Below are positions 1-64,000 of a stretch of 64,000 nucleotides of DNA, piece after piece; within the stretch, counting starts at the first letter, position 1, and each line of letters begins with the position of its first letter. The stretch spans positions 2,046,001-2,110,000 of the forward strand of contig JAFCMP010000112.1 of NCBI GenBank assembly GCA_017506865.1, written 5' to 3'. The notes below the pieces were generated by a model. That model had not been told where the DNA came from. It searched no databases and saw only the letters and a list, made by a program, of their open reading frames with translations. This DNA comes from Tribonema minus (taxonomy: Eukaryota; Sar; Xanthophyceae; Tribonematales; Tribonemataceae). Made by a program: the position numbers and the translations under genes.

Positions 1-1139
1 CCTAGTAAGAGAACCACTCCGACACAGACATGTGCCCGATGCGAACCTCTTTGGATTGGTGCAATATGCCCTCAACAACCCGCAAGCCATTGCCGCCGCA
101 ATGGCAGCACATATGTGATATCCCGCTGCCTGCTCTGCCAGCGTCGATGCCTTCACTGTCGCTCTTCTATCATCTGAAAAGTGCTTTTTTTTGTTTTCCG
201 CACACCAGGGTGTATTTGTGGACGAGATGGGGCATGAGCTCGGCGCGCACCAGGCTGTGGTGATGGTGCTGGCATACTGGATCATTTGGGCAGGGCTTTG
301 TGCGGCGGTATGGCAAGCATGGTGGGTTTTCTGTGCCGTGTTGTTCAGCAAGGCCCCTTTTCGTAAATACCGCTCATTCAGCAAATCCAGCACATGCTCG
401 TCGCTGACGACGCTAGAGGGCTTGTGGTAGCAAGCAATCAGTGTGCGTATACATATTGTCAACGCCCGGTGTACAGCTGGACGTGGTGCTCAGTGATCAA
501 GAAGGCTGACGACCTTGCGTCGTTGTGCGTGGCTGCTGTCTACTGCAACGTACCTCGCGGCACACAACGCTCGAAGCACATAAATGTTGTGTAACTGCTG
601 AGAGTATTTTGCGTGAGCGCTGTTGTGCGCATAAGTGTTGTGTGCCGACTCAATGAAATACCTTGCAACTTACGCAACTGCTTCATCCGTTTTTGTCGTG
701 GGTGCCGTTCTGAACACATGCACGCTTAAACATCCTCATGACTGCTGTGTGTCGTACCTGACGCATTGCCGTTTGCTCATATGCTGTTGACCTGCCGCGT
801 TACATTGTGCTTGTCGTGGACGTTCATGCCGTACGTGCTGCATCCCTCGAGCACATGCTGCTGCGTACACCCATGTGACATGCCTGTCTGACATTTTGCA
901 GCATGCGCTCCAATGTTCACATGTCTGCAAATAAAAATACATGCGTCATCATCCTCTCGTAAAATATGGAGCATGCTCCCTCACAAAACACGGAACAATT
1001 GCTGCAGCACTGAAGTGTCCCTTGCACCACAAGCACTGATAATATCTATGCACATTTCCCTGCACGGAGTGATTGACCGTAGGTTACATACACACACATG
1101 CAGTCACGCATGGCTCACGCAGCTTATTTTTGACCGCAG
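1..1139. other. Spacer with no supported gene
   Basis: Only short overlapping open frames are present, on both strands, without recognisable motifs, splice-supported continuity or homology to anything else in the window. I see nothing that can be annotated as a gene. Confidence 0.6.
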
Positions 1140-1204
1140 GTTACTTCAAATCAGCGAACACAGGCGACGCCCGCCGTCTAGGAAGTCTAACTTGCTATGG
1201 TTTT

Positions 1205-1400
1205 CTTTCTAGCATCAGTGCCTGGCGCTCAGATCCTTCGGGACACAGTGTCCATGTCGATAGCCAATATCCCCAGTTCAGGGCCCTTTGTGGTGACCCT
1301 GGCCTGCAATCTATTTTTGGGATGGAGTCTTCATGGAGCTGGGTGGCCTTAATGCGGGTCTGGTTGTGGGGAGACAGCTTAGCTGTAGCCTTGTGGGGTG
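1205..1400 (+). repeat. Degenerate single copy of the 330-bp retro-repeat
   Basis: About 190 bp align with the tandem units at 54719-54930 and 55049-55260. Shared blocks include TAGCATCAGTGCCTGGCGC versus TAGCGTCAGCGCCTGGCGC, CCAGTTCAGGGCCC and GGAGCTGGGTGGCC. The plus frame stays open across it (residues SWSWVALMRV here, AWSWVALRRV there). The minus frame, which at 54.8 kb reads GPELEIVAIYVNPD, has a stop here. Which strand, if either, codes is unresolved. It is an older dispersed copy of the same retro-inserted family. Confidence 0.6.
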
Positions 1401-1524
1401 TAAGGTGGGGGGAGATGGTTGTTAGAGGTGTAGCTTCTTGTGCAGCGTGGTTGAAAGTGTCAACATGCCATCAGTGATGGCATGTGGTGCAACAAGCTGA
1501 CGATTTGCGTTCACTGGTGAGAGA

Positions 1525-1557
1525 CCAAGGGGTTGTGGACCTAAGCCTCATAATAAT
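1525..1557 (+). mobile_element. LINE-type 3' tail remnant
   Basis: The segment CCAAGGGGTTGTGGACCT followed by an A-rich tail ending in AATAATAAAA matches the 3' end of the full LINE at 23260-28842 (read on minus) and the tails at 62598 and 17081. It is followed directly by GTAC, like the other tails. I could not find the matching upstream target duplication, so the 5' limit of this copy is unknown. Confidence 0.6.
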
Positions 1558-1668
1558 AAAAGTACTTCTTAGGGGCACCCCTAATTAGGCCCCTAATTGT
1601 AATTTGGTAATCGGGGGTCTGGGATTTACCCCTAATGCCCCTAATTGCTGCTGCTGCTGAGCATGAAC

Positions 1669-2006
1669 TGTGCCGCGTGCACCAGTGCTCGGCGGCAGCC
1701 ACAGCAGCACAGGCAAGCAGTGTACGCCAGACCCAATGACTGACAATGAGTAATGTGCACTTGCTAGGAGCAGAGTTGAGCAGTGCCACCAAAGATGGGG
1801 TTGACCAACAGAGAAGCAGCAAAGACAGCCACCAAGACACTGCATCCAATGTCAGGTAGTATATTGCCTTGCTGCTGCTCCAGAGAGTGAGAGCAGCCAG
1901 TAGAAACTGAAGAATGACAGTCACACTGCTCACACAAGCACACAGCATTGAAAACACGCATTGGGCCCCCTGCACACACGCGGGCCATGACTGCAGAGTC
2001 ACCACA
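1669..2006 (-). repeat. 3' LTR of element A
   Basis: On minus it begins TGTGGTGACTCTGCAG directly after a purine tract; the 5' LTR begins TGTGGTGATTCTGACC. About 130 bp in the middle align well with 13310-13465, for example TATATTGCCTTGCTGCTGCT versus TATATTGCCCTGCTGCTGCT in plus orientation. The outer end is ambiguous (1669 or ~1750), and no clean target duplication is visible. Confidence 0.65.
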
Positions 2007-2019
2007 GTGCTCCCCCCTA
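2007..2019 (-). other. Polypurine tract of element A
   Basis: On minus, AGGGGGGAGCA lies immediately 5' of the 3' LTR start TGTGGTGA. Element C has AGGGGGGGTGA in the equivalent place. This is the expected primer for plus-strand DNA synthesis. Confidence 0.65.
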
Positions 2020-2237
2020 GGGCTTTGCTAGCCCGATATGGCGTGGTGACCAAGCGGTTGCCTCACTTGCTATAGGCGAACACACTAGACGGGACACTGA
2101 CTTGTGCCATAGCATGCATGACTGATATGGCTCTCACCCAGGGCCATGCACACTAAACACGAAAGCTATCGTTTACTGCGATGTGCGATATGGAAAAGCT
2201 ACACACTACTAGTGGGCCTGCGCGAGGGCCTCGACTT

Positions 2238-2657
2238 GAGGGGAAAATCTTTTGTAGGGGAACCCGACGTACTAAAAGGGACCATGGAGCCATTATCCAA
2301 GATGAAGTTGAAGATCATACACTCAGTTAACCGGAAGTAGCTAGTCGTACAGAGCTTGGCGCTGTGACCTCGGAGCCACTTTCAGAACTTCAATTGCACT
2401 TGAATTTGATCAGAGAACCTCATGTGTGAAGATAAAGTTCAACTATGAGAAGTTGAGGGTTTACTTCAATATTAGAAGTGGCATGCGCTCACTGTCTTCA
2501 AGTTCAAGTTTGGAAGTGGTGCCGTGATCACGGCGCCGAGCTCTGTACGAATGGCTACTTCCGGTTAAGTGAGTGTACGATCTTCAACTTCATCTTGCAA
2601 TATGGCTCCATGGTCCCTTTTAGTACGTCGGGTTCCCCTATAAAAGATTCTCCCCTC
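2238..2657. mobile_element. 420-bp palindromic foldback element 1
   Basis: The two halves are near-perfect reverse complements centred near 2447. The outer end GAGGGGAAAATCTTTT matches the complement of AAAAGATTCTCCCCTC at the right end. Inner matches include CCCGACGTACTAAAAGGGAC, GAAGTTGAAGATC, TTAACCGGAAGTAG and GTACAGAGC. The core is rich in CTTCAA/TTGAAG words. It interrupts the last codons of element A's chromodomain ORF, shortly after GSWFLFGTEEQE, where element C reads GSWFLVGTQAQL and then ends. It therefore looks like a later insertion rather than part of the retrotransposon. Confidence 0.75.
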
Positions 2658-2689
2658 TTGCTCCTCAGTCCCAAACAGGAACCATGAGC

Positions 2690-4158
2690 CCTCAGGCGCG
2701 GCAGCGTCGGTGCTGTACTTCGCTGCTGAAAGTTGCTGCTGCCTGTAGACTCCGTCGTCGACCCAGAAGACCCTATGCGCGCGCGCCGGCGCGGCAGCCA
2801 GTGCGCGGCAGCGCTGCGAACCCCATGACTTCGCCTTCGCACCCGGGCCGCTGTAGGTACGAAACGCCGTCCGCTGTGAACTTGTACACTGCAAGAATCT
2901 GCAGGCCCTTGGCGGCAGCGCTGGCGAGCGCCGCGGCAGAAGGAGCGACAAGCACGGCGTGTGCGGAGGCGGGCAGGCTGAGCGTGTAGGCGCCGCGGCG
3001 GCACTCGGCGAGGGCGCCGCCAACGCCGCGCTGCTTGCGAATCTTGCGCAGCTGTTGTGCGACGACCTCCGTGCCTGCGCCGTCGATCACGTAGTCGGGA
3101 CGTAGCTCGGCAGCAGTGCTGAGCGTTGACCAGTACTCGCGCAGCGCCGTCGGGCAAGCGTCGAGCAAGTCGGCCGCTTCCCAACTGTCGGCGATGGTGT
3201 CGGGCGCGCCCTCCCAGTGTACCAGGTACTGTAGGGTCCGGCCACGGCCGCGAGGCGCGGCGACGAGGCGGTGCCGCAGGATCGACTCGACACCGTGCCG
3301 CTCGTCGCTCGAGACAACGTCCTCGGCTGTAAGGGAGCCAGGGGACAGGCCGCGCCAATGCTTGGCGATGAGGTAGCGCGAGAAGCCAGTAGGCAGCGAC
3401 TCAGGTCGCTGTGCCTCGTCCGTAGGGTCGCGGCAAAGCTTCGTCAGCTTCGCTGTGATGCGCGTCGACCGTTTGTCGATGTCGACCAAGAGCTCGCCGG
3501 CCTGAACCGCGCCGTATGCGTCGCATGCGGCGGCGGGGCCGACAGTGATGATCCTGTAGGGGCCGTGCCAGCGGTCCAAGAACTTCCTGCTGAACAGGGT
3601 GCGCCGCTCGAGGCCAAAGGTCGTCGAGGCTGGATCGACGTCGACGTCCGTGGCCGCAGAGTGCGTGCGCGCCGTGTGATAGTACCACACCTTGTCGCCA
3701 GGCTTGTAGGCCATGCGCAGGCCAAAAGCGCGGGCGAGCTCGTCGTTCTCGCGAAGCACCTTCGCTCGACGCAACGCATGTCGCTGGTTAGCGTCGTCGT
3801 GCGCCGCGCGCTGTCGAGCAAGAAGCGAGTCGACGAGCTCGGCGACCGAGGGGTCAGTACCGAGGGGCGTGACGGGTTTGAGCAGGTGCCCAAGAAGCGC
3901 GTGGAGCGCGTAGCGAGCCTCACGACCGGTGGCGAGCAGGTACGGCGTCGCACCAGTGGACCGGTTGAATGCCGTGTTGTGCGCGAAGCTGATGTGCGGC
4001 AGCCAGTCAGGCCAGTCCCCCTCCGCGCTGCTGACCACCATGGCAAGCATGTGAGCTAGCTCCTGCATGAAGCGCTCGCACTTGCCGTTGCACTCCGGGT
4101 TGTAAGCCGTTGTGGACAGCTTGCGGATGCCCATGTGCCGGTAGATGGCATGCGACTG
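2690..4158 (-). pseudogene. Element A integrase C-terminus plus chromodomain
   Basis: Open from MGIRKLSTTAYNPECNGKCE onward. It carries the catalytic Glu region of the DDE integrase, the host-like SFAHNTAFNRSTGATPYLL block, a basic linker (NQRHALRRAKVLRE, KPGDKVWYYH) and a chromodomain (RTLQYLVHWEGAPDTIADSW, then LREYW). The chromodomain is expected to steer integration toward particular chromatin. It corresponds to the end of element C's large ORF plus its 46931-48124 ORF, but here the PLGTDPSVAEL join is uninterrupted. The 5' side is cut off from the rest of integrase by the TGA at 4159-4161. The 3' end runs into palindrome 1. Confidence 0.8.
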
Positions 4159-4944
4159 TCACAGCGCTGACATGAAGATGCTGCCGCGATCGCTGAGGAG
4201 CTTGGCCGGGGTGCCGTGCCGCGTTGAATGCTGATCGACGAGGATGGCCGCGGTGCCAGCAGAGTTGAAGTCTGCCGGCTTGACGGCGTGGCACCAGACC
4301 CAGCCCGAGTACATGTCCATGACTACCAGGATGTGCCGAAAGCCGCCGCTGCTGAGTGGCAGGGGCCCGAAGTGGTCAAGGGCGATCGTGTGGAACGGGT
4401 AGGGTGGCCTGTCGCGCCAGACAGTGGGCCATCGCGACAGCTTGCCGGTGCCTTTGTAGGCTTGGCACGGCCAGCAGTTGCTGACCCAGAAGTAGATGCT
4501 GCGGGTCCAGTCAGGCCACCACGCGTGCGCTCGAACGCGCTCGAGCGTACGCTTGACGCCTTGATGACCAGCCCATGCGCTGCCATGAAAGGCCTCGAGG
4601 ACCTGGTCGCGTAGCGCCTTAGGGATGCACACCTGCACCGTGAGCGTGTCCGTAGGGTGACGCACCAAGAGCTGCGCTGAGCCGCTGCTACGCAGGCGGC
4701 AGAGCTCCGCCCACTTGCGCACCTGATTGGCGCGCGCCGCGTCGACAGGCAGCGCACCGCTCGAGAGGTGCTCGAAGATGGGGCCGAGGTCGGCGTCGGC
4801 CTGCTGCGCGTGTTGCCAGTCGTTCGGCGTGAGCCGGCCGAGTTCGTCGTGCTCAGCGAACAGCTCCCACGAGCCGGGTTCGACGCTGTTCGATGCGTCG
4901 ATCGTCGTCGATTCTTCCTCCCCCCCCCCCTTGGAGCGTTGCAA
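4159..4944 (-). pseudogene. Element A integrase N-terminal and catalytic core
   Basis: Contains the H2C2 zinc-binding region (FHGSAWAGHQGVKRTLER, then NCWPCQAYK) and the first two acidic residues of the DDE core (ALDHFGPLPL and LLSDRGSIF). It ends in MSAL then TGA. Element C reads MAEL then Ser at that place and continues, so the TGA is a nonsense change. The frame on the N-terminal side is separated from RNase H by a 12-base C run (4919-4931 on plus), a typical slippage site. Confidence 0.8.
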
Positions 4945-5983
4945 GCAGCAACGTGCAGAGCTCCAAGTATTCGCCAGTCGCGAGCGCCTCGAGCCGCGAG
5001 TGCTCGTGCGCCTCCAGCGCGTACGCGTGCAGCAGTCGATCGTGCTCCTCCTCCGCAGCGTCGGCGGCGGTCGCCGGCACCGGGTTGCGGCTCGGGCCGT
5101 CGGCGTTGCCGTGGTCGACGCCCTTCTTGCACCGCACGGTGATGTTGAACGCCGAGAGGAATTCGGCCCACCTGCCGCCGCGCGCCGTGCGCTCGCGAAT
5201 ACTGTCGATGTACTGCAGCGCGCGATGGTCCGTCAAGAGGGTGAACGGCGTCCCCCTGGGCCAGATGATGTGGCGGAACTTCTTGATGCCGTTGACGATC
5301 GCGCCGGCCTCGAGGTCGGTGGTCGACCAACTGCGCTCGTTAGGTAACGTCGCGCGCGAGGTGAAGGCGATGGGCTGCTCGACGCCGTCGGCATCGGCTT
5401 GGGACAGCACGGCGCCGAAGCCTTCCTTGCAGGCGTCGGTCGCGAGGATGAACGGGCGCTCGCCGCTGCTCACAGCGGCGTAGTCGGGGTAGCGCATGAC
5501 GGTGTGGAGCGCGAGGGTCGCGTTGACGGCGCGCATGGCCTCCACCTGGGCCGCCGTGATTTCGAAGTCCACCCCCTTCGCCATAAGCGCAGTGAGAGGC
5601 GCGACGAGGCGAGCCATGTTCGGAACGAACCGGCGGTAGTAGTAACTGTTGGCTAGGCCGAGCCAGGCGCGGAGTTGGGAGATGTTGCTGGGCGTGGGCA
5701 TCTCTAGGAGGGCGTCTACTTTGGCAGGGTTTGGTCGAATGCCGTCGACGCCAACGATGTGGCCTAGAAACTTTACGTGTTTGCAGCCGATGTGCAGCTT
5801 GGCAGGGGCTAGCTTCATGCCGTGGTCGCTAAGGCGGGAGAAGAGGGCTTTGAGGTCCTCAAGGTGCTGCTCTATTGAGTCGCTGTGGAGTATGACGTCG
5901 TCGATGTACGGCTGTACGCGCTCGAGACCGGTGAACACCATCTGCATGAGCCTAGTGAAGTGCCCGGGGGCGCCGGCGGCGCC
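4853..5983 (-). pseudogene. Element A RT C-half and RNase H
   Basis: RT motif YIDDVILHS (catalytic YIDD) is followed by KLHIGCKHVKFLGHIV and the thumb. RNase H follows, with LATDACKEGFGAVLSQ, the FTSRATLPNERSWSTTDLEAGAIV block and LLTDHRALQYIDS. It is about 80 percent identical by eye to the same part of element C. The N-side boundary is an in-frame TAA where element C has CAG (RCPQGAAGAPGHF), so it is a nonsense mutation. The downstream frame is lost at the poly-C/G run near 4925. Confidence 0.82.
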
Positions 5984-7166
5984 TTAGGGGCAGCGAAGCC
6001 ACTCATACAGGGCAAAGGAGGTGACCATAGCTGTGAGCGGAATGGCATCTGGCTGGATGGCAGAGGTGAAGTAGCCACTAGTAATGTCCATGGTGGTGAA
6101 CACTGTGGATCCCCCGAGGCTGTTGAGCAGATCCTCGATGTTGGGTATGGGGACTTGTGGCACTATGGTCTGAGCGTTGAGGCGCTTGTAGTTGACGGTG
6201 ATGCGGGCTGTGCCGTCTGGCTTAAGCACCGCGACCACAGGAGAGGCCCAGTCTGACAAGGATGGCCGTATGATGCCCGCCGCTAGGAGCTTGTCGATCT
6301 CTACTTTGACCAGTGCGGTCATGGCAAGGGAGTAGCGATAAGCGCGGTCGTGCGTGGGTGTGGCGCCGGGTTTGAGGTCTAGACGGAACGGCAAGGTGTT
6401 GCAGAAGCCTACGACCCATTTGTCCTTGGAGAATGCCTTAGTGGCAAAGGACGCTAGGGTCTCGCAAAGGAGGGCTATCTGCGCGCTATTCCAATCGTCT
6501 AGGTCGACGCGGGCGGCTAGCATGTGCGGAGGCAGCTGGGCAATGGCCTCTTTTAGTGCAACATTGATCCGAGGATCTTTGTGCACAAACTCGCCAAGAG
6601 GCGTACCACCGCTAGCAGGGATCTGCACTGTTGCGCTACCACCAGGGCCAAAGTCAACAGCCTCACGGAGATGCTGCTGTAGGGCCTCGCGCACTGCCGC
6701 TGCTGCGGCTCGATCAGCTTCGCCGTTGCTGTCGAAATCGCCTGTCGAGGCGTTGGCGGGGTCGGCATCGCCGGCCTCGACGTCGTCATCGCGCCGCCAC
6801 TCCTGCATCCGCGTGTTGAGCGCAAAGATGCCGTGCAGCGCTGCCGTGTCGGCAGGCGTCGGTGCCATCGAGGCCTTTGCATGCAGCGCGCAACGCGCGT
6901 CCTCAGCGAGTTTGACGCCGTGCTGCGCGAACTTCAAGGCGTGGTGCACGCCTGTGTCAATGAGCGCCTGCACCGCCGCTGGTAGCGCTGACGATGCCTG
7001 CTCAGTGATGTCGTGCAACAGGCCGCTCTGCAGCATGATGCCTCCCACCAGGTCTGCCTTTGCTGGAGCGACGGCGTTCGCCAAAAAATGTGCGTACGCC
7101 GTTACCTCCCCCTCCTTAGGCTCAGGCCACCGGTAAGAGTCCGGAAAGCTGTGCACAGCGCGCAAC
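5984..7166 (-). pseudogene. Element A linker and RT N-half
   Basis: After the methyltransferase this frame gives a linker with AAVREALQQHLREAVDF, then the RT start: PFRLDLKPGATPTHDRAYRY, KVEIDKLLAAGIIRPS, KPDGTARITVNYKRLNAQT and FTTMDITSGYFTSAI (motif A Asp). It stops at TAA (5986-5984) after YEWLRCP. The linker lacks the alanine-rich repeats that swell element C here. The upstream frame is displaced by the 70-bp duplication at 7167-7306. Confidence 0.82.
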
Positions 7167-7306
7167 GCATGCCATGGAAGGTGCTCCGAGCGCGCGTGCT
7201 CGGCGGGGTCTTGCGTGGCGTCGGTCGAGCGCATCTGCATGCCATGGAAGGTGCTCCGAGCGCGCGTGCTCGGCGAGGTCTTGCGTGGCGTCGGTCGAGC
7301 GCATCT
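7167..7306. repeat. 70-bp tandem duplication in element A
   Basis: GCATGCCATGGAAGGTGCTC starts at 7167 and again at 7237, with the following ~60 bp repeated almost exactly (one G/A difference: GGCGGGGTC versus GGCGAGGTC). Seventy is not a multiple of three, so the duplication shifts frame inside the end of the methyltransferase (the TQDLAEHARSEHLPWHA segment appears twice, in different frames). Confidence 0.9.
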
Positions 7307-8125
7307 GCGCTGTGACGCCAGTAGGAATGGGGTTGCGGCGGTAGGTGCTGCCGCGCGTCGTCGGCGCGGGGCCGTCCATGCTGAACACCTGCTTAGCGCT
7401 GCGGTTGCGCCCAACAGACGTGAAGAAGTCACGTCGCTCGCCGCGCGTGTCGATGACGTCCGCCGTGGCCTCACAAACCGATGTATAGGCTGCTTGGCTC
7501 TTCGCATGCGCGAGAAGCTCACGCGCGTGGGCCATAGCTGCCTGTATACGTGCTGAGTCGTGGTCGCCAACGCCAGGCCTCCCCAGCAGGTAGAACACAC
7601 GGTCGCGCGTCTGCGCGAGGTGGGCGTCGGACTCCTTGCCCTTCACGAGGAGGGCCTCCTGTGCGGTAAAAGCGCCTGCGCGTGCGGCCGCGAGGAAGCC
7701 AGGCAGCTCCGGCGCGCTGTGCAACCCAGGCACGTTCTCGATGACGATGAGGCGGCAGCACTCGGCTGCCATGCCGATTTCGAGCATGTAGTAGAGATGT
7801 TGTATGCCAAGGGCTGTCTCCCGCGTGCCAGCCATAGAGTAGCGCGTGCACGGTGGACCACCAAGTAGGGCTGTGGCGTCGAGTTCGCGCATCGACTCGA
7901 TGAGCTCGCGACGCGTCGCCGGCAGGGTCATGTCGCGTTGTCGTGTCTCCGTGCCATCGTGGTTGTCTGCGTAGATGCTGAGTGCGCGCGAGTCGTGGTC
8001 CACAGCGAGCCTCACATCAAGTAGTCGCGCATGCCCTCTGCCATGCCGCCTGCGCCGCAGTAGACCTCCACGGCGCGCGGACGTGCGATGGGCGCGCGTT
8101 CCAAGTCGATGTCGTCGATGCGCTT
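7307..8125 (-). pseudogene. Element A C5-cytosine DNA methyltransferase domain
   Basis: The methyltransferase motifs occur in canonical order: I (VEVYCGAGGMAEGM), IV with the catalytic Cys (LLGGPPCTRYS), VI (IVIENVPGLH), VIII (AQTRDRVFYLLGRPG), and the segment before IX (SMDGPAPTTRGSTYRRN). Motifs IX and X lie past the 70-bp duplication (LRAVHSFPDSYRW, FLANAVAPAKADLVGG). The enzyme would transfer methyl from S-adenosylmethionine to C5 of cytosine. The frame breaks once between motif I and the following RLAVDHDS (~8012). The domain sits between protease and RT, the same place as in element C, so it belongs to the retrotransposon. It resembles short dcm-like enzymes without a long regulatory region. 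Confidence 0.85.
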
Positions 8126-9956
8126 GAGCGGGATCGCTCTGCCGAGCACGGTGCCGCTTGGCAGCTCGAGTGCGACGTCGGCGCGCTGCTGTAGCAGCAC
8201 AGTGCTCGCGGATGTGCCAGTGGTGAGCTCAGCGCTCGCGACCATGTTCGCGTGCTGCGTGTCGACCTCGACGTGCACGAGCTGCTCGACGTTGGCCTGC
8301 ACCGGGGTGATGCCATCTGCTTCCATGATCTGCACCCATGTAGGGACCGCTGCGGGGGCCTCAGTAGGCTCCAAGGAGACAGCAGTGCGTACCACTGCCA
8401 CCCAGCTGCGGTCAGTGTCGTAGGCGTAGCATCGCTTGTTAGGCAGCTGTGTCGATGGCGGCTCGACGGCCTTGCGAGGCGTCGAGCCGAACGCGTATTG
8501 CGTGCCACGTAGCGTAGGGGAGCTCCGAGTCGATGGATAAAGTCGCGGCCAAGTATGAGGTCGTATGGCAGGCGAGGTACCACCAGGGCCATCACAGGCG
8601 CTGACACGCCACCCGGGCCCGCCGCATCGAAGTGTAGCGAGACGATGGTGGTGATGACCTGTGGCTTGGCACCGGTGTCGATGCCACCGACTGCGTGTGG
8701 CGCCTTGAGCTTGCGCACGTCTCGCGAGTCGATGTTGCCACTGGCCACCATGTGATCAAACAGCTGCTGTGATAAGGCCGTGACTGAGGCACAGAGTCCC
8801 ATAGGCTGCGCTTGATGAACCCTGTGCGCGTGGCGCGAGCGCTGCGCAGCGTACACTTAAACAGGGAATGCATGTCGGTGTAGATCGTACCCCGTAGCTT
8901 GCCTGTGACGTGCTGTTGCGGCAGCGGGAGCAGCTCGGCTTCGAGGGCGGCGACCTCGCTGTAGTAGCGTAGCACCGCGTCGTCGTTGGCGCCGTCGGCA
9001 GGCGCGTAGATGGACGCGATGATGCTGTCGACCAACGCGTGCACTTGCCCTGCAGCCACTTCTGCCTCTGCGCGCCCGTAGCCGTCGATGTCGACTTCGG
9101 CGATGTCGACCAGCTCTGCCGGGGGTGCCCAGCTGCGCTGTCGAGGTGGGGTCGTGTCGTCTGCCTGCTTGGCGCGCCGACCCACGAATGCCAAGCTGTC
9201 ATCGCTGTCGACCATGACAGCAAGAATCAGTGTGCAGTGTACTCGATGGGCCTCGCGCCTCAAGCGCTGGGCCTCTGCGAACTCTGCGTCGTCGATTCGT
9301 CGTGCTGTGCCTGGTGGGTCGAGAGCGGGGGTTGGCGTAGTCGAGTCGACTCGTGCTGGCCCTGTCGACTTGCGCAGATAGAGCGGTGTCGTGTTGCGTT
9401 CGCTGCCGTCGGGTAGCCGCGCCGTGTAGTATGGATCCGCACGATCCTCCAGGTGCACCCCGACGACTTCAAGTTGCACTGGCAAACCGACTGCCGCGGC
9501 CATGCGCGCGTACAGGACCTGTTCTCCCTTGGCGAAGGTGAGGTATGGGTGTTGGGTCGCTGGTGGGGTCGGTGCCGCGTCGCTGGTCTGTGCGGCGGCC
9601 CCTTCTACAGCGTTCTCCTCCCCCCCCGAAATGGCAGTATCCCCCGTGCACGTGGGCTCCCATGGCGCCGCGCTCGCGCGTAGTGTGTGGCCCGTGCTGG
9701 TGAGGGTGTCTGCGTCGTGCGGCGCGCTGGCGCCGTCACTGTGGTTTGGTACAGTGGCGCACCGCCGTGTGGCAGTGTTGCTGACTGCGCCGGGGTCAGC
9801 GCCGTTTGCACAAACCGAATGGGGTGGCTGCTGCGGCGGGGCAGCTGCCGGTGGCGCGATGACTGACGTTGGGGGCGGGGCGTCACTCCCGCCCCCCGGA
9901 CCGTCAGTAGCCGATAGTGCTCCCCCCAGGCCTCGGCGGGGCCTGGGGTTGCACCT
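8126..9956 (-). pseudogene. Element A pol N-terminal linker and protease
   Basis: Directly after the gag UAG (9959-9957) the same frame stays open for 152 codons of Pro/Ala-rich linker, into MAAAVGLPVQLEVVGVHLED and on to TIYTDMHSLFKCTLRSARA. The aspartic protease follows: here LWDS then a frameshift, where element C has LWDTGASVTAI. One base is missing near 8795, so the active site is broken. In the other frame the protease continues with ASVTALSQQLFDHMVASG and the flap/core ALVVPRLPYDLILGRDFIHR. The open reading after UAG in an otherwise decayed element supports translation by readthrough when it was active. Confidence 0.78.
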
Positions 9957-9959
9957 CTA
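9924..9959 (-). promoter_or_regulatory. Gag UAG with downstream stem-loop (readthrough signal), element A
   Basis: Gag ends in TAG (9959-9957). Eight nucleotides follow (AGGTGCAA), then a 9-bp perfect stem CCCCAGGCC / GGCCTGGGG with a 7-nt loop CCGCCGA, and pol in the same frame. The loop's GCCGA can pair with TCGGC nine bases after the stem, a possible pseudoknot. Element C has the same spacing, stem length and loop length but two base pairs swapped. This matches the layout of retroviral UAG readthrough signals. The function is inferred. Confidence 0.7.
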
Positions 9960-12067
9960 TGGCAGGGGAGGGGGCGTGTCGACGCCGCGGCTGTACCTCT
10001 TGTAGGACTTCGAGGCCACGCCGGCCTGGACGCGCTTGCGGAGCTCGGCGAACTGCGCCTTGTCGCCAGGCGCGAACTTGGCGACGTATGGGCGGCTGGC
10101 AGCTACGGCAGCCCAGTTGGCCTTGTTGAGCTTCTCCGTGCAGTTCGCGAAGGTGTGAGGGTCCTTGCAGTTGTAGCAGTCGACAGGCGTCGACGCTCCG
10201 TCTCGGCCCCGGACGTTGAGCGCGTTGATCTCGAAGCAGGCCATGATGACCTGTGCGCGCGAGTTCGAGTCCCTCGGCTTAGGTGTCGGCCTGGCGGCGG
10301 GAGCTGTCGAGGGCGTCGCGAGCGGCGTCGAGTCGCGCACCGAGGACTGCAGGCACCGGAAGTTCGGCGGGAAGAGCGGGAAGCGTGCAAGCTTCGGCGG
10401 CGTGGCCTCGTGGCCGCCGCGGAGGTGCTTGCTCACGCGCTCGATGAATTCCGTCGACGTGAACTTCGTGGGGTGCTTCGTGATGTCCTCGAGCCAGCTG
10501 GAGATCGTGTTGTACTGTCGAGAGATGACGCCGACGCCGCCGCGCACCAGCAACTTGTCGTCCTCAGGGTTGAGGGAGTTGCGGATGGCGCACTGCGTGG
10601 TGAAGTACGACACGAAGTTCTGCAGGGACGCGCCGGTAGGCAGGGAAATTTGCAGGGTGTCGGCGGCGAATCGATGATCGGATGCTGCTCTCGGTGTCCT
10701 CGAAGTGCAGGTTGAGCTGCGTGAAGAACCAGATGAACAGCTCGCCATCGCGCATCGTCGTCAACTTCTTGCCCTCGCTGATCCACTGCGTCGCGCGCTG
10801 TCTGACCGTGGCGACCAGGGGGTGGCCGCCGGTGATCTTCGCGCTGACACCGTAGACCATCTGCTCGAACCAGGCGCAGCCGAAATCGTCCTCTCGACGG
10901 ACTCCGAGGTCCTCCCACCGTGGCTTCAGAATCTGGCGCTGGCGCAGTTCGTTGGCGCGCAGGCGAATGCGCGTAGCCAGTACATCGCGCGCCATCCAGA
11001 GCTCGTGGATGTTGCCGATCTCGACGGTGATGGGCTGGAACTCGGCTCTGAGCGTGGGCGATATGCGCGCTATCGCGCAGTTGTCGCTGTCGAAGCCAGA
11101 GTCGCTGTCGACGCGCGCGGGTGCCGTCGAGCCGCTGCCGCTGCCGCCGCCCTGCGGCGCGCCGCCGCCGTTGGGCGGGCCGCTGCCACCATCGCCGCCT
11201 CCGCCACCACTGTCGTCGCCGCCGCCGTCTCCGTCGCCGCCTGGGTTTCCACCCGAGCCGCTGCTGCGGCTAGCGATGAGCTGGTCAGCGTAGGCGCGAA
11301 TGGCGGCGCCAAAGTCGTCTGCGCCGTCGGGGCGCACGTCGGGGTAGGGCACTGCCTCCGTGATGACTGGCGGGGCCTGGAGCATGGTCCGCGCGTGGTG
11401 CGTCGAGCTGTGCTCCCAGGTCTTGATGGTAGCGTGCGGGTCGTCGATCGACGAGTCGCGTTCCGAGGGGTCGGCGAGCATCGTCGAGAGCGAGCGTGGC
11501 TCCAGGAGCTCGGTGTTGGGCTTCCTGTCGCCTGCACGACCACCGGTGGGGATGGTGGACGCGGCTGAGGCATCGTCCGCGGCGCCTGACCCGGTCGCCT
11601 GGTTCGGCGTGCGCATGGCACTCGAGGCGATGCCGACGCGCGTAGCGGCGGCTGCCAACTGACTGGGTGTCGGAGTCGTCGTCACGCGTGCAGCGGCGGC
11701 GCGCCGCCTGCGCGCTGAAGTAGGTGGACCCGTGGTCGTCGCGGCGGCCCTCGGCGACGTCGTCGAGCTCGCGAGGGATGTCGCGCATGCCGCCGACGAG
11801 ATCGGCGCAGCGACGTGAGAGCTCTCCGACGTTCTGTGCCGTGCGCTCCCAGCTCTCGCGCTCCTTCATCACCTGTCCCTCTGCCTGCGTTAGGCGGGCG
11901 CCGAGGTTGTGGTCGGCTTCCTCGAGTGCCGCGAGGTCTGTCGACAGCGAGGCGTAGAGCGAGTCCATCGACTCCTGCCCTGCTGCGATGGCCACCTCCG
12001 CTGCCTGTGCCTGCTTGCGCAGGTCTTCTGTCTCATCCGTGAGACGACCTATCCCGTGCATAACCAC
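9957..12067 (-). pseudogene. Element A gag, middle and C-terminal part
   Basis: A gag polyprotein spread over three frames: a coiled-coil-like segment (MVMHGIGRLTDETEDLRKQ), a low-complexity Gly/Ser region, the capsid-like part (VRREDDFGCAWFEQMVYGVS; element C has NREDDFGCEWLAPFTMGL) and a nucleocapsid knuckle CYNCKDPHTFANC. The knuckle is CX2CX3HX4C, one residue shorter than the usual CX2CX4HX4C; element C has the same spacing. Frameshifts lie near 11,650 and 10,700. Gag would form the particle and bind the RNA. Confidence 0.78.
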
Positions 12068-12545
12068 CTAGAGTTGGGACTTGATGTTGCTGATCTCGCG
12101 CTCGGCTAGCCCGCAGCGCGCCTGAGCCCCTTCGGCCTTAGCGGTCGCCGCGTCACACCTCGACAAGGCGTGGATGTGTGCTGCCTCTGGCGCGCGCAAT
12201 CTGTCCTCAACTCGGCGCATGTTCTCCATGGGTCTGGCTGTGGCTGCAGCCTGCAGCTGCAGCAGCTGTCCCTCCTCCCCTTTAACAAGGAGAGGTGCTG
12301 CACCGTGCGCCAGGCTGGCGCGGTACGTGAGGGGAGCTGCGGGACCCTGGGCATGCAGTGCCGGGTTCGCTAGGGTGTGGTCTTCTTCGTCTGTGTCGAT
12401 AGACGCCAGTGGGTCCCCCCAACCGGATGTCTGCTTCACGACGAGGCCTTCCAAGGGGTTTGACGCAGGCCATGGGCCTTCACCCTCGGTGGACGTGGTA
12501 GCCTGGGCGAGCGCTTTGGTGTCCTCCCTCAGGGCGATTTCAAGC
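12068..12545 (-). pseudogene. Element A gag N-terminal coiled-coil segment
   Basis: Minus frame rich in Ala, Glu, Arg and Leu, with a heptad-like stretch (MENMRRVEDRLRAPEAAHIH, then AEREISNIKSQL). It ends in TAG at 12068-12070, just before the next gag frame. Upstream it is cut off from the gag start at 13226 by palindrome 2. No homology to element C's gag N-terminus is visible, so this end evolves quickly. Confidence 0.5.
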
Positions 12546-12949
12546 AAGATCAGACCGGTTATGGTAAATCAGACCGAGACAGTTTGTCCTAAGTAAGGTC
12601 TTGAAGTTGGCCGAGTTAGTTGAGGTTGCTTGCACCAACGTTGCAGGACTCGGTCTGGCGCACCTGATGCTTGAACAGGAACTTCAATTGAGTCAGAAGT
12701 TCAACCTCAACTTGCAGTTTGAGTTCAAATATTTAACTTCAAGTGTAGCCCAACTTCAACTGATTTTGGGCCTTCAAATGCAAGTTGCGGTTCAACTTCT
12801 GACTCAATTGAAGTTTCTGTTCAGCCATCGGGTGCGCCAGACCGAGTCCTACCAAATTGGTACAAGCAACCTCAACTAACTCGGCCAACTTCAAGACCTT
12901 ACTTAGGACAAACTGTCTCGGTCTGATTTACCATAACCGGTCTGATCTT
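12546..12949. mobile_element. 404-bp palindromic foldback element 2
   Basis: A near-perfect inverted repeat centred near 12748. The left end AAGATCAGACCGGTTATGG matches the complement of CCATAACCGGTCTGATCTT at the right end. Arms continue through GACAGTTTGTCCTAAGTAAG, GGTCTTGAAGTTGGCC, GAGTTAGTTGAGGTTGCTTG and ACTTCAATTGAGTCAGAAG. The core is full of TTCAA/TTGAA words, like palindrome 1, but the end sequences differ. It interrupts element A's gag between the start (13226) and the coiled-coil segment. No clear target duplication is visible. Confidence 0.78.
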
Positions 12950-13226
12950 CGCCAATTCAAACCTCCTCTTAATCGCCAGTTCTGTACCGACTGGGGTAAG
13001 GGTGGTGTCCTGTGCTGCTGCGTCGCCAGGTGCGCTCCCAGCAAGTGGCTGGTGAGCGACTTCCGCAGAACTGAAACCGGCAAGTACTAATTATAAGTGT
13101 GTCAGTCTGCTGTTCCAAGCGTTCGCGTGCCTTGACCGCATGCATGCCTCTAGGCTTAGCCTTGGGCAGCAGGTCGTCGAACGCATGCTTGGGACGAGTC
13201 TCCTGGTTGTCGTCCATGGCGTCCAT
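12950..13226 (-). pseudogene. Element A gag start, cut by palindrome 2
   Basis: The first ATG after the LTR and PBS is at 13226 (MDAMDDNQETRPKHAFDDLL). It is polar and charged, then degenerates into a stop before the palindrome. In element C the gag ATG follows the LTR end by 61 bases; here it follows by a similar distance (62 bases from 13288). Confidence 0.5.
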
Positions 13227-13263
13227 GACTGCTGGATGTGCTGGTGCCACCAGCACAGTCGAG

Positions 13264-13287
13264 GTCGCTCGAGGTATCGGAACCAAC
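13264..13287 (-). other. Primer binding site region of element A
   Basis: Directly after the 5' LTR end (CACCACA on minus) comes GTTGGTTCCGATACC. Element C has GTTGGTTCCCGAGTACG at the same place. A tRNA primer site beginning TGGTTCC two bases inside the LTR is likely. I could not identify the tRNA. Confidence 0.5.
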
Positions 13288-13594
13288 TGTGGTGCACCAC
13301 CTGCCAGGATCAGGCTGTGCCACAAGGAGCTAAATAGACTAGTAGAGACAAACAACAAAGGCACACACCAAGGCGCTGCGTCCAACGTCAAGGTGGTATA
13401 TTGCCCTGCTGCTGCTCTAGAGTGAGCACAGCAGAGAGAAACAAGCAGTTTCTCAAAGATATGACAGTTACGGATCAGTTGCATATCGACGAGTCGGACT
13501 CGTCGAGGAGTCGAGTCGACAAGTGGGTCTCGACACGGTCGAGACCGATCGACAGCCGAACGAATCGAGAAAACATATGGTCAGAATCACCACA
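13288..13594 (-). repeat. 5' LTR of element A
   Basis: On minus it starts TGTGGTGATTCTGACC (13594) and ends in CA at 13288, next to the PBS. Its middle aligns with the 3' LTR at 1780-1935. It contains two short hairpins near 13480-13550: CGACGAGTC/GACTCGTCG with one base between, and GGTCTCGAC/GTCGAGACC with a 3-nt loop. Confidence 0.7.
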
Positions 13595-13694
13595 CATGTG
13601 ACGCGAAACTGGCATATGCCACCAGCTGCGGCTTGCTTTGCACACTGTGTACGATGACACTTGGAGTCGAGGCAGTAGCTGATGGCGAAAATGT

Positions 13695-14117
13695 TCAGCT
13701 TTCGTCCTCCAGCTCACGCTGGCGGTCTTCGCTCCTGAGGCCCTCAAGTGCCCGCCTTATGGTGCCGCCCTGGTAAAATGACGCTTCGGATCCTGCCGCG
13801 GACCACATGCGCTCCCAGTGAATCCAGTGCAGCAGCTTACCCAGCTGTGACTGTGCCGTGCGCATGCCCCGAATGTGGGGGGACATGTTTCCGTAGCGCT
13901 CGCGGTGGTACTCCGTGTTCAGGTGCTCGCTTATCTGGCGTCCCTCGCGCCAAATGCGCCTTACCAAATCATCGCACAGGGGAGGCAGTGGCGCCTCGTG
14001 CCTCGACCGCTTGGTTTGTGCTCCAGCTTCAAGTGTGCGCGCGCAAGCAACGTCATGTACGACTGGGCTCGGCATGACCTGTTGCAGCAGGCGGCAGCAG
14101 CAGGCCCGGGGCGCCAT
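13695..14117 (-). CDS. Possible hypothetical ORF fragment
   Basis: A 140-codon minus frame with a charged, protein-like C-terminal half (RQISEHLNTEYHRERYG, GKLLHWIHWERMW, ending RQRELEDES). I do not recognise it. It lies between element A and the TRIM-like element. It may be an exon or a chance frame; an open plus frame overlaps it. Confidence 0.25.
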   Translation of the reverse strand: MAPRACCCRLLQQVMPSPVVHDVACARTLEAGAQTKRSRHEAPLPPLCDDLVRRIWREGRQISEHLNTEYHRERYGNMSPHIRGMRTAQSQLGKLLHWIHWERMWSAAGSEASFYQGGTIRRALEGLRSEDRQRELEDES

Positions 14118-14576
14118 AGTCTGCCAATGGCGCGCCCGGTTGTGATGGCCATGTTTCGCAACACACAGCGCCGCTGGCTGCGTGCAGCTGTGGGTTCAAC
14201 AGCATTCTGCATCATCGATACCGATGGCAAGCACGAGGTGCTTGCCAAGGTGATGGCGCTCGCTGCACGACGATACGGGGCAGCAGCTGCTGCTGGCGTA
14301 GTCATCGCAGACATTGATGAGGCAGCTGCGCCTGATGCGGTCTTGCCTGACAACACTCATGTGATCCACGCCAATATATTTGCTCTTTTCAAGACGTTTT
14401 CGCAAGAAATGAAAGCGATGCCAACGCAGCAAGCATTTGAGTTGGCCACGGATCTGTGCATAATCGGCCGCAATAGAATACAAGGCAGGGTGATCGAAGT
14501 GATCGACCCCCTGTGGCCCAGAAGCGGTCCCGGAACGCCACGGGACAGCTGTGATGGCACAGGCTGGGCTAGCTAA
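14034..14576 (+). CDS. Possible hypothetical ORF cut by the TRIM-like element
   Basis: The plus frame includes VMAMFRNTQRRWLRAAVG, AFCIIDTDGKHEVLAKVMAL and ATDLCIIGRNRIQGRVIEVI. It reads like folded-protein sequence but matches no family I know. The frame runs into the LTR at 14551, so the last residues are LTR-derived. The retro-insertion may have truncated a host exon. A nearby minus-strand frame competes, so confidence is low. Confidence 0.28.
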   Translation, partial: CARASNVMYDWARHDLLQQAAAAGPGRHSLPMARPVVMAMFRNTQRRWLRAAVGSTAFCIIDTDGKHEVLAKVMALAARRYGAAAAAGVVIADIDEAAAPDAVLPDNTHVIHANIFALFKTFSQEMKAMPTQQAFELATDLCIIGRNRIQGRVIEVIDPLWPRSGPGTPRDSCDGTGWAS

Positions 14577-14970
14577 GCAGCACACTGTCTACTAGATGTT
14601 GCCCAGGCACAGAACAACCAAGGGGGCCATCACCTAACCATGGATATCAAGCAGATGCACACACAAGCAACTCCTCCAGACAATTCAACAGCAAGGCATT
14701 CAGTGAGCAGGCAAACAACACACACACCCATGGGTAACTAAGCCACAGACATGACATTTACCTTGGTGCCCAAAGCCAAGCTGGAGAGAGAGTGAAGGCA
14801 CAATCAGATGCCCAAACTCAAACAGGGGGTTTTCCCCCTGTGTCACCTAGTTGCACCATATGCTACCATTGAACCGTGGGGTCCCTCAGAGGCTGACCAT
14901 TCCACCTGTGGTGCACGTGACTGAAGCAACAGATCGGTCAGCGACCCCCATAACTTGACGTGCCATAACA
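14551..14970. repeat. Left LTR of the TRIM-like element
   Basis: 420 bp, TGTGATGG...CCATAACA. It contains a perfect 7-bp hairpin CAGGGGG-TTTT-CCCCCTG, which is where the extra repeat of the right LTR begins. Confidence 0.85.
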
Positions 14971-15747
14971 GTTCCCCCTCCTTAGACAATGCTTGGTCCC
15001 CAAGCATGCCCACTGGAGCAGGTGCAGTGACCGCGTGGTCGTTTAAACTGCAGGGTGAACACGGAGACACAAACCATGCGCTAACGCCGGCGCACAATGC
15101 TGAGGTAACCGCTACAAGCTAGGCCTCGCGCGTCGCGCGTCAGCTATGAACACTAGAGCTTTGCGCGCTGCGCGTCGCTCACGTACAAAAATCCCCCATG
15201 TGCCCCAAACCGGACGGCTCGTGGAGCCTTTGATTACTAGGCCCTGAGCGGCATGCTGTACTGTCGCGCCAGCGTTGGGCTGGCAAACGTAGCGCCATTG
15301 ACGATTGCTCTTGGACCGCTTCACCATGGTGCACCTGACATAAGAGAGGAGGGCTGCGCAAGGCGCAGGACGTGTGACGTGGGCGCATACATGCTGCCGC
15401 TTGTCGTGAATGATCGGATGTAGAGGGGAGGGCTGCGCAAGGCGCAGTATGAGTGGTTGTGCACAGGGCGCAATGCGATGCGCAGGGCGCAATGCGATGC
15501 GCAGGGCGCAATATGACTTCAAGCTCAACTGTAACATGTGGCCGTGCATGCGCAAGGCGCAATGGAGAGCCGTTGTGGGAGCTGTGTGGTCGAAAATGTG
15601 CATGCGCAAGGCGCAATGGAGAGCTCGAGTGGCTTTTTAGCTTAACCGAAAAATTGTGCACCACGGGGTAGAGGTAGAGGAAATTTAAGCTGATCATTTT
15701 CCCTCAGACTCCAGTAAAACTGGTATATTCCCTCAGACTCCTCCAAC

Positions 15748-16302
15748 TGTGATGGCACAGGCTGGGCTAGCTAAGCAGCACACTGTCTACTAGATGTTGC
15801 CCAGGCACAGAACAACCAAGGGGGCCATCACCTAACCATGGATATCAAGCAGATGCACACACAAGCAACTCCTCCAGACAATTCAACAGCAAGGCATTCA
15901 GTGAGCAGGCAAACAACACACACACCCATGGGTAACTAAGCCACAGACATGACATTTACCTTGGTGCCCAAAGCCAAGCTGGAGAGAGAGTGAAGGCACA
16001 ATCAGATGCCCAAACTCAAACAGGGGGTTTTCCCCCTGTGTCACCTAGTTGCACCATATGCTACCATTGAACCGTGGGGTCCCTCAGAGGCTGACCATTC
16101 CACCTGTGGTGCACGTGACTGAAGCAACAGATCGGTCAGCGACCCCCATAACTTGACGTGTTTTTCCCCCTGTGTCACCTAGTTGCACCATATGCTACCA
16201 TTGAACCGTGGGGTCCCTCAGAGGCTGACCATTCCACCTGTGGTGCACGTGACTGAAGCAACAGATCGGTCAGCGACCCCCATAACTTGACGTGCCATAA
16301 CA
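15748..16302. repeat. Right LTR with internal 3' duplication
   Basis: It matches the left LTR up to TTGACGTG (16160). The last ~140 bp (from the TTTT loop of the CAGGGGG hairpin to the end) are then repeated as 16161-16302. The duplication breakpoint falls at the hairpin loop. Confidence 0.85.
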
Positions 16303-17046
16303 CAGCGCAATCGAGGCAGTACCTGAGCGCGCACGGTCAGATGTAGTGGTTACCTACTGCTTTTCTTATTTAATGCACCCTGGGCTCCGTCGTTCGTGTT
16401 GCTTGGTGCACTCATTGTAGTCATATGTTATGGTGACATTGTGCCATTTGTATCATGTTCGTGACATACACATGCTGCACTGATTGATAAGGTTGTACAG
16501 ATGTGATGGTGACAATCTACCAATCGTATGTACAGCTTAATATTAAGGTGACGGTCTACCACTAGATGCGATCTTCGAATAACACCAACACTTGTTGTGT
16601 CATGTCGCGTCCGCACTGATGGCATGGTTGCGTCCGTTGTCTGGCCTCGATCTTCAAGCGTGAGAGCCCTTGGGCCAGCAATCCTGCGCATCGTGCTGTT
16701 CCCAGCACTCTAAGGCAAAATGAACAGCTTCTTGTAGCAAGCCATGCCATGATCTGCACGTCTATGAGTTGCTGAGTCGACTGGTATGTGACTACACGGA
16801 TTGTGCAAGAGGCCACGACCTGTGCTGCAGTACAAATCGCTTGCTGCTGCAACCAGGCAGAGCAGTCACAATGCCTTGGCAGCAATGCACATATCAGCAT
16901 CGAAACATGCTTGCGGATTATGCGGCATGTACAGTTACACGGAGGACCTTGATGGAGGGAGGACCTGCACTGGAATGGTCTCTAGACAGTTGATCAACGT
17001 GGCGTTCCATTACACGTTGCATATTGCAATCACATTGAGTTGATCA
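16303..17046. other. Spacer with no supported gene
   Basis: Short frames only, and no repeats or motifs that I can support. Confidence 0.5.
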
Positions 17047-17082
17047 GGCCGAGGGGTTGTGGACCTACACATGTAAATGAAA
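17047..17082 (+). mobile_element. LINE-type 3' tail remnant
   Basis: GGCCGAGGGGTTGTGGACCT then ACACATGTAAATGAAAAAA matches the tail of the LINE at 23260-28842 with a few changes. It is not followed by GTAC, unlike the other tails. The upstream limit is not visible. Confidence 0.55.
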
Positions 17083-20000
17083 AAAGAGTGACACAACAGC
17101 TTACCACAGTAGACATAAGGATGACTGGTCAACGATGCATGTAATGGCAGCAATGCAAAGTGACAGCCACGCTGCATGCGCTCAAGTTGCGACATATGCT
17201 GCGACAGCAACGTCTACCACCTCTGAAACGGCACATCAGTTGTGCGGGTACAATCAGAACGAATGGCATGGCAGGTTTGCCAAAGACGACCATCAGGCTG
17301 AGCAACTGTACTGAGTGGCATGGCAGCTTTGTAGGAAAGGATCATTAGGCTTGGCATCTGTACATAACTGTATTGAATGCGCCAGACCATTGGCAAGCAG
17401 CAGCAACAGCAGCCGCAATGACGGTTCCAATAGCCATGTGCTGCACTTTCTGCTGCGAATGTGAAGCTGCTTAGTCGCTGAGCGGACCAGTCGGACGCGG
17501 CGATGCTGTGCTTACTCCAGCGCATAGGTCCGTTGTGCGCGCCCATCTTGGGCAAATGCATTCCCTGACGCCATCTGCCTTGTGCCGCGCGCATCGGTCC
17601 CTCGCCTAACCACACAACAAGCAGTGATAACGGCACTGAGCTTTGCTGATGCTTGCTTCGGCTCAGGCAAAAGCTTTGAGTGGTGAGAGCGCCGTGTTAT
17701 CCACTCTAGTCATCAAGACTTCAAAGACTTCGATTGACTGGCACTAGCAAGGCTCAGGTTGAAGTCGACCTGCATCACACATGTGGCTGGGGATTGCAAT
17801 ACAAAGCCATTATTGATTTCCTCAGATTTATACTACTATAAAGTACTTCAAGTAGTAGCTAGCTAACTGGAATCCTTCAGCAGGACCCTGATCTTGCAAC
17901 ACATCGACGTCGTGTCAACAACGCAATATGAGGCACAGTGTGTTTCCTCAACTTAGATCGACTCACTCACTCCATGACAAGAACACACGAGGCAGAGGCA
18001 GCAGCCAAACAGGTCACCACTCATTGAATATATCAGCTCAATATGTCTATTCTGCTTGCGATAACGCTCTGCACAGTGGCTAACCTCCTGGCGATATGCT
18101 GCAACATGACTACCAACCTTCTGGCGACATGCTGCAACGCTCACATGTTTAGGGTTGTGCCAAGCAAATCATATATATGTACTTTGTACGTTACAGCTGC
18201 AAATGTATGCAGATGACCAAATATCCTACACGCTCTATGCGTTATTATATACGGCAGTTAAGCCATTTTGGTACTTTGTGAGCAGCACAGAATGTATACG
18301 TCACGATTCTTCCGGATTGAGCAAAGGTGCTGCTGTTGAAAATGATGTTTAGGGACATGAGTGAACAGCTGGTGGTAGTAGTCAAGAAGTTGTGTACGTT
18401 TCCAGCTGCGAAGCAGATGCCATGTGGCACCGCTCATAAGGGGAATTTTATGCTTGTGCTTAAATTCGTCATCGAATCCACTTTCAGGTCTGCGAAGCTG
18501 TGATGGCAGCCAACATGCTGGAAGAAAAAGAAATTGAAAGGAGTTGACTGTACGTTGGGCCTGTTGGAGATATATTGCCATACAAAGCACTACAATAACA
18601 TAAAATATGATGGTAATATATGCCATACGCAAGATATTCATACGCTGGCGCACATCCCTACACATATTGAATCGAGTCTTGTGTTGGTACAGTGACATGC
18701 AATTGGGCACTGTATGGTCGAATCACTGTCGCACTGCCATGGTGGCCGTCACCGCGGAGCGGTGCTTAAGAAGATAAACGCCCATACCCAGCAGCACCTG
18801 ATAACCGTCAGGTGTTGAAAAGTCAGCGTTGTCGTACTCGTGTGCTGTATCACGTGGCGATGGCTGAGAGCATACTTTTTGAAGTCATGGCATGCTGCTG
18901 CAGAAGAAGATGTGCTCTCCAGCATGTCACATGCTGCAGTCCCCTGTGATTGACGACACTGCTGTCATGCCCTGTGAGTAGCGTATTGATGTCACAGAGA
19001 ACGGAGCCTACCACAACTACCACATACGCAGGCGTTCCTGGTAAGCAGACTCACCGCAGACGAAGATCACAGTGTAGCTATCTGCGCAGGTGCTTCAGAC
19101 AGTATAAGCGTACCAGGAGAAGCGAAGCAGTAGCGCAGCAATGGCAACAGCCAAGCTGAACAGCAAAGTTGCACCAACACGTGGTCTCGTAATACTGGCT
19201 CAGTGAGGTCGGAGCCGGATTTGTGCATCAACAGCAATCCGATCAGCAGCAGCAGCATTACAGCAGCACCACCAGCTACCCCACAGCAGGGGTGCGTGTT
19301 GACGTTACAGTTCCAAATTTGCTGCCGACTAATGTGTATGCTGCTTTGTTGCTGCCCAAGGTGGACACACGCCTTCTCTTATTCAAAATCAGCTGCAGCG
19401 TAGCCTCCTCATACACACACAAGCACTGGTTATCTCGGTGTACAACAGTTGCAGTTCGTAGTACCTGTTTTGATTGCAGCAGCTGCTATTGCCGCCCTGC
19501 CCATGCAAGCGCATCGCCAGGCCACCCTCCATTACGCCTGATAGTGCAGAATGAGCCACCCAGAGAGCGTCCAGGCTCTCTGTGGCGCTACTTATTGCTA
19601 GCAAGGGACGCTGCTGGTCCTGCACTTCAAATGCGCACTGTCTGGGAGCTCCAAGCACCCGGGCCCAGATAGTTATTCGTGCCCACCGGGCCCAAGTACG
19701 GACTCCTCATCCTCGTCGCCTGCATGGAGGCATGCAGCACAAGAAGGTGATCGATAGGCCCGCTGCAGCACCGCACATCTTGAGAATTTCTACAAGACGG
19801 TGTTGTCACACTCGCAAGCGGGTTTGAATGGCAACAGGCGGTCCTGCTCAGCCAAAAGCATCAAAACACAAGGCAACTCCTTTGACGCAAGTCCAACAAA
19901 ACCACAAACTTATGCATCTGCGTCACGGCCTACATGGCATCGTAATGCCGTGAGAATGCAACGCGTGTCTGTGTCATGCTGGAGCTCTCCATTTGATGGT

Positions 20001-21380
20001 GATATTGGTACCTCGCATGTGCAAGTCAAGTTACAAACTCATGAGGAACTAACAATCCATCAACAACAGTGTACAACAACCACTCGCGTCATTTGCGTCA
20101 GAGCTGTTGTGCACAATTGAAGCACAGCAGCTCAGTCTCCATATTCATCAGGGCAAGAGCCGCGAAGTACACAAGAGTTCAGGCAGACTGATATGAGCAG
20201 CTTTGAACAACCGCGCCATAGCGTGGCTGACGATTGTAAAACAGCAACGACAGGAGCACGCGGGCAGCACAGCAGCCTGCTGCTGCAGAAAGCCAGCATC
20301 ACTCTACAAGGTTGCCAGCAGCGATAAAACTAGCCAGTCGTACTTCGCAGTAGTAGCAGCAGCACCACCACCGGCAGCAGCAGTAGCAGCAGCGCAGCAC
20401 TTGTGCAATTGATAGCAGCAGCAGCTCTGATCGAAGCAATCCTGTGCTGCTGCTACCATCCACGAGTCCTCAGGCAGTAGCCAAAAAGAGTACACAGACT
20501 TTACTGGCAGCAGCATAATTTGCTGTTGTAGCAGCAGCAGCAGCAAAAGCATCCAGTTCGTGTTTACTCTTGTTCTGGCTGCCGATTTGATAGCTGCTGC
20601 CGTGCACGCCGGTGCAACGCTGTACGTGTTCTTTCAAAACTTTCAAGGTGATACGAAGCAAGTATATTGGCCACAGCACGTCACCCCAACACGGTTGTAA
20701 TGTTTTTCTCGTGCACAAATAGTACCACTGCTGCCTGATCTTCGCATCGCTGCTGAAGGGATGTACACAATAGTCATCCACGCAGACAAGGCAACGCTGT
20801 CTCTGCAGCAGGCAATGGTTCTCGACGGCCATCGCCTGAAAGCTGATGCAACACTATGAACGCGAGGTACGCACCTGAGTTTGTGGGTAGACACCTGGCC
20901 TTTAAGCGCACTCCTTTTCACCACTGATTCGAGCTGCCAGCCACCGTGTGCCTCCAGTGGTGGGTGGCGCAACGCCGTTGAATCCCTGCTGCAGTATGTA
21001 TGCAGACTTTTTCTAACCCTGAGCCATGCGGGGGCCGGTGAGTTCAGCCTGTGTCCGGAAGCGAGATGGTCACGCTTGAGCTCACAGCAACCTCCACCCT
21101 TCACCCGCAACCTCCACCCCTCACCCGCAACCCGCAAGCCTGAAATGAACGCTTGCTGACTTATTTTCCATCTTCAAGTATTGAAAAAGATAACTTGAAA
21201 AAAAACAGAGTTGCCGCAGGAAAACAAAAAGGTCGAGACCTGAAAAAAGTGAGCTTGCGGGTTGCGGGCGGGTTGCGGCTAGCGGATGTGGGAATCACAC
21301 AGTACAGGGACTGTCAGGACACAGCTCAACTGGTCAAGACAGCATCTGAGCACCACGGTGAGTTTGCACCTTTCATACAG
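17083..21380. other. Long spacer, mostly without supported genes
   Basis: CTG/CAG-rich tracts (notably 20343-20560) and short frames. One plus frame at 19223-19672 (149 codons, segments VRVDVTVPNLLPTNVYAALL and RPGSLWRYLLLARDAAGPAL) looks somewhat protein-like but matches nothing I know. Short GGGTTGCGG / CCGCAACCC words recur at 21090-21290, just upstream of the next gene. Confidence 0.4.
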
Positions 21381-21382
21381 CG

Positions 21383-23230
21383 TTGCCACCGTTCAGCTAT
21401 GCCCATTTTTTTTCTATTTCACGGTCAAGTATCTGTCTCTACCCGCTGCACGCTGCTGCAGACATGCCTCCAGAGCCTCTGAACAAGGATCCGTACAAGT
21501 GCAGCGCCTACCGCCTGCAATACACCAGCGCCCTGCGACCGGCAGAGGCACAGGAGTTGGTGCTGCAAGCCGCGGCTCGAGTGCAGTCCGCAAGGGCTGT
21601 GGCGGAAGCGCCTGGTTATGTTGCCATCAATATGCCTAGCCGCAGCTGTAGAGCCCATTATCACGAAGTAGCTGCCAAGCTGAGGGCGCAGTGCGGCGAG
21701 ACCGTCAGCCTTGTCCAGCCAGAGCAAAACAACAGGATCATCGGGCAGGAGGAGATTCGGCGAATTTTCGCTGCAGCACCAGCAGCAACCGCTGCGCCCA
21801 TGGTGTCGCTGCTACCGCTGTCACGGGCCCCTGGGGTCGCTGATGGCGCTGTGGTGCCTGTGTCCATGAGAGGTGCAACCAGCATGTCGCTGGATCCAGA
21901 CCCGTTCCAGGCCTTCAATAACCAACGCCTGCACGACTTAATCGACAACAACCACCGGCCGCAGAAGCAGTGGAACGGGTATATCATAAAGATCTACTTC
22001 ACGCCCTTACTGTTCCAGCTGCGGCTGCCCGACAACCAATTTCAGCGCGTCTCCTACTTAAGGACGACGAGCGGTGAGCTAGAGTTCACCACAGCTAAGA
22101 ACCTCTCAGACCACGCCACCAGTTGTGAGGGTTGGCATGTTGCGGAGTCCCACAGCGCAAGCAATCCAATGTGGAAAGAATTTCCGCATGCCGACAAGTA
22201 TAACATCTGCACACGTATGCGTGAGGCGGCACTGCTGTGTAGTGTTGTAGGCGCTGCGGCGGTCGTGATGTCCCCTCGCAGAGACTCGGTGCTGGCTCCG
22301 GACTTCTACTTGTTTGTGCACCTGAAAATCGGATGCAAGCCAACACGCGACGGCATCATTTCATTCCTCGCGACTATGAACAAGGTATCCGGGCGATTTC
22401 GAGTACGGCTATTCCATACGCATTTGCCGTCCGCCCGGTGTGGGTACCGATACAGCGTGCCGAAGGACAGCATGGGCGACCTGTGTGACGAGGGGTGGCT
22501 CATGGTGACGGATCAGGGGGGTGTGCGCACACTATGGCCTGCAGCATCCGATGTTGAGGTGCCACAGGCGGTCGCTGCGAGGGGTTTCGGCTTGGACAAC
22601 GCTGCCATGCTCGGCTGCATCACGGAGGCAGCTACACGTAATGTGGCGCACGCGATCAAGTACGGCAGCGAACAGCAAGTGTGCGACACAATCGTTGCAT
22701 TCGCTCCCGGCGCCCCGCAACAGGCGCTGGCGGTGCTGAAGCGTCTCTTTGTGGAGCACGGCGCGGACGTGCTGGAGAAGGTGCTCGGCAGGTATGCGTG
22801 TGATGCAGCGAAGGAGGAGGCGGAGCGGCTGCGCGCCGGAATCGCAGCTGCGAAGCGGGAGGCGAAGGAGCTGCAGATTCAGCACAGCATGCTGATTTCG
22901 GATTTGGGGAAACTGCGGGCGAGGCAGCATCAGGAGTGCCACACACTCAGAGCGGGACTGCGGCCGCGGCAACAGGAGGTCGACATATTGCGAGCAATGC
23001 GGAGTGCGTTGAGCGAAAAGAGGTATGGCTTGTGGACAGAGCTGACAACGCAGTGTAAGGCTCGCGGCGTCTTTACAGGCCAGTACACTGCAGACAGCGA
23101 TGCAATTTTCGAACAGGCTCAACACAATGACGATCACCGCAGCCAACTGGACAATGTCTTGAAGGAACAACAGCGGCTGAGGGAGCAATATGATGCAGCG
23201 CTAGAAAGGTGCGATATAATGCAGGACTAG
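21383..23230 (+). CDS. Uncharacterised 600-residue protein, copy 1
   Basis: Intact intronless frame of 615 codons; a second start at 21464 (MPPEPLNKDPYKCSAYRLQY) is equally possible, giving ~588 residues. I do not recognise the family. The N-terminal part carries DPYKCSAYRLQY and INMPSRSCRAH; the middle carries SLDPDPFQAFNNQRLHDLI, REAALLCSVVGAAAVVMS and GCKPTRDGIISF. From about residue 465 a Glu/Ala/Arg/Leu-rich coiled coil runs to the end. Copy 2 (32126-33961) is roughly 65-70 percent identical across the full length, and a third copy survives as a 3' fragment at 29106-29228. Conservation of the protein in two full copies suggests selection or recent duplication. A LINE has landed in this copy's 3' UTR. 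It could be a host multigene family or an ORF of an unknown mobile element. Confidence 0.7.
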   Translation: MPPFSYAHFFSISRSSICLYPLHAAADMPPEPLNKDPYKCSAYRLQYTSALRPAEAQELVLQAAARVQSARAVAEAPGYVAINMPSRSCRAHYHEVAAKLRAQCGETVSLVQPEQNNRIIGQEEIRRIFAAAPAATAAPMVSLLPLSRAPGVADGAVVPVSMRGATSMSLDPDPFQAFNNQRLHDLIDNNHRPQKQWNGYIIKIYFTPLLFQLRLPDNQFQRVSYLRTTSGELEFTTAKNLSDHATSCEGWHVAESHSASNPMWKEFPHADKYNICTRMREAALLCSVVGAAAVVMSPRRDSVLAPDFYLFVHLKIGCKPTRDGIISFLATMNKVSGRFRVRLFHTHLPSARCGYRYSVPKDSMGDLCDEGWLMVTDQGGVRTLWPAASDVEVPQAVAARGFGLDNAAMLGCITEAATRNVAHAIKYGSEQQVCDTIVAFAPGAPQQALAVLKRLFVEHGADVLEKVLGRYACDAAKEEAERLRAGIAAAKREAKELQIQHSMLISDLGKLRARQHQECHTLRAGLRPRQQEVDILRAMRSALSEKRYGLWTELTTQCKARGVFTGQYTADSDAIFEQAQHNDDHRSQLDNVLKEQQRLREQYDAALERCDIMQD

Positions 23231-23361
23231 ACAACTGCACACTGAAGAACTGCGTGTACTTTTATTATTTGTGTAGGTCCACAACCCCTTGGCCTGGGTA
23301 GTCGAGAAAAACACTGCAAATATACGCGTATGTAATAAAATATCACCGCTGTCAAAACTAT

Positions 23362-24264
23362 CTAAAGCCCATCCCAGTCCAGCTCCGGCCCCTCGCCAAA
23401 GTCCTCCCCCACATAATCCCCATAGCCCCCTGTCTCCCGTGTGGCAGCCATGTGGCCCATCACGCGTGCTGAAAGCGCCATCTGCAATGAAGCTGACAAC
23501 GTAGCTCTAATGCGGGACATCCCGATGCCCTTTAGTGCACGTGGCCGTGCTGATCCTGGCACCGCCTCTCTTGCGGACCACTCCTCCGCCATAGCCCCCA
23601 GCAGCTTCCTCCCCTCATCGCCAAGGTTTCCGAACGACCCAATTGCCAAAGTGGCAAGTTTGTAGCAATTCTGATCATAATGACCAGAATAGTGGGCGTG
23701 TTTCGTAGCCTCCCGCTCCTTGCAGCATTGCTCCGGGTTGCGCATGGTCTTCCGCGCATTGGACATGCATTGTGCTTCGAAGCACGTAACGTCCACCATA
23801 AGTGGAAGCTGGCGTGCTGGCCCGTTGTAGCCTGTGAGTGGGAACGCGTGGGCAGGCAGCACTATGTCCATCCGCAAGTCCGGTTTCGCCGATGTGATGA
23901 AGGGCGTGCGGTCCTCGTCCTCAGCTCGCACCTTCAGGTACTGGCGGAACAGGCGATGCATGGTGAATTTGATCCGGTTGTGGACCAATGTATCGTGCCG
24001 CTTCGCCGGTTTTGCCTGGCAGAGTCGCGCATGCAGCGTGCCGCCAGGCCGCCCTTTGCATACCGTGTTGTCGCTGAGGACCAAGTTGCACTTTTCAATG
24101 GCTCTCTCCACCCCCACCGCTCGTTTGAGAGCTAGCTGCCACGGCATGCCGTCAAACTCCGCTGACGCCCCCCCCATTGGCTCATTTAAGAATGCCATAC
24201 CTATGGAGTGTTTGTGACGTTGCGAGCAAGCGTGCCAGCTCCTGCACGCGGCAATCCCCCTCAA
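23362..24264 (-). CDS. LINE C-terminal PD-(D/E)XK-like endonuclease
   Basis: The frame includes a Cys-rich start, KFTMHRLFRQYLKVRAEDED, then SAKPDLRMDIVLP and PLMVDVTCFEAQ, the spaced acidic residues expected for a restriction-like nuclease. EREATKHAHYSGHYDQNCYK and SFGNLGDEGRKLLGAMAEEW follow. A distal E...K...Y block and a following FG.LG segment are typical of RT-linked nucleases of this kind. It would nick the target to prime reverse transcription. The end (GHMAATRETGGYGDYVGEDF) is nearly repeated at 62397-62508 in a truncated copy. Its frame is one shift away from the upstream linker (~24200). Confidence 0.7.
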   Translation of the reverse strand: MRGIAACRSWHACSQRHKHSIGMAFLNEPMGGASAEFDGMPWQLALKRAVGVERAIEKCNLVLSDNTVCKGRPGGTLHARLCQAKPAKRHDTLVHNRIKFTMHRLFRQYLKVRAEDEDRTPFITSAKPDLRMDIVLPAHAFPLTGYNGPARQLPLMVDVTCFEAQCMSNARKTMRNPEQCCKEREATKHAHYSGHYDQNCYKLATLAIGSFGNLGDEGRKLLGAMAEEWSAREAVPGSARPRALKGIGMSRIRATLSASLQMALSARVMGHMAATRETGGYGDYVGEDFGEGPELDWDGL

Positions 24265-25000
24265 GTCCGTTGTGGATCTCCGCCTCCACTTTGTCTGCCC
24301 AAATTTTGGCTATTTCCCCCACCAGCAGCCCTTGGGAGGGTAGCTGCGCTGCTGCATCCTCTCCTCTGCTGCACTGCAAGTGGAGTGCTGCGACGTCCAC
24401 CGCCTCCACAACTCCAGCTGCTGGCTGCGGTAAGGGCAGCGCTGCTGCCGCTAGTGCTGGCCCAGCCGCTGCCTCCTGCTCCTGTGCTGCTGGTGCAATC
24501 CCCTCAGCCCCCCCCTCAGCCGCTGCTGCTGCTGCAGCCATCTCCCCGCCGTCGCCCTCCTGCCCGCCTGCTCCTGCTGCCTCCCCATCTGCCGCCATTG
24601 CATCCTCATCCTCCTCCGCTATGCCCCCCCCCTCTCCCTCCCCGCCTCCTGCCTCTGCCAGCGCTAGCTGCGCCGCTTGCGGCAGCAGTGCTGCCGGCAG
24701 CAAAGCATCAAGCTTGTCACCTGCCATCTCACGCAGCGCTGTCACTGCAGCAATCAGCGTCTGCACGAGAGGCAGTGAGGCAACTTCTGCCGCTGCTTCT
24801 CCCTCCAGCAACGCAGGCACCTCCTGGATGCCATCCTCACCATCCTCCTCCAGGGCTGATAGCACAGCAACAGCAGCAGCAGCCGCTGCGGGGGGGTATG
24901 GCTGCCCCCCCCGGCCCCCCGGCCTCAGCCGCTGCTGCTGCTGCTGCTGCTGGTGCTGCTGCTGCTGCACCACCCCCTCCCCCCGCTGTCTCCTCTCCAT
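24182..25000 (-). CDS. LINE low-complexity linker between RT and nuclease
   Basis: Minus frame with a Gln run and a long Ala/Glu-rich stretch, then ordered sequence near its end (LVGEIAKIWADKVEAEIHNG, RVQELARLLATSQTLHRYGI) that should flow into the nuclease frame after a shift near 24200. The opposite strand has a 456-codon Pro/Ser-rich frame that I judge to be its shadow. Confidence 0.5.
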   Translation of the reverse strand: MERRQRGEGVVQQQQHQQQQQQQRLRPGGRGGQPYPPAAAAAAVAVLSALEEDGEDGIQEVPALLEGEAAAEVASLPLVQTLIAAVTALREMAGDKLDALLPAALLPQAAQLALAEAGGGEGEGGGIAEEDEDAMAADGEAAGAGGQEGDGGEMAAAAAAAEGGAEGIAPAAQEQEAAAGPALAAAALPLPQPAAGVVEAVDVAALHLQCSRGEDAAAQLPSQGLLVGEIAKIWADKVEAEIHNGLEGDCRVQELARLLATSQTLHRYGILK

Positions 25001-27275
25001 CCTCCTCCTGGTCCGCCGGCAGTATTAGTATTGCCGCTGCTGCTGCAGCATCCGCCGCTGCCCCACCGGCGCCCCCTCCCACTCCCGCTCCATCAGCGGC
25101 TGCTGCTGCTGCTGCTGCTGGCTGCCCTCCGGCCGCCTGCGCATCGGCATTATGGGTGATGAGAACGCCAGCCCAGGCCGATAGCGCAGACGGTAGGGCC
25201 TCCAGGGTGCTCGCTAGGTATGCTGCGTCAGCAATGTCGCAGGCACTGCTGATGCCTAAGCCACCGTGCCGCACCGGGAGCCGTGCCAGTTTCAGCATTG
25301 CGCCTTGCAGCACATATGGCGCGCCAGCTTCCACAAAGCTTTGCCAAGACTGCTCTGCTGGATGGAGGCCCATAGAGCGCTCCAACACCCACTGCGTCAT
25401 CTCATCCCACTGCTGCGCTGCTTCCGCTGTTTGCGGAGCAGGATTAGTTCGCAGTATGTGCGTCATGCGGGGCACAACGCAGTGCCTCAGCAGGCGGAAC
25501 ATTGCTCTTGGCAATGTAAGGCGCGCACACCGCTGTGCGAACCGTCCTCCCTGTCCCGCTGTCCCCGCCTCCCTTTGAAGCCACTCCTGCACGAAACCTG
25601 CATGCCCCACCGGCACTCCGAGCATCACTGCACCCCTGGTATGATCCTCCTCCGCCCCCCCCACCAGTTGCACCCCCAGCTGTTGCAGCAGCTGTCGCTC
25701 CTGTTCCGTGACTGAGTGCCCCCTACCCGGTAGCGCCCGAGTCTTACCGAAGTTGAGCTCCAGCCCCTGTTCTGCAAAGTGCGCTTTGAGCTGCAGCACT
25801 GCCTGTATGTCTCCTGCCGTCAGCGTGTCCGCTCCAGTGCGCACATTCGCGTCGTCTATGTACGCGCCTATGCGTCGCCGCGAACGTTGCTCCACGGCGT
25901 CCCTGTTGAAGCGTTTGAGGCAGTCAGCAATCCCCCCACAGAACAGTACCGGGCCTAGAGGGCCCCCCTGCTTGACCCCTCGCTGGGATGCGATGGTCCT
26001 CACAGATCCGTCCGCATGTTGAAAGAGCAGTTGGGGACGGTTGCGCATGTACGTCGCCAGAAAGTAGTTGAGCAAATCAGGTAGCTGCGCCGCCACCCAC
26101 TTTGCAGCCGCTGTCACCTTTAGCGCATTGAAGGCGTTGCGCAGGTCAACGTTGAACTGCCAGTGGCCGAGCTCGTACGCCAGCTTGCCCGCCAGCGCCG
26201 CCTTCTCGGCGCCAGCAGACACCGCTACCCCGTACTGCCCGTCCGGCTGCAGCAGCTCTGCTAGGAAGCCCTTGCGTTCCCCCACGTACACCGACGTGCA
26301 CACTGGCAGCCGCTGCAGCACCTCTCCACATGCTATCGGCCGCAGCTTGGGGGTGCCGTCCGCCTGGCGTTCCGTCAGCGGTGTGAGGCGCGCTGCTGCA
26401 TGTAGCTGCCAGAAATCATCTGGTATGCGCGCAGCATCACGCATCACCAGCTCTATCCAGCGTACGAGAGTGAGACTCATCTGCTGTTTGCCCCATGTCG
26501 TCCGCAGAGCGTCCTGTAGATGGCTGTACCGAAGCCCAGACGGTCCGGCCCTGCGGTAGGGGCTGGCGCGCTGAATGCATTTCGCCACTGTGTCCCCGCA
26601 TATGCCGTCCTCACGCAGGAGCTGTAGCTCAGCAGGCATCGGTGCCGCAGTCGCCGCCACCTGCGCCGCCATGTTTGCCAGCTCCGCAGCAGCCTCTCCG
26701 GGCGCCGCTGCCGGATGCTTGGCCTCCATGGCCGCAAAACATTCGTCGTTTGCCTCCGCCACTGCTGCTGGCTGTAGGCTGCGCGCCGCTTGCTTCAGGC
26801 CCCCCCTGGTGCCCATGCATTGCACCACATATTCGTTGATCACTGCCTCCACCTGCTCCCGTGTACGGCGCCGCCTGCGCGCGCGTGCGTGTGCCAGCAG
26901 GGCTGGCATAACCCGCGTAAGATCGCCCCTGGCCACCATGCTGATCCGGTCCGCACGTTTGATGCCTGGCGCGCCATCGGTTGATGTGATGAGCGCTGGC
27001 ATGAGGTGCTGCAGGACAGTGGCGCGTTGCAGCCTCACAGCGCGTCCGAGAGAGTTGGGCTCACGCACAGCGTCCACGAACAGGTTGTGCGCATGCGCCA
27101 GCAGCTGCGCTGCTGTATTCGCTAGCGCGGGCCCCACAAACCTGCGCTTCTGCGGCTTAGCGAGGTGCTTAGTGGTGGCAAACTGTAGCTGCTTGAGCTC
27201 CTCCATATTGATTTTGTCCAGTACTGCTGCAACAGCGGGTGTGTCCACCGACCACTTTAGTACGACCTGCGGCAC
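24837..27275 (-). CDS. LINE reverse transcriptase
   Basis: 812 codons. RT motifs in order: RAGPSGLRYSHLQDALRTTW (~245), GTPKLRPIACGEVLQRL (~313), FNVDLRNAFNALKV (motif A, ~375), SQRGVKQGGPLGPVLF (motif B, ~430), RIGAYIDDANVRTG (catalytic YIDD, ~475) and LELNFGKTRAL. A C-terminal GGLGISSACDIADAAYLAST follows, a block typical of this RT class. It copies the LINE RNA at a nicked target. The last ~60 residues are Ala/Cys runs read from CTG repeats, where the frame probably slipped. The upstream frame is open beyond the first Met, so the true N-terminus may continue from the RGG region. Confidence 0.8.
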   Translation of the reverse strand: MPQVVLKWSVDTPAVAAVLDKINMEELKQLQFATTKHLAKPQKRRFVGPALANTAAQLLAHAHNLFVDAVREPNSLGRAVRLQRATVLQHLMPALITSTDGAPGIKRADRISMVARGDLTRVMPALLAHARARRRRRTREQVEAVINEYVVQCMGTRGGLKQAARSLQPAAVAEANDECFAAMEAKHPAAAPGEAAAELANMAAQVAATAAPMPAELQLLREDGICGDTVAKCIQRASPYRRAGPSGLRYSHLQDALRTTWGKQQMSLTLVRWIELVMRDAARIPDDFWQLHAAARLTPLTERQADGTPKLRPIACGEVLQRLPVCTSVYVGERKGFLAELLQPDGQYGVAVSAGAEKAALAGKLAYELGHWQFNVDLRNAFNALKVTAAAKWVAAQLPDLLNYFLATYMRNRPQLLFQHADGSVRTIASQRGVKQGGPLGPVLFCGGIADCLKRFNRDAVEQRSRRRIGAYIDDANVRTGADTLTAGDIQAVLQLKAHFAEQGLELNFGKTRALPGRGHSVTEQERQLLQQLGVQLVGGAEEDHTRGAVMLGVPVGHAGFVQEWLQREAGTAGQGGRFAQRCARLTLPRAMFRLLRHCVVPRMTHILRTNPAPQTAEAAQQWDEMTQWVLERSMGLHPAEQSWQSFVEAGAPYVLQGAMLKLARLPVRHGGLGISSACDIADAAYLASTLEALPSALSAWAGVLITHNADAQAAGGQPAAAAAAAADGAGVGGGAGGAAADAAAAAAILILPADQEEDGEETAGGGGGAAAAAPAAAAAAAAEAGGPGGAAIPPRSGCCCCCCAISPGGGW

Positions 27276-27743
27276 CCACGCAATGCCTCCTGTCCCCCCT
27301 GCTCCACCAGCCCCCCCCCCCTTCCCCCTGCCCCGCCATTTCCGCCACCTGCACCGCCACCGCCACCACCACCTGCACCGCCACCACCACCGCCACCACC
27401 ACCGCCACCACCTCCTGCCCCGCCCCCGCCTCGCCCCCCCCCCCTCCCCCCAATCCTCCCCCTGCCGCCAGGGCCCCCTCCTCCCGGGGCCCCACCTCCA
27501 CCAGCACCAGCTGCTGCAGTATTGACAGCGCCTGCTGCTCCACGGCCAGTCCTGCCGCGTCCACGACCGCCATCGCGCCCCCCTCTGCCAGCGCCTCCGT
27601 TCCGTCCCCCGCCACCTCTGCCGCTGCGCGCACCTCCGCCTCCCCCTCCACTGTTTGCCGGCTGCTGTTGCTGCGCCTTACGGTAAGGATTGGCAGTCGC
27701 GGTCCTTGGGCTTGCAGCAGCAGCTGCAGGTACGGCAGGTCTG
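27257..27743 (-). CDS. LINE Gly/Arg-rich (RGG-like) segment
   Basis: In the frame one shift from the finger ORF, the minus strand reads NDRPAVPAAAAASP and then a long run of Gly, Arg and Asn with many RGG/GRG triplets, suited to RNA binding. It connects the zinc-finger ORF to the RT. Being almost pure GGN repeats, the reading frame cannot be fixed with confidence. Confidence 0.4.
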
Positions 27744-28784
27744 TCATTCAACAGAAGCCGTAGCGGCTGCTGCTGTCACCGATGGCGCAGTTGACAATTT
27801 GAACCCCCCAGCCTTCCGGAAAAGCTGTGACTTGCGTCCTTGTCCACCCCCTTGCCGCTGCTGCCGCTCCGCTGCTGCACCTTTCCCTGCTCCCTCCGGT
27901 GTTGTGGCCTGAAAGGTATACACGCCACCGTGTACTGCGGCAGCCGCTGGAGTTGCTGCAAGAATTGCCGCCGCTGCTGCTGCTGCTGTTGCTGTGGCGC
28001 GTGCTGCTCCAGTGCTCGCCTTGCAGCGCCTGCATACCGTTTGCCTCTCGCCAGCGGCTGTGCACTGCTGGAAGACCTTGTTGCCGGCGTAGAGGTTGTC
28101 GCATGTGCTACATATTGTGAACCCTCGAGACATGTCGAGGACGTCCAGATCGCTGCGCAGCGCGAACACCGTTGCTGCACCATCATGAGCCTTGCGCTGG
28201 TGCGACGCCACGAACTTGTTGAACTCTTTAGTCTCCAGCAGCTGCTTAGAGAGTCCCTGCCGCACCACTTGCTTACATAGGTTGCAAGAGTACTCCGCCA
28301 CACCAGGCCCCGAATTAGGTCCAGCCGCTGGCTTCTGCTGCTGTTGCTGCCGAGCCTGCGGACCCGACCACCCCCTCTCCATGGAGCCGCGACCATGCTC
28401 CAATCTCACAACTTTGCGTTGCGGGCTATCCTCCTCCCCTTCTGCTGCTGCTGCTGCTGCTACGCCATCACCAGCTGCTGCTGCTGCTGCTGTCGGTGAA
28501 ATTGGGCAACTGCCACTTTGGGGCGCCCTCTTTCGCTTGTGACGGCTCGCTGCTGACCCCTGCGGCTTCCTGCTGCTGCCCTGCTGATCATTTATGCTGT
28601 TACCTCTCCCTCCAAGCTCCTGGCCACCAGCTTGGTGTTGCTGTGGCACTGCAACTGCATGCTTTGCTGCTGCTGCTGCTGCTGTTGCTACTGCTGCGTT
28701 TGGTGCCGCTGCTGTTGCTGCTGCTGTTGCGGCTATTGCTGCCTCTGCTGTGGCACCGGTATCACCTACTGAGGGCCCCGCCAT
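27744..28784 (-). CDS. LINE ORF with C2H2 zinc finger
   Basis: 346 codons. It has an Ala-rich N-terminus, a basic patch (ASRHKRKRAPQ, a possible nuclear signal), then a finger YSCNLCKQVVRQGLSKQL followed by HQRKAH, giving C-X2-C ... H-X4-H. Two further Cys pairs follow (ICSTCDNLY and VCRRCKAS). N-terminal fingers of this type guide target binding in R2-like LINEs. It ends in TGA (27746-27744), and a slipped frame continues into the RGG segment. Confidence 0.65.
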   Translation of the reverse strand: MAGPSVGDTGATAEAAIAATAAATAAAPNAAVATAAAAAAKHAVAVPQQHQAGGQELGGRGNSINDQQGSSRKPQGSAASRHKRKRAPQSGSCPISPTAAAAAAGDGVAAAAAAEGEEDSPQRKVVRLEHGRGSMERGWSGPQARQQQQQKPAAGPNSGPGVAEYSCNLCKQVVRQGLSKQLLETKEFNKFVASHQRKAHDGAATVFALRSDLDVLDMSRGFTICSTCDNLYAGNKVFQQCTAAGERQTVCRRCKASTGAARATATAAAAAAAILAATPAAAAVHGGVYTFQATTPEGAGKGAAAERQQRQGGGQGRKSQLFRKAGGFKLSTAPSVTAAAATASVE

Positions 28785-28849
28785 CCCCTATACGCCTCTA
28801 CCTCTACACTCCATGGCCGCGTACTACCTATGTGTACTACGACGTGTAC

Positions 28850-28930
28850 AAAATGTTCTGTCATGTCAAATTGTAGTCATTTTTCTGTTGTGTGCGTTCG
28901 GCGCGGCTGCAAAGGTGCCTTTAATTCAGT
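28850..28930 (+). other. Displaced 3' UTR of gene copy 1
   Basis: ACAAAATGTTCTGTCATGTC then TTTTTCTGTTGTGTGCGTTC aligns with the sequence 3' of copy 2's stop (minus strand, around 32065-32120: GCAAGATATTCTGTCGTCTC, TTTTTCTCTGTTGTGTGCAT). It is the continuation of the copy 1 transcript unit, pushed 5.6 kb away by the LINE. Confidence 0.7.
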
Positions 28931-29105
28931 GGCAGAGAAGCTGTTGATGCTTGCTTTGTCACAATGGTGCGCATGTCATACCGTTTACACCTTACACAGC
29001 ATCATAGCATAAATTAAGGTAACCCATCACCTGTCACATACAAAGCAGTGTGCGCATGATGTCACAGCTCGCCTCAACTTAGCCATTTGTCAATAATGCA
29101 GTGAT

Positions 29106-29228
29106 GCAATTTACCAACAGGCTCGACAAAACAACAACCACTGCAGCCAACTGCACAATCTCTTGAAGGAAGCACAGCGGCTGAGGGACCAGTATGATGC
29201 AGTTCTAGGAAACCTGCAGAATGAATAG
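29106..29228 (+). pseudogene. 3' fragment of a third copy of the 600-residue gene
   Basis: 40 codons plus stop, open and aligned in frame with the end of copy 1. Here it reads NHCSQLHNLLKEAQRLRDQY; copy 1 has DHRSQLDNVLKEQQRLREQY. The 3' UTR word TTTCTCTGTTGTGCGTTTGG also follows (29285-29304). The rest of this copy is missing, so a tandem arrangement with copy 1 was probably truncated. Confidence 0.75.
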
Positions 29229-29309
29229 CTGCCTGACATGCACTATGTATGTACCAAGTGCTCTGCAATATCAACTTCCAGTCATTTTCTCTGTTGTGCG
29301 TTTGGCTTG

Positions 29310-32060
29310 AATTGCAACCGAGCGTTTACGTCGATGTCATGTCATATGGTGTTTGTGCGACCTTGCTCTGTCACTGGCGCGGTTTGCCGTGCTGCAGCTT
29401 AAAAAAACATCAAGGCCCTTGGTTTGATGGCGCACGTGTCGATAATAATCCGATCAGATGTGCTAATAGTACGATATAAGTCAGCAGCAGCAGCAACGAG
29501 CGTCATGCTGCTCCTGCTCCTGCTACTCCTGGCGCTGCTGCTAATGGTGCTGTTGCAATTGATCGCTGAAATAGATTGCAGTACCTTGCCATCGTTCCGT
29601 GCATGCAACAGCACAGCGTGAGGGCGCTCTTAGTAGCTGTTGTTTTTGTACGTGCTGCTGCTGCTGTCTCTTGTGCTCGTCAAGTAGTAGAGCATCATCA
29701 GCATCAGGGCAGCAAAACATGATTGGCAGCAATGGTGCCAGCTGGCAACGCCGACACTGGCTGCCCCATGTCCCTGAAAAACATGCCAGCACTTGTTGGT
29801 AAGCGCTGCTCATGCAGCAATGGCTACGTTTTTTTAACAGGTTCTTGAAGCAGTGCTGCTCGCTGCAAATGAAGTCTCTGAGCCCATTCCATAATATGTG
29901 CACAGCTTGTGGTGTCGAGTGGCGCAATGTTATCATAGTGCGATGGCGGTAACGATCATACAGGCAGTTGTTTCTGACCATCTTAAAGTTGTGTCTCGCC
30001 TGTTCCGGGCTACGTCTCATCTGCCAGGCAGTGCTTCTTTGCTGCAATGAGGCCATACTGTGGTATTGTGAGTGCGGACCCCTTCATGCGGCACGCGGCA
30101 CAGGTACTACCTGCACCACTTCTGGGCTGCTGAGTAGGGTAATTGTCACTCAAAGGTGTTAATCAGTTTTGTGCTGATGTGTGTGGAATGAAGATCCAAC
30201 ATGGGCGCTTTTTGTAGGCACAAGTGACTTAATTTTCTACACGCACATTCATTTGCAGGTGCAAAACCCAAGTATCGCGAGGTTGCAGCCATGGTGTGCC
30301 AAATGTGCTGCCTGATTCACTCACCCACCATGCGCTACTGTCGCTGTTGCCTCTTGCTGCAGAAGGTGTTGTCAAGTCGGTAACAAAGTGGCCGGGTATG
30401 CGTGCCCGACATATTTGCGAAGAATATGAGGTGATGAATGGTGAGTTCTTGTGTGATACTCAGCGACAAGTTGTGGACGAGGTCATTGTCTGGCATATTT
30501 CATGTTCTGACACGCTTGTGTACTACTGGCAAAGCTGGCAGTCGCAGGTGATGATGTTCTGACATGCTTGTGTACTTTTGGCAAAGCTGGCAGTAGCAGG
30601 TGATGATATGGGGATGTGACTTCTCAAGCAGCAGCTGCTGCCTACAGCAGCAAAGCTTTACATAAACGAGTACTCTTCATTCAGCCATGCATCACAGTCC
30701 CACAAAGCTTGATGCAGAAATCACTGTTTATCTCCTAATGCACTGCCTGTTGTCATGCACAGCGCATCACCGCCATGTCAGTTGCAGTGCGCTGCTGCCG
30801 TCATGCCTTGCTTACCGCGCACCACTTACACTTGCAGGCTGCCAGTCTCAACTGTCACTGGCAGCTTGGGCACAGGAAATGTGTTGGAAATGTAGGGTAC
30901 ACCTACTAGTTGGAGGCAGCCTCATAGACCATGTTGGTGTAAGTGCTGAGTGTGATGTCGCCATGACAACAATCATCATTCGTTGATGAGCATGCCAGCT
31001 GCTTTGACCTGGACTCTGCTTCATCTTCGTTGCTGCTCTCTCATTTTATTTCAGGCATATGCTTCTTGCACAAGTGATCACTCGAGCTGCTCGTGCTCAA
31101 CGGTACCAATGAGCTCTCTGTGGCCTATGCAGCAACAGCGCTATGAAGGGACTGGCGCTCCCGCACATGGGTAACTGAGGTTTCTTTGGAGCCAATTGCC
31201 TGCATCAACTGCGTTACAGCTGTGATTGAGCTCGTTATCACTTCGTAGCACAACAGCAATGATGGTGCCTGCCTGACGTGGTGTTTCAATGCATGTGCTG
31301 TATGAAGCGTAATGTCATCATTTCTCTCTGCCTCTGGTGCTCTCTGTTTTGCTGCTTGGTAATGCGTCAATGCTGCTGCCACATGCGGACTTGTGCTTGC
31401 AGTCTGTGTTGCTGCTGCACGTCATGCACCCAAGGGTTGCAACTACTGCCTGCTTCGCATGCTGCGTGCCACACATAGCATCTGCATCTGCCATCACTCA
31501 CATGGACTTGGCACTATCACCTGACTCCGGTCAAATGCTGCCTGACTCACACAATCGTGATGGCCATGACCACACAAACACGATGGGCAGAACAGCATGC
31601 GTGGGTGCAAGAAAGAATGAATACATTCTTATTATACAGTCATGCATGCGCACAGACATCTGCATGGCAGTACAGGGCGTCACAATCTGCAGCATGGCAA
31701 TCGAACGCTTACAGTGGGTGACTGCAGCAAGAAACGCAAACAGCAAGCAAAGACTAGAATAATGCATTTGAGCGCCGACACATGGATGACTTGTGAGTAG
31801 TACTGTCATGTGACAGCGTGTGTGCGGACTACTTGCTTTTAAGCTTCTTGCTGGTGCCTGCAGTGCTGCTTGGTGCACGTTTGCCTGTCGTGGTCTTTCA
31901 CCGTAGCGCTGCGGGGCTAGCACCACAACCTGCACCACCTGAGTCCCTGCACTCCTAAATATGCAGGATGCCTTTTTCATGACATTGGAGGCCACGGCAC
32001 TATTGCTGCATGATGCGCACACATCAACAACTTTCATGACACTATTGCAGTCAAGAGGTC
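29310..32060. other. Spacer with no supported gene
   Basis: Short frames only. A 51-bp tandem duplication lies at 30504-30605 (GTTCTGACACGCTTGTGTAC, repeated from 30555). CTG/CAG runs occur at 29482-29560 and 29655-29675. Confidence 0.5.
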
Positions 32061-32125
32061 CAGCTGAATGCACACAACAGAGAAAAACTTAAATTGAGAC
32101 GACAGAATATCTTGCACACATCACA

Positions 32126-33961
32126 TTACAGGCTGTTCCGCAAGATGTTGCAGGTGTATAGCGCGTCATCGTGCTGCTCCCTCAGATACTGCTTTTGCTT
32201 CAAGAGTTTTCGCAATTGGCCGCGGTGGTTGTCGTTGTGTTGAGCTTGTTGGGAATTTGCATTGGTCTCTGAGGTGTACTGGCCTATGAAAATGCCACGA
32301 GCCTTACACTGCGTTTTCAGCTCTGCCCACAAGTTATACCTCTCCTCGCTTAAGTCACTGCATGTCGCTCGCAGCATTGTCAACTCCTGTTGCTGCGGCT
32401 GAAGTTCGGCGCTGAGCATATTATTCTCCTGTTGGTGTCTTGCCCGCAATGTTGCCAGATCTGAAATGTGCCTGCTGTGCTCAAGCTGCAGCTCTTCCAC
32501 CTCTTGTTTCGCCGCTGCTACTTCAGCACGCAGGCGGTCCGCATCCTCTTTTGCTGCATCGTGCGCATACTTGCCCAGCACCTTCTCCAGCACCTCTGCG
32601 CCGTGCGCCGTGTACAGACGTTGCAACACCGCCAGCGCCTGTTGCGAGGTGCCGGGGCCGAGCGTAACGACGATTTCGCTCACCTGCTGTTCGCTGCAGT
32701 GCTTGATCGTGTGCGCTACATGACGTGTAGCTGCCTCCCTGATGCAGCACAGCATGGCAGCATTGTCCACTCCGAAGCCCCCTGCAGCGATCGCCTCTGG
32801 CACCTCAAAGTCGGACGCTGCCGGCCATGGCGTGCGCACGCCCCCACACCCCGTCACCAGCGTCCATCTGCTGTTGTGCAGGTTGCCCATGCTGTCCTTC
32901 GGCAGGCTGCTCCGGTACCCGGTTCGAGCAAACGGCAGGGAGGAATGAAAGCGCTTGACATAAAATTGCCAACTCATCTTTTTCATCGAGTCGATGAATG
33001 AAACGATGCCATCGCGTGTCGGCTTGCATCCCTTCCTGAGTTGCGCGAACAGGTAGAACGACGGAGCCAGCACTTCGCGAGTGGACATGACGACCGCCGC
33101 AGCCCCTACGACAGTGCATAGTAGTGCTGCCTCGCGGATGCGTGCACAGATCTTCTGCTTGTCGGCATGCGGAAACTCGCGCCATATTGGGTTGTTGTGG
33201 TCGTCAGCGTCTGCGATGTGCCAGCCCTCCTGCAGCAGGCCCTCGCGGCCCCTACCGTGGTTGTTCGTAATGAACTCCGTGTTACCATCGGCGGATGCCT
33301 TGAAGTAGAGGGCCTCGTGTACTTGATTGTCGGGCAGCCGCACTAAGAACTGCAGAGGTCGGTAGTCGATCCTGATGATGTAACCGGCCCACTGCTCCTG
33401 CAGCCGCTGATTGTTCTCCATGAACTGGTGCAGGCGCTGATTATTGAAGGCGTGAAATACGTCTGGATCCAGCGAAATGCTAGGAACACGTTCCGCAGCG
33501 ACAGGCACCATAGCGCGCTCAGCGACTCCGGGCGCCCGTGACAGCGGTAGCAGCGACACCATTGGCGCAGCGGTGGCAGGTGCTGGACCGAAGAGTCGCC
33601 GGATCTTATCCTGGCCAATGATCATGCTGTTGCGCTCTGGCTGGACAACGCGGACGGTATCGCCGCTCTGCGCAGTCAGATTGGCAGCTATATCTCGACA
33701 GTGGGCCCTGCAGCTTCGGCTAGGCATGTTGATGACCACATATCCAGGCGCTTCCGCCACAGCCTTGGTGGACTGCACTCGAGCCGCGGCTCGCAGCACC
33801 AATTCCTGTGCCTCTGCCGGTGGCAGGGCGCTGATGTATTGCAGGCGGTAGGCGCTGCACTTATACGGATCCTTGGTTGATGGCATATCTGCAGCGTGCA
33901 GCAACGGGTAGTGACAGATGCTTGACCTTGAATCAGAAAAAAAATGGGCATAGCTGTGCAT
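32126..33961 (-). CDS. Uncharacterised 600-residue protein, copy 2
   Basis: Intact intronless frame of 611 codons; the alternative start at 33886 (MPSTKDPYKCSAYRLQY) mirrors the inner start of copy 1. It is collinear with copy 1 throughout: VINMPSRSCRAH, MVSLLPLSRAPGV, SLDPDVFHAFNNQRLHQFM, ALLCTVVGAAAVVMS, GCKPTRDGIVSF, then a C-terminal coiled coil (AEVAAAKQEVEELQLEHSRH). No known domain is recognised. The 5' leader (CAGCTATGCCCATTTTTTTT) and 3' UTR are conserved with copy 1, so whole transcription units were duplicated, now in inverted orientation 9 kb apart. Confidence 0.7.
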   Translation of the reverse strand: MHSYAHFFSDSRSSICHYPLLHAADMPSTKDPYKCSAYRLQYISALPPAEAQELVLRAAARVQSTKAVAEAPGYVVINMPSRSCRAHCRDIAANLTAQSGDTVRVVQPERNSMIIGQDKIRRLFGPAPATAAPMVSLLPLSRAPGVAERAMVPVAAERVPSISLDPDVFHAFNNQRLHQFMENNQRLQEQWAGYIIRIDYRPLQFLVRLPDNQVHEALYFKASADGNTEFITNNHGRGREGLLQEGWHIADADDHNNPIWREFPHADKQKICARIREAALLCTVVGAAAVVMSTREVLAPSFYLFAQLRKGCKPTRDGIVSFIDSMKKMSWQFYVKRFHSSLPFARTGYRSSLPKDSMGNLHNSRWTLVTGCGGVRTPWPAASDFEVPEAIAAGGFGVDNAAMLCCIREAATRHVAHTIKHCSEQQVSEIVVTLGPGTSQQALAVLQRLYTAHGAEVLEKVLGKYAHDAAKEDADRLRAEVAAAKQEVEELQLEHSRHISDLATLRARHQQENNMLSAELQPQQQELTMLRATCSDLSEERYNLWAELKTQCKARGIFIGQYTSETNANSQQAQHNDNHRGQLRKLLKQKQYLREQHDDALYTCNILRNSL

Positions 33962-34231
33962 ACTAACTAGAGTATGCCAGCCTGTTATACTGTTGTGCGG
34001 TGTGCCAGCTGGTCTAAGCCAGATCTTACAAAGTTCAGATCACTAGATGAGTTTGAATTCGGATACCACTTAGACTTCAGTCCTAGAAGTTGCCTACATT
34101 TCATCTCACTATACTACAGCATTTTGAGTCTTATAAACTTGTTTTATAAACATGTCAGCATGCTATGCTGTTGTGTGTTGCTTACCTAAGTCTTACTGGA
34201 AGTTGTGCATTCTAACTAGAGTATGCCAGCA
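33955..34231. repeat. Direct repeat upstream of gene copy 2
   Basis: GTGCATACTAACTAGAGTAT at 33955 recurs as GTGCATTCTAACTAGAGTAT at ~34203, both followed by GCCAGC. It lies just 5' of gene copy 2. Cause unknown. Confidence 0.6.
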
Positions 34232-34556
34232 TGTATTGATGCAGCCTATGTGAAACAAAATTGAGACCTGAATCAGAGGCAATGCAGGCATGATCAGATG
34301 TTGAGTTGGAACCTTGTTAAGTGAGTCTCTGACGCATGGTGGAGTTCCTCTTTGAAGAATTGGTGCATCAGGTGTTTCGAGATGAGAGTGCTCCTTGCGC
34401 CTGATAGGCAAGCGAAGCTAAATAAAGTTGCGCTGTTGTCAAAGCGCAAACACCACAATCGCATTGCTTTGAGCCGAACAATGATATTATGGTGATTGAA
34501 ACGCACTCACTCCTATCACATTCTGACTTGTGATCGTGATGGTGTGCGATGGCTGG

Positions 34557-34690
34557 TGGCACATGAGTCATGTAGGGTTGGCAAAACCGTATTTGGTATA
34601 TATCCCGTATATACGTATATACGCCATATATACGCCGTATTTAGGATTTCTAGGTTCGAAAACCAGTATTTTACCGTAGATGACTCAAAT
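34557..34690 (+). repeat. AT-rich CGTATATACG repeat, left copy
   Basis: GTCATGTAGGGTTGGCAAAA then CCGTATTTGG and a run of CGTATATACG / CGCCATATATACG palindromes. A relative lies inverted at 48775-48895. The two flank element C and its surroundings. Confidence 0.6.
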
Positions 34691-34837
34691 CGAGCTCACG
34701 GCTTCCACAGCACAAATGTGTGTAGGCATACGAGTGTCCCTGGTTCATATCTGGCGAAGGGCAGCTCTGCGGTGCATCAGCATCGTTCAACGAGGCCATG
34801 TGATATTGTTGAAGTACGATCTTTCTGTAACTGCTCT

Positions 34838-35115
34838 AGTGCTGCTGCTACTGCTGCTGCACAGAAGCTGCTGCTGCTGCTGCTGCTGCACAGAAGATGC
34901 TGCTGCTGCTGGACAGAAACTGCTGCTGCTGCTACAGCTGATAATGCTCCTCCAGCTTGCCTGCTGCTACTGCGGGGCTGCTGGACTGCGTTGCTTCTGG
35001 TTGCATCGCTGCTACTGCTGCACTGCGCCGACCTTTACATGCATCGACCTTAGGTTGAGCAGTCCTTCTCAATGTGGAGCAGCAGCAGCAGCTCCAGGTC
35101 TTAGGACTTGCTGCG
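34838..35115 (+). repeat. CTG microsatellite cluster
   Basis: Interrupted (CTG)n runs with ACAGAAG spacers (GCTGCTGCACAGAAGCTGCT), then CAG runs at 35083-35125. No coding evidence. Confidence 0.8.
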
Positions 35116-35302
35116 GCTACAGCAGCAGCTGCTGCTGCCTTGCTGCGTGATGATGTCCCTGCACAGGATCGTCAGCAACATGCATCTTGACTGGGGGAGC
35201 AGACTGATGAAGTTTGGAAGCAGCAGCAGCAGAATTTACACCATGCGGAGCAAAACAGCTGCACCTGAACGTCATTACCGCTTCCAGGCAATGTGTGTTC
35301 GT

Positions 35303-35510
35303 TGTGGTGACACTGGATGTTGGAGTGTCACCTGTAACTGTTACGGTTGGCAGTTACGAGTTGTTCGTTGTTGTTTGTTTGGCTCAGACAAGAGCAGCAG
35401 CCCCAGAATACACATAGCACAGTTCGGTCAGCTGTGTTGTGTGTGGGTGTCTTCTCTGCATTGTTCCCTGCACTTGCTGAAGTGTAGTACGGAGACTAGT
35501 TGTTTCATCA
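35303..35510 (+). repeat. Left LTR of element C
   Basis: Starts TGTGGTGACACTGG and ends TTGTTTCATCA. Its first 70 bases form two hairpins: GGTGACACT/AGTGTCACC and GTAACTG/CAGTTAC. It is followed by GTTGGTTCC, the first part of the PBS, and then by the rearrangement joint. Confidence 0.92.
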
Positions 35511-35519
35511 GTTGGTTCC

Positions 35520-35868
35520 GGTAAGAGCTTGGACGCGTAGGTTGTCGTTTGTCGGGTCGATCATTGCGGACAGGTTGCACTTGGACTGCATGTAGTTGAG
35601 CGCATCACGGAATGGCGTGTCTTTGCGCACCGCCACGCGTAACAGGTCCGCCGCAATGCGAGAAGGCTGACCTTGCTGGAAGTGCTCCCCCAGTTGTTCC
35701 ATGAGCCACTTGTAGAGCTGCAGGTCTCTCGTGCCAGCCGCCACTCCCCGTGCGCCCTCCGCGATCCATTGTTCTGCCTGCTCGCGCACCGTTGCTGCTG
35801 CCGGATGCGAGCCCCGTAAGGCGACACACAGGCCCATGGTAAAGGGGGCCAGCCATTCGCAACCAAAG
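35520..35868 (-). pseudogene. Duplicated gag fragment at the rearrangement joint
   Basis: 348 bp identical by eye to 39414-39761 (capsid-like part, MGLCVALRGSHPAAATVREQ to DNLRVQALTG). It is joined on the left to the first bases after the LTR and on the right to methyltransferase sequence at the shared word CCAAAG. The methyltransferase frame runs into it out of frame. Confidence 0.88.
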
Positions 35869-35967
35869 CCGTCTCCCCCTCCCCTGCTGTTGAGAACTTC
35901 TGGCAGGGGGGGCCCCCTAATAAGACCTCGGCGCGCAGCCGCCTCATATCTGCAATGAGCTCTGCGC
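35863..35967 (-). repeat. 105-bp inverted repeat arm (methyltransferase motif IV), left
   Basis: Exact reverse complement of 42054-42158. On minus it encodes DMRRLRAEVLLGGPPCQKFS, with the catalytic PCQ. Both halves of the split gene carry this segment, so each ends inside the active site. Confidence 0.9.
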
Positions 35968-38728
35968 GCGTAGATGGGTCCGCCATATCCCGGCGGCGGA
36001 CGTCCGTATGAGGGTGATTCTCCTTGTATATCCGAAGAGCGCGCTCCTCAGAGTCAACGGCGAGCTTGACGTTCAAGTAGGGCTGGAGCCCCTCCGCCAG
36101 GCCGCCAGCGCCGCAGTAAACGTCTACCGCCGTGGCGCGCGCGTTCGGGTCTCGTTCCAGCACGCTGTCAGTTACCTCACGTAGCGGCCGCGCCTTGCCC
36201 AGCACGGTGCCACGTGGCAGCGAGACCGGCTCCCCCCGCTGCTCGAGCTTGACCGGCTTGGCATGCAGCCCAACCGTCAGCTCGCGTGTGTACATGTGAT
36301 TCAGGAATTCCTCCGCGATGGTCACATGTGCTGTGTCCAGTTCTCCCGGGCAGGAGACGACAGGTGTGATCCCATCAGACTCCATCACTTGAACCCAAAG
36401 TGTCTGCACACCATGTTCAAGGCCATCTAGCTCTGTTGCGACGCGCACTACTGCCACCCAATCGCGTTCCTCCCCGTAGGTGTACACTGGGACTTTGGGA
36501 CTGAAGCTGGGGGTGGGCTCTGCTGATGGCTCGCCATACACGTATGTGGGCCCACTGCCACTATGACTTGCATGCCACTTATGTCTGCTGATGTGGTCAC
36601 GCCCAATGATGATGTCGTGTGGCAGATGTGGTACAATGAGCGCCAGCTGAGTGAAAGCTACCCCGTCTGGGCCATCAGCCTCAAAGTGAAGCGCTACAGC
36701 GTGGGTGACGCGCTGTGGCTTCTTGGATGTGTCAACACCGGCTACTGCCCTAGGTTTGCTGAGTTGGTGGACATCCCGTTGCTCTATGGCTCCTGATGCA
36801 ACTAATTTGCGGAATGCTTGCTCCCTGATGGCAGTAACTGAGGCCCCAGTGTCCCAGAGAATGTCCCTAGAAAACTTGCAACGTAGTGCGCGCGCAGAGC
36901 GTAAACGGGCCTTGAACTTAGAGTGCACGTCAGTATAGAGTTTGCCCCTTACGTTGGGCATGCTTGCCTGCTGTGGTACAGGTAGTGCTGCGGCCTCCAT
37001 CGCTGCCACCTCAGCGTAGTATGCCAAGACCGCCCCGTCATCAGCTCCGTCCTCCGGCGCCCACATGGCCAGTATCTCGAAGCAGCGCTCAACAGTGCGC
37101 GCCTCCTCTGCCATGGCTATCTCCACCGCTGTCAGGCCCGCCTCGCCGTCCAGCACCTCGTCGATGGCGCCAAGGGTCTCTGCCGCCGGCGCCCAGCTGC
37201 GTATCCGCCGCTGCGGCTCAGGTTGAGCCGTGCCATCCACCTTGAAAGCATGAAGCCGCTGCAGAGCTATCAGCCTGCGCTGCTGCTCCGCTGCAAAGGC
37301 GGCGTCGTCGGCGGCGTGCGCCGCCGCAGCAGCGTCGCCGCCGCTGAGTGGTGCTGAAGGCGGTCTTGAGGAATGTGTGGGAGTCGCAGTTGATGTCGGA
37401 GTTGAAGTTGGTGTAGAAGATGGAGTTGTCGTGTGTCGTGTCGCAGCAGCTGCTGCAGTCGCCAAATGTGGCGCCGTTGCCGGCGCAGAAGTTGCAGTTG
37501 TAGCCGTGCTGCAGCTACTCACTGCTGGTGCTGGTGGTATCCTCACCCCCCCTTGCGATGACGCGTGCGCGCCAACTCCATGACCCGCCGCAGCATGCAC
37601 GGGTCTCCATGCTGGAGTACCAAGCTCCTGAATAGGGCTGAGGGGTGCTACCGGCTGTCGAGCGCGCTGCTCCTGCTGCAGGCGCTCCGCGCGCGCGCGC
37701 CGTAGCCGCGCGCCGCTGGACTTACGTCGCCCCAAAATAGGCCATCGCTGTACAGTCGTAGTTGTTGTCGCCGGCGACTGTGCAGCACCATCAGGCGCCG
37801 CCAACGCCGCCGGTCTCCATCGCGCCGTTGCTGCTTGAGCAGCGTTCGTGGGCGCCTCCTCAGCAGCAGCGCTCAACGGAAGCTGCGCCGTCGTAACGCT
37901 CTGCTGCGCAGCTGCTGCGTGGGCGGCGCTCGCCGCTGCTGCAGAAGCTGCATGCACTGCAGACAGCGCAGCGCCCAAAGGTGCCGCTGCTGCCGCAGCG
38001 TTCCGTGGTGCTGCTGGTGCGAGCGCGGCGCGTCGCGGCGCCGCCACACCAGAAGCACGCGCCGCGACTGGCGCGGCGCCCGAGGGCGCTGCTGCCATCG
38101 CAACGCCCCGCTGCGCGTCATCCTCTTGGGCGGCGCCCGACGGCGCCACTGAAGAAGCTGCGCGCGCCGCTTGCGCGACGTCCATAGACACCGCTGCTGC
38201 CGCAGCCCTCCGTGGTGCTGTTGGTGCGTGCGCGGCGCGCGCAGGCACCGCCAAACCAGCAGCACGCGCCGCGACCGGCGCGGTGCCCGAGGGCGCCGCT
38301 GCCATCGCAGCGCTTCGTTGCGCGTCAGCCGTTTGGGCGGCGCTCACCGGCACCCTCGCAGAAGCCGCGCGTGCTGCAGCTTGCGCGACGTCAGTAGGCG
38401 CCGCTGCTGCCACAGCACTCCGTAGTGCCTCTGGTGCGTGCGCGGCGCGCCGCGGCGCCGCCACACCAGAAGTACGCGCTGCGACTGGCGCGGCGCCCGA
38501 GGGCGCCGCTGCCATCGCAGCGCTCCGCTGCGCGTCAGCTGCTTGGGCGGCGCTCGCCGTCGCCCCCGCAGACGTCGCGCGCACTGCAGCTTGCGCGACG
38601 CCCGCAGGCGCCGCTGCTGCCGCAGCGTCTCTGACTGTCGTCGGGGGGAGGGCGTCACTCCCCCCCCCAGTGACACTAGAGGCTCCAAGTGCTCCCCCCC
38701 AGCCAGGAGTGGGCTGGGGGTCGCACCC
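35869..38728 (-). CDS. Element C pol N-part: Ala-rich repeats, protease, methyltransferase N-half
   Basis: It follows gag's UAG in the same frame with no intervening stop. First comes an Ala-rich domain of about four ~56-residue repeats (unit contains ADAQRSAAMAAAPSGAAPVA), then a Pro/Thr region, then the protease: SRDILWDTGASVTAIREQAF with the DTG active site, and LALIVPHLPHDIIIGRDHIS. The methyltransferase start follows: VDVYCGAGGLAEGLQPYLNV (motif I), VLLGGPPCQKFSTAGEGET (motif IV), where the rearrangement cuts it. Unlike element A, the protease is intact. A transcript from the left LTR would run antisense to this segment. Confidence 0.85.
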
Positions 38729-38731
38729 CTA
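38696..38731 (-). promoter_or_regulatory. Gag UAG with downstream stem-loop (readthrough signal), element C
   Basis: TAG at 38731-38729, an 8-nt spacer GGGTGCGA, stem CCCCCAGCC / GGCTGGGGG (9 bp) and loop CACTCCT (7 nt). The pol frame continues unchanged. CTCC of the loop can pair with GGAG nine bases after the stem. Relative to element A, stem positions 5 and 6 are C-G and A-U instead of A-U and G-C, so pairing is kept by compensatory change. Readthrough is inferred from geometry and conservation. Confidence 0.75.
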
Positions 38732-41700
38732 GGTGCCCCTGTTGCCACTGTTGCCACGGCCGCCGCGGCCGTAGCCGCCCCCGTAGCGGTTGTAGCTCCT
38801 GCCACCGCCAGCGCCACTTCCGCTTCCACCATCTGCGGAATCTCTGCCGCACGGGCCCTGAAGCGAGGAGGCATCGCCGCTGTTGAAAGCACGTACGCGC
38901 GACCGGAGTGCCTGCCACGTCGTCTGGTTCGTAGGCGCAAATTTCTGCACCAGTGGGCGTTGTACTGCTGCCGCTGCCCAACCTGCGTGGTTGAATGCCT
39001 CCGAGCATGCGCTGAACAGGTGATCACCGCCGCAGTTGTAGCACCCCAGCGCGTTACCCCGCGCCCGCTCCGAGCTGGTGAATTTCTCCTCCACCACTGC
39101 CAACAGAGCCATGGAGTTCAGTGTCACTGATTCACGCTGCTGCCTGCGCCTCCTGTCGCCCAGCGCGTAATCATTGGTGCCACCGCCACCATTGCCGCCA
39201 CTTAGACCGCTGGCGCCTCCGCCTGAGCCCGTGCTGAGTGTCTCGGGGTATATAGAGTAGCCGGCGGGTGCGCCGCTGGCGAGATGCTGCACGGAGCGGT
39301 GCGCCTTGAGCGCCTCAAGCGCCTGGTGCATGCTGTAGCGTGTGTGGCGGTTGATGATGTCCCGAATGTTGTCCTGCGCGGCAATTGTTGGGTATTGCCT
39401 GTTTACCAAGCCCGTAAGAGCTTGGACGCGTAGGTTGTCGTTTGTCGGGTCGATCATTGCGGACAGGTTGCACTTGGACTGCATGTAGTTGAGCGCATCA
39501 CGGAATGGCGTGTCTTTGCGCACCGCCACGCGTAACAGGTCCGCCGCAATGCGAGAAGGCTGACCTTGCTGGAAGTGCTCCCCCAGTTGTTCCATGAGCC
39601 ACTTGTAGAGCTGCAGGTCTCTCGTGCCAGCCGCCACTCCCCGTGCGCCCTCCGCGATCCATTGTTCTGCCTGCTCGCGCACCGTTGCTGCTGCCGGATG
39701 CGAGCCCCGTAAGGCGACACACAGGCCCATGGTAAAGGGGGCCAGCCATTCGCAACCAAAGTCGTCCTCCCTGTTGAGCACCTGCGGCAGCTTGGCCTTC
39801 TGACGCGCGAGTGAGCAGGCGTGGCGCAGGTGCACCAGCAGTTGACTGCCAATCTGCCACACGACATACTCGTCGCCGCGGTTTACAGGCGTGAGGCCAT
39901 GGAACAGCTTGTCCAAGTCTGCCGGTACACGGCGCAGAGCCCAGCCATCACGATCAAAGTTGTCGTCGCGGCTGCCTCCACTGCCGCCACCACCAGCGCC
40001 ACCTGCACCACCGCCGCCTCCACCGCCGCCGCCGCTGCCGCCGCCAGAGGCTGCGCCAACCGGTACAGTGCCCCGGGGCGATCTAGAGGGGCCGCTGCCG
40101 CCTCCGCCGCCGCCGCCGCCGTCGCCGCCGGCGCCGCCTCCGGCGCCGCCGCTGCCTGCAGCGCCGCCGCTGCTGCCGGCGCCGCGGGCTGCGGCGCCAA
40201 AGTCGCTGCTGCCGCCGTCCGCGAGGGTGGCAGCAGGCAAGGCAGTTGGCGCAGCAGTCGTCGACGGCCTCTGCTGGGTAGCCGCTGCTTGCATAGTACC
40301 TGGGGCGGCCGCCATTGCGGCCGTTGGCGCCGCCGATAGGCCAGCGTTGACCCTCCGTAGCTGCTGAGCCTCTGCCGTAGCTGCATCGCGCTGCATAGTA
40401 AGTGTCATCAGAGCCTGATGGAAGTGGCTCTGATCTGCTGCATGCTGCAGCTGCAGCTGAGCGTCGGGCTTCATAGTGGGCTGCGCTGTGGGTGCCAAAG
40501 TCGCATCCGACGAGTCAGCAGCGTAGCTGCTTGTTACACGTTCCAGTTGTTGACGCAGTGGCCGGGCGTCAGCGCCGCCAGCAGGAATGGTCGGCGCCGC
40601 CGATGCGCTCGGCGACACGTGCTTTCCAGGCCCAGCCAATGGTGCAGCGTATGGCGCAATAGGCGGTCGTGCCACGCTGCTGCTGCGGATCGTACTAAGC
40701 GGCACTGCCGGGCCGCTGGTGCTGAAGTCTGCTACTGACACGCTGTCCTCGGGAGCCACACTGGGTGCTGCGCTGCCAAAGTTGCTACCCACAGAGTGGA
40801 AGGATGTCTCATACGCCGTTGTGGTACGACGCTGCGCATCAAGCATCGCAACTTTAGTGCCCACCTCAAATAGCTGGCGCCGCATGTCCCCCACGCCCGC
40901 TGCAGCGTTGTTGTGCCGCCGCAGCAGATCCTCTTGCCGCGCGATCACCTCCTCCATGCGCTTTTGCCCCTGCGCAACCTCCGCTGCCACTCCTGACAGG
41001 CGCTCACCCATGTGGATCAGCCGCAACTCCGCAGTCGCGACCCTCTCACCGACCTCCGCGATGCTCTCCGCGATGGCCGCCATGTCTCCTTGTATGACAG
41101 GAATCACATCCTGTACCAGCGCGTCCATGTCGCGCTGTGATGCTGCACCGCCTGCGATGGTGGGGCCACTCCCCATCTGCGCCAGTGCACTAGCGTGCTC
41201 CGCCAGCTGCATCTGGTGCCTGCGCAGCGATGTGTCGATACCGGGCAAGTTGTGCGTAATTACCATGCACAGATCCTGCCCCATGAGAGAGGTGGTGTTG
41301 GCCACCCCTGCGAGCCCCCCTTTGAGGCTGTTTACCTCGGACTGCAGGTACTGCAACTCCATGTTGAGCTGCAAGTCCAAGTCCTCCTCGGCAGTCATAT
41401 GCCCCACCGTCGCAGCTTCCTTTCGCTGCTCCTCCTGCTCCATTTCACGCTCCCTAGGAGAGGGCACCGCGTCCATTGCGGGCCCAGATCCCATCGGGCG
41501 GATGACCAGGTGCTTCGGGTTGTCGGCGAGGGCGCCAAGAAGTCCTGTGGGTCCAGAAGGCTTGCCGCCAGACTCGTGCCCCCAGTCGGCAGCAGCACTG
41601 TCTGCCCACTCCACCAAAGCGTGGTCAGCGACAGATACTGGACCTGAAGTGGTGTCGCTGCTGCCGATGGTGGACAAGTGGTGCGGAGCCGCCGCAGCAG

Positions 41701-41989
41701 CGTCAGTTGCAGGCCCTGGCACAGGCTCTGTTCTCACTGCGCTGCCGCTTGCTAGCTCGTTCGCACTCTGGGCTGGTACGACTGCGCCACCAGCAGCGCC
41801 TCCAGCCTTGATCGCAACAGCATCTGCCAGTGATGCTGCGCGTCCCACGGACAAACTCCGTGACCTCTGCACACGCCTCGGCTCCGGGTTGTGGCCATAG
41901 GGCAGCTTGGCCAACACAACTCCAGAGCTCCGCGTTGCGCGAGAGTTTACTCCTGATGCAGCACGCGCCGAGTCCTGCTCGTGCGCCAT
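38729..41989 (-). CDS. Element C gag
   Basis: 1086 codons, intact. The start MAHEQDSARAASGVNSRATR lies 61 bases after the LTR end. It has an Ala-rich and coiled-coil N-terminal half (SIAEVGERVATAELRLIHMG, EVAQGQKRMEEVIARQEDLL), a Gly-rich hinge, the capsid-like region (NREDDFGCEWLAPFTMGLCV, EQWIAEGARGV, LLRVAVRKDTPFRDALNYM), then a knuckle CYNCGGDHLFSAC of spacing CX2CX3HX4C and a Gly/Arg/Tyr-rich tail. It would build the virus-like particle. It now lies on the strand opposite the RT half. Confidence 0.85.
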   Translation of the reverse strand: MAHEQDSARAASGVNSRATRSSGVVLAKLPYGHNPEPRRVQRSRSLSVGRAASLADAVAIKAGGAAGGAVVPAQSANELASGSAVRTEPVPGPATDAAAAAPHHLSTIGSSDTTSGPVSVADHALVEWADSAAADWGHESGGKPSGPTGLLGALADNPKHLVIRPMGSGPAMDAVPSPREREMEQEEQRKEAATVGHMTAEEDLDLQLNMELQYLQSEVNSLKGGLAGVANTTSLMGQDLCMVITHNLPGIDTSLRRHQMQLAEHASALAQMGSGPTIAGGAASQRDMDALVQDVIPVIQGDMAAIAESIAEVGERVATAELRLIHMGERLSGVAAEVAQGQKRMEEVIARQEDLLRRHNNAAAGVGDMRRQLFEVGTKVAMLDAQRRTTTAYETSFHSVGSNFGSAAPSVAPEDSVSVADFSTSGPAVPLSTIRSSSVARPPIAPYAAPLAGPGKHVSPSASAAPTIPAGGADARPLRQQLERVTSSYAADSSDATLAPTAQPTMKPDAQLQLQHAADQSHFHQALMTLTMQRDAATAEAQQLRRVNAGLSAAPTAAMAAAPGTMQAAATQQRPSTTAAPTALPAATLADGGSSDFGAAARGAGSSGGAAGSGGAGGGAGGDGGGGGGGGSGPSRSPRGTVPVGAASGGGSGGGGGGGGGAGGAGGGGSGGSRDDNFDRDGWALRRVPADLDKLFHGLTPVNRGDEYVVWQIGSQLLVHLRHACSLARQKAKLPQVLNREDDFGCEWLAPFTMGLCVALRGSHPAAATVREQAEQWIAEGARGVAAGTRDLQLYKWLMEQLGEHFQQGQPSRIAADLLRVAVRKDTPFRDALNYMQSKCNLSAMIDPTNDNLRVQALTGLVNRQYPTIAAQDNIRDIINRHTRYSMHQALEALKAHRSVQHLASGAPAGYSIYPETLSTGSGGGASGLSGGNGGGGTNDYALGDRRRRQQRESVTLNSMALLAVVEEKFTSSERARGNALGCYNCGGDHLFSACSEAFNHAGWAAAAVQRPLVQKFAPTNQTTWQALRSRVRAFNSGDASSLQGPCGRDSADGGSGSGAGGGRSYNRYGGGYGRGGRGNSGNRGT

Positions 41990-42032
41990 CGTACCGCTAT
42001 CGCCTGGTGGATTTGGTCAAAGGTCGTCTTTT

Positions 42033-42054
42033 CGTACTCGGGAACCAACTGATG
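42033..42054 (-). other. Displaced LTR end and primer binding site
   Basis: On minus this reads CATCA (last five LTR bases, 42054-42050) then GTTGGTTCCCGAGTACG, leading to the gag ATG at 41989. It proves that the inverted block once sat directly after the 5' LTR. The PBS probably begins TGGTTCCCGAG. Confidence 0.8.
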
Positions 42055-42158
42055 CGCAGAGCTCATTGCAGATATGAGGCGGCTGCGCGCCGAGGTCTTA
42101 TTAGGGGGCCCCCCCTGCCAGAAGTTCTCAACAGCAGGGGAGGGGGAGACGGCTTTGG
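42054..42158 (+). repeat. 105-bp inverted repeat arm, right
   Basis: Reverse complement of 35863-35967. It begins at the joint with the reversed LTR/PBS end (CTGATG|CGCAGAGC). Confidence 0.9.
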
Positions 42159-45100
42159 GCATGGAGCACCTCTACTACATGCTGGAGGTAGCAATGGGCG
42201 CAGAGACCTGCCGACTACTGCAGATTGAAAATGTTCCGGGCCTTAGGGCGGCACCGGAGCTGGCGGAGTTTCTGCGCTGCGCAGCACACGGCGGCTTCAC
42301 GGTGCAGCAGGAGCTAGTGATCACTGGTGCAGACAGCCGCATTGCTCAGACGCGCACGCGTGTGTTTTGGCTGCTGGGGCGACCTGGCACTGGCGAGCAC
42401 GACAGCGCGCGCATGCAGGCGTCTATGCACCAGGCAGTGCAGTTGCTGACATATGCCAAGCAGCAAGCTGAGTACGACACCGTGCGCAACGTCACCAGCG
42501 ACGTGCTTGACTCCAACGGTCAGCGGCGCGACTTCTTTGCAACAGTTGGCCGCAACACTAAGGCCAAACAGGTGCACTCTATGGACGGCCCCGCGCCGAC
42601 CATTCGCGGCTGCACATACCGCCGAAACCTGCAGCCTAACATCGACGTGCGACCACAGGATGCTGCGCAGGACCCGGCTGAGCACGCGCGCGCGGAGTAC
42701 CTACCCTGGCATGCGCTGCGCGCCATTCACAGCTTCCCCACCTCGTACAAGTGGGATGCTCCAGAGCCGCCTGACGTCACTGCCTACTCACAGATGCTGG
42801 CGAACGCGGTGTGCCCGCAAATGGCAGACCTACTGGGGGGGATCCTGCTGCAGAGCGGATTGCTGCATGATGTCGTGGACCAGGCGGCGGCATCGTCGCT
42901 GCCAGATCCAGTACAAACCCTCATCAATTCTGGCACCCACCACGCTTTCGGCAAGTATGGAGTGGCTCTTGCACAGGAGGCGCGCAGACGTGTGGCGCGC
43001 GGAGCGCGCGCCCCTCAAGCACAAGCTGCTGCAGCTGCGGCGGCGCCGGCGAGCGCTGCGACGGCGGCGCCGGCGAGCGCTGCTGCAGCAGAGCCGGCAA
43101 GCGCTGCTGCGGCGGCAGCATATACAGGCATTGCGCGCAGTGCGCCGCGGGCTGCTGCCGCGGCGCCGCAGGGTGCCGCGCAGTCAGCGGCCGCGCCGCA
43201 GAGCTCTGCGACAAAAGAGACGTCTTCTGGCCCCCTACACGGCGACACTGCTGCTGCTGCGCAGGCAGCGGCTGCATGCCGGGGCGCTGCGGCGGCATCG
43301 GTGCCGGCTGGCACCGTGCGCGCTGCGGCCCAAGCTGCCTCAGGGGCGGCTCATAAGGAGGTCGCGCAGGCAACAGTTGCGCGACGGAGCGCTGCGACGG
43401 CAGCGGCGCCCGAGGGCGCCGCGCCAGTCGCGGCGCGTGCTGCTGGTGTAGCGGCTGCGTCGGCGCACGCCTCGCGCGCACCAGTGACACCAGGGAGTGC
43501 TGCAGCAGCAGCAGCGCCTGTGGGCGCCGCGCCAGCTGCAGCGCGCGCAGTCTCTTCGGTGGCGCCGGCGAGCGCCACCCAAGCGGCGGACGCGCAGCGG
43601 AGCGCTGCGGTGGCAGCGGCGCCTACGGGCGCCGCGCCTGTCGCGGCATACGCTGATTCTGCCGCGGCGCCGACCAGCGCCGCACATGGAGTGGCAACTC
43701 AACAGAGCACTGCGGCAGCAGCGGCGCATGCTGGCGCTGAACCAGTCGCAGTGCACATGGCCACCGCAGTGGAGTGGGCGAGCTCCGCACAGGCGGCAGC
43801 GGCGCAGCAGCGCTCTGCAGCGGCAGCGGCGTCTGAGGACGCCGCGCATGCGGCAGCGGCTAGTGGGAGCAATGCTGCAGCGGCAGCATCAGTGACAAGC
43901 GATACAGCGGCGCAGCCCGCGCACGCGGCAGGCGCCGCCGCGGCGGCGCCAGCGCGCGCTGGGAGGGAGGAGCACATCTTTGTGCTGGACCTGCGCACTG
44001 ACATTATGCGCTGCGAGGCGGAGCCGGAGGGTGACGCCGGCAGCAGCGCTGACGCGACTATTGCGAAGGGCGCAGCAGCCGTGCGAGAGGCGCTGCAGCA
44101 ACACCTCGGTGAGGCCGTTGACTTTGAGCCTAGTGGGAGCGCAAAAGTACACATTCCTGACAGCGGCGGCTTAAGTTTGGGGTCATACGTTCACGAAGAC
44201 CCTAAGGTTAATGCTGCTTTGGCTGAGGCACGCAAGCACTTGCCAGACTACATGCTGGCAGTGCGCGTTGACCTGCAGGGATGGGACGTTGATCAGGTGG
44301 CGTGTTTGTGCCTACTGCTCGCTCAGTATAGCAGCAAAATGTTCTCAAAAGACAAGTGGGACATAGGGCATTGTAACACATTGCCCTTCCGCTTTGATCT
44401 CAAAGAGGGCAGCACACCGCACCATGACCGTCCATATAGGTACTCTCCTGCAATGACGGCTCTGGTCAAGGTCGAAATCGACAAGCTGCTGGCTGCTGGC
44501 ATCATCCGCCCTTCCAACTCTGAGTGGGCATCCCCAGTGGTGGCAGTGCTCAAGCCTGATGGCACTGCCCGAATCACCGTCAACTACAAGAAGCTGAACG
44601 CCCAGACCAAGATCCCCCAGATCCCCATTCCCAACATAGAGGATCTTCTCAATAGTTTGGGGGGCTCAAAGGTCTTCACCACCATGGACATCACCAGTGG
44701 GTACTTCACTAGTGCCATAGATGCAGACAGCATCCCCCTCACTGCCATGGTCACGTCGTTTGGCTTGTATGAGTGGCTACGGTGCCCACAGGGGGCAGCG
44801 GGGGCGCCAGGGCACTTTACACGCCTCATGCAGATGGTGCGTTCCGGCCTAGAGCGCGTCCAGCCCTACATTGACGACGTCATTGTGCACTCTACATCCA
44901 CGGCTCAGCACCTCGACGACCTCAAAGCCCTTTTTCAGCGCCTAGAGCATCATGGGATGAAGCTAGCCCCCAGCAAGCTGCACATAGGGTGTAAGCACAT
45001 CAAGTTCCTGGGGCACATTGTGGGCGTTGATGGCATCAGGCCAGATCCATCCAAAGTTCAAGCCCTACTTGAGATGCCCATCCCCTGCAACATCTCTCAG

Positions 45101-46912
45101 CTGCGTGCGTGGCTTGGCCTCGCAAACTACTACCGGCGATTTATTCAGAACATGGCCAAGCTGGTAGCACCGCTCACCCATCTGATGGCCAAGGGGGTGG
45201 ACTTCATAGTTGGCAGTGCTCAACAGCAAGCCATCCGCGAGGTCAACGAAGCCCTGGCGCTTCACACTTGCATGCAGTACCCCGACTACGCGCGCGCCAG
45301 CACAGGCGAGCGCCCCTTTGTCCTTGCCACAGACGCATGCAAGGAGGGCTTTGGCGCAGTGCTCTCGCAGGCCAACAACGACGGCGCGGAGCAACCGATC
45401 GCCTTCACATCTCGCGCGACTCTACCCAATGAGCGCAACTGGTCTACTACCGACCTTGAAGCCGGCGCCATCGTCTTCGGCATCAAGAAGTTCAAACACA
45501 TCCTGTGGGGGACGCCGTTTGTCCTCTACACCGACCACCGCGCTCTTCAGTACATCGACAGCCTTCGCGAGCGCACCGCGCGCGGCGCGCGCTGGAGCGA
45601 GTTCCTCAGCGCCTTCAACATCACCATTCGCTACAAGAAGGGCGCGTCACACGGCAATGCCGACGGGCCAAGCCGCAATCCTGTCCCTGCTACACCACAA
45701 GATGCAGAGGAGAGCGAGCGCGAGCGGCTGCTCGAGGCGTACTGCCTGCAGGCCCACGAGTGGGAGCGGCTGGAGGCATTTGCAACAGCAGAGTACATCA
45801 ACATCTGCACGGAGGTGGTAGCAGCGCTTCAAGGAGGGGGAGAGGAGCAGATTTCCGCGCTTGCTGAGCAGATTTCCGCGCTTGCTGAGGCGGCAGACGC
45901 TGAGGCGGGTGCATGGGAGTGCTTCGCTGAGCATCCTCAACTGGGCGTCATGACGCCTGGTGACTGGCAGCGAGAGCAGCGCGCAGATGCTCAGCTGGGG
46001 CCAATTTGCAACATGCTGCTTGGAGCAGGACTGCCAGCAGACGCGGCGCTTGCAGCCCAGGTACAGAAATGGGCCTTGCAGTGCAGCCTTGTCGTCTGCG
46101 GCAACGCTCAGCTCTTGGTGCACAACACCCCCGAATCCCCGCTTCCACAGCTTGCCATTCCCCGGTCCATTAGGGATCAAGTTCTTGAGGCGATGCACGG
46201 CTCAGCTTGGGCAGGCCACCAGGGCATTAAACGCACATTGGAGCGCACCCGCGCGCACTGCTGGTGGCCCTCTTGGACCCTAGACGTCAACTACTGGGTT
46301 AATCATTGCTGGCCCTGCCAAGCGTTCAAGCACACCGGCAAGCTGTCTCGCTGGCCCACTATATGGCGCGAGAGGCCCCCCTACGCCTTTCATAGCCTAG
46401 CGCTTGACCACTTCGGCCCCCTACCCCTCAGTGCTGGCGGCTTCATGTACATACTGGTGGTGATGTGCCTGTTTTCGGGCTGGGTGTGGTGCTATCCCAT
46501 CAAGCCTGGGGACTACAGTGCTGCTGGCACAGCTGAAGTTTTAGTCAACCAGCACAGCACTCGTCACGGTCCCCCTTCTAAGCTCCTCAGCGACCGCGGC
46601 AGCCTCTTCATGGCAGAGCTTTCTCAAGCTGTCTACAAGCAGATGGGCGTCAAGAAGCTTTCCACTACCGCATACCACCCTGAGTGCAACGGCAAGTGTG
46701 AGCGTTTCATGCAGGAGCTAGCCCAGATGCTCGCCATGTTAGTTGATAGTGCCAAGAACAATTGGGCGGACTGGCTACCTCATATCAGTTTTGCCCACAA
46801 CACTGCCTACAACCGCGCCACCGGCGCAACCCCCTTCCTTCTGGCTACTGGTCGCGAGGCCGCCGTCGCACTACACCTCATACTGGGCAAGCTTCAACAG
46901 CCCTTGGTCTAG
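42074..46912 (+). CDS. Element C methyltransferase C-half, RT, RNase H and integrase
   Basis: 1612 codons. Methyltransferase motifs IV (LLGGPPCQKFS), VI (IENVPGLRAAPE), VIII (AQTRTRVFWLLGRPG), then MDGPAPTIRGCTYRRN, IX (LRAIHSFPTSYKW) and X (MLANAVCPQMADLLGG) occupy residues 1-260. An Ala-rich repeat linker (~310-640) shares its ADAQRSAAVAAAPTGAAPVA unit with the pol N-part. RT follows (KPDGTARITVNYKKLNAQT; YIDDVIVHS near 932), then RNase H (LATDACKEGFGAVLSQ near 1084) and integrase with H2C2 (CWPCQAFK), ALDHFGPLPL (~1441) and LLSDRGSLF (~1505), then ECNGKCERFMQE. It ends in TAG, where the same frame goes on in the next ORF. Motif I is missing here because of the inversion, so this methyltransferase cannot work as encoded. 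Confidence 0.88.
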   Translation: MRRLRAEVLLGGPPCQKFSTAGEGETALGMEHLYYMLEVAMGAETCRLLQIENVPGLRAAPELAEFLRCAAHGGFTVQQELVITGADSRIAQTRTRVFWLLGRPGTGEHDSARMQASMHQAVQLLTYAKQQAEYDTVRNVTSDVLDSNGQRRDFFATVGRNTKAKQVHSMDGPAPTIRGCTYRRNLQPNIDVRPQDAAQDPAEHARAEYLPWHALRAIHSFPTSYKWDAPEPPDVTAYSQMLANAVCPQMADLLGGILLQSGLLHDVVDQAAASSLPDPVQTLINSGTHHAFGKYGVALAQEARRRVARGARAPQAQAAAAAAAPASAATAAPASAAAAEPASAAAAAAYTGIARSAPRAAAAAPQGAAQSAAAPQSSATKETSSGPLHGDTAAAAQAAAACRGAAAASVPAGTVRAAAQAASGAAHKEVAQATVARRSAATAAAPEGAAPVAARAAGVAAASAHASRAPVTPGSAAAAAAPVGAAPAAARAVSSVAPASATQAADAQRSAAVAAAPTGAAPVAAYADSAAAPTSAAHGVATQQSTAAAAAHAGAEPVAVHMATAVEWASSAQAAAAQQRSAAAAASEDAAHAAAASGSNAAAAASVTSDTAAQPAHAAGAAAAAPARAGREEHIFVLDLRTDIMRCEAEPEGDAGSSADATIAKGAAAVREALQQHLGEAVDFEPSGSAKVHIPDSGGLSLGSYVHEDPKVNAALAEARKHLPDYMLAVRVDLQGWDVDQVACLCLLLAQYSSKMFSKDKWDIGHCNTLPFRFDLKEGSTPHHDRPYRYSPAMTALVKVEIDKLLAAGIIRPSNSEWASPVVAVLKPDGTARITVNYKKLNAQTKIPQIPIPNIEDLLNSLGGSKVFTTMDITSGYFTSAIDADSIPLTAMVTSFGLYEWLRCPQGAAGAPGHFTRLMQMVRSGLERVQPYIDDVIVHSTSTAQHLDDLKALFQRLEHHGMKLAPSKLHIGCKHIKFLGHIVGVDGIRPDPSKVQALLEMPIPCNISQLRAWLGLANYYRRFIQNMAKLVAPLTHLMAKGVDFIVGSAQQQAIREVNEALALHTCMQYPDYARASTGERPFVLATDACKEGFGAVLSQANNDGAEQPIAFTSRATLPNERNWSTTDLEAGAIVFGIKKFKHILWGTPFVLYTDHRALQYIDSLRERTARGARWSEFLSAFNITIRYKKGASHGNADGPSRNPVPATPQDAEESERERLLEAYCLQAHEWERLEAFATAEYINICTEVVAALQGGGEEQISALAEQISALAEAADAEAGAWECFAEHPQLGVMTPGDWQREQRADAQLGPICNMLLGAGLPADAALAAQVQKWALQCSLVVCGNAQLLVHNTPESPLPQLAIPRSIRDQVLEAMHGSAWAGHQGIKRTLERTRAHCWWPSWTLDVNYWVNHCWPCQAFKHTGKLSRWPTIWRERPPYAFHSLALDHFGPLPLSAGGFMYILVVMCLFSGWVWCYPIKPGDYSAAGTAEVLVNQHSTRHGPPSKLLSDRGSLFMAELSQAVYKQMGVKKLSTTAYHPECNGKCERFMQELAQMLAMLVDSAKNNWADWLPHISFAHNTAYNRATGATPFLLATGREAAVALHLILGKLQQPLV

Positions 46913-48124
46913 CCTGGCACACATCCTTCAGTGTCACAGCTAGTGTTCGACATCCTTGAGCGGCAGCGCTCAGCCAACACCATTGCCAACCAACGTCATG
47001 CGCTGCGACGGGCTAAGGTGCTCCGCGAGAACACCGAGATCGCGGAGGCATTTGGACTACGTCAGTCGTTCAGCGCTGGTGAGCGAGTGTGGTACTACCA
47101 TGTGCCGCGCACGCATACGGCATCTGCAGACACGGAGCCGGCACCAGTGGCGGGGGAGTTCAACAAGGCGAAGCGCACACTCTTTAGCAAGAAGCTCTTG
47201 GATAGATGGCATGGGCCCTATAGCATAATATTAGCGGGCCCGGCGGAGAGCGGCGGGGAGCGTGTGCAGGCCGGGTGTCTTCTGGTGGACATCAACGGAC
47301 GGCCTACGCGCATATCGATGCGCCTCACCAAGAAGTGTCGCGACCCTAGCGACATGCGGCAGCAGCCGGAGACGTTGCCTGCGGGCTTCTCTCGCTACCT
47401 GCTGGCGAAGCACTGGAGCGGGCATTCACCTGGCTCACTCTCTACTGACGACGTTGCTGCTCACAACTTCCAGCGGCACGGCGTAGAGGCGATACTTCAA
47501 CATCGTGTAGCGGCGGCAGCGCGCGGGCGGGGGCACCGCCTACAGTACCTAATACGCTGGGAGGGTGCAACCAGCGGGGGGATAGTTGACTCGTGGGAGG
47601 ACTCCGAGCAGCTAGATGAGTGCCCCCAAGTACTCGAGGAGTACTGGTCTACATTAAACAAGGCCATTGCCTGTCGCGACATTACAGTGGCGGGCTCAAA
47701 CACTCAGGTGGTCAAGCGTCAGCTGCGACGCGCCGTCAAGGCGCGGGGCGCTGGCGGCGTTCTGGCCCAATGTGGTGCGGGCTCGTATGAGCTTGCGCCT
47801 CTGGCGGAGGCGTTACTCCAGCCACCTGCGACATCGGTGTTGCAGAGTGCAGCTATCAGCGGACTGCAGCTTATGGCTGTTTTCAAGTTCACGGAGCCAA
47901 GCGGCGAAGAGCACCTTACTTGGTGTGAGGGCGAGCTCACAGGCGTAGTCTCAAAGGGGAAGACAAGGCGTACACAGATAGCTCATAGGGTGTTCTGGAT
48001 TGTTGAAGGGGTGTATCAGACCCTAGTACTGGACCCTAGCTTGTACAACACGCGCCCAGATGCATCGAATGGTTCTTGGTTCCTAGTTGGCACACAAGCC
48101 CAGCTGGAATCATTGCATGTGTAG
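46913..48124 (+). CDS. Element C integrase tail and chromodomain
   Basis: The same frame as the large ORF continues after TAG (46910-46912) with PGTHPSVSQLVFDILERQRS; the first Met is at 46931. It contains NQRHALRRAKVLREN, SAGERVWYYHVPRTH, then a chromodomain (RLQYLIRWEGATSGGIVDSW, EEYWSTL) and a C-terminal domain ending GSWFLVGTQAQLESLHV. Element A reads PLGTDPSV across this point without a stop, so the TAG looks like a point mutation. If so, the integrase of this copy loses its targeting tail. Confidence 0.82.
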   Translation, partial: PGTHPSVSQLVFDILERQRSANTIANQRHALRRAKVLRENTEIAEAFGLRQSFSAGERVWYYHVPRTHTASADTEPAPVAGEFNKAKRTLFSKKLLDRWHGPYSIILAGPAESGGERVQAGCLLVDINGRPTRISMRLTKKCRDPSDMRQQPETLPAGFSRYLLAKHWSGHSPGSLSTDDVAAHNFQRHGVEAILQHRVAAAARGRGHRLQYLIRWEGATSGGIVDSWEDSEQLDECPQVLEEYWSTLNKAIACRDITVAGSNTQVVKRQLRRAVKARGAGGVLAQCGAGSYELAPLAEALLQPPATSVLQSAAISGLQLMAVFKFTEPSGEEHLTWCEGELTGVVSKGKTRRTQIAHRVFWIVEGVYQTLVLDPSLYNTRPDASNGSWFLVGTQAQLESLHV

Positions 48125-48293
48125 TCACATGGTCATGTGCTTGGTAGAGACCCCGGCGTGTGAGAGGCGTCTTGTGCGGCATGCCTTTGCATATTGACTG
48201 CGTTTGCACAGGAGTCATTGCAATGTGTAGCATTGGCTTGCGAGTCATGTTGCATATGTGTAGTGGGTCCCCCTTGCAGTACCCTTTCCAATC

Positions 48294-48306
48294 TAGGGGG
48301 GGTGAC
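48294..48306 (+). other. Polypurine tract of element C
   Basis: AGGGGGGGTGAC lies directly before the right LTR start TGTGGTGACAC, as expected for plus-strand priming. Confidence 0.8.
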
Positions 48307-48514
48307 TGTGGTGACACTGGATGTTGGAGTGTCACCTGTAACTGTTACGGTTAGCAGTTACGAGTTGTTCGTTGTTGTTTGTTTGGCTCAGACAAGAGCA
48401 GCAGCCCCAGAATACACATAGCACAGTTCGGTCAGCTGTGTTGTGTGTGGGTGTCTTCTCTGCATTGTTCCCTGCACTTGCTGAAGTGTAGTACGGAGAC
48501 TAGTTGTTTCATCA
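48307..48514 (+). repeat. Right LTR of element C
   Basis: 208 bp, one difference from the left LTR (GGTTAGCAG here, GGTTGGCAG there). Followed by TCGT, the target duplication. Confidence 0.92.
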
Positions 48515-48774
48515 TCGTACTCATGAGGCAATGTATACTTAACTTGCCTGCCCTTGGACGCACAGCATTGCATGTGATGTTGAGGCTGCTGAGGGCACGG
48601 TATCTATCCTGGTACAGAAACAGACAACGAGTGTGGCAAGAGTGTACATCACACATCAAAGCAGCTACTATCACTCTCATATTGCTGGTATGCACTTTGC
48701 AAAGTCGCATTTAAATGCCCTCAACTTTTGAAGTTGAAGTTATAGTGGGATATCTTCTGCTGATTTGGGTTTGT

Positions 48775-48895
48775 CAACTACGGTTTATGTACGCATATAT
48801 ACGGTATATACGGGTAAAATACCGTATTTAGCTCGTACCTGAGATTCTCAAATACGGTTTTTACCAACCGTACACATGACCCACTGCTAGGACCA
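48775..48895 (-). repeat. AT-rich CGTATATACG repeat, right copy
   Basis: On minus it reads GTCATGTGTACGGTTGGTAA then AAACCGTATTTGAG, and later CCGTATATACCGTATATATG. It matches the left copy at 34557 in inverted orientation. Similarity extends weakly outward. Confidence 0.6.
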
Positions 48896-49382
48896 GCATA
48901 ACGCAGACTGACCATAATCCATTTCGATCAAGACAGTAATGCCCGCTCCTGTTCATGGCTAACTCAATGCACCATTCCTCATTTACAATATTTTCAATAT
49001 GAGTCAGCCATTCATTTTTGTGAGCGTGTTGGCGGGCCAATGTGACTGAATCCGGTGCGCTGACCATTCAAGAAGAGATGGACCAGTGTGAAAGTGACCA
49101 ATGTGACTTCAGCTCCTTAAAGAATTCTTTAAGGAGTTGGGAACAGGTTTCCCTAGGTGACTTAACACCTACATAAGCATGAGTGGAGCACTCAATATTT
49201 GACTCATTTTGCTGCATGTTTCGAACTGACAGCAATTTGAAGCTGGAGCACCATAATTTTAACGTGGTGGACTGTGAAGTAGGATGATGCTGAGCAGCAT
49301 AGTGCGCAACGCTCATGCAGTGTAGGAGTTGATGCGATCAGTCGAATTGACAGTCATGCAATGCACCCTTTAATGACAAAGA

Positions 49383-49775
49383 ATGCAGCTGAACACAAAA
49401 TATTCTGCATGTAAGATTGCGCAGACCACTCATGAGTACGCTGTTGCAGGCATTTGCAGCAAGAACCACATGACATTGGCATGTCACATTGAAACTGGTG
49501 CATGGTACATCAATGCTCTGCTGCAGCCATCACTGGCGAATAAGCAGAAAGCCAAAATCAATGTTTACTTGCTAAAAATCCTAGAGCCACAAAAACACAG
49601 GGAAACACCTGCAGCTGCGGCATCGACACCTACAGATGTTGCGAAGAAAAGCTTTAGGGAGAGCGTCCGCAGCAGCGCACGTAGAATGTCGCTGGGTTCG
49701 TCGGGGGGCATAGGTGCCAAGTTGGTGTGGCCAAAGTCGTGCATTAAAAAGCATGGACCGAAGGCAAGAAGATGA
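49383..49775 (+). CDS. Possible hypothetical ORF
   Basis: 130 codons with a Lys/Arg-rich C-terminal half (TPTDVAKKSFRESVRSSARR, AKLVWPKSCIKKHGPKARR). No family is recognised. It could be an exon of a basic protein or a chance frame. A minus frame overlaps its second half. Confidence 0.25.
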   Translation: MQLNTKYSACKIAQTTHEYAVAGICSKNHMTLACHIETGAWYINALLQPSLANKQKAKINVYLLKILEPQKHRETPAAAASTPTDVAKKSFRESVRSSARRMSLGSSGGIGAKLVWPKSCIKKHGPKARR

Positions 49776-49829
49776 CAAATCTGGCTCAGAAACACAGGCT
49801 GGCGACAAGTGAAAATTTGCACACCATCA

Positions 49830-52800
49830 TCGATCGAGAGGCTGTTTCAGCTCTCTGCTGTCGAGATTGCCCGTCGCGCTGCGCCAGGTGCGTCCTGCAT
49901 TTGAATTTGGCTCCTGCGTATCTGTTTTTCAAGCTCGCTGTTCCTCTGCTTGTGTCAGCATGCAGAGAGCTTGTCGATCCCTTGATGCTACAGTGTCCTG
50001 GTTCATTGGTCAGCTGGCAGGCGCAGGTCCGACTGTGCATTTGCAATGCCAACAAACGCCATAGTTACAACGCTCTGCTAAATGTACAAACGGCAAGCGG
50101 CAGCAATGCCCTGTTGGGTGTCGCATGCATGTATGCACACACAAGTGCTCAACGTTTGCAGTCATCCGTGTTTGATGGGCCGCATACATAAATGCAGTGC
50201 TGGACGGCGCAATGTTCTCAAGACCGACATGCGCTCTGTACAATTTGACTCATAAGGTACATAAGTCCAACTTAATGAAGGCCTTGATTTTAAAATCTGG
50301 TATCTGTTGAATCATAGAGCCTGTTTGGTGGCAGACAGCCAACAACCTCATGTCCGTCACGGTTGCGTCCAGCCTGTGAGCGCGGCGCTCATCACAGGCA
50401 GGTTGTGGTTTAAGACTGTGGCTGTCAAGAGTTAGGGCCGCGTCCAGCTAGGGTTGGGGCCTTGTAGTGAGTTCAGGTCAGGGCTTAGCACTGTCGTGCT
50501 GCACTTCGCTACGGTGACGTATGCTCTGCGCTTTGGAATGTTGTTTAACCCCAACCCACAGTCGTGATTTCTGATTGCTCAGGACCGAGGAGCAGCCAAC
50601 ACCGTAGAGTCATTGACAGCTGGCACTGCTGCCGTCCCACATGATGCCTTTGACCACATTGGCGGCGGTGCATCGCCGCCATCGCTGCTGTGCGCCCTGC
50701 CGCTGCCCGGAGCACAGGCGAGCATTGACATGAGGTTTGCTCTAGCCCTGACATTGCCCTCACAAGAATGCTCTCCAAGCAATGCAATTGTTCAGTGCAC
50801 CACCGCTACTGCTGTGCCTCCCGTTGCTGATTCTGCTGCGTGAAGCACCGATCAGCCTGATGTGACGCATGCATGTACACACACTATGGAGAGGGTGCTG
50901 AGTCACTTGTGTTGAAGGCTGCTGCATTTTGTGTAAGCACATTGTGGTGCCATACATCATGCACATTGAATGTGTGCCATCCATTACGTTAGTCCATTTC
51001 GCAAGCATCATCAAAGTGCGTCCAGCGTTCAGGTCGTCTCCTGCCGGCTGTCCCTGATGGTGATGTCCCTGCTCTGATGGGGGCAGCCTGTTGTGCCGTT
51101 GATTCCTTGCATGACAAATGATCTCAACTGCACCCTTCATATGTGCTCAAGACGTACTTTGACATTTGTGTCAAGTTGAGAGCTGCTTCACCTTTGCACG
51201 GAGCGCGCGGCGCAACATCTATCTCGAGCTGCTTGGAATGAGTGATTGACTAAGCACCTGAGCGCTGCGTCATCTTGGCAGGCGGCGCGAGGCGCAGGCA
51301 CAGGCTCAACTGCAGCGGTGACGCCTGTCATGGAAGGGAGCGCTGATGCATCTCTATGGCTGTGCATGGGAACCGTCGACAGCTACTTCGGGCGGCCGTG
51401 TTAGCATTCACATGCAGCATGGAGCCACCGAGCAGGTATGAATGTAGCACACAACCGCAACTTGACACCATAATTACATGTGAAATTCACAGGGCCACTA
51501 ATGGCGCAAACTGTGCTTTGCATTGGTGACAGCTACTAGTACTGGCGGCTACCAGTATACTTTAGTTCTTGATTAATGGTGCGCAGCCAGTGTTAAAGTG
51601 TACTCTGAAGCATGCATGTATGCGCCAACGTGGGTCAACCGCATGAATTTTCTGCGCTTCTTGACCAGAGATGCGTCAATGAAGCTGACATGCAAGAAAA
51701 CTATGGATGACAACAGCTCATGACACCAGGATGGCCTGACAGCTGGAGTTGCCGTAGCTTTGACCTGATCATGGTCAGTAGGCGCAGTTGGGGTGGGTGA
51801 ACATTAGTCACCCACCTACTCTGACGAGGTTCATGCATATCAAATGTGTGCCCTCAGTTCTCAGAGAGGTAATCTGTCACCAATTGCGACTGTCAACCGT
51901 AACGCAGGTTGAAACAACAGGTCAGAAACACGACAGGATCATCATTGTCTTTGATAAGGACAGAGGGGGGGGGTATGAGCTGGCACCTGGTGCAGGCACT
52001 GCAGTCGAAGGTAGGCATGCGGCTGCATTGACATGCAGAAACATCGAGATTACATTACGTGCTGAGAAGTAACGCAGGATTATGAGGTCCTAGTCAATTA
52101 AACCTAATGACAAGCACAGGTACTGCGAAAAATAAACGTATGCCATGCTCCGATTCAACGCTCGAGTGATGATTTCGGCGCTGCAGAAGGTGATGACTTG
52201 ATAGCATGGTCATATACGGCTGGCTAAGTCATCCGCTCTCCAGGGTGCGATGTCAGATGTGTTGCGTGCCCGCTTGCACACAGCAGCATTCCAACGGTGC
52301 GCTGAGGATACAGGTGCTAATTTGTGCTTTCAAACTCTGACCCTTGTCCTAACCCTCAGCGGCGAGACCTCCGTTTTCATGCCTATCTTCACTGCTCGGC
52401 ATCTGGTGTCCACACGTGACATGATTGCAAAAGAAGCCGTCATAGCACAGACCGCGCATCTCTTCAAGCTGATGTGCTTTGTCATCTGCGTTTTTGATTT
52501 CAAGTGCACTGCGCATCACCCCCCTCCACTGAGCCACGAGGTGTTTCACGATCGCAAGGGAGGCAGCTGCGAGCACATTTGCTGCTATTTGTGACATCAT
52601 CAATGCGTTGGTGGCCACCGGAGAAGCAGGAGGTGCTTCGCACCATCATGCTCGAAAGGTACAAGCGGTGCGGAGATGCTTGGCTGCGTAGCGCGCCCGG
52701 TGTCGGCGCTGCTCGGACATGGCTCTGTCTAAACAGAGGCGCCCACAGATCCTGCACGTTGTCCACACAAACAACCGGCCTCCCTCGCGGCACTTTGTAA

Positions 52801-54040
52801 TACTTTTTATTACCTGCGCTTAGGACCGCAACTCCATCATGTTCCTTCGCGTTCAAGTATCAATGCTAAACAAGACGTCCTCACTGCTTTTCTCCCCACT
52901 GGCAGACCTGAATACGCCGCCTCGCGCTCACCGCATTATCCACTGCAAAGCTCCCGCAAGCGATCGACCCACACACACAACTCCCGCTCCACGGACAGAC
53001 CCGAATTAAAGCCACCCAGCTCCACGCAAAATCCATCCCAACAATATATGAGAACATGAGTACAAACCCTGTGTGAACAGCGTCAGTTGCGCAGTAGGGT
53101 TAGCGTCTGGGATTTACATTAATCTCAACTAGATAAACGTGGGGTTAGGGCTATATGACGGATGAAGATGGATGTGCTTTACACATGACTCAAACTGGCA
53201 GGCACTCAATGTGTGGCAAAGTTTGAGAGGGTCCAGGCAGGGAGCAGGCAGCTTAGGGCTGCATGCAGGCAGTGGTGCGAGTCATAGTTACGGTCAGGGC
53301 CCAGATCAGGAGGTTGAGCAAAGCACTCGCCTCGTAGGGTGGGGTGATGCTCAGCTTGTGGCCCCGCGCCACATCAGGATGCTTGCTGCTTGAAGCAGCT
53401 GAGCTTGCATTTGGTCTAGGGTGAAGGTAACGTGCAGGTCCAGTGCCGCAGAGTGAGTCCAAACCCGGACTACATTGATACGGTGTTTGCAATTGGACGA
53501 CCAAGTCTGTGCAGCTTAGACTAAGTCTACGCTCTGATTGTACAACCCCTATTGCCGTGGATAGCTTTGCAGGCAGGGTTGGTTTCTAACCCCCATTCTT
53601 AGGTCTTGAACCACAAGAGTTAATACCTGGGTTTAGCTCATTGACCAGCACTCTGCATGCTGTTAAATGCATTATTGACGTACGGAAGATAAGGTGATGT
53701 ATGTATGCATGCATATGCGTTTCGGCCAGGCCTTGCTCGCACCCTGGCCACACAGCTTTACTAGGGCTTGGTTAGGGTCAACAGGCTTTAGGTACAATCC
53801 TGCCCCGAGGATACCCCAGGAGCTTATAGCTCAAACCCAACTCGGTCACCTCATCGCTCTAATGATTGGGTGTGTTGACCAATCGTCTTTGTAATGAAAT
53901 TCACGTGTTGACCTTTACCCTGACCCCACGCCTTATGAATCTGCTCTACTTCAAATCAAAACTACAAAAGTGCCTTTGTTAATCAATCGCCGCGCATTGC
54001 GTGAAAGTCCCATACGTACTGCCCACATCACTCCATTTAA
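49830..54040. other. Gene-poor spacer
   Basis: No convincing gene. Weak protein-like frames are at 52349-52618 minus (SQIAANVLAAASLAIVKHLV, NADDKAHQLEEMRGL) and 50760-51140 minus. A perfect short hairpin lies at 50374-50400 (CCTGTGA...TCACAGG). Scattered TTAGGG/CCCTAA singles occur near 50430, 53095-53150 and elsewhere. Confidence 0.35.
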
Positions 54041-54043
54041 AAC

Positions 54044-54328
54044 CTAAACAAGCTTGGCGAAGCGCTCTTGATTGTGCAGCGCAATGGGCTCGTGCATAAT
54101 TTGTTGTTTTGCCACTTGTGCGTGTTTTGCTTTGTCCATGACGATTTGTAATATCTCTAGAGCAGCGCTTTGAAGGTCCGCGTCGCAACTGCAACAGTTA
54201 TGGATGGTCACATGCCTGCGCAAACATATGCTCTTGCATGCGTGCTCCGACAGCTCAAATGCAGGTTCTTGCCATCTGAAGAGACACATGTCCAAGACTT
54301 GGCATTTGACATCAGACGCGGTGCTCAC
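54044..54328 (-). CDS. Possible C-terminal exon, unknown protein
   Basis: Minus frame ending in a stop, with SAALEILQIVMDKAKHAQVA and KQQIMHEPIALHNQERFAKL. It reads like real protein but has no recognised domain. The retro-insertion at 54354 lies just upstream and may have disrupted the gene. Confidence 0.28.
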   Translation of the reverse strand: MSTASDVKCQVLDMCLFRWQEPAFELSEHACKSICLRRHVTIHNCCSCDADLQSAALEILQIVMDKAKHAQVAKQQIMHEPIALHNQERFAKLV

Positions 54329-54353
54329 AGTTGAAGCTGAAGTACTATCAAGT

Positions 54354-55424
54354 ACAGGCAGCGTCCCAAGCTCGTTAACGCCGAAAGGCGTGGCAGCGAA
54401 TGCGGCTGGTTTGGTGGGTGGGCTGGGCTGCAGGGCTTGCAGGAGCTAGCACCAGCGGCCCCCAGGTGATGCCAGCGTGCGTAGCCCCTTCGAGAGAACT
54501 TCAAACGTGTGGTGGTGTCTCGGAAGCCCTGGCTGGCGTGCGGAGGAGGGACAGGGAGCGGCTTGGCGTGCTTGGAGAGCAAGCGGAGTCGGCTGCACGC
54601 CACGGCACCAACCACAAGTTACTCGCAGCGGTAAATGGCAATATCTTGTCAGGCTTGCAGCCTGCGGTGAGCCGTGACCTCGCTCATCAAGGAGGCGATG
54701 CTTTACTTAGTTATATAGCCTTTCTCTCTAGCGTCAGCGCCTGGCGCCCAGTGACTCCCTCTGCTTATCTCTATGATATCGGGGTTCACGTAGATAGCCA
54801 CAATCTCCAGTTCAGGGCCCATCATGGTGACCTTGGCCTGCATGAAAACTTTGAGATGGAGTCTGCGTGGAGCTGGGTGGCCCTTAGAAGGGTCTGTCTG
54901 TGGGGGGAGAGTCTTGCAGCTTTGTTTGGTATCCCTGCTAGTGTGTGGGGGACAGTCGCTTGCGGATGCTTTGTTGGGGGTGATATGGGAGGCCCGGTGA
55001 ACCACCGTCCCGCTCATCAAGGAGGCGATGCTTTGCTTAGTTATATAGCCTTTCTTTCTAGCGTCAGCGCCTGGCGCCCAGTGACTCCCTCTGCTTATCT
55101 TTATGATATCGGGGTTCACGTAGATAGCCACAATCTCCAGTTCAGGGCCCATTATGGTGACCTTGGCCTGCATGAAAACTTTGAGATGGAGTCTGCGTGG
55201 AGCTGGGTGGCCCTAAGACGGGTCTGTCTGTGGGGGGAGAGTCTTGTAGCTTTGTTTGGTATCCCTGCTAGTATGTGGGGGACAGTCGCTTGCGGGTGCT
55301 TTGTTGGGGGTGATGTGGGGGGCGGGGTGTGGCGTGCAAGCTTTGCATGCTACATCCAAGAGTGAGAACAAGGCGACACACCTACAACATGGCATTTCCA
55401 CAGCCACAAGTGGAATATAATAAA
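54354..55424 (+). mobile_element. 1.07-kb retro-insertion with two 330-bp tandem units
   Basis: Flanked by a 13-bp target duplication AGTACTATCAAGT (54341-54353, 55425-55437) and ending in ATAATAAA, so it arose by target-primed reverse transcription. It contains two nearly identical units (from CGCTCATCAAGGAGGCGATG at 54681 and 55011). A plus frame of 321 codons crosses both units (54400-55365), because 330 is a multiple of three. On minus the unit reads MGPELEIVAIYVNPD, faintly like an endonuclease strand of another LINE. It is probably non-autonomous and moved by the GTAC-targeting LINE machinery. Confidence 0.75.
54681..55340 (+). repeat. Two tandem 330-bp units
   Basis: Units 54681-55010 and 55011-~55340 differ at only a few positions (for example TTTCTCTCTAG versus TTTCTTTCTAG). 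A third, older unit is at 1205-1400. Confidence 0.9.
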
Positions 55425-55437
55425 AGTACTATCAAGT

Positions 55438-56853
55438 TTATATTGCCGTACATTTTGTGGCTTGAGGATGGTACTGTTGCCACCTGTAGTTTGCATCCCG
55501 CCACCACATTTTCAAGAATGCTCTGTCTCCACCTATGGTGTGCACGCTTAGAGCTATGTAGCTGTGATGAGTGATCAGTGTTTGTGCACCTGCTGACGCG
55601 ATGCTTGCTGTCAGGGTACTTGCAGCATGCGCTCTACAAGTGACCGAAAGCAGCGCATTCGGTGTACAGGCAGTGCTGTAGCAGGAGCCGAATTGGATCT
55701 GGGGCACAGCACGCACAAAGGGAGTGGGAGGATGGAGCTGGACACTGTTTCCTGTGCTGGTCGAGCAGCCAGTTGGGGACTGCTTCAAGAACGACATGTT
55801 GATGTCTGATGTGAGTGAGAACACTGGGGTGGAGGGGTGGGGGGGCAAGGACTCTTGTGTGCGACAGTACTTCAAGAGGTGTCATACAATTGATGCGCAT
55901 AAATGTCATATACGCAGATGCAGGACACATCTGTAGATGCACCAGGTGTAGACGCACGTGCAGCGCAAGCAGCATAGATTTAGTGTGCGAGCAGCAGCAG
56001 CAGCAGCAGCAGCGCAGCAGCAGCAGCAGTCAGAAGAGCAGCGCGGGCATCACAGCAATACACCCAAATATATGTCCATGGCATTCATGGCGTACGCGTG
56101 TCTTCGCATGCGTGCGCACATCCTCATATGCTTGTCATTGCCCAGGTGCATACGCTGCACGCTCTGCCGCCTTTCACGTATACAGGTCTCCACTGCCTTG
56201 CCTGTGTGCATACAAAGGCCCTGTGCGGCGTGCCACAAGGTGTCACGCTGTAGGCCTTGCATGCTCGTATACCTTGCTCAGTGTGCTTCATGATCGACCC
56301 TGAAGAAAAAAAGTGTACCAGGGTCGCTAGGGTTTTGTAGAGAGTCTACACAACCCCATTGCCTCTGACGCGCCACGGCATTTGAACCGATCGTGTTGTC
56401 TGAAGCTCATGTCTGCTGTCGCTGTCCTTGTGTATTTGCAAGTAGCATGCAGCGGGAAGGCATATGCCACAGGCTGACAAGCACAAATGCGGCAATAGCA
56501 GCAGCAGCAGCAGCGTGCCGGGCAATCCGATGCAAAAACCATGCATGCGCAAATTGAGAGATTTATTTGCAAGCTAGGGTTTAAACTGCAGGGCCCGGTA
56601 TGCGGCACCAAAGCAGTGCTGGTGCATGCTGTGCACGTGTGACTGATGAACGATGTGACGCAACAGAGCGTGCGAGCTCGATGCTGCAAGTTCGCGACCT
56701 CATGGATCGGTACACGAGGGCCATTTCCATTGGGCAAGCAGGCCCGGGCAGCACTCCATGGATGCCACGCACGCTTCCGGCAGGAACAAAGCCTTGTGCT
56801 TGACAACAAAGGCTACTCGACTTGCAGCGGCAGCATTGTAACCAAAGGCTTAC
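55438..56853. other. Spacer with CAG repeats
   Basis: (CAG)n at 55993-56035 and a shorter run at 56498-56514. Only short frames, none supported. Confidence 0.5.
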
Positions 56854-59800
56854 TCAAACCTCCCCCTGAAGCGCACCTGCTGCCGTGCAGGCAGCCCCTG
56901 CACATGAAATCCATGGGTGCTGCAGAAGCTCCACTGCCGATTCGCGCAGGTCTTTCGCATGGGCAGAAACAATGCCCAGAAAATTGCGGGCATTGTCGCT
57001 GGTGGCAAGGTTGACGTATTGGCGCAGCATCACCCCCATGCAGTGTAGATCTGAAGCAGCCGTGTACAAGCTGCCAACGAGGGCGTGCGGACCCCAGTGC
57101 GCAGGCGGATGTGCCATCGCTGGTTTGCAATCCGCCCGGGCACACATCTCAAGATCCAGCAGATAAAAGCGGCTTGCAGACTCCTTATCGCACGCCAAGT
57201 TGGGCCAGCGCAGGTCCCGGTGGACCAGCTCAGCCTGCAGCAACGCGCACCAGAAACAGCAGCCCACAGCAGCGTCGTTTTTGACGGAGATGTTTTGCGA
57301 AACCCTTGATGTAAAGTACTTCCTTGGCCTGTGCACTCATTGCAGGCGCTGTGAAGCCTGGCTTGTGCAGCAGGGGCTATCTGCACGCTATATTTGGTGA
57401 CACCCCTGGAAAGAAGGGAACAAAAACTCACAAGCGTGTGGCACGCACAAAGGAGGTGAATGGGAAGCTTAGAAGTGAAGGCCTAAGCAGCTTGCGCCTC
57501 TTTTCTCTTTCTCCCATCTCTCACTTCTAGCGTTGCCCTTGTCCCTTCGGAAGTTACTTGGTTTGTCTGCTGCACATGCTCCCTTCAAGCGCCCCAAGTG
57601 TGTTCTGCAGGGTTGCATCTACGTGTCATGTGATGTGCTAATTATGCAGTTAGGGTTAGCAGTACGCCATTGCTCTCTTGGCAGGCATCAGTGACCGTGC
57701 ATGTCCACTGTGTCAAGCCATGCTGAGATTTAAAGTGTTGTGCCCGTGGTTATGCACAGTGAGCATTGCCACCAGCAGCGGTCAGCCGAGGGATATTGTA
57801 TGGTTGTAACGGTGTGTGGCAGCAAGGCGTTGCCACACAGGTAAAAAGCAGAACCATGAGCCCCGTTTTACAACAATGCACGATATAGATCAACACGATG
57901 GACGTCCATTAACTTTGGGGTCACTTTTATGTGCTGGCATTTACCGTGACAAACACCTATGCCTCAGTTTCGTTGAGCACTACCGGTCAGACGGTCGTGA
58001 AACAGTGTTAGCTGAAGAGCCCATATGCATCAGGGCAATACGTGTCAAAACATGTGTGTATGAACCGCAGTAGTTTCGCCTGAAAACGGGACTCGTTTGC
58101 ACCCGTGTGTAGCTGCTTGGGGCATTTGTTCCAAAACAAAGACTCACCTTTGTAGAGTCAAGTTTAAGTGAGTCCGCCCCATAACATTCATTTGAGATGG
58201 ACAGTTGTAAGGCGGGCTGCAGTGGGCTCACCAGGACTACTTTGCTTGCTCAAAATACATTCACTCCTTCCTATACCTGCACAGGTTTCTCAGCATGCTG
58301 CCCTGCGGCCCCTCCATCATCTGGTATTTGTTAGTTGAAAGTCCTTGCGTTGCCCTGCCTTAACTGAGCTTCTAGCAGAGACGTGAATCTCTGCATCTGC
58401 TCCTAGCAAGTACATAGTTGACTGCCCTCCTCAACTCTAGCCTGGAGAAGACATGCCTTACCCCTTGCTTTAGACCTGCACCTTGGATACATGGCAGCTA
58501 TAGGCTAGCCTTACACCTTGTTGCATCAATCGTGGCAAGGATTAATTAGCAGCACTTCAAAGTGACGTCTGAGTGGTCTCACACGTGGCCAGCATGTGCA
58601 TACACGAGGAGGTTGAACGTCCTGATACCGCCTGCTGTTCAGCAAGCGTGTGATTGCTTCGGTGCTTGTTGTGTTTGCAGCAGCAGGCTGCTGGTGTGCA
58701 GCAGCAGCAGCAGTGAGCAGTGGGCAGCGTAAGACGTCTATAAATCAAGGCATTTGCTGCTGATGCTGCTGCTGCTGCTGCATCCCCTCACCACTGAGCT
58801 TGTACGCTGACGTACAAGTACTAAGTGGTCACTATCCAAAAGGGGTACAGCATGGTGCCTGCTGCAGGAGGGACACCTGAAGCGTGCTCAGTCAAGAGGT
58901 GTGCCAATGACATAGATGACTTTAGTTTATACTTGAGAATGCATCGTTGTATCATAGGTACTATGATAGCTCAGTAGTGTAAACGCATCACTTGTGGGGG
59001 CTGATGATGCCTTAGACACAAGTTCGGCTCCTGCGCGAGCACAAACGTGGTTTGCAGAAAGCCAAAACCCTACGGCTTCAGCAACACCTTTCAGAAGCGA
59101 GTTATGGCATCACCATCAGTGGAAATCGCCTGCTGCAGCAGGGCGATGTGACCGCTTGGTGCTACATTTCATCATCTACAGCCACATTTTGCATCTGCTG
59201 CACGTGCGCAGCAAAGGGCTGTCCTTTCACACTTTCTTCTCGTGTCAGCTAGAATAAAATAAAACCTGTGGTTTGTCACAATATCACTCTTGATCAGCAT
59301 AAGCATGGCCCTGAAGATTTCCACGGTAGCTTCGTCCATTGCCACGTATACTTCCGTTACAAGAGGGGGTCCAGTCGTTGATGACAGAGGCTGCACCGTG
59401 GAGGTCTTCAACGAAACGCAACATAGTTGTCAAGATCCAGATCTATGGTTGATTTACGGCCATTGACAGTACTTGGCTCACAAGCAGAACAAGAATGCTT
59501 TACATACACACAAAACATCCGTGCGTCAATGAGCTTCAACTATCACTCGCATGTGTGTGTGGCTAGGGACAATTAAGTTCATGTTGGAAAGCTCTCGTAT
59601 GTTCGGTAGACAAAACTGTTTAAGCCGGTCCTCGTGAGTTTCAGCAGCAGTCATCAAGCACATCGAACATCAGTGGTAAATGAATATGTTGCTGCTTGAC
59701 CGAGAGCTCTGGAAGAGCCTCGAGCAGGCGGGCTGACCAATACCTGTCCTGTGCCAGTCATGCGGAAGGCGGCAGGAGGGGCGGGCAATAAACCCCCCAC

Positions 59801-62800
59801 ATGGAGGCCGCAGGACTGAAACGCCCCGCATAGAAAGGCAACGCTGACGGCACCGGTGCTTCGAAGCGTGCTCTACAGTGTGTGATGGTGTGTCGTTTAT
59901 CATTACCAGGTGTCAGTCCACTAGGCATGTTGGGTTGAAGTTAGGGCTGAGGTAAAGGGCCAGACATCACCATCGCCACACTGAGCACAACATGTAGCCG
60001 ACCCTGCCAAGGTTACCTTGTGCATGCACGTGCATGAAATAATCATCACTGCCGGAAGTTTGGCTAAAAATCTATACCCATCTTGCTCTAGCTTTCCTGC
60101 GCCCCCCGCCACTCCTCCAAAAAGTCTGCATAGCGCCTGCCTGCTGCGATGCAGCCGTGTGGCGTAATCGCAGTTTTTGTTGCAGTACATGGCTGTGTGC
60201 AAGCATTTACTTATCAGCTCTATATTGCTGAAGAACGCCACAGAGTGCAAAACGGGATAAATCGGACAAGACGTTACAATCATGTGAAGTTATCACAATC
60301 CCTAGCACAAGCCCGCATCACCACTTTTGGTTCCTCGGTAAGCGACAAGTGCCTGCTGGTGCCCGGGGCATGGGGGTATTGGCAAGGTTGACGGCATTCA
60401 AGTACCAAGACAACAAAATATGAAGGAGCTGGTTGCAGCTGCAGCTGCTGGAACTGCGTTGGATTGACGGCTCGAAACCTCGCCAGGAGCTAGATCGGAC
60501 ACACCGGTGCTGCGGTGTGTGTGCGCAAGACATCCTCACTTTATAGCGAACAACGACTGAGGCATTGTTCACTGCGCAAACATGCCCTATCAATGCTAAG
60601 AACCGGTGAGTCTGCTTGACGACGCCCAAGGCTACAGCGGAGACTTGTGCAGAGGGGGGGGGGGGCTTCCAGATGAGTTTGTGTGCAACGTTTTAGGCAC
60701 ATCACTGATATTGCTGACATGGACACTGCACAGCGCTAAGATGCGTCCATGACCTTCGTGCCCCCAAAGACAACTCTTGCGACCACAACACTGGTTGAGC
60801 GACACAGATGTTGGGCTCAGATGCAATGAGTGTTGCAGTGCTCCACATACATAAACTGGCGGGAAAGCCATATTTGTAGCTTGTGGCTTTAAAATTTGCG
60901 CTGATCACAATATGGCCCAAGTGCTCCGGGCAATACATTGTCTGGCAATTTGAAGACCAACATGTTCTGCGTCGAAGATGGTGTGGTGTCTATGAACTGC
61001 AGATAGCTGACTACCAACAAAGGTTGCGCACAGGCCTCACCTGATGCAGCGCATTAAGGCCATGCAGAATGCCATGGGCAGCATTCCTGAGCTGACTCTC
61101 AGAGGCCACACGTATGTCCGCTCGCTGCAATCCAAGCGGTCCCAGCTGCACCAAGTACTTGCCGCCATTGAGGGTGGGCTCCCCGCCGTTCGGAGATACA
61201 TGGATCAATCCCGACGCAGTCGATGTCGCACTGTATGCAAGTGCAATGTCACTGAACTCCACGCCCCAGCGCTCGGCATACACGGGCCAAGGGGTGATGG
61301 ACTTTCGCACAGCCAGGCTGTCGGACAGGAAGTGCCTGGAGCAGCAGAAGTGGTGAAAGATGCGACAGGACAATGCGGGAGGTTACAGGCTGTCGAGTAA
61401 AAAGTGCCTGGAGCAGCACAAGTACGGAAAGATGTAACGGGACAATGCAGGGATGTTATAGTGAGTGGACAAAGTCACAGTAGCAGCACGACAACTTTGC
61501 AGCTGCCAAACAGTGAAGGGAACATTCGCGTGCTGGTCACAGATAATATGCCTATCAGAGCAGGTTGTTGACGAGGGTCACTAAACAGTCGCAGGTGAAT
61601 GTCTGAAGCTTAATGTTCGAGTGTCACAATATTTACTTCCTGTGGCACTCTGTGTTTGGGATGGGTCACTAAGCCTGCAGTTCAAGATGCATGCAGCGCC
61701 CATGCACAGTCCATGATTGATGCAGCAGCACCAGAGAGACACAAAAGAAGATTGTACGCCTTGTTCACCAAGAAAGACAGACCTACTGCATCACTAGTTC
61801 AGACTGTGGCGCTGGGACAAGTGGACATTCTTGACAAGAACCACGCCTGGGCGCCTGCAGTGAAGCATCGTTTTGTTTCTTTTCAAATTGACGTATTTGT
61901 AGGCAGCCCTGGTCTCTGCGAACTTCAGCTTGCTAAATGGTTCACCAACATTCACTGCATTAACGTGGAAGTCCGCGGCTGTAGCTGCCGCTGCTGCACA
62001 GCTGCCCCCATGCATAAGCCAGCTGGGCACTTCACACTCTGTGAGAGTATCAAAATCAATGCCTACTGGTATAGCCAAGGAAAGAATGAGCACAAAGCGT
62101 GCTTTGCTGATAGAGCAACGCGAAGCTCAGCACACAAAAGTGTATTGACGACGCTCAGCACATGAAAGTGTGTGTGGGTCGGCACACAATACTGCCATGA
62201 CCTCCGTCTCAGTGGCTGCAGCCTGTCCCATCCACTAGTGGAAACATTCCGGCATGTTGTCCCTGAGGTCGAGGACCACAAAAATAAATATGGTCCATGC
62301 ACATGGCGGAGGAATGGTCATGAAGCCCAAAGATCATGTGCCTTCAGGTTTGGCCAAAACAAATAGTACAATCACTTAGGATTTCCGCACGCGTGATGGG
62401 CCACATGGCCGCCACACAGGAGACAGGGGGCTATAGGAATTATGTGGGGGAGGACTTTGGCGAGGGGCAGGAGCTGGACAGGAGCTGGATTGGGATGGGC
62501 TTTAGATAGTTTCGAAAGCTGTGATGTTTTGTTACGTATTGCGTATATTTGCTTGCTTTAGTCAGGCCAAGGGGTTGTGGACCTACACAAATAATGAAAG
62601 TACAATCACACCCACAAGTGCTGCACAAGTTCATACCGCAATGACCTTGGGTCGACTTCATATGAGACACAGCCAATACGTAGTATGACGTCATTGATGC
62701 CCATCCTCACCTGTTGTCATGTACACGAGCACATCCACCTTTCCACAACACGTTTGACAACGAGAGCTGAGGTGAGTGTGTATCAGAGAACCAAACAGTG

Positions 62801-63260
62801 TGGACTTACAATGTGCGTGTGTAGCTGCTTCCGCCATCAAGCGTCACTTTGTGCTTGAGGTCGCATCCCACCGTCAAGACGCTGCTGGGCAGGTAGGCGG
62901 AGGCAGCCTTCAGTAGCCTGTAGAAGTTGAAAGTTGCGATAGCCAACGCCGCCCTGTCGCCGATGCGCTGCATGTCGTACGGGGCACCAATGGCGACAGC
63001 AGTGGAAGGCGCTCCGCGCTCAACTGCACAGAACTGCACCAGAGACCCAGCTATGGCGATACACAACAGGTATGGCAGGCTCCCGTAGTATAGAGGCGAC
63101 CATACTGCAGTCTTCTCTCCAAGTTCACGCAGTGGCTGTGAGATCGGGTAAGTGTTATCCTTCTCCTCCAATTTAGCCCCCATCCTGTTGCCCTTCAAGA
63201 AGAATGCCCCATCTGGGCGTAGGCTCCTGCCGTTTGCAGACACATTGGTCATACCGGACT
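56854..63260 (-). CDS. Spliced gene: PD-(D/E)XK-like block plus divergent protein kinase (Crinkler-like)
   Basis: Three minus-strand exons join in frame: 63260-62810, 61335-61041 and 57234-56854 (stop TGA). Intron edges: acceptor TCTGCAG|AG at 63261; donor ATT|GTAAGT at 62809; acceptor CTCCAG|GC at 61336; donor CATCAG|GTGAGG at 61040; acceptor CTGCAG|GCTGAG at 57235. Exon 1 carries SLRPDGAFFLKGNRMGAKLE then EK, a D...ExK pattern, and PYLLCIAIAGSLVQFCAV. Exon 2 gives an N-lobe-like segment ending AAHGILHGLNALHQ. Exon 3 carries VHRDLRWPNLACDKES (catalytic loop HRD...N), FYLLDLEMCA (DLE in place of DFG), AASDLHCMGVMLRQY and ESAVELLQHPWI. The first visible exon starts mid-codon, so the 5' end of the gene lies upstream. 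Crinkler-type proteins pair a restriction-like part with an H(G/R)DLRWPN kinase. The activity of this one is uncertain because of the DLE motif. Confidence 0.72.
58675..58780. repeat. CAG/CTG microsatellite in the large intron
   Basis: CAGCAGCAGGCTGCTGGTGT, (CAG)5 and (CTG)5 runs. It lies in intron 61040-57235 of the kinase-like gene. Confidence 0.7.
61314..61457. repeat. 72-bp tandem duplication over a splice acceptor
   Basis: CAGGCTGTCGGACAGGAAGT (61314) recurs diverged as CAGGCTGTCGAGTAAAAAGT (61386). Both copies carry CTGCTCCAG on minus, so there are two candidate acceptors for exon 2 of the kinase-like gene. Only the lower-coordinate one (61336) keeps the frame open; the other leads to a stop within eight codons. 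Confidence 0.75.
62376..62598 (+). mobile_element. 5'-truncated LINE copy in an intron
   Basis: 223 bp with an 11-bp target duplication AGTACAATCAC (62365-62375, 62599-62609). It encodes the nuclease C-terminus, GHMAATQETGGYRNYVGEDF, close to the full LINE's end, then the shared 3' UTR GGCCAAGGGGTTGTGGACCT and tail AATAATGAA. It sits antisense within intron 62809-61336 of the kinase-like gene. Truncation during reverse transcription is typical of LINEs. Confidence 0.88.
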
Positions 63261-64000
63261 CTGCAGAGGTAACAAGGCAGCAGAATGTGGGCATACAACA
63301 TGATCAATCGCACATGGTGAATACATCGTTGTGCTTCAAATGCCCTTGATGTTGCAATGGTATCGTACAAGGTGTTTTGGGGTTGACATAGCTTTTTCAT
63401 GTACTGAAGAGGCATACATGGTGCTGACATGCGATGTACTGACAGACGGCCAGCTATTGTATGGATTGTGTTCAGTTCAGAAGTCTGACGATTTCATGCC
63501 GGTGCATTTTGTGCAGTGTCGTATTCATGCGGGAAACGTTTCATGGCGCCAGCAAAAACCACATCAACAAAACAAACGGAGAGGCGGCAAAAGCTAATTG
63601 CACTCATTTGCAGGTGATCTGGGCAGTTTGGTGCCACTTCAATTAATGCCAACTTGATTGTTGCCGTCTTTTGCAGTGGAGACCGGATCAGCATCGAATC
63701 GCGAGTTGTAGTACTGTAAATCGCCAGGATTTTTTTCAGGGTTCGGTAACCCTAACCCTAACCCTGAGGTTTGCTTGTTTAGCGCAGGGCCGGGATGCTT
63801 AACATTTCTATTATCCCGTTCTGTTCTTTCTAAATGCAGAAAGAGACGCCTAAGCGTTTTTAACGCGCATCGCCGCGCTGATAACAATTCATCATGCATG
63901 CTGTTCTGTTGAGCGATGTGGTCAATGGGAGGAAGGGTTGGATTGCTAACACCCCAGGGCGCTGAACCCGTCATCTACGATGTACTTATTTCTAAGTTTC
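63261..64000. other. Upstream of the kinase-like exons; no clear further exon
   Basis: The remaining 5' exon(s) of the kinase-like gene should lie here or beyond the window. A minus frame at 63974-63639 (RRCALKTLRRLFLHLERTER) is a candidate without a confirmed donor. At 63750-63765 there are three CCCTAA-type units. Confidence 0.35.
63749..63767. repeat. Short interstitial telomere-like repeat
   Basis: AACCCTAACCCTAACCCTGA: three CCCTAA units. Too short to be a telomere. Confidence 0.6.

Follow-up and report, generated by a model that had tools for sequence, protein, structure and literature searches.

Two Gypsy-like elements, A and C, lie in the window, by which we mean the whole 64,000-nucleotide stretch of Tribonema minus DNA that was analyzed, and in both a gag frame ends in UAG and is followed by pol in the same frame (Table 1). 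Element C is bounded by direct LTRs with TCGT on both outer flanks (target-site duplication), and its RT, RNase H, and integrase, followed by a chromodomain (window 42053-48124), show the order of Ty3/Gypsy chromoviruses. PF00145 matches fall within the pol frames, which places a methyltransferase, identified at the level of PF00145, inside a Gypsy pol ORF. An inversion parts the gag half of the window's C copy from the remaining pol on the opposite strand; this inverted 5' half, located between the LTRs, had been overlooked in the original prediction. Neither gag frame gave a Pfam match, and self-comparison found no LTRs for element A.

Table 1. Features of elements A and C in the window
Feature	Position	Strand	Remarks
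A, end of gag frame	9957..10760	-	267 aa stop to stop; assigned by place and zinc-knuckle-like motif, by eye
A, UAG at gag/pol frame boundary	9957..9959	-	read from sequence
A, 8-nt spacer AGGUGCAA	9949..9956	-	GGUGC 9951-9955, outer-helix 5' arm
A, stem 1 and loop	9924..9948	-	9 bp, 9940-9948 with 9924-9932; loop CCGCCGA 9933-9939
A, GCACU, outer-helix 3' arm	9916..9920	-	within pseudoknot linker
A, UCGGC, pseudoknot stem 2 (predicted)	9910..9914	-	partner loop GCCGA 9933-9937; linker 9 nt
A, second stem-loop	9872..9895	-	arms GGGGCGGG/CCCGCCCC, loop AGUGACGC
A, pol frame past UAG	8592..9956	-	open 454 aa
A, further pol remains	5984-7642; 2773-4158		weak RT match; chromodomain
C, gag frame	38732..42016	-	1095 aa stop to stop; assigned by place and zinc-knuckle-like motif, by eye
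C, UAG at gag/pol frame boundary	38729..38731	-	read from sequence
C, 8-nt spacer GGGUGCGA	38721..38728	-	GGUGC 38723-38727, outer-helix 5' arm
C, stem 1 and loop	38696..38720	-	38712-38720 with 38696-38704; loop CACUCCU 38705-38711
C, GCACU, outer-helix 3' arm	38688..38692	-	
C, GGAG, pseudoknot stem 2 (predicted)	38683..38686	-	partner loop CUCC 38706-38709; linker 9 nt
C, second stem-loop	38644..38667	-	arms GGGGGGGG/CCUCCCCC, loop AGUGACGC
C, pol frame past UAG	35561..38728	-	DTG protease motif by eye; cytosine methyltransferase start by Pfam
C, remaining pol	42053..48124	+	methyltransferase, RT, RNase H, integrase
C, chromodomain	46913-48124	+	in next frame relative to remaining pol
C, left LTR	35303..35510	+	208 bp, TG...CA
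C, right LTR	48307..48514	+	99.5% identical to left LTR

Re-reading of the two junctions confirmed the gag-terminal UAG codons to the base, and the claim that pol stays open in the gag frame for more than 100 codons is borne out by 454 aa (A) and 1055 aa (C) past the stop. The two junctions share one geometry, with a spacer of 8 nt, a stem of 9 bp, and a loop of 7 nt, and stem pairs 5 and 6 are C-G and A-U in C versus A-U and G-C in A, as originally described. The downstream partner of the loop also begins 9 nt past the stem in both elements (GCCGA/UCGGC in A and CUCC/GGAG in C). We note, further, a second stem-loop ~65-90 nt downstream of UAG, which had previously been overlooked.

The A and C junctions are the sole exact matches to a 15-place pattern within the window; when three mismatches were allowed, the pattern had 14 matches compared with 10.6 in shuffled sequences, i.e. 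no excess. Across the genome, an exact 20-place motif occurred 68 times and the reversed pattern 0 times. The original prediction had regarded a sense codon in relatives as evidence against it; the junction codon was UAG at 86 of the 87 pattern-matched junctions, with UCG in the one other copy, and the context was UAG-G at 84 junctions, UAG-A at two (element A and C544:1671175), and UCG-G at one. Frames of 1095 and 2936 aa flank a single UAG in the same frame in at least four C-type copies, as do frames of 1090 and 2758 aa in two ACG-type copies. A distant relative, C75, which was found independently of the motif, likewise has UAG, an 8-nt spacer, and a stem, and its loop is able to pair 9 nt past the stem. 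Junctions beside four gag matches were left unread (C41:11160, C195:39139, C521:724209, and C212:610488, the last with a 1118-aa gag frame and no listed pattern match), and the junction was absent from the 291 and 281 nt inspected at two gag-like matches (L095 and L096).

The distinct sequences were aligned as 41 rows, with one chimeric copy (L020) left out of all alignments, and a covariance model was built from 24 of them. Stem-1 cells pair in 98.6% of cases, although one stem pair is broken in three copies on contig C6, and over the 26 named pairs 98.1% of cells pair compared with 46-64% when the partners are slid. Four pair types occur at stem-1 columns 17/34 and three at columns 18/33. 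Of the 57 changes at named pairs, 36 leave a standard pair in place and pairing is lost in 21. The original prediction had counted loss of pairing in a larger alignment as evidence against it; here, pairing persists through double changes. Pairing-preserving double changes on the same branch numbered 12, against a null mean of 1.94 and maximum of 7 (0 of 5000 reached 12), but they fall on four branches only, and two of them (in A, at 27/48 and 25/50) sit in a pseudoknot register that A itself seems not to use. The all-pairs covariation test, however, gave no significant pair: the best (E 1.4) lies outside the structure, the named pairs have E values of at least 13, and pairing of GCACU with a downstream AGUGU was not significant either.

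These observations support the original interpretation, and we consider it likely that programmed stop-codon readthrough takes place at the junction, with UAG and a stimulatory RNA together yielding Gag-Pol. Most ribosomes would stop at UAG and release Gag, and a minority would decode UAG by a near-cognate tRNA and continue in the same frame, which would set a low ratio of Pol to Gag. The Gag-Pol product would comprise protease, cytosine methyltransferase, RT, RNase H, integrase, and chromodomain. The putative stimulator is the RNA 3' of the stop, i.e. the 8-nt spacer and then the 9-bp stem, whose loop would pair with bases ~9 nt downstream of the stem to give an H-type pseudoknot. This structure would sit at the mRNA entry while UAG occupies the A site, with the second stem-loop downstream.

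Nucleotide identity among the copies peaks 0-120 nt past UAG. In codons 1-40 past UAG, pS was 0.056 and 0.085, compared with 0.58 and 0.33 in gag of the same pairs. Protein-level selection in these codons is not clear, because omega is 1.13-1.29 in three of the six computable comparisons and 0.40-0.56 in the other three. The conserved stretch, about 115 nt including the second stem-loop, extends beyond the stem and pseudoknot alone, as might be expected if the RNA served mainly in packaging, dimerization, or transport and the stop were bypassed via splicing or RNA processing. We regard this as unlikely, because conservation sets in at UAG and because a UAG-G context with an 8-nt spacer suits a readthrough signal.

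The same starting point, directly after UAG, also argues against separate initiation of pol promoted by the RNA structure, whether by reinitiation, IRES-like entry, or an internal promoter. Such an arrangement has a precedent in Tca2 of Candida albicans, for which excerpts of PMC2194720 describe a stop and predicted pseudoknot that gave no readthrough in Saccharomyces cerevisiae and a junction that acts as a weak promoter. Here, however, pol shares its frame with gag in C, ACG, GCG, and A; with AUG starts only considered, the eight representatives have no in-frame AUG for 72-283 codons: the first in-frame Met codon past UAG is at 283 and 267 in two ACG copies, at 72, 144, and 142 in three C variants, at 73 in two GCG copies, and at 152 in A. 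Separate initiation is thus quite improbable.

We give very little credence to the view that a single master copy spread an inactivating stop mutation and that the hairpins arose by chance in GC-rich DNA. The C-type copies are indeed recent, since they are mostly 96-99% identical across the gag query, and MFE z-scores are modest (-0.9 to -2.5), with shuffled sequences folding nearly as well. UAG is, however, common to families with diverged gag (pS up to 0.65) and present in C75, and pairing-preserving changes accompany it. That UAG is a sense codon (Gln) in this alga and gag-pol a single ORF is scarcely credible, given that, junction aside, none of the 3669 codons of the window's C element is UAG and 180 are CAG/CAA, even if the host looks photosynthetic and UAG and UAA are Gln codons in some ulvophycean green algae (PMC2984419).

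As to the fold that would stimulate readthrough, an H-type pseudoknot at the junction is moderately supported as a prediction, its stem 1 well and its stem 2 less so. A stem 2 with a linker of 8-9 nt was detected in all nine representatives, and, with G-U pairs allowed, P values by loop type ranged from 0.015 to 0.074 (0.51 for C75). The original prediction overlooked a further pairing, between GGUGC in the spacer and GCACU just 3' of the stem. This outer helix is complete in the minimum-energy fold of six of eight representatives; C forms only two of the outer pairs there, GCG (L064) forms none, and C75 retains only two outer-helix pairs. Its columns 9/42 show a double change from C-G to U-A in the C9/C12/C26 group, which represents one event, and G-C has become G-U in eight UGCG rows. 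The calculated gain from the outer helix (-6.6 to -9.6 kcal/mol) is near the stem-2 stacking energy (-6.3 to -11.3, loop costs excluded).

Given its potential to pair with the linker, the spacer may not be free; such pairing would lengthen the stem to within a few nucleotides of UAG and would need to melt on ribosome arrival. Further, as the outer helix uses GCACU, which lies inside the 9-nt pseudoknot linker, the two structures probably exclude each other on geometric grounds. Tentatively, the junction might be a ribosome-triggered RNA switch, with the outer helix formed at rest and the pseudoknot upon ribosome arrival. At rest, pairing of GGUGC with GCACU would lengthen the hairpin almost to UAG and block the pseudoknot; a ribosome at UAG would melt the outer helix and release the linker, and the pseudoknot would then form at the ribosome's entry site as the stop is read. 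Two competing pairings offer a direct test of how a fold could act only with the ribosome at the stop. If readthrough operates, the presence of several families within a single genome would also provide a natural mutant series for identifying the parts that count.

A search with the signal gave no matches in viral_contigs, in which the RT-INT region also had no relative; the two matches in genome_contigs, both in bacterial MAG contigs, look like chance. Two 401-base stretches gave nothing near the gathering score in Rfam. Among the 120 protein relatives listed of 289, none matches the gag or post-stop queries, and thus no fused gag-pol relative was seen there; pol-only predictions cannot show the junction. 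For algal Gypsy elements, none of the titles and abstract openings of the open-licence matches listed reports readthrough between gag and pol.

Gammaretroviruses provide the best-known cases of in-frame readthrough aided by a structured stimulator, and readthrough of the murine leukemia virus type occurs at 5-10% with insertion of Gln. The algal junction resembles that of murine leukemia virus in UAG, the shared frame, the 8-nt spacer, and the H-type pseudoknot, which is predicted here. Excerpts of PMC4178896 describe the viral signal as an equilibrium of active and inactive folds. The linker, corresponding to loop 3, spans 8-9 nt in the alga versus 18 in the virus, loop 1 is ~2 nt versus 1, and the spacer, unstructured in the viral model, has the linker as a potential pairing partner here (excerpts of PMC4178896); the second stem-loop is a feature of the algal element. 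Host and element family are unrelated to those of the virus, and by domain content pol is Gypsy-like with a chromodomain, not retroviral; we claim no common descent with the viral signal. The best reading of these sequences is that a chromodomain Gypsy lineage carrying a methyltransferase uses UAG readthrough like that of murine leukemia virus. If functional, it would be a UAG-spacer-pseudoknot solution in an algal retrotransposon lineage that probably arose independently, and it would show how a methyltransferase-carrying element holds that enzyme at a low level compared with Gag.

Other Gypsy elements for which we found a gag stop described rely, according to excerpts of PMC4600332 and PMC10085805, on a short UGA context instead. 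They are the fission yeast elements Tj1, Tcry1, and Tosmo1-3, all of the Ty3/Gypsy type with the gag stop in frame; Tj1 pol has no AUG, and its gag stop is required for transposition (PMC4600332). This group has UGA in a conserved GAA-UGA-CU context, whereas the algal junctions are mostly UAG-G and UGA-CU is absent from all 87; these excerpts describe no structured RNA, and the word "pseudoknot" is absent from the main text of PMC10085805. Tca2 likewise has an in-frame gag stop, an 8-nt purine-rich spacer, and a predicted pseudoknot, but its stop is UGA instead of UAG, and its authors report no evidence for the pseudoknot itself (excerpts of PMC2194720). KnitGypsy-Dnmt3 of Klebsormidium nitens, for which the main text of PMC5890265 does not use the word "readthrough," is alike in having a Gypsy pol ORF with a cytosine methyltransferase; its repeats are described as DIRS-like, whereas those of the window's C element are direct LTRs.

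The original prediction placed, between gag and pol of the Ty3/Gypsy-like elements A and C, a UAG, an 8-nt spacer, a stem and a loop able to pair downstream, and the sequence matches that description exactly. Both elements carry a chromodomain; their upstream frames were named gag from position and a zinc-knuckle-like motif recognized by eye, and a Pfam search of these gag frames gave no family. The pol of C contains a C-5 cytosine methyltransferase (Pfam), and a genome search located in A a stretch matching the methyltransferase at 62% identity. In these Gypsy elements the domain is embedded in the pol ORF, with 132 matches genome-wide, fragments included; KnitGypsy-Dnmt3 of Klebsormidium, as described in the consulted part of PMC5890265, offers a comparison. 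The light-harvesting family PF00504 gives 92 exon-level matches in the same genome, which points to a photosynthetic eukaryote as host. In the C copy of the window, the gag-to-methyltransferase half is inverted relative to the remaining pol, with the LTRs still in direct orientation. Element A, the sole one of its kind, is decayed and has a gag frame of 267 aa; as a query its gag found no other match above 47% identity in the genome searched (158.2 Mb, 554 contigs).

Coordinates of features in the window
Feature	Coordinates	Remarks
LTRs of C	35303-35510 and 48307-48514	208 bp each, TG...CA ends, TCGT at both flanks
Inverted repeat in C	35863-35967	105 bp, repeated inverted at 42054-42158
361-bp repeat in C	35518-35877 / 39411-39771
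pol region with methyltransferase	35561-46912
Second stem-loop	38644-38667 (C) and 9872-9895 (A)	loop AGUGACGC in most rows
Imperfect palindromes	2238-2657 and 12546-12949	~400 bp
Near-identical repeats	14546-16302	99.8-100% identity, about 130-417 bp
Inverted pair of open frames	21394-23203 and 32159-33956	622 and 637 aa
Further reverse-transcriptase ORF	24837-27677	RVT_1

An exact search with the start of the signal found 68 places in the genome (reversed pattern, 0), and the structural pattern with up to three mismatches found 105 (reversed control, 28). Among the 100 listed of these 105 places, 87 were accepted as real junctions, with no mismatch in 67, one in 13, two in 5 and three in 2. 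As regards relatives with a sense codon, which the original prediction had named as counting against it, the stop position in these pattern-matched junctions is UAG in 86 of 87 and UCG in a single copy (C479:201961), the search pattern containing TAG, so that strongly altered sites could escape. Two junctions, those of element A and C544:1671175, have A directly after the codon; the remaining 85, among them the UCG site, have G. Codon-blind searches with gag proteins yielded 60 loci, many identical to pattern sites, and no different codon was seen. Reading past the 35 letters was achieved for 72 of the 87 junctions; with the chimeric L020 dropped, the remaining 71 make up 41 distinct 112-nt rows, which group into families C, A, ACG, GCG, UGCG, C9/C12, C26 and C51 (named by stem letters or contig), plus C145. 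One ACG-like copy (G000:C212:610488-610661; gag frame 1118 aa), whose junction has no match to the pattern among the 100 listed of 105 places, has its methyltransferase ~650 nt nearer than in its kin and has perhaps suffered a junction deletion.

In at least four C-type copies the frames containing gag and the methyltransferase measure 1095 and 2936 aa, and in two ACG-type copies they measure 1090 and 2758 aa. In both types the two lie in one frame around the UAG, and the methyltransferase match begins 921 (C-type) or 908 (ACG-type) codons 3' of it. The second frame, beginning at the UAG, was read over its first 499-505 codons in retrieved copies, and we infer it elsewhere. In the C element of the window, UAG occurs in 0 of 3669 codons compared with 180 CAG/CAA. 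The first in-frame Met codon 3' of the UAG is number 283 and 267 (ACG), 72, 144 and 142 (C variants), 73 (GCG) and 152 (A). Indels 3' of the stop are multiples of three between ACG and ACG2 and between C and C6; GCG and GCG2 differ by gaps of 31 and 49 nt, and the frame therefore decays there.

Conservation peaks in the first 120 nt 3' of the UAG. In successive 60-nt bins, ACG and GCG are 95%, 86%, 70% and 55% identical, and A and ACG are 68% and 83% identical in the first two bins and 36-60% in the others from -480 on. Values of pS for codons 1-40, codons 41-250 and gag were 0.056, 0.19 and 0.58 (ACG-ACG2) and 0.085, 0.56 and 0.33 (ACG-GCG2). Omega in codons 1-40 was 1.29 and 1.13, respectively, which argues for what looks like constraint at the nucleotide level rather than a protein signature; the peptide right after the UAG is similar between families too (GCDPxP...). 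ACG and ACG2 are similar 3' of the stop but dissimilar in gag, which suggests recombination at the gag/pol junction of ACG-type elements. The ACG-type elements L012 and L013 are mosaic relative to each other: their identity per 60-nt bin is 41-73% in gag and exceeds 90% over the 180 nt immediately 3' of the stop.

Over 26 named pairs and 41 rows, 98.1% of cells pair, compared with 46-64% when partners are slid, with a bias in favor of the structure in such pairing tests from its having been picked after the sequences were seen. Stem 1 shows G-U, C-G, A-U or G-C at columns 17/34, C-G, A-U or G-C at 18/33 and C-G, U-G or U-A at 16/35, and stem 2 (the putative pseudoknot) shows C-G or U-A at 25/50. 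In the outer helix, formed by spacer GGUGC and GCACU just 3' of stem 1, C9, C12 and the two C26 copies have U-A in place of C-G, and eight UGCG rows have G-U in place of G-C. The second stem-loop, which may belong to the signal or be an element of its own, has three pair types at columns 82/97 and four at 85/94, with loop AUUGACGC or AUCGACGC in UGCG rows. RNAalifold, which is unable to call pseudoknots, by itself called stem 1 together with the outer helix, and also the greater part of the second stem-loop, whose base came out in a shifted register. With a tree built from unpaired columns and a null in which substitutions were moved among branches, we counted 12 same-branch double changes that keep pairing (null mean 1.94, maximum 7, 0 of 5000). 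These are confined to four branches (A, the ACG/GCG side, C51 and the C9/C26 group), and the two in stem 2 of A fall in a register apparently unused by A, leaving 10 of 12. Among 57 changes at named pairs, a standard pair was kept in 36 and broken in 21. As to the covariation originally predicted, pairing survives double changes across these rows. An R-scape-like test over all pairs found none significant (the best, at E 1.4, lies outside the structure, and the named pairs have E 13 or worse), which we attribute to the small number of independent families.

The loop can pair with 4-5 bases beginning 8-9 nt past stem 1 in all nine representatives. When downstream letters were shuffled, P for stem 2 with G-U allowed was 0.062 (C), 0.015 (A), 0.015 (ACG/GCG), 0.074 (UGCG) and 0.51 (C75) and with Watson-Crick pairs only 0.030, 0.004, 0.41, 0.51 and 0.33, respectively; certain loops pair equally well with the downstream strand of another family. 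The full outer helix is present in the minimum-energy fold of six of eight representatives; the fold of C retains two of the helix pairs and that of GCG lacks them all. Because this helix would leave a linker of ~1 nt across a 14-pair stem, we infer that it and the pseudoknot would exclude each other; by calculation the two are similarly strong when loop costs are left out. In murine leukemia virus, according to the consulted part of PMC4178896, the pseudoknot accounts for a minor fraction (6%) and is in equilibrium with an inactive conformation, loop 3 has 18 nt, and the spacer is unstructured in one model.

C75, the sole distant methyltransferase relative with its junction read, was picked for its methyltransferase match (32% identity) in a 2690-aa frame and not for any signal. 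Its 938-aa gag frame ends in UAG at C75:8745, followed by GGGGGCGA (8 nt), a one-mismatch stem, a 9-nt loop, a 9-nt linker and GGGAG opposite loop CUCCC, and the frame stays open for at least 117 codons past the UAG (L112, C75:8100-9100). The methyltransferase starts later and in a different frame, and a frameshift, programmed or from decay, must lie between the two. With a covariance model built without C75, the sole full-length match in five loci searched was the C75 UAG, at 12.2 bits with E 0.06 over 12.9 kb (a partial chance match reached 12.0). In two kin of C75, a related pattern matched directly 3' of gag; it gave 8 matches in total compared with 6 for the control, so it is position that counts.

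The UAG kept across diverged families, the single frame, the lack of an early AUG and the conserved, structured island that begins at the stop point to a programmed readthrough signal, a reading also favored because such elements need less Pol than Gag. The putative signal would work like that of murine leukemia virus yet differs from it in linker length, probably in spacer pairing and in element family. Readthrough of the gag stop is known or proposed for the Gypsy elements Tj1 and kin, at UGA-CU (consulted parts of PMC4600332 and PMC10085805), and the kind of device is therefore known and this variant new. Tca2 has a similar-looking junction and, in the part of PMC2194720 consulted, no readthrough in yeast, a warning against reading junction layout as readthrough.

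Elsewhere in the window, the two palindromes flank element A and do not match each other. The inverted open frames are 76% identical in DNA, with no Pfam match above cut-off, and the further reverse-transcriptase ORF was assigned with an E value of 2.1e-9.
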